Positions 1-37,185 of a stretch of DNA of 37,185 bases are shown here, piece after piece. The DNA comes from Pseudonocardia sp. SCN 73-27. GTDB taxonomy: Bacteria > Actinomycetota > Actinomycetes > Mycobacteriales > Pseudonocardiaceae. Within the stretch, counting starts at the first letter, position 1. Each line of letters opens with the position of its first letter. A program made the translations under genes and the position numbers. The stretch covers positions 5,462 through 42,646 of the forward strand of contig MEGH01000048.1 in the NCBI GenBank assembly GCA_001725415.1, written 5' to 3'. Below the pieces are notes generated by a model. The model saw nothing but the letters and a program-made list of their open reading frames with translations. It ran no database searches and had not been told where the DNA came from.

Positions 1-417
1 GAGCCGTGGCAGGCGCCCGGCACCGTCGACGCGTTGCGCGGCAACGCGGTCAGCTTCTCCGGCGACGGGCTCGTCCTGGTGCTCGGCATGCACCGGCTCG
101 AGGCCTTCGAGCACGCCGTCCGCGCCGCCCCGCCCGGCACCGAGATCACCGCCGCGATCGTCACCGCCGACCCGCACGAGGCCGGGATGCTGGCGCAGCT
201 CGTCATCACCGAACTGGCCACGGCGCTGCGCCCGATCTTCCCGACGCTCCTCCCGCCCGGCCTGCGGCTCGTCCTCGACGACGGGACCCTCGCCGCCGCA
301 GTCGGCGTGACCTCGGTGTCCGACATGACCGAGGCCGGCATCCGGCTGGCGGGTGGCCGGGTCGTTGCGCGCGTCGACGGCTGGGGTGCCGCCCACGCGA
401 TCGGCGCCGCCCGCTGA
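1..417 (+). CDS. 3' end of a gene of unknown function
   Basis: The reading frame is open from the first base of the window to a TGA at 415-417, so the start lies upstream; 138 residues are visible. The in-frame TTG at 34 is unlikely to be the true start because the frame continues before it without a stop. The sequence is soluble-looking, alternating hydrophobic strands and Ala-rich helices, with no signal peptide, membrane segment or metal motif in the visible part. I do not recognise the family. The next gene-like sequence downstream is on the other strand, so this gene ends its transcription unit here. Confidence 0.6.
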
Positions 418-429
418 GCGCAGCACATC

Positions 430-575
430 AGCGCGCAACCGCGGGCGAGGACGTGCAGGAGCGTCGACCTGCCGCGGCCGTTCTCGCCGACGACCGCGAT
501 GCGGTCGCCGGGCGAGGCGACGAGATCGAGGCCGCGCAGGACGGGGCGGCCGCCGCGGGCGACGTGGCCGTCGGC
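430..575 (-). pseudogene. ABC-F type ATPase remnant (Walker A region only)
   Basis: Translating the minus strand from about 575 to 440 gives the start of an ABC ATPase domain: [14 protein letters not shown], then [22 protein letters not shown]. This is the N-terminal strand and P-loop of an ABC-F (translation-factor/antibiotic-protection type) ATPase. The Walker A lysine of GENGxGKST is changed to arginine (AGG codon). The homology stops within about 10 residues after the P-loop, and there is no start codon context, signature motif or Walker B nearby. It is therefore a decayed fragment. The rest of 418-755 shows nothing else convincing: other open frames there are arginine-rich shadows. Confidence 0.5.
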
Positions 576-755
576 GCGCGGACGTGGCCGGTGTGCAGGG
601 TCGGGCGATGGCGGAGCACGGATGCCTCCGGACACGGGCAGCAGCCCGCGGTGGGTACCCGCAGGGACGACGGGGTCGGCGCACGCGTGTGAACCGCGGC
701 GCCGGGGGGCGGGCGTCGTCAGGAGTAGAGCTGGTACCGAGGCACGAATCGGACG

Positions 756-1650
756 TCAGTCGGAGACGACGTCGTCGGCCGACCGGGTCTCGAGGAACCG
801 CCCGCGGTAGCGGTGGAACAGGCCGAGCAGCACGATCTCGATGACGACGACCGCGACGACGAGGTCGGCGTCGATGTAGCCGAGCACGACGTTGACCCCG
901 GCGAGGCCGAGGCTCAGCCCGAGCCGGCCGACGCGCAGCGCGAACCGGTCGCGACCGGCGAGCAGTGCGACCGCCGCGACGACGAGCATCAGCCCGACGA
1001 CCGTCTCGCCCGCCGAGGCGATGATCAGGGCGGGCGGGCGGCTGCCGTGGGGGACGGTCCGGTCGTCGATGATGATCGTCGCGTCGGGGTCACCGGTGGC
1101 GAGTGCGATGAAGACGGCCAGCCCGACCAGCGACAGCAGCCCGACGAGCAGCGAGCCCAGGATCAGGACGATCCGGTGCATCCAGCGGGGGAGCAGTGCG
1201 CGCTCGACGCGCACGAGCGCGCCGAGCAGCCGCCGCGTCCGGTGCGGCGCAGGCGCGACGGGTGCGTTCTCGACGGCGGGCCGCACTCGTGTGGCGAGGT
1301 CGGCGAGGTCGGGACGTGAGGGGTCGGCGGCCAAGGAGTCGATGTCGCGCAACAGTTCCCGGCGCGCCGCGGGCCGCAGCGGACCGTCGGCCACCGCCTT
1401 GAGTGCGACGACGACCGAGTAGGCGAGAGTGCGGCTGCGGGCCAGCTGGGCGCGACGGGCGGCCACCGCGACAGCGAGCACCCCGAGGAAGACGAGGTAG
1501 ATGATCGGGGCGGCGAGCGGGGTGAAGTAGTCGTTGCTGGGTGATGAACTTGCCGACCTCGTCGACGAACAGCCCCGACCCGGCGCCGACCAGGATCGCG
1601 GTCAACGGTTGCACCCAGCGGTTGCTCCACAGCAGTGTGCACTCCCAACG
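756..1650 (-). pseudogene. Frameshifted multi-pass membrane protein
   Basis: Two minus-strand frames together encode one protein. The first (from about 1650) reads LLWSNRWVQPLTAILVGAG, then LFVDEVGKFIT. The second, after the run GGG at 1539-1541 (CCC on the coding strand), reads NDYFTPLAAPIIYLVFLGVL and continues to the stop at 756. Removing one C from that run restores a single frame, so this is a one-base insertion or a sequencing error. The protein has a helix near the start, a soluble middle of about 80 residues, then four or five hydrophobic segments (IVLILGSLLVGLLSLVGLAV; LMLVVAAVALLAG; VVLGYIDADLVVAVVVIEIV). No upstream start is visible: the homologous part begins where the ArsR gene should end. 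A shortened product from GTG 1481 is possible but would lack the first helices. Function unknown. Confidence 0.5.
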
Positions 1651-2365
1651 GTGGCGGCCACGGCACGCCGAAATGTTCCTGCAGGGCGGCGCGACCGTCG
1701 TCGGTGGGGCGCAGTGCCCGAGACCTCGGTGTCCGCCGGACCCAGCCGCGCTCGACGAGGGTGTCGAGCAGAGCGGCTCCGAGCGGGCCGGCGACGTGGT
1801 GGCGTTGCTCGGTCCAGTCGACGCAGCACCGGACGCCGTTCGCCGGGGGCACGGCGACCCCGAGCCCGGTCAGGGCGGATCGGCCGGACGGTGTGAGCAG
1901 GTAGGTGGCGTCATCGGGGAAGCGGCCGCGAGGGCGCGGGACGTCGAGACCAGGTTCCGCGACGAGGTGCCCCTGGTCGCGCAGGGCGTCGGTCAGGGCG
2001 ACGCCGAGCCGTCCGGCGACGTGGTCGTAGCAGCAGCGGGCCAGCCGCATCGCGTGCGCGCGGGTGCCGTCGCGCAGCGACCGGATGGGCTGTGGCGGCG
2101 AGAGCCGGGCGATCTGCTCGAGCAGCCGTCCGACCTCGTCGCCCGCCAGCCGGTAGTAGCGACAGCGGCCCTGCGGGGCGACCTCCAGCAGTCCGGCCGC
2201 GCACAGGTGCTTGAGGTGGGCGCTGGCCGTCGCGGCGCTGACCCCGGCCTCGGCGGCGAGCATGCTCGCGGGCAGGGCGCGGCCGTCGTCGAGCGCCATC
2301 AGCATGCGGGCGCGACCGCGGTCGGACAGGGCGGTACCGATGATCGGGAGGTCGGCGTCGCTCAT
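1163..2365 (-). CDS. ArsR-type winged-helix regulator, reading through into the next gene
   Basis: Residues 1-90 form an ArsR-type winged helix (ALSDRGRARMLMALDDGRAL, recognition helix around SAATASAHLKHLCAAGLLEV, wing at QGRCRYYRL). Residues about 95-238 are the ligand/dimer region seen in longer members (CCVDWTEQRHHVAGPLGAAL, then PTDDGRAALQEHFGVPWP). The family-like sequence ends near residue 238 (base 1652), yet no stop follows: the frame runs on to 1163 through the coding sequence of the membrane protein in another frame. The Arg/Ser/Pro-rich tail is probably meaningless. This suggests a small deletion, or a sequence error, removed the normal stop. Start ATG 2365 is the first plausible one. 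It is divergent from the acyl-CoA synthetase at 2489 but has no clear promoter in the shared operator. Confidence 0.6.
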   Translation of the reverse strand: MSDADLPIIGTALSDRGRARMLMALDDGRALPASMLAAEAGVSAATASAHLKHLCAAGLLEVAPQGRCRYYRLAGDEVGRLLEQIARLSPPQPIRSLRDGTRAHAMRLARCCYDHVAGRLGVALTDALRDQGHLVAEPGLDVPRPRGRFPDDATYLLTPSGRSALTGLGVAVPPANGVRCCVDWTEQRHHVAGPLGAALLDTLVERGWVRRTPRSRALRPTDDGRAALQEHFGVPWPPPLGVHTAVEQPLGATVDRDPGRRRVGAVRRRGRQVHHPATTTSPRSPPRSSTSSSSGCSLSRWPPVAPSWPAAALSPTRSSSHSRRWPTVRCGPRRAGNCCATSTPWPPTPHVPTSPTSPHECGPPSRTHPSRLRRTGRGGCSARSCASSAHCSPAGCTGSS

Positions 2366-2420
2366 GCCTCGAATGTAGGCGCGCGATGCTTCGGCGGCGG
2401 ACGAATCGTCGGCCGAGTTC

Positions 2421-2454
2421 GAACTTGACGTCGAGGTCAGTTCTTGAATAGCGT
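2421..2454 (+). promoter_or_regulatory. Operator/promoter 1: TGAC-N-TCGA-N-NTCA box with -35 and -10
   Basis: The near-palindrome TGACGTCGAGGTCA (2426-2439) is symmetric except for one base pair and is flanked by GAAC on the left and GTTC on the right. Its left arm forms the -35 box TTGACG (2425-2430). After an 18-base spacer comes TAGCGT (2449-2454), giving a start site near 2461 and a leader of about 28 bases to the ATG at 2489. The same -35, spacer length and -10 recur at 5578-5607. A repressor bound here would cover the -35 box. Confidence 0.7.
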
Positions 2455-2488
2455 CGACCGGTCACCCTGCGAGTGGAGGACGACGCCG

Positions 2489-4117
2489 ATGTCGATCTCG
2501 GATCCTGTGACACTGCCCGCGGTCTCCTACTGGCCGGCGACCACGGACGTCGATCTCGACGTCACGACGGTCGGCGCCCTGCTGCGCCGGGTCGCAGCCG
2601 AGGTGCCGGAACGGATCGGTCTCGTCGACGGGCTCGTCGACCCCGCGGCGCGCCGGCGCTGGACCTACGCCGAGATGCTCGACGCGGCCGAGGCCGTCGC
2701 CGCCGCACTGCTGGCGCGGTTCCGGCCGGGGGAGCGCGTCGCGGTCTGGGAGTCCAACCGCGCCGAGTGGGTGCTGCTGCAGATGGGAGCGGCGCTGGCG
2801 GGGATCGTCGTCGTCACGATCAATCCGCAGTACCGCACCGAGGAGCTCCGCTACGCGCTGCGCCAGTCCGGCAGCGTCGGGATCGTGCACGGCACCGAGC
2901 ACCGCGGGGTGTCGATGAGCGGCATCGTCCAGGGCGTCCGCGACGATCTGCCCGACCTGCGCGAGACCATCTGCTTCGCCGACTGGGACGCGTTCGTCGC
3001 GAGCGGGGACCGGTCGACACCGCTGCCCGACGTGTCGCCCGACGACCCCAACCTGATCATCTACACCTCCGGGACGACCGGCTTCGCCAAGGGCGCGCTG
3101 CTGCACAACCTCGGCGTCGTCAACGCCTCCCGGCTCTCCGCCGAACGCGCGGGCTTCCGCGACGGCGACGCCTGGATCAACCCGATCCCGTTGTTCCACA
3201 CCGGTGGCGGGGTGCTCGCGAGCATCGGGACGCTGGCCCGGCGCGGCGTGCACGTCGTCGTCCCGGTGTTCGACCCGGCGCTCGTCCTGGAGCTGATGGA
3301 GACCGAGCGCGGCGCCCTGATCCTGACGGTGCCGACGATCCTGCTCGGACTGCTCGACCACCCCGACCGGCCCCGACGCGACGTCTCGGCGTTGCGGACG
3401 GTCATGTGCGGCGGGGCGAAGGTGCCCGCGGATCTCGTGCGCCGCACCAAGTCCACGTGGGACTGCGACTTCTCGATCCTGTTCGGCCAGGCCGAGATGC
3501 ACGGGGTGCTCACCCAGACGTTCCCCACCGACTCCGACGCCGACCAGGCCGAGACGCTCGGGCAACCGATGCCGCACGTCGAGGTCAAGATCGCCGCCCC
3601 GTCCGGTGAGCCCGTCGAGGTGGGCGCCGAGGGCGAGATCTGTGCCCGCGGCTACCAGAACATGATGGGTTACTTCAACATGCCGGACGCGACGGGCGCG
3701 ACCATCGACGCCGACGGCTGGCTGCACAGCGGCGACATCGGGACCATGGACGAACGCGGCTACCTGCAGATCGCGGGCCGGCTCAAGGACCTCGTGATCC
3801 GCGGCGGGGAGAACATCCATCCGCTGGAGGTCGAGGAGCTGCTGCTCGAGCACGAGCAGGTGGCCGAGGTGGCCGTCATCGGCGTCCCGGACCCGAAGTG
3901 GGGTGAGCAGGTCGGCGCGGTCGTGCAGGCCGTCGACCCGGCGAACCCACCCGCCCCCGACGAGCTGTTCACGTTCTGTCGCAGCAGGGTCGCGCCGTTC
4001 AAGACCCCGAAGCTCTGGTACTTCGTCGACACCTTCCCGCGGACGCCGTCGGGGAAGATCCAGAAGTTCGTGCTCCGCGAGCGGGTCGCCTCGGGAGAGC
4101 TCCCGCCGGCCTCGTGA
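2489..4117 (+). CDS. Acyl-CoA synthetase (AMP-forming), FadD type 1
   Basis: 542 residues, normal length for the acyl-CoA synthetase/ligase family (carboxylate + ATP + CoA to acyl-CoA). Visible motifs: P-loop YTSGTTGFAKG, adenylate-binding FGQAEM (in place of the common YGxTE), LHSGDIG, the hinge RLKDLVIRGGENIHPLEVEE, and the C-terminal catalytic lysine region PSGKIQKF. ATG 2489 is chosen because GGAGG (2474-2478) lies just upstream and because the earlier in-frame codon at 2444 would fall inside the promoter. It is monocistronic, driven from operator 1, and ends in a palindrome. It probably activates the substrate or a chain-shortened intermediate of the cluster. The Gln-Ala in FGQAEM is slightly unusual; substrate cannot be read from sequence. 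Confidence 0.9.
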   Translation: MSISDPVTLPAVSYWPATTDVDLDVTTVGALLRRVAAEVPERIGLVDGLVDPAARRRWTYAEMLDAAEAVAAALLARFRPGERVAVWESNRAEWVLLQMGAALAGIVVVTINPQYRTEELRYALRQSGSVGIVHGTEHRGVSMSGIVQGVRDDLPDLRETICFADWDAFVASGDRSTPLPDVSPDDPNLIIYTSGTTGFAKGALLHNLGVVNASRLSAERAGFRDGDAWINPIPLFHTGGGVLASIGTLARRGVHVVVPVFDPALVLELMETERGALILTVPTILLGLLDHPDRPRRDVSALRTVMCGGAKVPADLVRRTKSTWDCDFSILFGQAEMHGVLTQTFPTDSDADQAETLGQPMPHVEVKIAAPSGEPVEVGAEGEICARGYQNMMGYFNMPDATGATIDADGWLHSGDIGTMDERGYLQIAGRLKDLVIRGGENIHPLEVEELLLEHEQVAEVAVIGVPDPKWGEQVGAVVQAVDPANPPAPDELFTFCRSRVAPFKTPKLWYFVDTFPRTPSGKIQKFVLRERVASGELPPAS

Positions 4118-4153
4118 GTGGCCTTGCCGGCTACAGCCAGTAACGCCACTCAC
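4114..4153. repeat. Palindromic element / terminator, copy 1
   Basis: GTGAGTGGC (4114-4122) and GCCACTCAC (4145-4153) form a perfect 9-bp stem around a 22-base loop. The left arm includes the TGA stop of the upstream synthetase. It lies between two convergent genes and could end transcription from both sides. The outer parts, GGCCTCGTGAGTGGC and TCACAGGCTC, are repeated at 8174-8198, where the centre is missing. The remaining convergent gap (4154-4255) holds only a short GAAGC/GCTTC inverted repeat near 4205. Confidence 0.55.
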
Positions 4154-4255
4154 AGGCTCGTCGACGACGTCGTCGTAGCGGTCGGCCACGTCTCGCTGTG
4201 AAGGAAGCAGTCCGCTTCATCCCTTTGAGGCGGCCCGGGGTAGGGCCATGAGGTC

Positions 4256-5182
4256 TCACAGGCTCTTTCGGTTGCCCCACATGTCGGCGTTCGGGGCGGC
4301 CTGGGCGACCAGGTCCGGGACGACCTCGCCCAGCTCCTCGGCGTCCCAGCGGGCGCCCTTGTCGGCCGACGGGCCGGCGCTCCAGCCCTCGGCCACGCTG
4401 ATCCGCCCGCCCCAGACGTTGAACACCCGCCCGGTGATGCCCGCGGACTGCGTCGAGCCGAGCCACACGACGAGCGGCGCGACGTTCTCGGGTGCCATCT
4501 CGTCGAAGTCGCTGCCGGAACCCGGGCCGGCGACGCCGTCGAGCACCGCGAGGTTCTCGGTCATCCGGGTGCGGGCGCCGGGCGCGATCGCGTTGACGGT
4601 GACGCCGTAGCGCTGCAGCTCGGTCGCGGCGATGACGGTCAGCGCGGCGATCCCGGCCTTGGCCGCGCCGTAGCCGGTCTGGCCGACGTTGCCGTACAGC
4701 CCCGACGGCGACGACGTGCTGATCACCCGGGCGTCGACGGGGTCGCCGGCCTTGGAGCGTTCCCGCCAGTGCCGCGACGCCGCGCGGGTGCAGGCGAAGA
4801 CGCTGCGCAGGTGCACGCGCAGGACCTCGTCCCACTCCTCGTCGACGGTGTTGACGAGCATCCGGTCGCGCAGGATGCCGGCGTTGTTGACCAGCACGTC
4901 CAGACCGCCGAACTCGCTCAGTGCGGTGGCGACCGCGGCGTCGGCGCCGTCGGTGGACGCGACGTCGCCGTAGGAGGCGACGGCCTCGCCGCCTGCCGCC
5001 CGGATCTCGGCGACGACCGCGTCGGCGAAATCGGGCGAGCCGCCGGTCCCGTCGACGTCGACCCCGCTGTCGTTGACGACCACCTGGGCGCCCTGGCGGG
5101 CGAACTCCAGGGCGTGCGCCCGTCCGATGCCGCGTCCGGCGCCGGTGACCAGGACGGTCCGGCCGGTGCAGAGGGCTCCCAT
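4256..5182 (-). CDS. Short-chain dehydrogenase, 17beta-HSD4/MFE-2-like
   Basis: 308 residues, longer than a basic SDR (about 250), with the size and motifs of the 3-hydroxyacyl-CoA dehydrogenase domain of multifunctional enzyme 2. The cofactor motif TGAGRGIG is at 14-21, NNAG at 99-102, the catalytic Tyr171-x3-Lys175 in GYGAAKAG, with a Ser-rich stretch (STSSPSG) just before. The insertion after the second strand (NDSGVDVDGTGGSPDFADAV) is typical of that group. It would oxidise a 3-hydroxyacyl-CoA with NAD. ATG 5182 has GGAGG six bases upstream. It follows the SnoaL-like gene by 12 bases and shares its promoter in operator 2. An alternative is a hydroxysteroid dehydrogenase; the acyl-CoA setting favours the first. 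Confidence 0.88.
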   Translation of the reverse strand: MGALCTGRTVLVTGAGRGIGRAHALEFARQGAQVVVNDSGVDVDGTGGSPDFADAVVAEIRAAGGEAVASYGDVASTDGADAAVATALSEFGGLDVLVNNAGILRDRMLVNTVDEEWDEVLRVHLRSVFACTRAASRHWRERSKAGDPVDARVISTSSPSGLYGNVGQTGYGAAKAGIAALTVIAATELQRYGVTVNAIAPGARTRMTENLAVLDGVAGPGSGSDFDEMAPENVAPLVVWLGSTQSAGITGRVFNVWGGRISVAEGWSAGPSADKGARWDAEELGEVVPDLVAQAAPNADMWGNRKSL

Positions 5183-5194
5183 GTGTGCCTCCAG

Positions 5195-5557
5195 TCAGCC
5201 CGGCGAGCCGTCGAGGTACTCGTCGAGCCGCGTGATCAGGCCGGCCTCGTCGACGCGCGCGACGACGCAGACCGCGTACTCCGCGGTGGTCGCGCCGGCG
5301 GCGTCGTGGAACCGGACGGTGTGCTGTTCGCAGAAGCCGTCGTCGGCAAGAAGGCGTCGCACGTCGCGGTACTCGAAGCCTCCGGTGCGCATCAGCTTGC
5401 CGGTGTAGCGGATGACCTGTTCGACGCCGCGTTCGGCGCCGTCGACGTTCTGCCAGAACACGGCGTCCTCGGCGACGACGGCGCGCATGCCGTCCCAGTC
5501 GCCCGCGGCGGCCGCCGCGAAGAAGGTGTCGGCGGCGCGGGCGGACGTCGTGGTCAC
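5195..5557 (-). CDS. SnoaL/NTF2-like protein
   Basis: 120 residues with an NTF2/SnoaL-type alpha+beta cone pattern: N-terminal helix (AADTFFAAAAAGDWDGMRAV), AEDAVFW strand, then beta strands ending in ITRLDEYLDG. Members include ketosteroid isomerases, polyketide cyclases and lipid-degradation accessory proteins; the substrate cannot be inferred. GTG 5557 is the only reasonable start; the next codons upstream are not starts. It lies only 7 bases after a minus-strand TAATGT -10 box, so its mRNA is probably leaderless. It is the first gene of a two-gene unit with the SDR at 4256-5182 and is divergent from the biotin-carrier operon. Confidence 0.75.
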   Translation of the reverse strand: MTTTSARAADTFFAAAAAGDWDGMRAVVAEDAVFWQNVDGAERGVEQVIRYTGKLMRTGGFEYRDVRRLLADDGFCEQHTVRFHDAAGATTAEYAVCVVARVDEAGLITRLDEYLDGSPG

Positions 5558-5564
5558 GGCGCGG

Positions 5565-5607
5565 ACATTAACCGAACTTGACGTCGAAATCAATTGATGC
5601 GTAGCGT
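5565..5607. promoter_or_regulatory. Operator 2: shared divergent promoter, one box for two operons
   Basis: TGACGTCGAAATCA (5579-5592) serves both strands. Plus strand: TTGACG (5578-5583), 18-base spacer, TAGCGT (5602-5607), placing the start site at about the GTG 5615 of the biotin-carrier gene. Minus strand: TTGATT (5593-5588), 17-base spacer, TAATGT (5570-5565), placing the start site at about the GTG 5557 of the SnoaL-like gene. The two -35 boxes are the two arms of the same near-palindrome, so one bound repressor would silence both operons, and both transcripts look leaderless. Confidence 0.68.
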
Positions 5608-5614
5608 GCCGCTC

Positions 5615-5854
5615 GTGGAGCCCCGTGAGGAGATCCGTGCCGAGCTGGCCGCCTCCGTCCTCGAGGTCAGCGCCACCGCCGGGGTGCGGGTCGCGGGCGG
5701 GCAGGCCATCGTGCTCCTCGAGTCGATGAAGATGGAGATTCCCGTGGTGAGCGAGACCGGGGGGACCGTCGTGTCGGTCGCCGTCGCCGTGGGCGACGTC
5801 GTCCAGAGCGGCGACCTGATCGCGGTCGTCGACGCCGAGGAGGCCCCGGAATGA
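5615..5854 (+). CDS. Stand-alone biotin carboxyl carrier protein (BCCP domain)
   Basis: 79 residues consisting only of a biotinyl/lipoyl domain. The biotin-attachment motif is ESMKMEI with Lys39 as the acceptor, preceded by the hinge GGQAIVLLE and followed by a second half-barrel ending in GDLIAVVDAEE. It carries CO2 between a biotin carboxylase and a carboxyltransferase. GTG 5615 is chosen although the frame is open from 5594: the earlier starts lie within or before the -10 box. The gene overlaps the next by ATGA. Its likely partner is the carboxyltransferase at 18564-19961 under the same operator; no biotin carboxylase is in the window. Confidence 0.85.
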   Translation: MEPREEIRAELAASVLEVSATAGVRVAGGQAIVLLESMKMEIPVVSETGGTVVSVAVAVGDVVQSGDLIAVVDAEEAPE

Positions 5855-6648
5855 CGTATCGAGCAATCCGCTACGAGTCGGCCGATCACGTCGGCTGGCT
5901 CACGTTGAACCGTCCCGAGGCGCTCAACGCCTACACGACCGTCATGTGCGACGAGATCGTCGACGTCCTCACCCGCTACCAGGCCGACGACGACATCCGC
6001 GTCCTCGTGATCACCGGTGAGGGCCGGGCGTTCTGCGCGGGTGGCGACGTCCGCAACACCGACGAGGTCGACGAGGCGGAGCGCCGTCAGCTCGGACACG
6101 CGATGGTGATGCGCGAGGGCATGCACCGCGTCGGACGGCTGCTGCACGGCCTCGACAAGCCCACGATCGCGATGGTCAACGGCGTCGCCGTCGCCGGCGG
6201 GCTGACGCTCGCGCTGCTGTGCGACCTGCGGGTGGCCGGCGCGTCCGCCCGGCTCGGCGACACGAGCGGACGCGTCGGCCTGCTTCCCGACGAGGGCGGC
6301 GCCTGGCTCTTCCCGCGCGCGATGGGCATGGAGGCGGCGCTGCGGATGACGTTGCTCGGCGAGATCTACGACGCCGAACGCGCCCGTGAGCTGGGCCTGG
6401 TCGGTGAGGTCGTGCCCGACGAGAAGCTGCGCGAGCACACCGCGGAGCTGGCGGCGGTCCTCGCCGCGAAGGCGCCGCTGGCCGTGCGCGTCGCGAAGAA
6501 GCTGATGCTGCGCGCCGCGGGGACGTCCTTCGACCACGCGCTGGGCGACGCCGAGTTCGCGGTCGACGTCGTCAACAACAGTGCCGACGTCGCCGAGGGG
6601 GTGGCGGCGTTCGTCGAGAAGCGGCCGCCGCGGTTCGAGGGCCGGTGA
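5851..6648 (+). CDS. Enoyl-CoA hydratase/isomerase family protein (PaaG-like)
   Basis: 265 residues, standard crotonase length. The oxyanion-hole elements are visible (GRAFCAGGDVRNT and NGVAVAGGLTLALLCDLRVA). The two glutamates of classical enoyl-CoA hydratase are absent: the first position, after the glycine pair in AGGLTLA, is Thr or Leu, and the second, in GDTSGRVGLLPDEGG, is Ser. Instead an Asp occurs in the PDxGG motif, as in PaaG-type isomerases and dienoyl-CoA isomerases. So double-bond isomerisation or ring chemistry is more likely than simple hydration. It overlaps BCCP by ATGA and MaoC by GTGA, showing translational coupling in the operon BCCP-crotonase-MaoC-kinase. Confidence 0.9.
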   Translation: MTYRAIRYESADHVGWLTLNRPEALNAYTTVMCDEIVDVLTRYQADDDIRVLVITGEGRAFCAGGDVRNTDEVDEAERRQLGHAMVMREGMHRVGRLLHGLDKPTIAMVNGVAVAGGLTLALLCDLRVAGASARLGDTSGRVGLLPDEGGAWLFPRAMGMEAALRMTLLGEIYDAERARELGLVGEVVPDEKLREHTAELAAVLAAKAPLAVRVAKKLMLRAAGTSFDHALGDAEFAVDVVNNSADVAEGVAAFVEKRPPRFEGR

Positions 6649-7088
6649 CCAGCGCGTTCATGACCTCCGACGAGCTCGTCGCCGCGTCGGGCCGCGACCT
6701 CGGCACGAGCGGGTGGGTCGACGTCGACGCCGCCCGCGCCGCCACGTTCGCGCAGGTCACAGGAGACGAGACCTGGGATGGCGCGCTGCCGGGCACCCTC
6801 GTGCTGTCGTACGCCGCGGCGTCGCTGGCCGAGGTCTTCGCCGTCCCGGGCGCGTCGATGGGTGTCAACCACGGCCTCGACGACGTGCGCTTCGGCGAGC
6901 CGGTGCCCGTCGGGACGATGGTGCGGCTGCGCGCCCGGATCGACGACGCCGCGCTCGGTGGGAAGGGTGCGGTGCAGGTCGTGTTGGGCGTCGTCGTCGA
7001 ACGTGCCGACACGGGTGAACCCGCCTGCACCGCAACGCTGCTGGCCCGCTTCCATTTCGAGTCGACGACACAGGGGGCGACCCGGTGA
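6645..7088 (+). CDS. MaoC-like hotdog protein with deleted catalytic loop
   Basis: 147 residues of the MaoC dehydratase/NodN type: FAQVTGDE, the central helix GTLVLSYAAASLAEVF and the strand GVNHGLDDVRFGEPVPVGTM are typical. In active R-specific hydratases TGD is followed by the Asp-x4-His dyad and about 15 residues of loop before the GxLxLS helix. Here TGDETWDGALPGTLVLS goes almost directly into the helix, so the catalytic His and most of the loop are missing. It may be inactive, a binding or structural subunit, or act on a different thioester. GTG 6645 overlaps the upstream TGA. An annotator may call it simply MaoC dehydratase; I doubt hydratase activity. Confidence 0.8.
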   Translation: MTSAFMTSDELVAASGRDLGTSGWVDVDAARAATFAQVTGDETWDGALPGTLVLSYAAASLAEVFAVPGASMGVNHGLDDVRFGEPVPVGTMVRLRARIDDAALGGKGAVQVVLGVVVERADTGEPACTATLLARFHFESTTQGATR

Positions 7089-8158
7089 ACCTGGAACCCG
7101 ACGAGGTCGCATCGGTCAGGCCGGGCGAAGAGCTCGACTGGGCCGCGCTCGAGCGCTACCTGCGTGAGCACGTCGAGAGGCTGGACGGGCCGTTCGCGGT
7201 CGAGCAGTTCCCCAACGGTTCGGCGAACCTCACCTACCGGGTGTCGTTCGGCGACCGGCGCCTCGTCGTGCGGCGGCCGCCGTTCGGGGAGATCGCCCCG
7301 GGCGCGCACGACATGCGCCGCGAGTACACGACGCTCGCCTCGCTGTGGCAGGAGTACCCGCGGGCGCCGCGCGCGCTGGCGTTCTGCGACGACCACGGCG
7401 TCGTCGGGTCGGACTTCCTCGTCGTCGAGTACCGGCCCGGGGTCGTGGTCTGGGGTGCGGTGCCGTCGACGATGACGCAGGTGCCCGACGCGGCCCGGCG
7501 GATCGGGTTCGCGGTCGTCGACGCCCTGGCCGACCTGCACGTCGTCGACCCGGCGGCGTGCGGGCTGGAGGGACTGGGCAAGCCGGAGGGCTTCCTGGAA
7601 CGGCAGGTCGGCGGGTGGCGGCGACGCTGGGAACGCGTGGGTGGCGACGCCGGCGCGCTGGCCGGGCGGATCGACGGCATCGGCGTGCACCTCGCGTCGA
7701 CGATGCCCGTGTCGTCGCGGGTGGCCGTGCTGCACAACGACTACAAGGTCGACAACTGCCAGTTCGCGCCCGACGACCCGGACACGGTGGTGTCGGTGTT
7801 CGACTGGGACATGGCGACGCTGGGCGACCCGATGGTCGACCTGGGCATCCTGCTCAACTATTGGCCCGACCCGTCGGACGCGTCCGACGCCCGTGCGATC
7901 ACCCCACCGGGACTCGACGAGCTCGGGCTGCCGAGCAGGGCGGAGGTCGTGGAGCGTTATGCGCAGCGCGCGGGGCGCGACGTCGGCGACAGTGCCTGGT
8001 ACGAGGCGTTCGCGGCGTGGAAGACGATCGTCGTGCTGCAGCAGCTGCACAGCCGCTGGCTGCGCGGGGAGAGCACGGATCCGCGGATGGCGCAGCGCGG
8101 CGAGCTGATCCCGCAGCTGGTGCGGCGGGCGGAGGCGATCCTGGCGGGGGCGAGCTGA
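7085..8158 (+). CDS. APH-fold kinase of the ACAD10/11 type
   Basis: 357 residues, full length for the aminoglycoside-phosphotransferase-like family. N-lobe nucleotide loop FPNGSANLTYRV (42-53) with VVRRPP (61-66); catalytic loop HNDYKVDN (217-224, Asp219 base, Asn224 metal ligand); metal-binding FDWD (239-242) in VFDWDMATLGDPMVDLG. This arrangement is that of the kinase domain fused to the dehydrogenase in ACAD10/ACAD11 and of LvaA, which phosphorylates the 4-hydroxyl of 4-hydroxyacyl-CoA. It is not an antibiotic-resistance gene by context. GTG 7085 overlaps the MaoC stop. Last gene of its operon; its probable partner is the ACAD11-like protein at 24249-25544 under the same operator. Confidence 0.87.
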   Translation: MNLEPDEVASVRPGEELDWAALERYLREHVERLDGPFAVEQFPNGSANLTYRVSFGDRRLVVRRPPFGEIAPGAHDMRREYTTLASLWQEYPRAPRALAFCDDHGVVGSDFLVVEYRPGVVVWGAVPSTMTQVPDAARRIGFAVVDALADLHVVDPAACGLEGLGKPEGFLERQVGGWRRRWERVGGDAGALAGRIDGIGVHLASTMPVSSRVAVLHNDYKVDNCQFAPDDPDTVVSVFDWDMATLGDPMVDLGILLNYWPDPSDASDARAITPPGLDELGLPSRAEVVERYAQRAGRDVGDSAWYEAFAAWKTIVVLQQLHSRWLRGESTDPRMAQRGELIPQLVRRAEAILAGAS

Positions 8159-8173
8159 GTCCGCGCAGCTCAG

Positions 8174-8198
8174 GCCTCGTGAGTGGCTCACAGGCTCT
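8174..8198. repeat. Palindromic element, shortened copy 2
   Basis: GGCCTCGTGAGTGGC continues directly into TCACAGGCTC. Compared with copy 1 (4108-4160), the same flanks are present but 27 internal bases are missing. The residual palindrome GTGAG-TGG-CTCAC (8179-8191) lies between the convergent kinase and TetR genes. The string CTCACAGGCTCT occurs a third time at 4252-4265, across the stop of the SDR gene. Confidence 0.45.
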
Positions 8199-8203
8199 GG
8201 GGA

Positions 8204-8866
8204 TCAGGGGGTCGGGATTCCCAACGCGTTGGCCCACAACAGGCTCAGCTGTGACGCGGCCTTGTCGAGCTCGAAGTCCTCGTCGCGCAGGCACCAGCGG
8301 TAGGCGAAGTTGCTGACCATGCCCGTGAGCGCGGTGGCGGCGTAGCGGGCGTCGATCGCGGCGGTGACCTCGCCTGCGGTCTGCATGTGCTCGATGGAGC
8401 GGACGATCCGGGCGACGGCCCGCTCGCTGGCCTGGCTGCGCAGCTCGGCGACCTCGTCGTTGAGCGTCGCGGCCTGTTCCCAGACGACCATGATGCCGCG
8501 GTTGTCGTGGTAGGCGGTGAGGTAGTCGGTGTTGGCGCGCAGGATGCGGGCGTAGGCCGAGCCGTCGGTGGCGCCCGCGCGCTCGCCGTCGCCGCTGACC
8601 CGCAGGTCCTCCTCGAGCTCCTCGATGAGCGCCAGGAAGATCTCGTCCTTCGACTTGAAGTACGTGTAGAAGGAGCCGTGCGCGACACCGGCCTCGTCGG
8701 AGATGTCGGTGATGCGGGCGTTGGTGAACCCGTCGCGGGCGAACACGACGCGGGCGGCGTCGAGGAGGGCCTGTCGGCTGCGCCGGCCGCGTGCGGTCGC
8801 GGGCACGGCGTGTCGGGCCGGGGTCGCGGCGACGTCGGTCGCCGCGCTCTCCGCGGTCTCGGTCAT
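8204..8866 (-). CDS. TetR-family regulator 1 (probable autoregulated cluster repressor)
   Basis: 220 residues. The N-terminal TetR DNA-binding domain covers about 28-82: RQALLDAARVVFARDGF, then ITDISDEAGVAHGSFYTYF and KSKDEIFLALIEE. The C-terminal region (about 90-220) is the ligand/dimer domain, ending TQ/SQLSLLWANALGIP. ATG 8866 has GGGAGAGG a few bases upstream; the longer frame from 9007 would include the operator and is rejected. It is divergent from the ketosynthase with operator 3 between them, the classical autoregulatory layout. It is strongly similar to TetR 2 (19958-20596) in both domains. The ligand is probably an acyl-CoA of the pathway (inference). Confidence 0.9.
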   Translation of the reverse strand: MTETAESAATDVAATPARHAVPATARGRRSRQALLDAARVVFARDGFTNARITDISDEAGVAHGSFYTYFKSKDEIFLALIEELEEDLRVSGDGERAGATDGSAYARILRANTDYLTAYHDNRGIMVVWEQAATLNDEVAELRSQASERAVARIVRSIEHMQTAGEVTAAIDARYAATALTGMVSNFAYRWCLRDEDFELDKAASQLSLLWANALGIPTP

Positions 8867-8981
8867 CGGGTCGCACCTCTCCCACGTGTTGCGGGCCGCG
8901 GCGGAGTGTGTGGCACCGCACGGGGTCGGCCGATCGTATCTCCGACGCCGCAGGGCGCCGGATGCACGACCGCTACGAATA

Positions 8982-9010
8982 TTGACTTCGACGTCGAGTT
9001 CATGCAAGGT
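8982..9010. promoter_or_regulatory. Operator 3 between TetR 1 and the ketosynthase
   Basis: TGACTTCGACGTCG (8983-8996) matches the cluster motif with one end base changed. It sits in a larger imperfect palindrome from TGA at 8983 to TCA at 9002 centred on GACGTC. Plus strand: TTGACT (8982-8987) with a weak CAAGGT (9005-9010) 17 bases on, leading to the ketosynthase at 9054. Minus strand: TTGCAT near 9006-9001 precedes a TAGCGG, serving the TetR gene. The -10 boxes are weaker than in operators 1 and 2. Confidence 0.58.
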
Positions 9011-9053
9011 CGAATTCGTCGGAAATCACGAGGTCGTGTCGGCGGAGGCATGC

Positions 9054-10274
9054 ATGGAGCGGGTCGCCATCACCGGGATCGGGATCGTCTCCCCGCTGGG
9101 GCAGAGCGCGGGGGAGTTCACCTCGGCCCTGCAGGACGGCCGGATCCGGATCGTCGAGGCACCCTGGGCGGACCCCGCCGCGGGACGCCACGCATGGGTC
9201 TCGACCATCGAGGGCTTCGACCCGCGCGCGTGGATGGACGACCGCGTCGTCGACGGCACCGACGTCTTCGCGCAGTACGCCATCGCGGCCGCGGCGCAGG
9301 CCGTCGCCGACCACGGCGAGGAGCTCGACGTCGAGCGCACGGGCGTCGTCCTCGGTACCACGATGTCGGGTGTCCAGTCGCTCGCCGAGGCTCAGCGGGC
9401 ACTGGATCTCGAAGGGCCACAGGCGATCCATCGCAAGCTCAACATCCGGGCCTGGCCGAACATGGCTGCCGGCCAGCTGGCGCTGCGCTGGAAGCTGCAC
9501 GGTCCGCTGCTCACGGTGTCGTCGGCGTGCGCGTCGGCCAACGACGCGATCGGCACGGCCGCCCAGATGATCGAGGCGGGCCGGGCCGACGTGATGATCG
9601 CGGGCGGCACGGAGCACGGCCTGACCGAGATCCTCTACTGGGCCCAGACGTCGTACGGGATGTCGCAGGGTGCGCCCGACCCGGCGATGGCCATGCTGCC
9701 CTTCGACGTCCGGCGTACCGGGATCGTCGAGGGCGAGGGCGCGGCCGTCCTCGTGCTGGAGCGCTACGAGCGTGCCGTCGCGCGAGGCGCCCACATCCAC
9801 GGCGTCGTCCGCGGGTACGCCTCACTGTCCGACGGGTTCCATCCGTCGTCGCCCGACCCGAGTGCGAAGTGGGAGGCCGAGGCCATCCGGCGCGCGCACT
9901 CCGACGCCGGACTCGCCGCGTCCGACGTGGACGCGATCGTGGCCCATGCCACGAGCACGCCCAAGGGTGACACCGTGGAGATCAAGGCGGTCAACGAGGT
10001 CTTCGGCGACCGCGGCGACTCGTTGCTGGTGACGTCGCTCAAGGGCAGCATCGGGCACACCGGGGCCGCGTCGGCGGCGATGGGTGTGATCGCGGGGCTG
10101 CAGGCGATGGATGCCGGCGCCCTGCCGCCCGTCGGTGGCACGTCGGAGGTCGAGGACGGCGCGCAGTTCCGGATCGTGACCGGTGAGCCGGCGAAGGCGG
10201 ACATCGGCGTCGTGCAGGTCAACGCGTTCGGCTTCGGCGGGCAGGACAGCTCGCTCGTCATCAGCCGCGACTGA
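9054..10274 (+). CDS. Beta-ketoacyl synthase (KAS II/KasA type), stand-alone
   Basis: 406 residues, complete two-domain ketosynthase. The Cys-His-His triad is intact: Cys159 in SSACASANDAIG, His298 in AHATSTPKGD and His335 in SLKGSIGHTGAAS, with Lys330 and the C-terminal FGFGGQD loop. It should condense an acyl thioester with a malonyl-type extender, normally on ACP. ATG 9054 has GGCGGAGG 5 bases upstream. There is no acyl carrier protein, malonyltransferase or reductase beside it, so its place in a catabolic cluster is odd. A hairpin terminator follows, then the transporter operon. It may elongate or modify a lipid, or act on a CoA ester; sequence alone does not decide. Confidence 0.9.
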   Translation: MERVAITGIGIVSPLGQSAGEFTSALQDGRIRIVEAPWADPAAGRHAWVSTIEGFDPRAWMDDRVVDGTDVFAQYAIAAAAQAVADHGEELDVERTGVVLGTTMSGVQSLAEAQRALDLEGPQAIHRKLNIRAWPNMAAGQLALRWKLHGPLLTVSSACASANDAIGTAAQMIEAGRADVMIAGGTEHGLTEILYWAQTSYGMSQGAPDPAMAMLPFDVRRTGIVEGEGAAVLVLERYERAVARGAHIHGVVRGYASLSDGFHPSSPDPSAKWEAEAIRRAHSDAGLAASDVDAIVAHATSTPKGDTVEIKAVNEVFGDRGDSLLVTSLKGSIGHTGAASAAMGVIAGLQAMDAGALPPVGGTSEVEDGAQFRIVTGEPAKADIGVVQVNAFGFGGQDSSLVISRD

Positions 10275-10290
10275 CCGGCGCAGCAGTGCT

Positions 10291-10320
10291 ACCCCGAGCG
10301 GCGTCGTCGCAGGTCGGGGT
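10291..10320 (+). terminator. Hairpin after the ketosynthase gene
   Basis: ACCCCGA (10291-10297) pairs with TCGGGGT (10314-10320) around a 16-base loop, starting 17 bases after the ketosynthase stop. No U-tract follows, as is usual in actinobacteria. It separates the ketosynthase from operator 4 of the transporter operon. Confidence 0.5.
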
Positions 10321-10366
10321 GCTGTTGTGTGGGCGCGAACGGTGTGACCCCGTGCACAAGTCGGAC

Positions 10367-10396
10367 TTGACGTCGACTTCAACATCTGCTCGAATC
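10367..10396 (+). promoter_or_regulatory. Operator 4 upstream of the ABC importer operon
   Basis: TGACGTCGACTTCA (10368-10381) matches the motif, and TTGACG (10367-10372) is again the -35 box. The -10 is weak: TCGAAT at 10390-10395 after 17 bases. This leaves a leader of about 85 bases before the receptor gene at 10485, longer than for the other promoters of the cluster. Confidence 0.55.
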
Positions 10397-10484
10397 CCTC
10401 CAGCGCGAACCGCATCGACGCCCCAGTCGTGACATTCGACCGACCGGAATCGCATGCGGGACCCCTCGGACGAAGGAGTCTGCA

Positions 10485-11666
10485 ATGCGTTCCACCCGTG
10501 TCGCCGCGGTCGGCGTCACCCTCACCGGAGCCCTGGTCCTCGCCGCCTGCGGCGGGGCCAGCGGCAGCTCGGCCGCGAGCGGCGACTGCGTCGTGAAGAT
10601 CGGTTCGGTGTTCAGCACCACCGGTGCGGCCGCCGCATTCGGGATCGACGGTCAGAACTCGATCGACATGGCCGTCAAGGACATCAACGCCAAGGGCTTC
10701 ACCGTGGCGGGCAAGCAGTGCACGTTCGAGCTGAAGTCGGCCGACATGCAGAGCAATCCCGACAACATGGCGCGCAACGCCCAGGACCTCATCACCGGCT
10801 TCGGTGCGCACTACCTGATCGGCGGCGACATGTCGCCCGCGATCCCGCCGATGGTCACCGCCGCCGAGCGCACCGGCAACGTGATGGCCCTGTCGGTCAC
10901 GACCTCGATGCAGAACTACGTCAAGCCCGACAAGCCGTTCTTCAAGCTCTCGGCGTCCGACGACAAGATGGTCAACAACGGCTACATTCCCGCCGTCACC
11001 AAGGCGCTGCCCGACATCAAGCGCATCGCGATGCTGATGAACAACGACGACACCGGCCGCGCGCTCGCCGATTCCTACGTCCCCGCGTTCGCCCAGAACG
11101 GCGTGGAGGTCACCCAGAAGATCTTCTTCGACCCGGCCTCGCAGGACTTCGCGGCCGTCGTCAACCAGATCCCCCGGGGCAGCGTCGACGGCATCTTCAT
11201 CGGCTACAACGGCGACGGCCGCGCCGCCGCGATCATGGACGCCGCGCTCGACGCGGGCCTGACCAAGAACTTCATCACGCGCGGCATCTCGGCCCTGCCC
11301 GGCCAGCAGCGCGCCGCGAAGATCGACAACTACGCGTGGCTCGTCCTCGGCGCCGACCCGGCCTTCCCCGGCACCGACAAGGTCAAGGACTTCATCGGCC
11401 GCTACGCCGCCGAGTACAAGATGGACCCGGCCAAGGTCACGTGGTTCCCGTTCACGCACTACGACTACATCGCGATGCTCGCCCAGGCGATGGAGAAGGC
11501 CGGCACGACCGACGACGTCGACAAGGTCGCGGCCGCCCTGCGCGGAGCGTCCTACGACGGCGTCGTCCAAGTCTCCTTCGACCCGTCCGGGGCCAACACC
11601 AGCCCGATGGGCGCCGGGATCCTCACGCCGACCGGCGGCAAGGTCGTCACGTTCGGCATCAGCTGA
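10485..11666 (+). CDS. Liv-type substrate-binding lipoprotein of an ABC importer
   Basis: 393 residues. The signal peptide ends in a lipobox, LAAC with Cys22 as the lipidated residue, followed by a Gly/Ser linker and the type I periplasmic binding fold (VVKIGSVFSTTGAAAAFGIDG start, hinge strands, C-terminal YDGVVQVSFDP). This is the receptor family used for branched-chain amino acids, amides and aromatic or short acids. ATG 10485 follows AAGGAG. It is first in a six-gene operon (receptor, synthetase, two permeases, two ATPases). The acyl-CoA synthetase as second gene argues that the ligand is a carboxylic acid rather than an amino acid. Confidence 0.9.
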   Translation: MRSTRVAAVGVTLTGALVLAACGGASGSSAASGDCVVKIGSVFSTTGAAAAFGIDGQNSIDMAVKDINAKGFTVAGKQCTFELKSADMQSNPDNMARNAQDLITGFGAHYLIGGDMSPAIPPMVTAAERTGNVMALSVTTSMQNYVKPDKPFFKLSASDDKMVNNGYIPAVTKALPDIKRIAMLMNNDDTGRALADSYVPAFAQNGVEVTQKIFFDPASQDFAAVVNQIPRGSVDGIFIGYNGDGRAAAIMDAALDAGLTKNFITRGISALPGQQRAAKIDNYAWLVLGADPAFPGTDKVKDFIGRYAAEYKMDPAKVTWFPFTHYDYIAMLAQAMEKAGTTDDVDKVAAALRGASYDGVVQVSFDPSGANTSPMGAGILTPTGGKVVTFGIS

Positions 11667-11705
11667 CCCGCTCTCACCAGCAAGAACAGCCCGGAGGAGC
11701 AGCAC

Positions 11706-13238
11706 ATGCAGTACTCGGTGGCCGACATGCTGGGCATGAGCGCCCGGTCCCGCCCCGACGCCCTGGCCGCGACGGTGCTCGCGACGCCGACGACGCCTGA
11801 ACGGTCGTGGACGTTCGCGCAGGTCTGGCAGCGCGTCGCCGGGCTCGCGGCCGCGATCGCGGACACACCGGAAGGCCGCAACGGCCGGATGGTCGCGACG
11901 CTGCTGCCCAACGGGCTCGACGCGCTGCTGATCTACCCGGCCGCCATGGTGGCCGGGGTGGCGTCGGTGCCGGTCAACACCCGGCTGGCGCTGCCCGAGA
12001 TCGCGCACATCCTGTCGGACTCCGGCGCCACCGTCGTGGTCGCGGCGGGGCCGCTGCTGGACACGGCCCGCGAGGTCGCCGCGCTCCTCGACCACGACGT
12101 CACGGTGCTCGACCTCGACACCGTGCCCGACGATGCCCCGCTGCCCGACCCCACCGGTGACCCGGCGGTCGGGCAGCGCGTGGGGGCGGTGTTCTACACC
12201 TCCGGCACGACCGGGCTGCCCAAGGGCGCCACGATGACCAACGACACCTGGCTCATCAACTGCTTCCGGTGGGGCTGGCAGCTGCGGCTGGGGCCCGACG
12301 ACGACATGCTCGTCCCGGGCCCGCTGTTCCACATGTCCTACTGCAGCTTCGCGCTGTGCTGCTGGATGATCGGCGGCCGGGTGCGGATCATGCCCACCTT
12401 CGACGCCGCCGTCGCCTGCGACGAGTTCGCCGAGCGCTCCACCGCGGCGTTCCTCGTCCCGTCGATGACGACGATGATCTCCCAGGAGTGGGAGCGCCGC
12501 GGCCGCACACCGCTGCCGGCGATGAAGCGGATGATGACGGCCGGTGCCGCCGTGTCGCCGGTGCTGTTGAAGCAGGCCTACGACATCTTCCCGAACGTCG
12601 AGATCTCCGAGACCTACGGCTGGACCGAGGGCGGGTTCGCGACGTTCGAGCTCAAGTCGCCCGACACCGTCCTCGACGGCACCGTCGGCCACCCCACGGT
12701 CGGCTGCGAGATCCTCGTCGTCGACGAGGACGACCAGCTCTGCGCGCCCGGGCAGCGGGGCGAGATCCTGCTGCGGACGCTCGCCTGCTCGTCGGGCTAC
12801 CTCAACCTCCCCGAGGCGACCGCCGCGTCGTGGACCGGTGACCTCATCCGCTCCGGCGACATCGGGATCATGGACGCCGACGGCCGGCTGCGGATCGTCG
12901 ACCGCAAGAACGGCATGATCATCACCGGCGGCGAGAACGTCTACGCCGCCGAAGTGGAGCAGGTCGTCGCCCAGCACCCCGCGGTGCTCGAGACGGTCGT
13001 GCTCGGCAAGCCCCACGAGAAGTGGGGCGAGCAGATCGTCGCGGTCGTCGTCGCGAGGCCGGGGGAGACCGTCGAGCAGGACGACCTGCGCGCCTTCTGC
13101 CGCGACCACCTCGCCGACTACAAGATCCCCCGCGCAGTCGTCGTGTGGCCGGAGGCGCTGCCGCGCAACTCGATGGGCAAGCTGCAGCGCTTCGTCGTCG
13201 AGAAGTCGGTGCGCGACGCCGCGGTACCGGCGGGCTGA
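11706..13238 (+). CDS. Acyl-CoA synthetase (AMP-forming), FadD type 2, within importer operon
   Basis: 510 residues. Motifs: YTSGTTGLPKG (P-loop), YGWTEG (adenylate contact), RSGDIG, RIVDRKNGMIITGGENVYA (hinge and A8) and NSMGKLQRF (catalytic lysine). It differs clearly from the first synthetase and so probably acts on another substrate. ATG 11706 follows GGAGGAG. It lies 39 bases after the receptor gene and 3 bases before the first permease, so it is transcribed with the transporter. This suggests activation of the acid directly on entry (inference). The specificity pocket cannot be read from sequence alone. Confidence 0.92.
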   Translation: MQYSVADMLGMSARSRPDALAATVLATPTTPERSWTFAQVWQRVAGLAAAIADTPEGRNGRMVATLLPNGLDALLIYPAAMVAGVASVPVNTRLALPEIAHILSDSGATVVVAAGPLLDTAREVAALLDHDVTVLDLDTVPDDAPLPDPTGDPAVGQRVGAVFYTSGTTGLPKGATMTNDTWLINCFRWGWQLRLGPDDDMLVPGPLFHMSYCSFALCCWMIGGRVRIMPTFDAAVACDEFAERSTAAFLVPSMTTMISQEWERRGRTPLPAMKRMMTAGAAVSPVLLKQAYDIFPNVEISETYGWTEGGFATFELKSPDTVLDGTVGHPTVGCEILVVDEDDQLCAPGQRGEILLRTLACSSGYLNLPEATAASWTGDLIRSGDIGIMDADGRLRIVDRKNGMIITGGENVYAAEVEQVVAQHPAVLETVVLGKPHEKWGEQIVAVVVARPGETVEQDDLRAFCRDHLADYKIPRAVVVWPEALPRNSMGKLQRFVVEKSVRDAAVPAG

Positions 13239-13241
13239 CCC

Positions 13242-14105
13242 GTGGACGCACTCGTCACGACGATCCTGCTCGGCATCATGCAGGGCGGGCTCTACACGCT
13301 CGTCGGCCTCGGGGTGACGCTCACCTTCGGCGTCACCCACATCCTCAACTTCGCCCACGGCGAGTTCATCACCGTCGGCGCCTACGCGTTCGTGCTGTTC
13401 GCGGGTGCCGTCGGAGCCGGGCTCGCGCTCCCGTTGGCGCTGCTCATCGCGGGTGGGATCGCGGCACTGCTCTACGTCGTCGGCTTCCGCCGGACGATCG
13501 GCAACCACCTGCAGGGCCTCGCGTTCTCGCTCGGCCTGCTGCTGTTCGTCGAAGCTTTCATGATGCGGACGTTCACGGCGACGCCACGCAGCGGCCCGCG
13601 CATCGAGGGCACCGTCTCCCTGATCGGTCAGGAGCAGATGCCCGTCGGGCGGCTCATCGTCATCGGAGTGACGATCGTGGTGGTCGTCGTGACGGCATTC
13701 GCCATGCGCCGCACGTGGATCGGCCTCGCCCTGCGGGCCTGCGGCGACGACGAGTTCGCCGCCTCGACCGTCGGCCTGCCGGCCAAGCGGGTCGGGCTGT
13801 ACGCGTTCGTCGTCGCCGGGGTGCTCGCCGCCGTCGCGGGCGTCTGCATCGCACTCGTCGTCCCGATCACCCCGCTGACCGGGCTGGCGTTCCTGCTCAA
13901 GGGCTTCGTCGTCGCCATCATCGGCGGGCTCGGCTCGATCGAGGGCACGTTCGTCGCCGCGATGATGCTCGGCCTGCTCGAGGCACTGGGCACGCGCTAC
14001 GTCGAGGCCGGACTGACCAACGCCTACGGCTTCGTCCTCATGATCGTCATCCTGCTGGTCGCACCGGCGGGGTTGTTCAACCGCAGGCAGGTGCGGGCCG
14101 GATGA
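13242..14105 (+). CDS. livH: Liv-type ABC permease, LivH family
   Basis: 287 residues with about eight hydrophobic segments. Family signatures include GLVTLTFGVTHILNFAHGEF-like sequence near the start (LGVTLTFGVTHILNFAHG) and the cytoplasmic coupling region LRACGDDEFAASTVGLPAKR followed by GLGSIEGTFVAA. It forms half of the membrane channel with the LivM-type protein. GTG 13242 is the only start that keeps the first helix; it lies 3 bases after the synthetase stop. It overlaps livM by ATGA. The symbol indicates family only; the transported compound is probably a carboxylic acid. Confidence 0.9.
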   Translation: MDALVTTILLGIMQGGLYTLVGLGVTLTFGVTHILNFAHGEFITVGAYAFVLFAGAVGAGLALPLALLIAGGIAALLYVVGFRRTIGNHLQGLAFSLGLLLFVEAFMMRTFTATPRSGPRIEGTVSLIGQEQMPVGRLIVIGVTIVVVVVTAFAMRRTWIGLALRACGDDEFAASTVGLPAKRVGLYAFVVAGVLAAVAGVCIALVVPITPLTGLAFLLKGFVVAIIGGLGSIEGTFVAAMMLGLLEALGTRYVEAGLTNAYGFVLMIVILLVAPAGLFNRRQVRAG

Positions 14106-15139
14106 GCGCCGGACGGAGTGCGATGTCGGCGCGGCGCAGGCGGCAGGGCGCGGGCGTCCTCGCGGTCGGGGTCGTGCTGCTGGCGCTGGCGTTCGTGGTG
14201 CCCGAGAACCGGGTGCTGCTGCTCAACGCGTTCCTCGCCTACGGCGCGCTCGTCGTCGGCCTGGATCTGTTGGTCGGCGACCTGCGGATGATGCCCGCGG
14301 GGCACGCCGCGTTCTTCGGCGCCGGCGGCTACGCGACAGTTCTGCTCTACCAGAAGGCCGGACTGCCGCTGCCCGTCGCAGGCGTGCTGGCCGTGCTCAT
14401 CGTGGGTCTGCTCGCCGCGCTGATCGGGCTGCCCGCCGTCGGCCGCTCGTCCGGGTTCTCGTTCGCGATCATCACGTTCGCGTTCGGTGAGCTGCTGATC
14501 CAGCTGATCGCCAACGTCCCCGGGTTCTTCGGCGGCTCGTCGGGCCTCACGATCGACTGGGGCGTCGGCTCGGACATGCCGTTCGACTTCTCGGTGTACC
14601 GGTACTTCACGCTCTGGCTCGTCGTGGTGCTGGTCGTCGTGATGGGCGTCGTGGTCCTGGTCCGCAACTCCCACCTCGGGCTGCGGATGAAGGCGGTGCG
14701 CGCCGACGAGAACGGCACCCGCGGCCTCGGCTTCAACCCCACGACCTACAAGGGGATCGCGTTCGTCCTCGCCTCGATGCTGGCCGGGCTCGTCGGCGTC
14801 TTCTGGGCGCCGATGAACGGGTTCATCAGCCCCGACACGCTCGGGGTCAACCAGTCCATCCTGCTGCTGGGCATGCTGATCATCGGCGGCGTCGGCCGGA
14901 TCACCGGCGCGCTCGTCGGCGTCGCCCTGCTCGTCACGCTGCCCGCACTGTTCGACATGGACCCGGTGCTGCGGACCGTGCTCGTCGGTGGGCTGCTGGC
15001 GATCGTCGCGCTGCTGCAGCCCTCGGGCATCGTCGGCGGTCTCGCCTCGCTGTGGACGCGGCTGCGCAGGCCCAGGACCCCACCACCCGCCGACGGGGCC
15101 GTCGACGCCACCCTCGAACCGGCGGGGGCGGGCCGATGA
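14102..15139 (+). CDS. livM: Liv-type ABC permease, LivM family
   Basis: 345 residues, about ten hydrophobic segments. Family landmarks: LVGDLRMMPAGHAAFFGAGGYA near the start, the coupling helix region LRMKAVRADENGTRGLGFNP, and the C-terminal GVGRITGALVGVALL. The frame is open much further upstream, but ATG 14102 is chosen because it precedes the first helix and overlaps the livH stop by ATGA. A short charged N-terminus (ARRRRQG) precedes helix 1. In turn it overlaps the ATPase gene at 15136 by ATGA. The C-terminal 25 residues are Pro/Ala-rich and non-conserved. Confidence 0.9.
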   Translation: MSAGRSAMSARRRRQGAGVLAVGVVLLALAFVVPENRVLLLNAFLAYGALVVGLDLLVGDLRMMPAGHAAFFGAGGYATVLLYQKAGLPLPVAGVLAVLIVGLLAALIGLPAVGRSSGFSFAIITFAFGELLIQLIANVPGFFGGSSGLTIDWGVGSDMPFDFSVYRYFTLWLVVVLVVVMGVVVLVRNSHLGLRMKAVRADENGTRGLGFNPTTYKGIAFVLASMLAGLVGVFWAPMNGFISPDTLGVNQSILLLGMLIIGGVGRITGALVGVALLVTLPALFDMDPVLRTVLVGGLLAIVALLQPSGIVGGLASLWTRLRRPRTPPPADGAVDATLEPAGAGR

Positions 15140-15882
15140 CCGCAGCGAGCAACGGAGCCGTGGTCTCGAACCCGGCCGTGCCCGCCGCCGGCGCCCTCCT
15201 CGACGTCGACGACGTGTCCTGCGTCCTCGGCGGCGTCCGGGCGCTGTCCGAGGTGACGATGCACATCGCGCCCGGCGAGCTCGTCGGCATCATCGGGCCC
15301 AACGGCGCGGGCAAGACCACGCTGTTCAACGTCGTCACCGGGTTCGTGCCCGCCACGACCGGCGAGGTCCGCTGGGACGGTGCCCCGCTGCGCGGCGGCA
15401 AGGCCCATCGCGTCGCGCGCAGCGGGCTCGTGCGCACCTTCCAGAACGTCGGCGGCTTCACCGGGCTCACCGTCGCGGAGAACCTCGAACTGGCGACGCG
15501 CGGGCGCGATCCCGACGCCATCGACCGCGTCGAGGCGCTGCTGCACCTCGCCGACGTGCGCGACAAGGCGGTCGAGGATTGCAGCCTGGCGACGCGCAAG
15601 CTCGTCGGCATCGCGATGGCACTCGTGCGTACGCCCAAGCTGCTGCTGCTCGACGAGCCCCTCGCCGGCCTCGACGACACCGACCGCGACCGGGTGACGT
15701 CGCTGATCGGGCAGGTCCACGACTCGGGAGTGACCGTGTGCATGGTGGAGCACGACATCGGCCGGACGCTCCGACTCGCCGACCGGATGGTCGTCCTGGA
15801 CGCCGGACGGCTCGTCGCCGTGGGTACACCGGCGGAGCTCGCACGTGACGACGTGCTCGCCCGGAACTACCTGAGCTCGTGA
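15136..15882 (+). CDS. livG: Liv-type ABC ATPase, LivG family, with altered signature motif
   Basis: 248 residues. Walker A GPNGAGKT (54-61), Q-loop TFQN (101-104), Walker B LLLLDEP (169-175), D-loop AGLD and switch His in VEHD are all present. The ABC signature is not: where LSYGQQ or LSGGQ is expected the sequence reads CSLATRKL (149-156), lacking both Gly and Gln. In an ABC dimer this would weaken the site completed by this subunit, leaving the LivF site as the main one. ATG 15136 overlaps the livM stop; the upstream in-frame start at 15052 is inside livM. N-terminal 20 residues are an extra tail. Confidence 0.88.
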   Translation: MTAASNGAVVSNPAVPAAGALLDVDDVSCVLGGVRALSEVTMHIAPGELVGIIGPNGAGKTTLFNVVTGFVPATTGEVRWDGAPLRGGKAHRVARSGLVRTFQNVGGFTGLTVAENLELATRGRDPDAIDRVEALLHLADVRDKAVEDCSLATRKLVGIAMALVRTPKLLLLDEPLAGLDDTDRDRVTSLIGQVHDSGVTVCMVEHDIGRTLRLADRMVVLDAGRLVAVGTPAELARDDVLARNYLSS

Positions 15883-16568
15883 CCGCGCACCTGGAGGTCC
15901 GAGACCTGGCCGTCCGCTACGGGCAGGCGCTCGCCGTCCGCGGCGTGTCGTTCGCGATCGAGCGGGGCGAGACGCTGGCCGTGGTCGGGGCGAACGGCGG
16001 CGGGAAGAGCTCGCTGGGCAAGGCGGTCGCCCGGCTCGTCGGCTCCACCGGCGACGTGCTGCTCGACGGCGCTCCCGTGCCGAGGACGGCCGTGGCCGCG
16101 GTGGGTGCCGGCGTCGTGTACGTGCCCGAGGGCCGGATGGTGTTCACCCAGCTCTCGGTGGCCGACAACCTGCGGGCGGGCGCGTTCGCCGTGCGCCGCA
16201 AGCACGACTGGGAGGCCAGGCGGGCCACCCTCTACGAGCGGCTGCCGCGGCTCGCGGAACGCGCCGCGGTCCGGGGCGGGCTGCTCTCCGGCGGCGAGCA
16301 GCAGCTGCTCGCGATCGGCCGCGCTCTCATGGCGTTCCCGTCCGTGCTCGTGCTCGACGAGCCGTCGCTGGGGCTCTCGCCGTCGGCGGTCGTGACGGTC
16401 ACCGACTTCCTGCGCGAGATCCAGCAGGAGTACGACATGACGATCCTGCTGCTGGAGCAGAACGCCGCCTTCGCGGCGAAGCTCGCGACGCGTGCGCTGG
16501 TGCTGGAGCTGGGCGTCGTGCGCGACGAGGTGGAGGCGGCGACGCTCGCGCCCGTCGAGGGGCCGTGA
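15879..16568 (+). CDS. livF: Liv-type ABC ATPase, LivF family
   Basis: 229 residues, standard length. Walker A GANGGGKS (37-44), Q-loop region YVPEGRMVF (81-89, typical of LivF), canonical signature LSGGE (136-140), Walker B VLVLDEP and the switch region LLLEQN, where Gln replaces the usual His as in many LivF proteins. It forms the ATPase dimer with the LivG-type protein. GTG 15879 overlaps the previous stop. It is the last gene of the importer operon, ending 8 bases before the convergent racemase gene, with no room for a separate terminator. Confidence 0.9.
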   Translation: MTAHLEVRDLAVRYGQALAVRGVSFAIERGETLAVVGANGGGKSSLGKAVARLVGSTGDVLLDGAPVPRTAVAAVGAGVVYVPEGRMVFTQLSVADNLRAGAFAVRRKHDWEARRATLYERLPRLAERAAVRGGLLSGGEQQLLAIGRALMAFPSVLVLDEPSLGLSPSAVVTVTDFLREIQQEYDMTILLLEQNAAFAAKLATRALVLELGVVRDEVEAATLAPVEGP

Positions 16569-16576
16569 CGGTCCAC

Positions 16577-17713
16577 TCAGCCGATGGCGCCGCTCGCCCG
16601 CAGTGCGGCCACCTCGCCCGCGTCGACACCCAGCTCGGCCAGCAGCGCGTCGCCGTGCTCGCCGGGCCGCGGGCGCGGCGGCGGCAACGTCGCGGGCGTC
16701 GCGTCGAATCGCGGCGCGGGGGCGGGCTGCACCAGCCCGTCACGGGTGACGATCGTGCCTCGGGCGGAAAGGTGGGGGTCGGATGCCGCCTCGTCGCGGC
16801 TGAGCACCGGTGCGAAACAGGTCTCGGCGCCGGCGAACACGGCGCACCACTCGTCCCGGGTGCGGGAGCGGAAGATCGCGTCGACCCGCCTGCGCATTGC
16901 GGGCCACGACGCCTGGTCCATCTGCGCCGGGAGGTCGGTGTCGGCGAGGCCGAGGCGATCGAGGAACACCGCGTAGAACTGCGGCTCCAGCGCGCCGACG
17001 GCGACGTGCCGGTCGTCGGCGGTGGCGTAGACGCCGTAGAAGTGGGCGCCGCCGTCGACCATGTTGGTGCCACGCGGCCCCCATTCGCTGCGCGCGAGGT
17101 AGGGCGCCATCAGCAGGGCGGCGCCGTCGACCATCGCGGCGTCGACGACCTGGCCCCGACCGGTCGTGCGCGCGGAGACGATGCCGCACACCAGTCCGAA
17201 CGCGAGCAGCATCCCGCCCCCGCCGAAGTCGCCGACCAGGTTGAGCGGCAGCACGGGATCGCCGCCGCCCGCGGGCCCGATCGAGTCGAGGACCCCGGTC
17301 AGCGCGATGTAGTTGACGTCGTGACCGACGGTCGGGGCGAGCGGGCCGTCCTGGCCCCAGCCGGTCATCCGGCCGTAGACGAGCGCGGGGTTGCGGGCCA
17401 GGCAGGGTGCGGGCCCGACGCCGAGCCGTTCGGCGACGCCGGGCCGGTAGCCCTCCATGAGCGCGTCGGCGCCGGCGACGAGGTCCAGGACGATCGCGAC
17501 GCCGCGCGGGTCCTTGAGGTTCACCGCGATGCTGCGGCGGCCACGTTCGATGACCTCGCTGAGCTCGGTCGACTCGGCCACCTCGTGGTGGCGGGTGACG
17601 CGGTCGACGCGGATCACGTCGGCGCCCATGTCGGCCAGCATCATGCCCGCGAACGGCGCCGGGCCGAGCCCGGCGAGCTCGACCACGCGCACGCCGCTGA
17701 GGGGTCCCGTCAT
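16577..17713 (-). CDS. mcr: Alpha-methylacyl-CoA racemase (CaiB/BaiF fold)
   Basis: 378 residues. It matches the racemase branch of the CaiB/BaiF family, not a CoA-transferase: the three catalytic residues of the Mycobacterium tuberculosis enzyme MCR (His126, Asp156, Glu241) correspond to His131 in TVGHDVNYIALTG, Asp162 in LNLVGDFGGGG and Glu243 in ALEPQFYAVF, with close spacing. It inverts the alpha-methyl centre of (2R)-acyl-CoA so that S-specific dehydrogenases can act, as in sterol side-chain, pristanate and other branched-chain degradation. ATG 17713 has no Shine-Dalgarno and lies 7 bases after a -10-like TTGACT, so the transcript is probably leaderless. Divergent from the long operon at 17812. 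Confidence 0.9.
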   Translation of the reverse strand: MTGPLSGVRVVELAGLGPAPFAGMMLADMGADVIRVDRVTRHHEVAESTELSEVIERGRRSIAVNLKDPRGVAIVLDLVAGADALMEGYRPGVAERLGVGPAPCLARNPALVYGRMTGWGQDGPLAPTVGHDVNYIALTGVLDSIGPAGGGDPVLPLNLVGDFGGGGMLLAFGLVCGIVSARTTGRGQVVDAAMVDGAALLMAPYLARSEWGPRGTNMVDGGAHFYGVYATADDRHVAVGALEPQFYAVFLDRLGLADTDLPAQMDQASWPAMRRRVDAIFRSRTRDEWCAVFAGAETCFAPVLSRDEAASDPHLSARGTIVTRDGLVQPAPAPRFDATPATLPPPRPRPGEHGDALLAELGVDAGEVAALRASGAIG

Positions 17714-17720
17714 GCCGGCA

Positions 17721-17776
17721 AGTCAAACCGGACCCGACGTCGACGTCAAGTTTGTTCGAAGTTGACGTCAGAATCA
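17721..17776. promoter_or_regulatory. Operator 5: two boxes between racemase and the nine-gene operon
   Basis: Box 5a, read on the minus strand, is TGACGTCGACGTCG (17748-17735) with TTGACG as -35 and TTGACT (17726-17721) as a weak -10 after 17 bases, for the racemase gene. Box 5b on the plus strand is TGACGTCAGAATCA (17763-17776), a poorer match, with TTGACG (17762-17767) as -35 and TACGGT (17785-17790) as -10 after 17 bases, for the gene at 17812. The two boxes are 14 bases apart, so two repressor dimers could bind side by side. Confidence 0.65.
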
Positions 17777-17811
17777 GATAATCGTACGGTGAGGATCGAG
17801 GGGGGCCGACG

Positions 17812-18567
17812 ATGACCGACACCGTGCTGGTCGAGACGCGCGACCGGGTCCGGCTGGTGACCCTGAACCGTCCGGATCGCTACAACGCCATGACCGACGA
17901 GCTCCTCGGAGCCCTCGTCGCCGCACTGGACGACGCCGCGGCCGACGACGCGATCGGCGCCGTCGTCGTCACCGGAGCCGGCAAGGCGTTCTGCGCCGGC
18001 GGCGACCTCGGCGCGATCGACGACTTCCGTCCCGACCTGAGCCTCGACGAACGTACCGCCGGCCTGCGCGAGCTGCAGCGCGCGAGCCTGCTGCTCCACG
18101 ACATGCCCAAGGCCACGATCGCCGCCGTCAACGGGCCGTGCGCCGGCGCCGGGCTCGCCCTGGCCTGCGCCGCCGACCTGCGCTTCGCCACCCGCACCGC
18201 GGTGTTCAAGACGTCGTTCCTCGGCGTCCAGCTCACCGGCGACTTCGGCGGCACCTGGTCGCTGCCGCGCATCGTCGGCTGGGGCCGCGCCCGCGAGCTG
18301 TACCTGCTCGACGAACGCGTCGACGCCTCGCGTGCCTCCGCGATAGGGCTGGTGGCAGGGGAGATCCACGACGGTGACGGGTTCCTCGACGCCGTCCTCG
18401 ACCGCGCCCACGCGCTCGCGGCCGCGCCCGCGAACACCGTCGCCGGCATCAAGGCCAACTTCACCGACGGCGAGACCACCGACTTCGCCACCGCCCTCGA
18501 CACCGAGGCCGTCCGGCAGGTCGAGGCCGTGCAGGCGGCGATCGACCGCGCGGGCGGAACCGCGTGA
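17812..18567 (+). CDS. Enoyl-CoA hydratase/isomerase family protein 2
   Basis: 251 residues, complete crotonase. The oxyanion-hole segments are GKAFCAGGDLGAID and NGPCAGAGLALACAADLRFA. As in the first crotonase, the hydratase glutamates are absent: Ala or Leu follows the glycines, and Ser occurs in KTSFLGVQLTGDFGG, while an Asp precedes the GG pair. This is again the isomerase-like pattern. ATG 17812 follows a GAGGGGGG Shine-Dalgarno. It is the first of nine same-strand genes (17812-26669), most of them overlapping by 1-4 bases. The two crotonases are only moderately alike, so they are unlikely to be a recent duplication. Confidence 0.9.
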   Translation: MTDTVLVETRDRVRLVTLNRPDRYNAMTDELLGALVAALDDAAADDAIGAVVVTGAGKAFCAGGDLGAIDDFRPDLSLDERTAGLRELQRASLLLHDMPKATIAAVNGPCAGAGLALACAADLRFATRTAVFKTSFLGVQLTGDFGGTWSLPRIVGWGRARELYLLDERVDASRASAIGLVAGEIHDGDGFLDAVLDRAHALAAAPANTVAGIKANFTDGETTDFATALDTEAVRQVEAVQAAIDRAGGTA

Positions 18568-19961
18568 GCGCCGCCGTCGAACACGTCCCCGACGCCGCGC
18601 GGCGCGACCCGGCCGTCCGGCTCGCCGACCTCTGCGACCCCGGGACGCTGCACGACGTCGTCGCCGTCGACGGGCTCGTCGCCGGCCGCGGGCTCCTCGA
18701 CGGTGTCGCCTCCCGGGTGTTCGCCACCGACCCGCGCGTCCAGGGCGGCGCACTCGGCCGCGACGGCTGCGCGCTCGTCGTCTCCACCTACGACGCCGCG
18801 CTCGCCGCGGGCGAACCCGTCGTCGGCATCTGGCAGTCCGGCGGGGCCCGGCTGCGCGAAGGAGCCGGCAGCCTCGACGCCATCGGCCGCATCTTCCGCG
18901 TGATGACCCTGGCCAGCGGGAGGATCCCGCAGGTCAGCGTCGTCCTCGGGCCGTCGGCGGGCGGCGCGGCCTACGGGCCCGCGCTCACCGACGTCGTCGT
19001 CACCGGGCCCGACGCGCGCGTGTTCGTGACCGGCCCCGACGTCGTCCGCAGCGTCACCGGCGAGGACGTCGACGCCCTGTCGCTCGGCGGGCCGCAGGTC
19101 CACGCCCGCCACTCCGGGGTCGCCCACGTCGCCGCCCCCGACGACGACGCCGCCTGTGCCGCCGCCCGCGGGATCGTCGGGCTGCTCGCCGACCGGCGCC
19201 GGCCCGCACCTCGGGTGCGTCGCGCCGTCGACCCCGCGTCGCTCATGCCGTCCTCGCCGCGGCGGGCCTACGATGTGCGGCCCGTCGTCGACGCCCTGCT
19301 CGACGCCCCCGCACAGGAGCTGGCCCCGCGCTGGGCGCCCAACATCGTCACCGCGTTGGGCCGCATCGACGGCCGCTCCGTCGGCGTGCTGGCCAACAAC
19401 CCGCTGCGCCTCGGTGGCTGCCTGACGGCGACGTCGTCGGACAAGGCGGCCCGGTTCGTCCGCACCTGCGACAGCCTCGGCGTCCCGTTGGTCGTGCTCG
19501 TCGACGTCCCCGGCTACCTGCCCGGCGCCGCCCAGGAGCTCGACGGCGTCGTCCGCCGCGGGGCGAAACTGTTGCACGCCTTCGCCTGCGCCTCGGTCCC
19601 GCGCGTCACCGTCGTGACCCGCAAGGCCTACGGCGGCGCCTACATCGCCATGAACAGCACGTCGCTCGGTGCGACGCGGGTGTTCGCATGGCCCGACGCG
19701 ACCGTCGACGTCATGAACCCCGTCGCGGCCGTGCGCATCCTGCACCGGCGCGACCTCGCCGGGCTCGCCGGCGCCGAACGCGACCAGGCCGAGGCCGCGC
19801 TCGCCGACACCCACGCCCGACAGACCGGCGGGCTCGCCGACGCCGTCGCCGCCGGGTACGTCGACGAGATCGTCACGCCCACGGCCACCCGCGACGCGAT
19901 CGCCCGCACCCTCGCCTCGGCGGCCGACACGCGCGGCCGGCCGGGGAACATGCCGCTGTGA
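18564..19961 (+). CDS. Acyl-CoA carboxyltransferase beta subunit, AccD6-like
   Basis: 465 residues, short for PccB types (about 520) but close to mycobacterial AccD6 (about 473). The N-terminal crotonase-like domain has QSGGARLREGAGSLDAIGR and GPSAGGAAYGPALTD; the C-terminal domain has VPGYLPGAAQELDGVVRRGA and RKAYGGAYIAMNS. The residue after GGAY, Ile361, is at the position where Asp or Ile is known to shift acetyl- versus propionyl-CoA preference in actinobacterial carboxylases; AccD6 also has IAMNS here and AWPDA after it. It transfers CO2 from biotinyl-BCCP to an acyl-CoA. Partner BCCP is probably at 5615-5854. GTG 18564 overlaps the upstream TGA. No biotin carboxylase lies in the window. 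Confidence 0.9.
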   Translation: MSAAVEHVPDAARRDPAVRLADLCDPGTLHDVVAVDGLVAGRGLLDGVASRVFATDPRVQGGALGRDGCALVVSTYDAALAAGEPVVGIWQSGGARLREGAGSLDAIGRIFRVMTLASGRIPQVSVVLGPSAGGAAYGPALTDVVVTGPDARVFVTGPDVVRSVTGEDVDALSLGGPQVHARHSGVAHVAAPDDDAACAAARGIVGLLADRRRPAPRVRRAVDPASLMPSSPRRAYDVRPVVDALLDAPAQELAPRWAPNIVTALGRIDGRSVGVLANNPLRLGGCLTATSSDKAARFVRTCDSLGVPLVVLVDVPGYLPGAAQELDGVVRRGAKLLHAFACASVPRVTVVTRKAYGGAYIAMNSTSLGATRVFAWPDATVDVMNPVAAVRILHRRDLAGLAGAERDQAEAALADTHARQTGGLADAVAAGYVDEIVTPTATRDAIARTLASAADTRGRPGNMPL

Positions 19962-20596
19962 GCGCCCCCGCCGACGCCCTCGACGGGCTCACGCCCCGCG
20001 GACGGCGCACCCGCGAGGCCCTCGTCGACGCCGCCAAGGACATCTTCGAACGTGACGGCTTCGGCGCTCGCATCACCGACATCGCCGAGCACGCCGGCGT
20101 CGCGCACGGCACCTTCTACACCTACTTCGACTCCAAGGAGGAGATCTTCCTGGCCGTCAGCCAGGAACTCCTCGAGGAGTTCTTCCCCGCCGCCCGAACC
20201 CGGCCGCCGCAGGCCCGCGATGCCTACGCAGCGATCGAGGCCGCCAACCGGCAGTACCTCGAGGCCTATCTGCGCCACGGCCGGCTCATGGTGCTGTGGG
20301 AGGAGATGCCCGGTGTCAGCCCCGGCCTCTCCGACCTGATCGACGACGCGCGCGTCACCGTCGTCGACCGCACCCGGCGCGCGATCCTGCGGCTGCAGGA
20401 CGACGGCCGCGCCGACGCCGGCGTCGACGCCCGCTACGCCGCCCACGCGCTCGGCGGCATGGTCAACCGCTTCGCCTACAGCTGGGTCGCCAAGGACGAG
20501 GCATTCGACCTCGACACCGCCGTCACCCAGCTCAGCCTGTTGTGGGCCAACGCCTTGCGCGTGCCCGTCCCCCGACCGGAACGGAGGCCGAGATGA
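19958..20596 (+). CDS. TetR-family regulator 2, paralogue of regulator 1
   Basis: 212 residues. DNA-binding domain about 15-70: GRRTREALVDAAKDIFERDGF, ITDIAEHAGVAHGTFYTYF, DSKEEIFLAV. C-terminal domain ends ARYAAHALGGMVNRFAYSW and TQLSLLWANALRVP, nearly the same pattern as regulator 1 (DARYAATALTGMVSNFAYRW; SQLSLLWANALGIP). The frame is open from 18374, but GTG 19958 is chosen since it overlaps the carboxyltransferase stop by GTGA and gives the normal family length. It is embedded as the third gene of the long operon, so its level rises when the operon is induced, suggesting feedback (inference). Confidence 0.9.
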   Translation: MSAPADALDGLTPRGRRTREALVDAAKDIFERDGFGARITDIAEHAGVAHGTFYTYFDSKEEIFLAVSQELLEEFFPAARTRPPQARDAYAAIEAANRQYLEAYLRHGRLMVLWEEMPGVSPGLSDLIDDARVTVVDRTRRAILRLQDDGRADAGVDARYAAHALGGMVNRFAYSWVAKDEAFDLDTAVTQLSLLWANALRVPVPRPERRPR

Positions 20597-21858
20597 CGAC
20601 GTCGCCCGAGGCGACCGAGATGACCCCCGCGCCCGAGGCGACCGACGTCGCGGCGTTCACCGAGACCGCCCGCGCGTGGCTCGCCGCGCATGCCGCACCG
20701 CGGCGCGCCGGCGACGACCGCGGTACCGACGTCGCCGTCTTCCACGACCTGCCGGCCGACCGCGAACGCGCGCTCATCGACGGCATCTGTGACTGGCAAC
20801 GCACCAAGTTCGACGCCGGCTACGGTGCCCTGACCTGGCCCGCCGAGGCCGGGGGCGCCGGGCTGAGCGACCGGCACGCCGAGGCGTTCGGCGAGCTGGA
20901 GGCGGGATTCGACGTCCCCGGCCAGCACGAGCTGACTTCGGTGAGCGTCTCCCTGATCGCCCCGACCGTGCAGATGTTCGGCACCCCCGAGCAGAAGGAG
21001 CGGCTCGTCCGCGGGCTGCTTCGCGGGGACGAACTGGCCTGCCAGCTGTTCTCTGAACCGTCGGCCGGGTCCGACCTCGCCGGGCTCGCCACCCGCGCCG
21101 TCCGCGACGGCGATGGCTGGGTCGTGACGGGGCAGAAGGTGTGGAGCTCCGGCGCCCAGTTCGCCGGCTGGGGCGAGCTGATCGCCCGCACCGACCCCGA
21201 CGTCGTGAAACACAAGGGGCTCACCGCCTTCCTGCTGCCGATGGACACCCCGGGTGTCGGCGTCCGGCCGCTGCGCCAGATGTCGGGTGGGTCGTCGTTC
21301 TGCGAGGTGTTCCTCGACGAGGTCCGCATCCCCGACTCGCTGCGCCTCGGTGAGGTGGGCGACGGCTGGAAGGTCGCGCTGGCGACCCTGGGCTTCGAAC
21401 GCGGCCACTCCGGGTCCGAGGCCCGCGTCGGTGGCGGGTTCACCCAGCTCCTGGCCGCGGCGGAACGCCTCGACCGCACCGGCGACCCGGACGTCCGACG
21501 GCTGCTCGCCCAGGTCTGGGTGCACGAGAAGCTCGCGTCGGTCGCCGCGCAGCGCGACCGGGAGGCCCGGCTCGCAGGCGTCGCGCCCGGTCCGATCGGG
21601 TCGCTGCGCAAGCTCGCCTGGGCCCAGGGCCTGACCCTGGTCTCGGAGGCGGCGTCGACGATCCTGGGAAACCGACTGGTGGCAGACACCGACGGCGACC
21701 TCTTCGGATGGACCGAGCACGTCCTCGGCGCCCCGGGCTACCGCATCGCCGGGGGGTCCGACGAGGTCCAGCGCACGATCATCGGCGAGCGCCTCCTCGG
21801 CCTGCCGCCCGAGCCACGTGGGGACCGCGGCGTCCCGTGGAAGGAGGTCCCGCGATGA
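20593..21858 (+). CDS. Acyl-CoA dehydrogenase 1
   Basis: 421 residues with the full acyl-CoA dehydrogenase fold: N-terminal helices (YGALTWPAEAGGAGLS), the middle beta domain with flavin contacts (QLFSEPSAGSDLAGLATRA and WVVTGQKVWSSGA), and the C-terminal helices with GGSDEVQRTIIGERLLGLP, where the Glu lies in the usual EGT/SxE position. It should oxidise an acyl-CoA to the 2-enoyl-CoA with FAD. A 20-residue acidic/Thr-Pro tail precedes the domain. ATG 20593 overlaps the TetR stop by ATGA, and its stop overlaps the SDR start in the same way. Confidence 0.9.
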   Translation: MTTSPEATEMTPAPEATDVAAFTETARAWLAAHAAPRRAGDDRGTDVAVFHDLPADRERALIDGICDWQRTKFDAGYGALTWPAEAGGAGLSDRHAEAFGELEAGFDVPGQHELTSVSVSLIAPTVQMFGTPEQKERLVRGLLRGDELACQLFSEPSAGSDLAGLATRAVRDGDGWVVTGQKVWSSGAQFAGWGELIARTDPDVVKHKGLTAFLLPMDTPGVGVRPLRQMSGGSSFCEVFLDEVRIPDSLRLGEVGDGWKVALATLGFERGHSGSEARVGGGFTQLLAAAERLDRTGDPDVRRLLAQVWVHEKLASVAAQRDREARLAGVAPGPIGSLRKLAWAQGLTLVSEAASTILGNRLVADTDGDLFGWTEHVLGAPGYRIAGGSDEVQRTIIGERLLGLPPEPRGDRGVPWKEVPR

Positions 21859-22664
21859 CCCGTCCGGAGTCACGGTCCGTCGCCGAGGCCGTCGCCGCTG
21901 CCCGGGGCGTCGAGAAGCCGATGGCCGGGCGCACCGCGCTCGTCACCGGCGGCTCCCGTGGCCTCGGCCGCGAGATCGCCATCGCCTTCGCCGCCGCCGG
22001 TGCCGACGTCGCCGTCGTCAGCCGCAAGAAGGACGCCTGCGAGGCCCTCGCCGCGGAGCTCGCCGACGCCACGGGGCAGAAGGTCACCGCGCACGGCGCG
22101 CACGTCGCCGACTGGGACCGCGTCCCGTCGCTGCTCGACGAGGTCGAGGCCGAGCTCGGCGTCGTCGACGTGCTCGTCAACAACGCCGGGATGGCACCCG
22201 TCTACCCGAGCCTCGACGAGGTCACCGAGGCCCTGTGGGACAAGGTCATCGGGGTGAACCTGAAGGGCCCCTTCCGGTTCATGGCCGCCGCCGGCAGACG
22301 GATGGTCGCCGCCGGCGGGGGTGTGATGCTCAACATCAGCTCGACCGCCTCGATCCGGCCCACCGCCCACGACCTGCCCTACGCCGCCGCCAAGGCGGGC
22401 CTCAACGTCCTCACGAAGGGGTTCGCGCAGGAGTACGGGCCCAGCGTCCGGGTCAACACGATCGTCGCCGGGCCGTTCTTCACCGACATCGCCGCCGGCT
22501 GGGACATGGAGTTCTTCGACCGGCTCACCGCCGACTGGCCGCAGTCCCGCGGCGGCGACCCGTCCGAGATCGTCGGCGCCGCGCTCTACCTCTGCGGACC
22601 GACGGCCGGCTTCACCACCGGCACCCTGCTCACCGTCGACGGCGGCGGGACGGCAGCCCCATGA
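21855..22664 (+). CDS. Short-chain dehydrogenase/reductase 2
   Basis: 269 residues, classical SDR. Cofactor loop TGGSRGLG (31-38) with Arg57 and Lys58-59 after the second strand suggesting NADP(H) preference, NNAG at 109-112, Ser163 region ISSTAS and catalytic Tyr176-x3-Lys180 in PYAAAKAG. The C-terminal GTLLTVDGGG is typical. It has a 25-residue extra N-terminus. Possible role: oxidation of a hydroxyacyl intermediate or reduction of a keto group. ATG 21855 overlaps the dehydrogenase stop. A 4-keto to 4-hydroxy reduction, as done by LvaD-type proteins in the levulinate pathway, would suit the kinase idea but is only inference. Confidence 0.9.
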   Translation: MTRPESRSVAEAVAAARGVEKPMAGRTALVTGGSRGLGREIAIAFAAAGADVAVVSRKKDACEALAAELADATGQKVTAHGAHVADWDRVPSLLDEVEAELGVVDVLVNNAGMAPVYPSLDEVTEALWDKVIGVNLKGPFRFMAAAGRRMVAAGGGVMLNISSTASIRPTAHDLPYAAAKAGLNVLTKGFAQEYGPSVRVNTIVAGPFFTDIAAGWDMEFFDRLTADWPQSRGGDPSEIVGAALYLCGPTAGFTTGTLLTVDGGGTAAP

Positions 22665-23092
22665 GTTCTCCCGGAGGTTCTGTGGCCCGCACGGTCGACG
22701 ACTCGCTGTTCACCTCCGACGGCACGGCCCTGCTCGGCAGCCGCTGCGACGACTGCGGCGCCCACACCTTCCCGCGCCAGAGCGGCTGCCCGCGCTGCAC
22801 CGGCTCCTCGATGGCCGACGTGCCGTTGCACCGCGAGGGCACGCTCTGGTCGTTCACGATCCAGGGCTTCCGGCCCAAGACGCCCTACCAGGGCCCGGAC
22901 GAGTTCGAGCCCTACGGCGTCGGCTACGTCGAGCTGCCCGGGCAGCTGATCGTCGAGGCCCGGCTGACCGAGAACGACCCCGACCGCCTGGAGATCGGCA
23001 TGCCCGTGCGTATGGAGATGGTCCCGTTCCGCACCGACGACGCGGGCGAACCCGTGCTCACGTTCGCGTTCACGCCAGTGGGTCGGTCGTGA
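22661..23092 (+). CDS. DUF35 OB-fold protein with zinc ribbon, thiolase partner
   Basis: 143 residues from ATG 22661. The rubredoxin-like zinc ribbon is CDDCGAHTFPRQSGCPRC (four Cys in CxxC pairs), followed by the OB-fold domain (LWSFTIQGFRPKTPYQGP; VGYVELPGQLIVEARL; GMPVRMEMVPF). DUF35 proteins bind next to a thiolase or aldolase and supply part of its acyl-CoA site, as ChsH2 does for Ltp2 in mycobacterial cholesterol breakdown. Start is uncertain: GTG 22682 has GGAGG 5 bases upstream, whereas ATG 22661 overlaps the previous stop by ATGA like other genes in the operon. The thiolase gene follows with a GTGA overlap, as expected for a complex. Confidence 0.85.
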   Translation: MSSPGGSVARTVDDSLFTSDGTALLGSRCDDCGAHTFPRQSGCPRCTGSSMADVPLHREGTLWSFTIQGFRPKTPYQGPDEFEPYGVGYVELPGQLIVEARLTENDPDRLEIGMPVRMEMVPFRTDDAGEPVLTFAFTPVGRS

Positions 23093-24237
23093 CCGCGGCG
23101 CTCGCGATCGTCGGGATCGGCATCCATCCCTTCGGCCGCACCGAGGGCGTCTCCGGCCGGGCCCAGGCCGTGCATGCGGTCCGCGCCGCCCTCGCCGACG
23201 CCGGCCTGCGGTTCGGGGACATGCAGTTCGGATTCGGCGGCAGCTGGTCGGCCGGTGACCCCGACACCCTCGTCTCCGAGCTGGGACTGACGAGCCTGCC
23301 GTTCGTCAACGTCGCCAACGGCTGCGCCACCGGTGGCAGCGCGCTGCTGAGCGCAGATGCCGCCATCCGGTCCGGCACCCACGACCTCGGGCTCGTCGTC
23401 GGCTTCGACAAGCACCCGCGCGGGGCGTTCAACACCGACCCGGCCTCGCACGGTATCGGTGCCTGGTACGGCGAGACCGGCCTGATGCTGACGACGCAGT
23501 TCTTCGGCCTCAAGATCCAGCGCTACCTGCACACCCACGGCATCGGCACCGAGGTGCTCGCGACGATCGCGGAGAAGGCGTTCCGCAACGGCGCGCTCAA
23601 CCCGAACGCGTGGCGGCGCAAGGAGATCAGCGCCGCCGAGATCGCCGCCGCGCCGATGATCAGCCACCCGTTGACGCAGTACATGTACTGCTCGCCGGGG
23701 GAGGGGGCCGTCGCGTTCGTCGTGTGCCGGGCCGACCGGGCGCGCGACTACTGCGAGAACCCGGTCCACCTCTCCGGTGCGGCGCTGCGGTCGCGGCGCT
23801 ACGGCTCGTTCGAGGTGTTCAGCCCGTGGCTGGCCGTCGACGCCGCCGACAGCCCGACCGTCGAGGCCTCTGCCGCGGCGTTCGCGCAGGCCGGGCTCAC
23901 CCCCGCCGATGTCGACGTCGCCCAGGTCCAGGACACCGAGTCCGGCGCCGAGCTCATGCACATGGCCGAGACCGGGCTCTGCGAGCACGGCGCGCAGGAG
24001 GAGCTGATCTCCTCGGGCGCCACCGCGATCACGGGGAACCTGCCGATCAACACCGACGGCGGCTGCATCGCCAACGGCGAACCCATCGGCGCCTCCGGGC
24101 TGCGGCAGGTCTACGAGACGGCTCTGCAGCTGCGCGGCGAGGCCGGCGACCATCAGGTCCCCGGCGATCCGCGTGTCGGTTTCACCCACGTCTACGGCGC
24201 ACCCGGCATCTCCGCGTGCACCGTGCTGACCCGCTGA
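23089..24237 (+). CDS. Thiolase-fold enzyme, lipid-transfer protein (Ltp/SCP-x) branch
   Basis: 382 residues with two thiolase half-domains. The nucleophile region is VNVANGCATGGSAL with Cys79 present; the second half has DTESGAELMHMAE, a degenerate form of the DCFT..E motif, and NTDGGCIANGEPIGASG. The C-terminal second Cys of degradative thiolases (CxGxGxG) is replaced by HVYGAPGISACTVL. This is the SCP-x/Ltp type that works with a DUF35 partner in thiolytic or retro-aldol cleavage of branched side chains. Because Cys79 is kept, thiolysis remains possible; Ltp2-type aldolases use Tyr residues instead. GTG 23089 overlaps the DUF35 stop. Confidence 0.88.
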   Translation: MTAALAIVGIGIHPFGRTEGVSGRAQAVHAVRAALADAGLRFGDMQFGFGGSWSAGDPDTLVSELGLTSLPFVNVANGCATGGSALLSADAAIRSGTHDLGLVVGFDKHPRGAFNTDPASHGIGAWYGETGLMLTTQFFGLKIQRYLHTHGIGTEVLATIAEKAFRNGALNPNAWRRKEISAAEIAAAPMISHPLTQYMYCSPGEGAVAFVVCRADRARDYCENPVHLSGAALRSRRYGSFEVFSPWLAVDAADSPTVEASAAAFAQAGLTPADVDVAQVQDTESGAELMHMAETGLCEHGAQEELISSGATAITGNLPINTDGGCIANGEPIGASGLRQVYETALQLRGEAGDHQVPGDPRVGFTHVYGAPGISACTVLTR

Positions 24238-24248
24238 GAGGCACGCAC

Positions 24249-25544
24249 ATGGGCTGGGACTTCGAGACCGACCCCGACGTCCAGCGGGAGCTGGACTGGG
24301 TCGACGAGTTCGTCCGCACCGAGGTCGAACCCGTCGACCAGGTGATCGAGCACGCCTGGAACGTCCACGACCCGGCGCGCAACGCGCTGATCAAGCCGCT
24401 GCAGGACGTCGTCCGCGACCGTGGGCTGTGGGCCTGCCACCTGGGCCCCGAGCTGGGCGGCAAGGGCTACGGCCAGCTGCGGCTCGCCCTGCTCAACGAG
24501 CAGCTCGGCCGTTCCCACTCCGCGCCCGTGGTGTTCGGCTGCCAGGCTCCCGATTCGGGCAATGCGGAAATCCTGGCCCACTACGGTACGGACCACCTGA
24601 AGAAGACCTACCTCGAACCGCTGGTCGCGAACGAGATCGTGTCCTGCTTCTCGATGACCGAGCCCCACGGCGGATCCGACCCCACCGGGTTCCGAACCAC
24701 GGCCGTCCTCGACGGCGACGACTGGGTCATCAACGGCGAGAAGTGGTTCTCCAGCCACGCCCTGTTCGCCGACTTCCTCATCGTCATGGCCGTCACCGAA
24801 CCCGACGCGCCCCGGCACAAGTCGATGTCGATGTTCGTCGTGCCCGCCGACACCCCCGGCCTCGAACGCGTCCGCGACGTCTCCGTCTGGGGGCACGAGG
24901 AGTCCGTCGGCACCCACCAGTACCTGCGCTACACCGACGTCCGCGTCCCCGCCGAGAACCTGCTCGGCGAGCGCGGCGCCGCGTTCGCCGTCGCCCAGAC
25001 CCGCCTCGGTGGCGGCCGCATCCACCACGCCATGCGCACCGTCGGCCTCGTGACGACCGCGTTCGAGCTGATGAAGCGCCGCGCCGTCTCCCGCACCACC
25101 AAGGGCGACCGGCTCGCCGACAAGCAGCTCGTCCAGCAGATGATCGCCGACACCTGGATCGAGCTCGAACAGTTCCGGCTGCTCGTCCTGCGTACCGCCT
25201 GGCGGATCGACCGCTACAACGACTACCGCAAGGTCCGCGCCGACATCTCCGCCGTCAAGGCCGCCATGCCCAAGGTGCTGCTCGACGCCTCGTCGCGCGC
25301 CATCCAGATCCACGGCTCGCTCGGCATCTCCACCGAGCTGCCCTTCGGCAAGTGGGTCATGGAGTCGTTCCACATGGGACTCGCCGACGGCGCCACCGAG
25401 ATCCACAAGGTCAACCTCGCGCAGGCCCTGCTGCGCGGCACCGACCCCGACGACGGCCTGTTCCCGCCCTACATCCGCCCCACCCTGCGCGCCGCGGCCC
25501 ACGACCGGTTCGCCGACGTCCTGGCCGCCGCGGACGACGACTGA
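24249..25544 (+). CDS. Acyl-CoA dehydrogenase-fold protein of the ACAD10/11 type
   Basis: 431 residues. It follows the ACAD11 dehydrogenase domain closely: CQAPDSGNAEILAHYGT, VSCFSMTEPHGGSDPT, RLGGGRIHHAMRTVG, and LADGATEIHKV, where Asp380 stands at the place of the catalytic Glu of ordinary acyl-CoA dehydrogenases (Asp is also found there in ACAD11). In ACAD10/11 and the lva pathway this fold removes phosphate from a 4-phosphoacyl-CoA after a kinase has acted. The kinase half is a separate gene here (7085-8158). ATG 24249 follows GAGAGG; the longer frame from 23610 lies inside the thiolase gene and is rejected. Confidence 0.9.
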   Translation: MGWDFETDPDVQRELDWVDEFVRTEVEPVDQVIEHAWNVHDPARNALIKPLQDVVRDRGLWACHLGPELGGKGYGQLRLALLNEQLGRSHSAPVVFGCQAPDSGNAEILAHYGTDHLKKTYLEPLVANEIVSCFSMTEPHGGSDPTGFRTTAVLDGDDWVINGEKWFSSHALFADFLIVMAVTEPDAPRHKSMSMFVVPADTPGLERVRDVSVWGHEESVGTHQYLRYTDVRVPAENLLGERGAAFAVAQTRLGGGRIHHAMRTVGLVTTAFELMKRRAVSRTTKGDRLADKQLVQQMIADTWIELEQFRLLVLRTAWRIDRYNDYRKVRADISAVKAAMPKVLLDASSRAIQIHGSLGISTELPFGKWVMESFHMGLADGATEIHKVNLAQALLRGTDPDDGLFPPYIRPTLRAAAHDRFADVLAAADDD

Positions 25545-25556
25545 ACGGGAGATCGC

Positions 25557-26669
25557 ATGCGGTACACACCCGACGCCGACGCCGAGGAACTGCGCACCAC
25601 CGTGCGCGCCTTCCTCGACAAGCACCTCCCCGTCGACGCGGTGTTCGCCGAGCTGCGCGGCGACCGCGGCTGGGATCCCGCCGTGTGGCGACGGTTCGCA
25701 GGCGAGCTCGGCGCCGTCGCCCTCGACGTCCCCGAGGACCTCGGCGGCGCCGGTGCCGGCATCCGCGAGCTCGCCGTCGTGGCCGAGGAGCTGGGCCGCG
25801 TCCCGTCGCGGCTGCCGTGGTTCTCCACCGCCGTCCTCGCCGTTGGCGCGCTCACCGCGTGCGACGACGCCGCCGACCTCCTCGACGGACTGCTGTCCGG
25901 CGACACCACCGCCACCCTCGCCCACCTCGAGGACCCCGCCGGCTGGGACCCCACCTCCGTCGCGACCGTCGCCGAGCCCGGCGCCGACAGCTGGCGGCTC
26001 ACCGGCACCAAGACCCTCGTCGTCGAAGGCGCCGGCGCCGACCTGCTCCTCGTCGTCGCCAAGGCCGGGGACGACCTCGGCCTGTTCGCCGTGCACAGCG
26101 TCGCCGACGGGCTGACCCGCACCCCGCTCGAAGCGCTCGACCCCAACCGGCAGCTCGCCCGCGTCGACATGGCCCGCGTCGCGGCTCGGCGCATCGGTGC
26201 GGGTCACGATGTGGGCGCGCTCGTCGCCCGGGTGCTCGACCGGGCCGTCGTCGCGCTGGCCGCCGAACAGCTCGGCGGTGCCGCCGGAGCGCTCGACGCG
26301 GCCGTCGCCTACGCGGGCGAGCGCCTGCAGTTCGGCCGGCCCATCGGCACCTTCCAGGCGGTCAAGCACCGCTGCGCCGACATGGCCGTCCAGGTCGAGG
26401 CCGCCCGCTCCGCCGTCGCCTGGGTGACCGCGTGCGCCGACGAGGCACCGGAGGAGCTGTCCGCGGCCGTCGCCGTCGCCGCCATGACGTGCGGGCAGGC
26501 GTACCGCTACGTCGCCGGGGAGAACATCCAGGTGCACGGCGGGATCGGCTTCACCTGGGAGCACCCGGCGCACCTGCACTTCCGGCGGGCCGCCACCGAC
26601 GCCGTGCTGTTCGGGGACCACGCGGCGCACCGGGAACGGCTGCTCGCCGCCATCGGTGTGGGGAAGTAG
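25557..26669 (+). CDS. Acyl-CoA dehydrogenase 3 (FadE28/29-like small subunit type)
   Basis: 370 residues, short type. N-terminal helices (LRTTVRAFLDKHLPVDAV), a shortened beta domain lacking the usual TEPxxGSD signature (LAHLEDPAGWDP instead), and a C-terminal domain with GERLQFGRPIGTFQAVKHRCADM and NIQVHGGIGFTWEHPAHLHFRRA. This is the pattern of actinobacterial FadE proteins that form alpha2beta2 heterotetramers in which one subunit lacks part of the flavin site. It could pair with acyl-CoA dehydrogenase 1. ATG 25557 follows GGGAGA, 12 bases after the previous stop. Last gene of the operon; the convergent tRNA-Gly is 9 bases away. Confidence 0.88.
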   Translation: MRYTPDADAEELRTTVRAFLDKHLPVDAVFAELRGDRGWDPAVWRRFAGELGAVALDVPEDLGGAGAGIRELAVVAEELGRVPSRLPWFSTAVLAVGALTACDDAADLLDGLLSGDTTATLAHLEDPAGWDPTSVATVAEPGADSWRLTGTKTLVVEGAGADLLLVVAKAGDDLGLFAVHSVADGLTRTPLEALDPNRQLARVDMARVAARRIGAGHDVGALVARVLDRAVVALAAEQLGGAAGALDAAVAYAGERLQFGRPIGTFQAVKHRCADMAVQVEAARSAVAWVTACADEAPEELSAAVAVAAMTCGQAYRYVAGENIQVHGGIGFTWEHPAHLHFRRAATDAVLFGDHAAHRERLLAAIGVGK

Positions 26670-26678
26670 AGAAGAGAG

Positions 26679-26751
26679 AGCGGACGACGGGATTCGAACC
26701 CGCGACCCTCACCTTGGCAAGGTGATGCGCTACCAGCTGCGCTACGTCCGC
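26679..26751 (-). tRNA. tRNA-Gly(GCC): tRNA-Gly (anticodon GCC)
   Basis: A 73-base cloverleaf reads on the minus strand: acceptor GCGGACG pairing with CGTCCGC, D-arm GCGC/GCGC, anticodon stem TCACC/GGTGA with loop TTGCCAA (anticodon GCC), five-base variable loop, T-arm with TTCGAAT loop. The discriminator is T, and CCA is not encoded (CTC follows). Confidence 0.95.
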
Positions 26752-26854
26752 ATGTCCGGCACCGGGCCGGTGGGGCAACGGTAGCCGACGCGATGATCGC
26801 GCCGGCCACCGGTCTCCCCGTCGGGCGACCTCCCGGTCGGACGACCTCCCCGGG

Positions 26855-29128
26855 TCAGACGACGGCGCCGTCTGCGCGCTTCGGCGTGCGCGTCGACGAC
26901 CGGCCCGCCGGCCGCTTCGCCGGAGTTCGCGGCTCGGCGTCGCCGAACCTGCGCTGCAGCGCGATCGTCAGCGGCACCGCGACCGTGACCGTCGAGATCG
27001 TGCCCGCGACGATGCCCAGGATCAGCGCCAACGCGAAGTCGGCCAACGTCTCCCCACCCAGCACGAGCAGTGCCAGCAGGATCATCGACGTCGACAGGCC
27101 CGTGTTCACGGTGCGCGGCACCGTCGACAGCACCGCCTGGCCCGCAACCCGGTGGAACGGCTCCTTCCGCCGCGTCGCCCGTTCCGCCCGCACTCGGTCG
27201 AACACCACCACGGAGTCGTTCACGGTGTAACCGATGACCGTCAGCAGCCCCGCGACGAACACGCCGTCGATCGTGCGGCCCGTCCACGCGAACCAGCCGA
27301 CGACGACCGCCACGTTGGCCAGCAGCGCCGCCACCGCACCCGCTCCGTACGTCCAGCGGAACCGCACGGCCAGGTAGATCAGCTGCGCCGCAAGCGCCAC
27401 CGCCAGCGCGATCAACGCGCCCCGCGCCAGCTCCGCGCCCAGGCTCGGCCCGATCAGCTCGTCCTGCTCCAGCTCGGCGCCACCACCCGCTGCCGCCAGG
27501 GCCTCCCGCAGCGCCGACACGTCGGCGTCGACGATGTCGTTGCCCCGCACCGAGATGCCGCCGTCGCCGGTCATCTGGACCGACCGCCCACCCAGCCCGG
27601 CCTCGGCCACGGCCGCGCGGGCGGTATCGGCGTCCACCGGGTTCGTCGTCGTGAACTCGACCGAACGCCCGCCCGTGAACTCCACACCCAGGTCGAGCCC
27701 TCGCACCGCGAGCCCCGCCAGCGCCACCACGACGACCACCGCCGACACCGCCAGGTACCGGCCCGCCGGCCGCAGCAGCCCCGGGTCCACCTTCTCCAGC
27801 CGGCGCCGCACCGGGCCGATCGTCGACAGTCCCGTCCACGCCGGGTGCTTCAGAACCACCTTGCGGCGCAGCGTCCAGATCGTCAGCAGCCGCGACAGCA
27901 CCAGCGCCGAGAACAGCGACACCACGACACCGAGTGTCAGCGTCACCCCGAACCCGCGCACCGGCCCCGACGCCAGCCAGAACAGCAACGCACCCGCCAG
28001 CAGCGTCGTCACCGCGGAGTCGATCACCGCCGTGAACGCGCCCTTGTACCCGCGTTCCGACGCCCGCTCCAGCCGCGGCCGTTTCGCGTACTCCTCCCGG
28101 GCCCGCTCCGCGACCAGCACGTTCGCGTCGACCGCCATACCGATCGCCAGCACGAACCCCGCCAGGCCCGGCAACGTCAGCGTCGCCCCCAGCGCGATCA
28201 GCCCGGCGTACGCCACCAGCGCGTAGCCCGCCAGCGCGACCACCGCCACCAGACCCGCGAGCCGGTACGCCACCAGCAGGAACACGCCCGTCAACGCCGT
28301 CCCGATCAGCGCTGCCAGCATGCTCGCCTCGATCGCCGACGCGCCCAGCGTCGGGCCCACCGTCCGCTGCTCGATGATCTCCACAGGCACCGGCAGGGCG
28401 CCGCCCTGGATCAGGATCGCCAGCTCCTGGGCCTGCTCCACGCTGAACGAGCCGCTGATCTGCGTGCTCCCACCCAGCATGCCGACGCCACAGCCGATCG
28501 ACGGGTCCAGCTGCGGCGACGAGATCACCTGCGAGTCCAGCACGATCGCGATCCGTCGCGCAGGATCCCCGGCAGGCGCGCACGCCGTCTGCGCCGTCAG
28601 CTGTCGCCACCTCTCCCCGCCCTCGCCGGAGAACGAGACGTCGACGACCGAGCCGATCACCCCCTGCGACCCCGCTGCCGACTGCGCCGACTCCACGTCC
28701 TCGCCCACCAGCGCGGGCGGGCCCACCAGCAGCGGCGCGCCCGAGTCGTCGACGATCTGGCGGCTGTCCGCCGTCGGCGTGTTCAGCACCGGGCGGATCG
28801 CCAGCTGCGCGGTGCGGCCCAGCACCTCCGCCGCCTCCGCCGGGTCCTGAAGGCCCGGCAGCTCCACGACGATGCGGTTCTCGCCCGACCGGTTCAGCGA
28901 CGGCTCCGCGACCCCCAGCCCGTCGACCCGGCCGCGCAGCACCTCCAGCACACGGTCGGTGGCGGCGGAGTCGGCGGCGATACCCGGGGCGTCCCGGGTC
29001 TCGAGGACGATCTGCGTGCCACCACGCAGATCCAGGCCGAGCGTGGGCGAACCGGTCGCGGCGACGGCGGCCGACCCGCCGACGACGACGAGCGCCGCGA
29101 GAGCGCGCGCGAGCAGGGGACTTTTCAC
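26855..29128 (-). CDS. secDF: Fused protein-export subunit SecDF
   Basis: 757 residues joining SecD and SecF, each with six membrane segments. SecD part (about 1-430): N-terminal helix, LGLDLRGGTQIVLE, a large extracytoplasmic loop (P1 domain) to about 240, then membrane segments with AIGMAVDANVLVAERARE. SecF part (about 440-745): LDLGVEFTGGRSVEF, then IGYTVNDSVVVFDRVRAER and TGLSTSMILLALLVLGG. It uses proton flow to pull secreted chains from SecYEG. Actinobacteria normally have separate secD and secF near yajC and ruvB; this fused gene without yajC is probably a second copy. GTG 29128 is chosen (AAGG upstream; no better start). A secreted protein is encoded just upstream. Confidence 0.9.
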   Translation of the reverse strand: MKSPLLARALAALVVVGGSAAVAATGSPTLGLDLRGGTQIVLETRDAPGIAADSAATDRVLEVLRGRVDGLGVAEPSLNRSGENRIVVELPGLQDPAEAAEVLGRTAQLAIRPVLNTPTADSRQIVDDSGAPLLVGPPALVGEDVESAQSAAGSQGVIGSVVDVSFSGEGGERWRQLTAQTACAPAGDPARRIAIVLDSQVISSPQLDPSIGCGVGMLGGSTQISGSFSVEQAQELAILIQGGALPVPVEIIEQRTVGPTLGASAIEASMLAALIGTALTGVFLLVAYRLAGLVAVVALAGYALVAYAGLIALGATLTLPGLAGFVLAIGMAVDANVLVAERAREEYAKRPRLERASERGYKGAFTAVIDSAVTTLLAGALLFWLASGPVRGFGVTLTLGVVVSLFSALVLSRLLTIWTLRRKVVLKHPAWTGLSTIGPVRRRLEKVDPGLLRPAGRYLAVSAVVVVVALAGLAVRGLDLGVEFTGGRSVEFTTTNPVDADTARAAVAEAGLGGRSVQMTGDGGISVRGNDIVDADVSALREALAAAGGGAELEQDELIGPSLGAELARGALIALAVALAAQLIYLAVRFRWTYGAGAVAALLANVAVVVGWFAWTGRTIDGVFVAGLLTVIGYTVNDSVVVFDRVRAERATRRKEPFHRVAGQAVLSTVPRTVNTGLSTSMILLALLVLGGETLADFALALILGIVAGTISTVTVAVPLTIALQRRFGDAEPRTPAKRPAGRSSTRTPKRADGAVV

Positions 29129-29179
29129 GGGGACCTTCGGTGAGAGCCCGCACGAGGCGGGGTGAGGAGACGGACGGCG

Positions 29180-29551
29180 TCAGACGGTCGGCACCGGAGG
29201 TCCGCGCCCGCACCGCGGCGCCCACTCCGCGGCAGGCCCCGTCGCCGTCTCCTCGGACGCACACGTCCACGCCCCCACCGGACGCGCGGACGTCACCGCC
29301 GGCGTCACCACCGCCGAGCCCGCGGACCAGGTCACGACCGACGACACCGCGGCCGCCGGGGCGTCCGACGCCGCCGGCCGCCGCGTCCCCGACTCCGCAC
29401 GCGCCGGCGTCACCGTCCCGATCGCCCGCGTCGCGCCGTCGGCCTGCTGATGCGTCCGCGCCGACACCGGACCCACCGGCACCAGCAACGCCACCAACAG
29501 TGCCAGGAGCAGGGGCCACCGCAGCGACACACGCGCGGCGACGCGGGACAC
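29180..29551 (-). CDS. Small secreted or membrane-anchored protein of unknown function
   Basis: 123 residues. After a short Arg-rich start (SRVAARVSLRW) comes a hydrophobic segment (PLLLALLVALLVPVGPVSA), a signal peptide with a plausible cleavage after VSA, or an anchor. The mature part is Thr/Ala/Val-rich with two Cys residues (WTCASEE; APRCGRG) and no known domain. GTG 29551 has GAGGAG 4 bases upstream, which fixes the start over the open frame from 29629. It lies 51 bases before secDF on the same strand, so the two are probably cotranscribed and it may work with that SecDF. I do not recognise the family. Confidence 0.6.
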   Translation of the reverse strand: MSRVAARVSLRWPLLLALLVALLVPVGPVSARTHQQADGATRAIGTVTPARAESGTRRPAASDAPAAAVSSVVTWSAGSAVVTPAVTSARPVGAWTCASEETATGPAAEWAPRCGRGPPVPTV

Positions 29552-29946
29552 GGCACTCCTCGGGGCTCGGCGGACCCCGCCACGGTACCGGCGTTCCGTC
29601 ACCGACTGTCCGGTTCGTCCACCTGTCACGCGGATATGGAACGGATGTGGAAGACGTCCCGCGGCTTGCGGCCGCCGCGACGGCGACGCACGGTGGGGGA
29701 GCGGTCCGTGACCGTCGGTGAGCTGCCCGCGCCCCTGGGACGCGCGAGGACGGCCCGGGTTGCGTCGACTTCAGATCAACCCGTTGCGCTGCACGGCGGA
29801 ACTTCGCAAAAGGCGGTAACAGCCCGTCTTTCTCCAACGCTGGGGAGATCAAGGAGATACGGATCCCCGCTGAGTATCTCCAGGCTTCTGCAGATTTCCC
29901 GACGTCCGGCACCCCGACCGGTCGTCTCGTGCTGGAAGGACTGGAC
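29552..29946 (+). promoter_or_regulatory. Structured leader and divergent promoter region
   Basis: This 395-base gap separates the minus-strand secreted gene from the plus-strand repeat protein. It contains an inverted repeat CGGGTTG/CAACCCG (29756-29762, 29777-29783). Nearer the gene, GGAGATAC (29853-29860) pairs perfectly with GTATCTCC (29874-29881), while GGGGA (29842-29846) pairs with TCCCC (29864-29868), which lies in the loop of the first stem. The two helices interlock, so they are mutually exclusive or form a pseudoknot, as in riboswitch-like leaders. I cannot match it to a known class. No strong -35/-10 pair is visible. Confidence 0.4.
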
Positions 29947-31401
29947 GTGAACAAGAACCTGCTCCGTGGCGCGTACGTCGCCGCCATGTCGGGCGGTCTG
30001 CTGCTGCTGGCGAACGCGGCAGCGCACGCCGACGAGGCCAAGGACACGACGAAGACCACCGGCGACGACATTGCCAAGTCGACGACCGTCGACAAGAACG
30101 ATCCGCGTTTCAATCACACCAGCACCCGCGGCCACGGCGCTGACCCGACCGTCGAGCGCAACCGCGGTGGCGACAGCGGCACCCGTGCCGGGGACCACAA
30201 CGGCACCCGCGGCGGCAACGGCGGCTGGGGCGGCAGCGCCGGTCAGACCGGTGGCCAGCAGAACGGTGGCCAGACGGGTGGCCAGCAGAACGGTGGCCGC
30301 GGCCAGGACAACGGCGGCCCGCGTGGCGGCCACGACAACGACCCCCGCGGCGGCCACAGCAACAACGGCGGCAACAACGACCCGCGCGGTGGTCACAACA
30401 ACAGCGACCCGCGCGGTGGTCACAACAACAGCGACCCGCGCGGTGGTCACAACAACAGCGACCCGCGCGGCGGTCACAACAACAACGACCCGCGTGGTGG
30501 CCACCAGCACGGCGACCCGCGCGGTGGGCACCAGGGCGGCGTGAACAACGGCCACGGCCCGCAGCGTGGGCACGGCCAGCAGTGCGGCTGCGGCGGCAAC
30601 CACAGCGCCGACGACCACCGCTGGAACAACGACCGGGACCGCGACGACCACCGTCACGGTGACCGTGACCGGGACCGTGACCGCGGCGACCACCGCGGCG
30701 GAGACCGTGACCGCGGCGACCGCGACGGCCGCTGGAACGGCGACCGTGACCGCGACCGCGGGGACCACCGCCACGGCGACCGGGACCGTGACCGCCACCG
30801 GGGCGACCACCGCCACGGTGACCGGGACCGTGAGCGCGGGCAGCAGCACCGCGGACACCACCACCACGGGCACCACCACGGTGACGGCCGCCGCGTCCAG
30901 GACGCGCGCTGGGACCGCGGTGGCGACCCGCGTGGCGGCCACGACCGCGACCGTGACCGCGGCGACTGGCAGTACGACGGCTGGAACCGCGGCGGCGACT
31001 GCGATGACGACGCTCCGGTCCGCGGCGGCGGCAACTGGAGCGGACACGACCGTGACCGCGGCAACGACCGCGGTGACCGCGGGAACGACCGTGGCGGCTG
31101 GAACGGTGACCGTGGGAACGACCGGGGTGACCGTGGGAACGACCGGGGTGACCGTGGGAACGACCGGGGTGACCGTGGGAACGACCGGGGCGACCGGGGT
31201 GACCGTGGGAACGACCGGGGTGACCGTGGGAACGACCGGGGTGACCGTGGCAATGACCGCGGCGGCGACCGTGACCGGAACGGCGACCGCGGTGACAGCC
31301 GGCCGAGCGGCAACAACAACCCGACTCGGCCCTCGTTCGATGTCGACGGCTTCGTCAACAACGTCCTGAACGCCAGCCGGAGTGTCGCCGGCATCCGCTG
31401 A
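29947..31401 (+). CDS. Secreted low-complexity repeat protein rich in Asp, Gly, Arg, His, Asn
   Basis: 484 residues from GTG 29947, with GGAAGGA upstream; the in-frame ATG at 29929 precedes that site. Signal peptide: NKNLLRGAYVAAMSGGLLLL, then ANAAAHA with cleavage after residue 28. The mature chain is almost all repeats: GGQQNGGQT units, then 9-residue DPRGGHNNS units (30379-30537), a long DRDRGDHRHGD region, then 7-residue GDRGNDR units (31105-31260). A short conserved-looking tail, FDVDGFVNNVLNASRSVAGI, closes it. There are no Cys pairs apart from CGCG and one DCDD. The His/Asp content could bind metal ions or hydrate at the cell surface. Monocistronic, with a strong terminator. Family not recognised. 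Confidence 0.75.
   Translation: MNKNLLRGAYVAAMSGGLLLLANAAAHADEAKDTTKTTGDDIAKSTTVDKNDPRFNHTSTRGHGADPTVERNRGGDSGTRAGDHNGTRGGNGGWGGSAGQTGGQQNGGQTGGQQNGGRGQDNGGPRGGHDNDPRGGHSNNGGNNDPRGGHNNSDPRGGHNNSDPRGGHNNSDPRGGHNNNDPRGGHQHGDPRGGHQGGVNNGHGPQRGHGQQCGCGGNHSADDHRWNNDRDRDDHRHGDRDRDRDRGDHRGGDRDRGDRDGRWNGDRDRDRGDHRHGDRDRDRHRGDHRHGDRDRERGQQHRGHHHHGHHHGDGRRVQDARWDRGGDPRGGHDRDRDRGDWQYDGWNRGGDCDDDAPVRGGGNWSGHDRDRGNDRGDRGNDRGGWNGDRGNDRGDRGNDRGDRGNDRGDRGNDRGDRGDRGNDRGDRGNDRGDRGNDRGGDRDRNGDRGDSRPSGNNNPTRPSFDVDGFVNNVLNASRSVAGIR
30379..30537 (+). repeat. 27-bp in-gene tandem repeat (DPRGGHNNS)
   Basis: Units start at 30379, 30406, 30433, 30460 and 30487, each GACCCGCGCGGTGGTCAC plus nine bases. The first three are identical; the later two, and a final shorter one at 30514, diverge mainly in the last three codons. 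Copy number is likely variable between strains. Confidence 0.8.
31105..31260 (+). repeat. 21-bp in-gene tandem repeat (GDRGNDR)
   Basis: Seven units of GGTGACCGTGGGAACGACCG plus G: four from 31105, then a 9-base partial unit (31189-31197), then three from 31198, the last diverged. The near-identity of units points to recent slippage or recombination. The partial unit keeps the reading frame. Confidence 0.8.
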
Positions 31402-31415
31402 CCTTCGAACCATCC

Positions 31416-31456
31416 CGACACGGCCCCCGCCTCCCCACGAGGCGGGGGCCGTGTCG
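31416..31456. terminator. Bidirectional terminator hairpin
   Basis: A perfect 17-bp stem, CGACACGGCCCCCGCCT (31416-31432) with its complement at 31440-31456, around a 7-base loop. It lies between the convergent repeat-protein and reductase genes and should end both transcripts. Confidence 0.85.
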
Positions 31457-31465
31457 TGTCCGGGG

Positions 31466-32065
31466 TCAGCGCACGAGCCGGTAGCGCAGGTGCGTCGCCC
31501 AGGGCGAGGCGATGACATCGGTGCGCTCGAGCTCGATGTCCTTCCCGAAGCCCTCGAAGAGCCGCGTGCCCCCGCCGAGGAGGAGCGGCGCGACCGACAC
31601 GACGAACTCGTCGACGATCCCGGCCGACAGCGCCTGCCGGATGGTCTCTGCGCCACCCATGACGCACACGTCACGGTTGCCGGCGGCCTCCTGCGCGCGG
31701 TCGAATGCGGCCGTGAAGCCGTCGACGAAGGTGAAGCCCTTGTCGGCGTCGGGCTGCTCCCCGGGACGGCGGGTGACGACGAACAGGGGCCGGTCCCAGG
31801 GATTGTGACCACCCCAGGCGCCGGCGGAGTCATAGGTGTTGCGTCCGCAGACGACGGCGCCGAGGCCCGCCATGGCGTCGTCCAGGAACGCCTTGTCGAC
31901 CGGGTCGGGGTCGCCGGTGGGTTCCTCGGCGTAGCTCCAGGGGCCGCCGAAGACCCAGTAGTGCAGGCGTTCGCCGCCGATGCCGAGCCCGGCGCCGGGT
32001 CCGGCGTCGGGGCCGGTGACGTATCCGTCGACGGATGTGGTGATCGTTGCGACGACCTTGCCCAT
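31466..32065 (-). CDS. RibD C-terminal/dihydrofolate reductase-like protein
   Basis: 199 residues of the RibD_C/DHFR-like family common in actinobacteria. Start GKVVATITTSVDGYVTGPD carries the substrate-side strand; VVCGRNTYDSAGAW and CVMGGAETIRQALSAGIVDE form the NADPH-binding part, and VAPLLLGGGTRLF the final core strand. It is a reductase of unknown substrate, not true folate-pathway FolA. ATG 32065 has GGAGAC upstream; the frame continues to 32143 but without a better start. Stand-alone, ending at the shared terminator. Confidence 0.87.
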   Translation of the reverse strand: MGKVVATITTSVDGYVTGPDAGPGAGLGIGGERLHYWVFGGPWSYAEEPTGDPDPVDKAFLDDAMAGLGAVVCGRNTYDSAGAWGGHNPWDRPLFVVTRRPGEQPDADKGFTFVDGFTAAFDRAQEAAGNRDVCVMGGAETIRQALSAGIVDEFVVSVAPLLLGGGTRLFEGFGKDIELERTDVIASPWATHLRYRLVR

Positions 32066-32202
32066 GATGTCTCCGCTCCTCGTGGTTGCCGGTGTAGACG
32101 TCCGGAGGCGTCGGAAGTCATCGGCGGGCCTGACATCCGTCACGGGAGCGGAATGACGGGGGGCATCGGGTCGGGGCGCCGAGGGTCGCAGTATCGATCC
32201 TC

Positions 32203-32484
32203 ATGAACGAGCAGGTGAATGCTCCGGCCCAGTTGCGGTACGTGATCACGTCGTTGTTGGTGAATCTCGCGCTGTCGGTTGTCCTGGCGACCCTGTTCGT
32301 CGTCTTCCACGCGTCGTCGATCGATCATCAGATCGCGCATCTGCGGCTGCCGGCAGGCGCAGTACCCGGGCTGGGTGCGGGTGGAGCAGGTGGTGCAGGC
32401 CGTCGTGCTGGTGGGGCTTCTGTGGGCGACGACGCGTCCTGCGGTCCGCGCGCATGTCGCGCAGTGCACCGTTCCGGAGTCTGA
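32203..32484 (+). pseudogene. Frameshifted small two-helix membrane protein
   Basis: ATG 32203 begins a credible protein, NEQVNAPAQLRYVITSLLVN with one membrane helix up to LFVVFHASSIDHQIAHLRL. Thereafter the frame turns Gly/Arg-rich, while the +1 frame from about 32353 continues with RQAQYPGWVRVEQVVQAVVL and a second helix ending LLWATTRPAVRAHVAQ. Dropping one C from the CTGCCGG at 32350-32356 joins them. The joined frame lacks a close stop, so a second lesion is possible. The rest of 32485-32663 shows no gene I can support. Confidence 0.45.
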
Positions 32485-32663
32485 CAATGGGGTTCTCCCC
32501 CGTCGAGGCGTCGGGTGGAGCCCGTGTCGTCGTAGGGCCTGCTCGGTCGATCCCGGGGCGCGTCGGCGGCATTCTTCTCATGCACGGCCGATCACGGAGG
32601 AATTGATCCCGAGCTCGCCGTCACCGCGGGTCATGGGGGCATTCGCGGTGGCGGCGTCACGAC

Positions 32664-32698
32664 GAGCCGCCCGCCGGACGACGACCGACGGGCGGCTC
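32664..32698 (-). terminator. Terminator of the efflux operon
   Basis: GAGCCGCCCG (32664-32673) pairs with CGGGCGGCTC (32689-32698) around a 15-base loop, immediately downstream of the minus-strand stop at 32701. Confidence 0.7.
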
Positions 32699-32700
32699 GG

Positions 32701-33372
32701 TCATGTGGAGGAGGTGCAGCAGCCGCAACCGTCGGCACATCCGGTGTGGATGGTTGCGGCGGGCGCGCAACAGAGGTCGCCGCGCCAGGCGTTGCGTGCC
32801 TCGCGGAGGGCGAGGGCGGCGAGGACGAGGCCGGCTGCGGGGTCGGCCCACCACCAGCCGAGCGTGGAGTTGAGCAGCAGGCCGACGAGCACCGCGGCCG
32901 ACAGGTAGGTGCAGAGCAGGGTCTGGCGGGAATCGGCGACGGCGCTGGACGAGCCGAGATCGCGGCCGGCGCGCCGTTGCGCCCAGGACAGGAACGGCAT
33001 GATCGCGACGCTGAGCGCGACGAGCGCGATGCCGACCGTCGAGTGCTCCGCTTCCGCGGCGCCGAGGAGCCCGCGTATCGACTCGACGGTCACGTAGGCG
33101 GCGAGCGCGACGAACGAGAAGGCGATGACGCGCAGGGCGACCCGTTCGCGTCGTGCCGGGTCGGGGCCGGAGAACTGCCAGGCGACGGCAGCGGCGGAGC
33201 TGACCTCGATGACGGAGTCGAGCCCGAACCCGATGAGCGCGATGGAGTCGGCGGCGCTGCCCGCGGCGATCGCGACGACGGCCTCGACGACGTTGTAGGT
33301 GATGGTCGCGGCGACGAGCAGCCGGATGCGGCGTGTGAGGACGGCACGGCGCGCGTCGGGGAGGACTGTCAT
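32701..33372 (-). CDS. Cation diffusion facilitator-type efflux protein with Cys-rich tail
   Basis: 223 residues, six predicted helices, no long C-terminal cytoplasmic domain. Helix 2 has SIALIGFGLDSVIEV with Asp as one metal ligand, and helix 5 AVADSRQTLLCTYLSAAVLV, where Asp replaces a His of the classical site. The last 25 residues hold six Cys and one His (LCCAPAATIHTGCADGCGCC), a likely soft-metal site. It should export a divalent metal such as Zn, Cd or Pb by proton exchange. It overlaps the ArsR gene stop by ATGA, so sensor and pump form one operon. The tail suggests thiophilic metals. Confidence 0.85.
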   Translation of the reverse strand: MTVLPDARRAVLTRRIRLLVAATITYNVVEAVVAIAAGSAADSIALIGFGLDSVIEVSSAAAVAWQFSGPDPARRERVALRVIAFSFVALAAYVTVESIRGLLGAAEAEHSTVGIALVALSVAIMPFLSWAQRRAGRDLGSSSAVADSRQTLLCTYLSAAVLVGLLLNSTLGWWWADPAAGLVLAALALREARNAWRGDLCCAPAATIHTGCADGCGCCTSST

Positions 33373-33695
33373 GACGCTGCGGCGGACACGCCGTGGACGG
33401 GGCAGAGGGCGACGGCCTCGCCGGTCTCGGCGAGCAGGCGTTCGGCGGAGCGCAGCAGGGCGACGAGCTCGGGCCGGGTCAGCGAGTAGAACGACTGCCG
33501 GCCCTGGGTGCGGTAGTCGACGAGGCGGCAGTCACGCAGGCAGGCGAGGTGCGAGGACACGGTGGACTGCGGCAGGTCGAGCAGCCGGGTGAGGTCGACG
33601 ACGCGTGCCTCGCCCTCGGCGAGCCGCGTGAGGATGGCCAGCCGCGTGGGGTCGCCCAAGGACCGGAACAGCGACACAGCAGCATCCATCGACAT
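33369..33695 (-). CDS. ArsR-family metal sensor, CmtR-like
   Basis: 108 residues, winged helix with STVSSHLACLRDCRLVDY as recognition helix. Cys52 and Cys56 lie in HLACLRDC and Cys98 in ALCPVHG. In mycobacterial CmtR the Cd/Pb ligands are Cys57, Cys61 and Cys102, in HLSCLRGC and the C-terminal tail, so the spacing (4 and about 41 residues) is reproduced. It should repress its own operon until Cd or Pb binds. ATG 33695 is preferred to the longer frame at 33761. Upstream, CATCGG occurs twice 13 bases apart, possibly part of the operator. It is 64 bases from the divergent PLP enzyme gene. Confidence 0.88.
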   Translation of the reverse strand: MSMDAAVSLFRSLGDPTRLAILTRLAEGEARVVDLTRLLDLPQSTVSSHLACLRDCRLVDYRTQGRQSFYSLTRPELVALLRSAERLLAETGEAVALCPVHGVSAAAS

Positions 33696-33759
33696 CCACC
33701 GATGATAACGGCAGCATCCGATGACCGGTATCCGTACGTCGACGCGCACGATGGGCGGC

Positions 33760-34824
33760 ATGACCGACGCCCCGGCGACGCCCTACCTCGCCGTCGACCT
33801 CGACGTCCTGTCCCACAACCTCGAGAACACCGCCCGGTGGGCCCGGGACCGCGGGCTGCGGCTACGTCCGCACGCGAAGACACACAAGAGCCCGGAGATC
33901 GCGCGTCGTCAGATCGAGTCGGGCGCCGTCGGCCTCACCGTCGCGACGGTCGCCGAGGGCGAGATCTTCAGCCGCGCCGGCGCGACCGACCTGTTCGTCG
34001 CCTACCCGGTGTGGGCGGCGGGCGAGCGGGGTGCGCGGCTGCGGGCCCTCGCGCAAGGGGTAGCGCTGCGCGTCGGCGTCGACTCGGCCGAAGGGGCGCA
34101 ACACCTCGGCATCGCACTGGCGGGGACGTCGGCGTCGGTGCTGGTCGAGGTCGACTGCGGGATGCGGCGCACCGGCGTCGCGCCCGGCGAGGTGCTCGAC
34201 GTCGCCCGCGCCGCCGACCGGGCCGGGGTGCGCGTCGCCGGGGTGTTCACCTTCCCCGGCCACGGCTACGCACCCGGTGGCGCCGCCCAGGCCGCCGCCG
34301 ACGAGGCGATCGCACTCGCCAAGGCTGCGGAGTTGTTGCGCGGCAGCGGTTTCGACGATCTCGAGGTGAGCGGTGGCTCCACTCCGACGCTCGCGCACTC
34401 CGACGCGGGCGTCCTCACCGAGGTCCGGCCGGGAGTCTCGGTGTTCAACGACGCCCAACAGGTCGAGCTCGGCACGTGCGGCTGGGAGGACGTGGCGCTG
34501 ACCGCCGTCGGGACCGTCGTCTCCCGTGGTGAGGGCCGGTTCGTCCTCGACGCCGGCGGCAAGGTCCTGGGTGCGGATCGCCCAGGATGGGCGACGGGCG
34601 CCGGGCGCGTCCCGTCGATGCCCGACGCGCGGGTGGTCCTGCTGTCGGAGCACCACGCCGTCGTCGAGGTCCCCGCCGGCGCGCCGCTGCCCGAGCTCGG
34701 GGAGCGCGTCGCCGTCGCGCCCAACCACGTGTGCGCAGCGGCGAACCTCGCGCGCGAGTACGTCGTGACCGTCGGCGGCCGGGTCACCCGCTGGCCGATC
34801 ACCGCGGCGGGCGCGAACACCTGA
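33760..34824 (+). CDS. Fold-type III PLP enzyme (D-threonine aldolase/D-serine dehydratase-like)
   Basis: 354 residues. N-terminal alanine-racemase-type barrel with the PLP lysine Lys40 in LRPHAKTHKS, substrate/phosphate contacts in VEVDCGMRRTGV and VSGGSTPTL, and the C-terminal beta domain with the zinc pair in APNHVCAAANLA. The latter marks the D-serine dehydratase/D-threonine aldolase group, which needs a divalent metal. ATG 33760 is chosen over 33721, which would overlap the CmtR promoter. It is convergent with the larC-like gene, 8 bases apart. Amino-acid substrate cannot be fixed. Confidence 0.87.
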   Translation: MTDAPATPYLAVDLDVLSHNLENTARWARDRGLRLRPHAKTHKSPEIARRQIESGAVGLTVATVAEGEIFSRAGATDLFVAYPVWAAGERGARLRALAQGVALRVGVDSAEGAQHLGIALAGTSASVLVEVDCGMRRTGVAPGEVLDVARAADRAGVRVAGVFTFPGHGYAPGGAAQAAADEAIALAKAAELLRGSGFDDLEVSGGSTPTLAHSDAGVLTEVRPGVSVFNDAQQVELGTCGWEDVALTAVGTVVSRGEGRFVLDAGGKVLGADRPGWATGAGRVPSMPDARVVLLSEHHAVVEVPAGAPLPELGERVAVAPNHVCAAANLAREYVVTVGGRVTRWPITAAGANT

Positions 34825-34832
34825 CCGGTGCG

Positions 34833-35576
34833 TCACACCGCGTCGCCGACGACCACCCGCACGACGTTGGCGACCTCCGCGAGGTCGCGCGTCCCCGCCC
34901 CGACCCCGATCGCCTGCGGCACCATGCGCGGCATCGGACCCCACGACGTCACCGCCGCCGCGAGCAGCGCCGCACCGGTGGGCGTGCACATCTCCCGTGG
35001 CGACGGGCCCGCGAAGCACGGTGCGCCCGCCGCGCGCAGCACCTCCAGCGTCGCCGGCGCGGGGATCGGCACCAGGCCGTGACTGCCCCGGCTGGTCCCA
35101 CTGCCCAGCGCGACGGGGCTCGCGTGCACGGCGTCGACGCCCAGCAGGTGCAGCGCCGTCGCCACCCCGACGACGTCCGCGATCGCATCCAACGCCCCGA
35201 CCTCGTGGAAGTGCACGTCGTCGGGGGTGGTGCGGTGCACCCGGGCCTCGGCCTCGGCGAGGCGGGCGAACGCGTCGTGGGCGAGCGTCGCGACCGGTTC
35301 CGGCAGGCCTGCCGCGTCGAGCACGAGGCGCACGGCCTTCCATGTCCGGTGCTCCGGGTCGGGCGCGGTGTCGACGTCGACTTTCACCGCGCCGATGCCG
35401 TGGCGCTCGACCTCCGTGCGGCGCAACGTGATCGGCTCGACCCCGAGCCGGGCGACGTGCTCGGCGACGACGTCGAGACCGGCCCCCGCGTCGACGAGTG
35501 CGGCCAGCAGCATGTCGCCCGCGGCCCCTGCCGCGCAGTCGATCCACGCGATCCTGCGTGCGGGCTCGGGCTCCAC
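34833..35576 (-). CDS. larC: LarC1-only nickel-pincer cofactor insertion protein
   Basis: 247 residues. It begins IAWIDCAAGAAGDMLLAALV, the LarC N-terminal motif, and continues with VHFHEVGALDAIADVVG and CTPTGAALLAAAV. It ends shortly after IGVGAGTRDLAEVANVVRVV. Full LarC proteins (about 400 residues, sometimes made by frameshifting LarC1 into LarC2) continue with a CTP-binding LarC2 domain (NIDDMxPE). No LarC2 sequence follows: the convergent PLP gene fills the space. Either the protein works as LarC1 alone, or LarC2 is elsewhere, or it is degenerate. GTG 35576 lies 8 bases after the DUF4870 stop, so they are one operon. Confidence 0.8.
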   Translation of the reverse strand: MEPEPARRIAWIDCAAGAAGDMLLAALVDAGAGLDVVAEHVARLGVEPITLRRTEVERHGIGAVKVDVDTAPDPEHRTWKAVRLVLDAAGLPEPVATLAHDAFARLAEAEARVHRTTPDDVHFHEVGALDAIADVVGVATALHLLGVDAVHASPVALGSGTSRGSHGLVPIPAPATLEVLRAAGAPCFAGPSPREMCTPTGAALLAAAVTSWGPMPRMVPQAIGVGAGTRDLAEVANVVRVVVGDAV

Positions 35577-35584
35577 GGCCGTGT

Positions 35585-35974
35585 TCAGTGCACGACCCGG
35601 ACGGTCAACGGGTAGCGGAACTCCTCGCCGTTGCCGGCCCGGATCGTCCCGATCACCACGAACACCAGGTAGAAGACGCCGTAGAGCGGCAGCAGCACGA
35701 ACCCGATGAGCACGAACATCAGCAGCGCGAACACGATCGTCAGCACGAACGCGTTGAGCTGGAAGTTCAGGGACTCGACGGCGTGCCTGCGCACGTACGG
35801 GGAGAGGTTGCCACGCACGAGCAGCACGACCAGCGGCGCGACGAGTCCGAGTGCGAACCACGCCGTGACGATGCTGCCCACGTGCGCCGCCATCGCCCAG
35901 TTCCGGTCCTCGGCAGTGACGGGAACGGGCCGGCCGCGCGGGTCCCAGGAGCCCTGTGGAGGTGGAACGGTCAT
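35585..35974 (-). CDS. DUF4870 membrane protein
   Basis: 129 residues. A Pro-rich N-terminus (TVPPPQGSWDPRG) precedes DRNWAMAAHVGSIVTAWFAL, the start of the DUF4870 (Tic20-like fold) domain, with about three membrane segments; PYVRRHAVESLNFQLNAFVL is the most conserved part. Function unknown. ATG 35974 has GGGGA upstream. It is the first gene of a two-gene unit with larC-like downstream. Confidence 0.85.
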   Translation of the reverse strand: MTVPPPQGSWDPRGRPVPVTAEDRNWAMAAHVGSIVTAWFALGLVAPLVVLLVRGNLSPYVRRHAVESLNFQLNAFVLTIVFALLMFVLIGFVLLPLYGVFYLVFVVIGTIRAGNGEEFRYPLTVRVVH

Positions 35975-36115
35975 GTCCCCATTGAAACAGTTCCGGCCGG
36001 TCCGGACGGGTGGTTCCGGTCCGTCGCAGGGGCTGGCGCGCAAGCCCGCCGGGGGAGAGGGTGAACGCGGATCACGACGACCGGAGCGTGACCGGCGATG
36101 GAGGACAGGAGCTCG

Positions 36116-36883
36116 ATGACGGAGGACCAGGGGCCCACGAGCCCCGTTGCGGTGGTGACGGGTGCGGGCTCGGGTATCGGGAAGGTCGTCGCCCGTGCGT
36201 TCCTCGGTGCGGGGTACTGCGTCGCTGTGACAGGACGACGGCGCGAACGGCTCGAGGAGGCCATCGCGGGTGCCGACGGCGCGGCCGGCGCGCTCGTCGT
36301 TCCCGCCGACGTCGGCGACCCCGACTCCGTCGACGAGCTCTTCGCCGCGGTCCGCGCCCGGTGGGGCCGCGTCGACGTCTTGTTCAACAACGCCGGCACG
36401 TTCGGCCCGGCCGCTCCACCCGACGAGATTCCCGTCGACGCCTGGCTCGACACGGTGCGCACCAACCTCACAGGAGCGTTCCTCTGTGCACGCGCGGCCT
36501 TCGCGACGATGCGCGCCCAGTCCCCCCAAGGCGGCCGGATCATCAACAACGGTTCCATCTCCGCGCAGGTGCCGCGGCCGTGGAGTGCCGCGTACACGTC
36601 GACGAAGCACGGGGTCACCGGCCTGACCAAGTCGTTGTCGTTGGACGGGAGGCCGTTCGGCATCGCGTGCGGGCAGATCGACATCGGCAACGCCGCCACC
36701 GACATGACCGCCGGCTTCTCCGCGGGTGCACGTCAGGCCGACGGTTCGACCGCCCCCGAGGCGACCTTCGACGTCGCGCACGTGGCCGACGCCGTGCTCT
36801 ACATGGCGGGCCTTCCCCTCGAGGCCAACGTCCAGTTCCTGACGATCGCGGCCCGCACGATGCCCTACATCGGGCGCGGCTGA
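36116..36883 (+). CDS. Short-chain dehydrogenase/reductase 3
   Basis: 255 residues, classical [11 protein letters not shown] (15-22), Arg41-43 after strand 2 (NADP preference likely), NNAG (91-94), Ser147 in NNGSISA, Tyr160-x3-Lys164 in AYTSTKHG. The C-terminal end ([19 protein letters not shown]) lacks the usual VDGG. ATG 36116 is chosen because AGGAG (36107-36111) precedes it; the ATG at 36098 overlaps that site. Monocistronic and outside the operator-controlled cluster. Substrate unknown. Confidence 0.88.
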
Positions 36884-37185
36884 GACGGGTCTTCGACGAC
36901 TTCCGGGCCGCTGACCTGCGGAGACTCGCTCATGAGTGGGTCCACGTCTCCGCGAATCGACGATCTTGAACGTGACCTGGGTCATGAAGTGCCCCGAAAA
37001 CGGGCCGAATTCGCCTCGTTGTCGCAGGTCAGACACCATTCAGGGGGGCGATTTGCACCTGCTGGAAGGGCTCCTGTAACTTTCTCCCTGTCAGCGAGAC
37101 GCCGGACAGAACGGGCCCTACGGGGAACGGTCACCAGGCCCGCTGGCCACCTTCCTCACAGGGTTCGGTAGACTCTCGGGTCTCC
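36884..37185. other. Non-coding stretch at the right edge
   Basis: 302 bases with lower GC than the genes and no credible reading frame. It contains an inverted repeat TGACC-TG-GGTCA (36973-36984), a CTGTC/GACAG pair near 37090-37110 and, close to the end, TAGACT, a good -10 box but without a clear -35. It may be the promoter region of a gene beyond the window. Confidence 0.4.

Follow-up and report, generated by a model that had tools for sequence, protein, structure and literature searches.

A candidate TetR-type operator shared by the promoters of an acid-degradation cluster in Pseudonocardia

A 24-kb acid-degradation cluster of Pseudonocardia sp. SCN 73-27 encodes two TetR-family proteins and carries a near-palindromic motif at six places, which raises the question of whether its promoters share one operator and, if so, what binds it. 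The window analysed here is the whole stretch of 37,185 nucleotides from contig MEGH01000048.1 (positions 5,462 to 42,646), and all coordinates refer to it. Our annotation gives 25 cluster genes, not the roughly 23 of a preliminary description made from the letters and their open reading frames. Unless another basis is named, genes were assigned by profile scan. The cluster begins with an AMP-binding acyl-CoA ligase on the + strand (2489..4117; Pfam), followed on the - strand by an SDR oxidoreductase (4256..5182; profile match, NF005861 above its cut-off) and a SnoaL-like protein (5195..5557; scan run on 5195-5560). The + strand then encodes a biotin/lipoyl carrier protein (5615..5854; NF004547, 98.2 bits with a cut-off of 75), an enoyl-CoA hydratase family protein (5851..6648), a MaoC-like protein (6645..7088; 26.8 bits, just under the Pfam cut-off of 27) and an APH-family kinase (7085..8158) resembling the kinase half of ACAD11. 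Past the first tetR gene, the + strand holds a beta-ketoacyl synthase (9054..10274), a transporter substrate-binding protein (10485..11666), a second AMP-binding acyl-CoA ligase (11706..13238), LivH- and LivM-type permeases (13242..14105 and 14123..15139) and LivG- and LivF-type ATPases (15160..15882 and 15879..16568), and the - strand a CaiB-type family III CoA-transferase (16577..17713). The remaining genes are on the + strand: a second enoyl-CoA hydratase family protein (17812..18567), a carboxyl transferase (18564..19961), an acyl-CoA dehydrogenase (20593..21858), a second SDR oxidoreductase (21855..22664), a ChsH2-like OB-fold protein (22682..23092), a thiolase-fold protein with SCP2-thiolases among its nearest solved relatives (23089..24237), a second acyl-CoA dehydrogenase whose best solved relative is the dehydrogenase half of ACAD11 (24249..25544) and a third one (25557..26669). 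Together, the kinase and the ACAD11-like dehydrogenase suggest a role of the cluster in handling 4-hydroxyacyl-CoA esters.

Six sites and their promoters

The full site is a 16-bp palindrome resembling TTGACGTCGACGTCAA, and all six places given for it in the preliminary description were recovered. The formula used there, TGAC-N-TCGA-NN-TCA, is exact at 2426, 5579 and 10368 and misses one base at 8983 and at 17735 and two at 17763, so that "six copies" was a loose wording. All six sites are intergenic, as had been claimed, when the SnoaL gene is taken to start at GTG 5557; the longer automatic open reading frame would span the site at 5578.

S1 (2425..2440, TTGACGTCGAGGTCAG) lies ahead of the first acyl-CoA ligase gene, and its left arm is the -35 box TTGACG, followed after 18 nucleotides by the -10 box TAGCGT at 2449-2454. 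Each arm of S2 (5578..5593, TTGACGTCGAAATCAA) is a -35 box: the + strand reads TTGACG-N18-TAGCGT and the - strand TTGATT-N17-TAATGT, the latter -10 box being preserved as TANNGT in all four species compared. Since only 7 nt separate each -10 box of S2 from a GTG, on both strands, both transcripts look leaderless. S3 (8982..9003, its first 16-mer at 8982-8997) consists of two overlapping 16-mers, 6 bp apart, between the genes of the first TetR and the ketosynthase, and comes near the 22-bp form TTGAC-N-TCGACGTCGA-N-GTCAA, assembled from words upstream of homologous tetR genes. S4 (10367..10382, TTGACGTCGACTTCAA) precedes the transporter operon. S5 (17734..17749) reads CCGACGTCGACGTCAA here and TCGACGTCGACGTCAA in the other three species, and lies ahead of the - strand CaiB gene. 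The weakest copy, S6 (17762..17777, TTGACGTCAGAATCAG), belongs to the promoter TTGACG-N17-TACGGT of a 9-gene operon. At S1, S2 and S6 the -10 boxes are conserved, with a spacing of 17-18 bp, and a TANNNT box sought at 16-19 bp was found at none of S3, S4 and S5. The overlap of the first arm with a TTGAC(G) -35 box, described earlier, is thus borne out, as are the two promoters of exact form TTGACG-N18-TAGCGT, at 2425 and 5578.

Among all 65,536 perfect 16-bp palindromes, TTGACGTCGACGTCAA fits five promoter gaps best, with 71 of 80 positions matched against a mean of 43.2 (sd 3.1), and none of 1,679 other half-sites of the same composition equals it. Eight gaps without a proposed site match at 11 of 16 positions or fewer.

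Occurrence and conservation of the sites

The exact core occurs 27 times in 62 genomes of the genus. Four cluster-bearing genomes account for 13 occurrences (three per cluster, making 12, plus one within a gene) and the other 58 genomes for 14 scattered ones, seven of which were inspected: four lie in genes and three outside called genes. Only the four genomes that encode close relatives of both TetR proteins have groups of three exact sites. In the source genome, TTGACNTCGANNTCA has a single zero-mismatch copy beyond the cluster, inside a 2Fe-2S protein gene. The earlier statement that no good copy exists outside therefore holds at that stringency, but not at one mismatch, where 60 strand hits were obtained, against 6 with the reversed control. 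Ten of them are in the cluster, and those elsewhere fall at 48 distinct places. We inspected 46 of these places, the remaining two being on contigs C77 and C99, and found 41 in called genes and five not. One place (L116) falls within an open frame that looks like coding sequence, three (L007, L012 and L115) are intergenic and one (L021) is neither clearly coding nor intergenic. The sites of L012, L214 and L216 adjoin genes with MerR domains, and such look-alikes were rejected as regulon members.

When the palindrome was relaxed to TTGACNNCGNNGTCAA and one mismatch was allowed, 35 places matched in the source genome, four of them in the cluster, against 17 for the control, and the loose matrix is therefore not specific. 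In the four genomes, palindromes of this type occur at 25-39 places each (control, 7-17), and 13 of 16 inspected hits were in genes and three not.

The four species agree in 78 of the 80 columns of the sites and in 329 of the 547 flanking columns, and both palindrome arms are nearly invariant. P. sulfidoxydans has an additional GMC oxidoreductase gene, preceded by an additional site that is imperfect, like S5 and S6. The window and strains N23 and CB1190 hold scraps of this gene without the additional site; at the sequence level, the site is seen to have been lost together with the gene.

Related sites were also found at homologous loci. A Nocardioides MAG (L138) has sites before its tetR gene and before a substrate-binding protein gene, and N. 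litoris (L134) has one before a substrate-binding protein gene, identified by Pfam. Upstream of 80 homologous tetR genes, the commonest palindrome words were TTGAC-N12-GTCAA (17) and TCGAC-GTCGA (11), followed by TTGAC-N6-GTCAA (10) and TGACA-N10-TGTCA (10); without the six loci of the cluster itself, the counts were 17, 8, 10 and 10. The TTGAC half-site is present upstream in 21 of 52 loci whose recognition helix contains "HG", against 3 for the next of 60 permutations, a comparison that ignores kinship. No such upstream site is seen at a score of 9.5 for 28 of the 52, including eight of the nine Frankia loci. The near-restriction of the exact core, the four-species invariance, the loss of site with gene and the homologous loci all support the earlier proposal of an acyl-degradation regulon with its own operator.

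Candidate regulators and competing readings

TetR-A (8204..8866, - strand; recognition helix AGVAHGSFYTYF) and TetR-B (19958..20596, + strand; AGVAHGTFYTYF) are 50% identical and belong to the TetR family by their Pfam TetR_N domains (53.2 and 49.9 bits; cut-off 24). A palindrome near the regulator's own gene and the target promoters, another mark of this family, is likewise present, as judged from sequence. The pair was found in four of the 62 genus genomes searched, one of them that of N23, which an excerpt of PMC5668550 describes as a 1,4-dioxane degrader. Since their recognition helices are identical apart from a Ser/Thr difference and, in CB1190, a Val to Ala change in TetR-A, we infer that both proteins share the sites; the same near-identity makes them indistinguishable by sequence as the binder. 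The tree joins TetR-B to the L138 protein (95/88), from a locus that has the transporter genes too, and TetR-A to TetRs of Amycolatopsis and Prauserella (100/99); long rows, L138 and L134 among them, are of unsure placement. The two group apart and may therefore be of different lineages.

In our best reading, with a probability of about 0.85, the sites are operators of TetR-A, TetR-B or both, which would repress by covering the -35 box. A sub-case, whose odds overlap with it, is that one TetR alone uses the sites and the other has drifted into a different role or works through heterodimers. The TetR-A gene is itself preceded by S3, the TetR-B gene sits inside an operon and the separate groupings fit this restriction; the matching helices and the retention of both genes in all four genomes tell against it, and we regard it as possible but doubtful. 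Convergence of a different regulator, encoded elsewhere, on the cluster sites is improbable. The genome does hold many further TetR candidates, as well as a third homologue, which shares 41% identity with TetR-A and 44% with TetR-B, and MerR promoters can look alike. However, the third homologue has an AVG helix and a different palindrome, TGAACTCGRATTCA, before its own gene in three of the four species, and the triple exact sites accompany only close relatives of TetR-A and TetR-B.

It is still less probable, indeed very unlikely, that the sites are promoter elements for a dedicated sigma factor. Such a role would suit the conserved recurrence of TTGACG followed at 17-18 bp by TAGCGT or TACGGT, but the palindrome runs beyond the -35 hexamer with both arms nearly invariant, other loci carry it before tetR genes in the overlapping 22-bp form, and the -10 boxes follow the usual TANNNT pattern. 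In a genome of 72% GC, chance matches arising from GACGTCGA codon words are scarcely credible as an explanation. Most one-mismatch places outside the cluster are indeed in called genes, and the window holds 46 matches to TGAC-N-TCGA-NN-TCA at two mismatches where 10 are expected, an excess that we think is inflated by Asp-Val-Asp codons; the palindrome ranking over five gaps is the fairer test of chance. That ranking and the genus-wide exact-core counts speak strongly against chance, the cluster sites are intergenic and nearly invariant, and zero-mismatch copies are unique to the cluster save the one coding hit.

The comparison thus predicts one local regulon under a shared operator of TetR type, and the earlier interpretation is supported. 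Under the favoured operator reading, a TetR dimer would occupy the palindrome; because the arms are also -35 boxes, RNA polymerase would be kept away. Following uptake of the substrate and its attachment to CoA, a CoA ester of the pathway would probably bind the repressor, which would then free the operators and turn on the genes for uptake, activation and oxidation together. Here we infer binding, repression rather than activation, and the CoA-ester ligand alike. This provides a testable regulator-operator pair for the 25-gene cluster. More tentatively, the proteins might belong to a large, unnamed actinobacterial TetR subfamily in which the His-Gly of the helix sets a common half-site code, TTGAC..GTCAA, and the cluster might consist of two merged modules. 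Their TetRs, of different lineages but with this code in common, would now both act on every promoter, and a single operator could then serve to sense two CoA esters; we would not count on this proposal. The helix motif is linked to the operator half-site over several actinobacterial families, which could allow operator prediction for many uncharacterised TetRs.

Relation to known TetR regulons

The closest solved relative of TetR-A is 3whb (E 2.5e-12), the TetR-type FadR of Bacillus, which has acyl-CoA as ligand; for TetR-B it scores E 1.8e-10 and ranks after 5gpa, 5gp9 and NalC. The operator of this Bacillus FadR is unlike the one described here, and the NCBIfam FadR model gives 59.5 and 54.1 bits for TetR-A and TetR-B, against a cut-off of 200. 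Both are likewise rejected as KstR (24.7 and 22.7 bits; cut-off 280). KstR and KstR2, the repressors of the steroid regulons, are likewise TetR proteins that govern large catabolic regulons in actinobacteria. The lack of resemblance to their operators, noted earlier, holds in all five gaps: the best matches miss 2-4 of 10 positions of the KstR motif TNNAACGTGTTNNA and 5-7 of 14 of the KstR2 motif AAGCAAGNNCTTGCTT (motifs as excerpted from PMC8228715). The mycobacterial BkaR (Rv2506/MSMEG_4718) is a local TetR repressor with a palindrome of 16-bp core, and is surrounded, as here, by acyl-CoA and carboxylase genes, according to part of PMC3920632. Its operator, GTTA-N-T-N4-A-N-TAAC, is wrong at 3-4 of 10 positions in every gap. 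MftR, an actinobacterial TetR released by long-chain acyl-CoAs (excerpts of PMC8728441), has the operator T-N2-GGCA-N5-TGCC-N2-A, also wrong at 3-4 of 10 positions here.

The type of switch is ordinary, TetR regulons of this kind being already known; the operator, the regulon and the helix-operator link look new within open-access searches. Among the matches listed, searches with the site strings returned no TetR-operator paper, by title and beginning of abstract, and those on TetR, Pseudonocardia and operator or regulon returned none on this operator, by title; nor did any listed title concern a CB1190 transcriptome. The overlapped 22-bp layout, seen in sequence at S3 and many homologous tetR loci, recalls QacR, for which a section of PMC4418694 describes a pair of dimers on one long operator.

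Sites and promoters of the cluster

Six near-palindromic 16-bp sites (S1 to S6, at 2425, 5578, 8982, 10367, 17734 and 17762) lie in five gaps of the acid-degradation cluster, upstream of inferred transcription units. The preliminary description counted six copies of TGAC-N-TCGA-N-NTCA; three are exact, two carry one mismatch and one carries two. Among all 65,536 perfect 16-bp palindromes compared over the five gaps, TTGACGTCGACGTCAA fits best, at 71 of 80 positions (all-palindrome mean 43.2, SD 3.1). Eight further gaps, for which no site is proposed, match it at no more than 11 of 16 positions. The site observation is real, and its interpretation as a set of operators is well supported by comparative evidence.

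The form TTGACG-N18-TAGCGT was correctly described as identical in two promoters, being present on the plus strand at 2425 and 5578. TTGATT-N17-TAATGT lies on the minus strand at 5593. With promoter boxes on both strands, S2 would therefore have its two arms serving two divergent promoters. Its minus-strand −10 keeps the TANNGT form and the same spacing in all four species that carry the cluster, with a GTG 6–7 nt further on. At S1, two species have 18 bases between −35 and −10 and the other two have 17, with TAGCGT retained. TTGACG-N17-TACGGT occurs at 17762; a −10 of this type was not found at S3, S4 or S5 in the same promoter scan. TAGCGT has likewise been proposed as a −10 box in Rhodococcus ruber (PMC8228715). 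The putative switch adds one more case to a known type; what looks new is the candidate operator itself, its regulon, the dual role of S2, with its arms as divergent −35 boxes, and a link between recognition helix and operator.

Specificity and conservation

Without mismatches, TTGACNTCGANNTCA occurs at four places in the 6.95 Mb draft genome: the cluster holds three, and the fourth is within a 2Fe-2S protein gene. One mismatch gives 60 strand matches versus 6 for the reversed control; 10 of them lie in the cluster, and those outside it fall at 48 distinct places. Of 46 outside places examined, 41 are within called genes; among the other five, three are intergenic, one (L116) reads as coding and one (L021) was placed in neither group. 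Across 62 genus genomes, the exact core has 27 matches (reversed control, 3): three in each of four clusters, the 2Fe-2S copy, and 14 across the other 58 genomes, where four of seven examined are in genes and three outside called genes. In the four cluster genomes, the looser palindrome TTGACNNCGNNGTCAA, at one mismatch, matched 35, 38, 25 and 39 places (control, 17, 11, 9 and 7), and 13 of 16 examined loci fall in genes. The exact core is therefore specific, and the loose matrix, at 25–39 places per genome, is not. Operator look-alikes were also seen in promoters beside MerR-type genes (L214, L216 and L012), with TTGACRCCGACGTCAA in two relatives.

The same cluster is present in P. sulfidoxydans, Pseudonocardia sp. 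N23 and P. dioxanivorans CB1190, where TetR-A (8204..8866, minus strand) is 97, 90 and 87% identical and TetR-B (19958..20596, plus strand) 92, 91 and 83%. Five sites aligned across the four species have 78 of 80 columns identical versus 329 of 547 surrounding columns. P. sulfidoxydans has an intact GMC oxidoreductase gene (Pfam; L086:7612-9156) between the ligase and SDR genes, and an extra site, CCGACATCGACGTCAA, ends 50 bases upstream of the gene's ATG, on the other side. Matches to this stretch span 59 bp in N23, 45 bp in CB1190 and 23 bp in the window, the last an identical scrap in 4118-4255, and no operator site was found in these three ligase–SDR gaps. We read the gene and its site as lost together in these genomes.

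TetR proteins and their homologous loci

The motifs of KstR, KstR2, BkaR, MftR and Lcin1 were tried and none fits the cluster's gaps, in line with the earlier remark that the sites are unlike published KstR and KstR2 operators. By sequence, TetR-A has FadR (3whb) as its nearest solved relative; for TetR-B, FadR ranks behind 5gpa and others. Neither protein scores above the cut-off of any NCBIfam TetR model. Both are filed as TetR family, under no named regulator. The two are 50% identical. In a 40-row tree, TetR-A groups with Amycolatopsis and Prauserella TetRs (100/99) and TetR-B with a Nocardioides TetR, L138 (95/88), a long row whose place is unsure; the cluster may therefore be a merger of two modules whose TetRs share one operator code.

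Upstream of homologous tetR genes (best 80 of 426 loci), 1,024 × 13 palindrome words were tried. The commonest were TTGAC-N12-GTCAA (17/80), TCGAC-N0-GTCGA (11), TTGAC-N6-GTCAA (10) and TGACA-N10-TGTCA (10), the next reaching 9; without the cluster's six loci the four counts are 17, 8, 10 and 10. Together these words make up two 16-mers that overlap within 22 bp, an arrangement to which S3 is close. Within the same best 80 of 426, a 16-mer scoring at least 9.5 occurs in 27 of 58 loci with an [A/S]HG recognition helix versus 1 of 18 with other helices, omitting four loci with an unreadable helix, among which one carries a 16-mer at this score. Removing the cluster's six loci leaves 24 of 52 versus 1 of 18 (Fisher p 0.0016, a guide only because loci share kinship). 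TTGAC scores in 21 of these 52 and the next-best of 60 permuted half-sites in 3; 28 of the 52, including eight of nine Frankia loci, have no site upstream.

Two Nocardioides loci, L138 and L134, have genes in common with the cluster. In both, a site precedes a substrate-binding protein gene, and in L138 a site also precedes tetR. All four cluster genomes carry a third TetR homologue (one copy at L092, G000:C18, 7774-8403), which has the helix AVG, unlike [A/S]HG. Its gene is preceded by TGAACTCGRATTCA in three of the four, N23 having a variant; the palindrome is TGAACTCGGATTCA-like and conserved. L155, a Frankiales MAG locus where transporter and dehydrogenase genes are found, has TTGACGGCCGTGTCAA between genes at 14292, possibly marking another regulon of the family.

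Cluster genes and possible substrates

The cluster (2489-26669) comprises 25 annotated genes, where about 23 had been claimed to be under control. They encode two acyl-CoA ligases, three acyl-CoA dehydrogenases, two enoyl-CoA hydratase-like proteins, a carboxyl transferase, a biotin carrier, a CaiB-type protein, an APH-family kinase, a ketosynthase, a thiolase-fold protein with an OB-fold partner, SDR, MaoC-like and SnoaL proteins, a Liv-type transporter and two TetR proteins. ACAD10 and ACAD11 phosphorylate 4-hydroxyacyl-CoAs, according to PMC12440821 and PMC11342911. The APH kinase (7085-8158) is near 9o56, named an aminoglycoside phosphotransferase (E 5.6e-79), and also resembles the kinase half of ACAD11 (E 7.2e-33). 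For acyl-CoA dehydrogenase 2 (24249-25544), ACAD11 is the best solved relative (E 5.6e-73). The two proteins correspond to the two halves of ACAD11. In the ACAD10 and ACAD11 reaction, the phosphate is eliminated after phosphorylation of the 4-hydroxyacyl-CoA. The ACAD11-like pair hints at 4-hydroxyacyl-CoA breakdown, and our guess is that the cluster degrades acids passing through this intermediate.

A tRNA-Gly (gcc) at 26678-26751 adjoins the last cluster gene and is a possible boundary. On the minus strand, the ORFs 756-1481 and 1163-2365 overlap and could be a single gene with a frame change; the second of them begins with a MarR/ArsR-like HTH.
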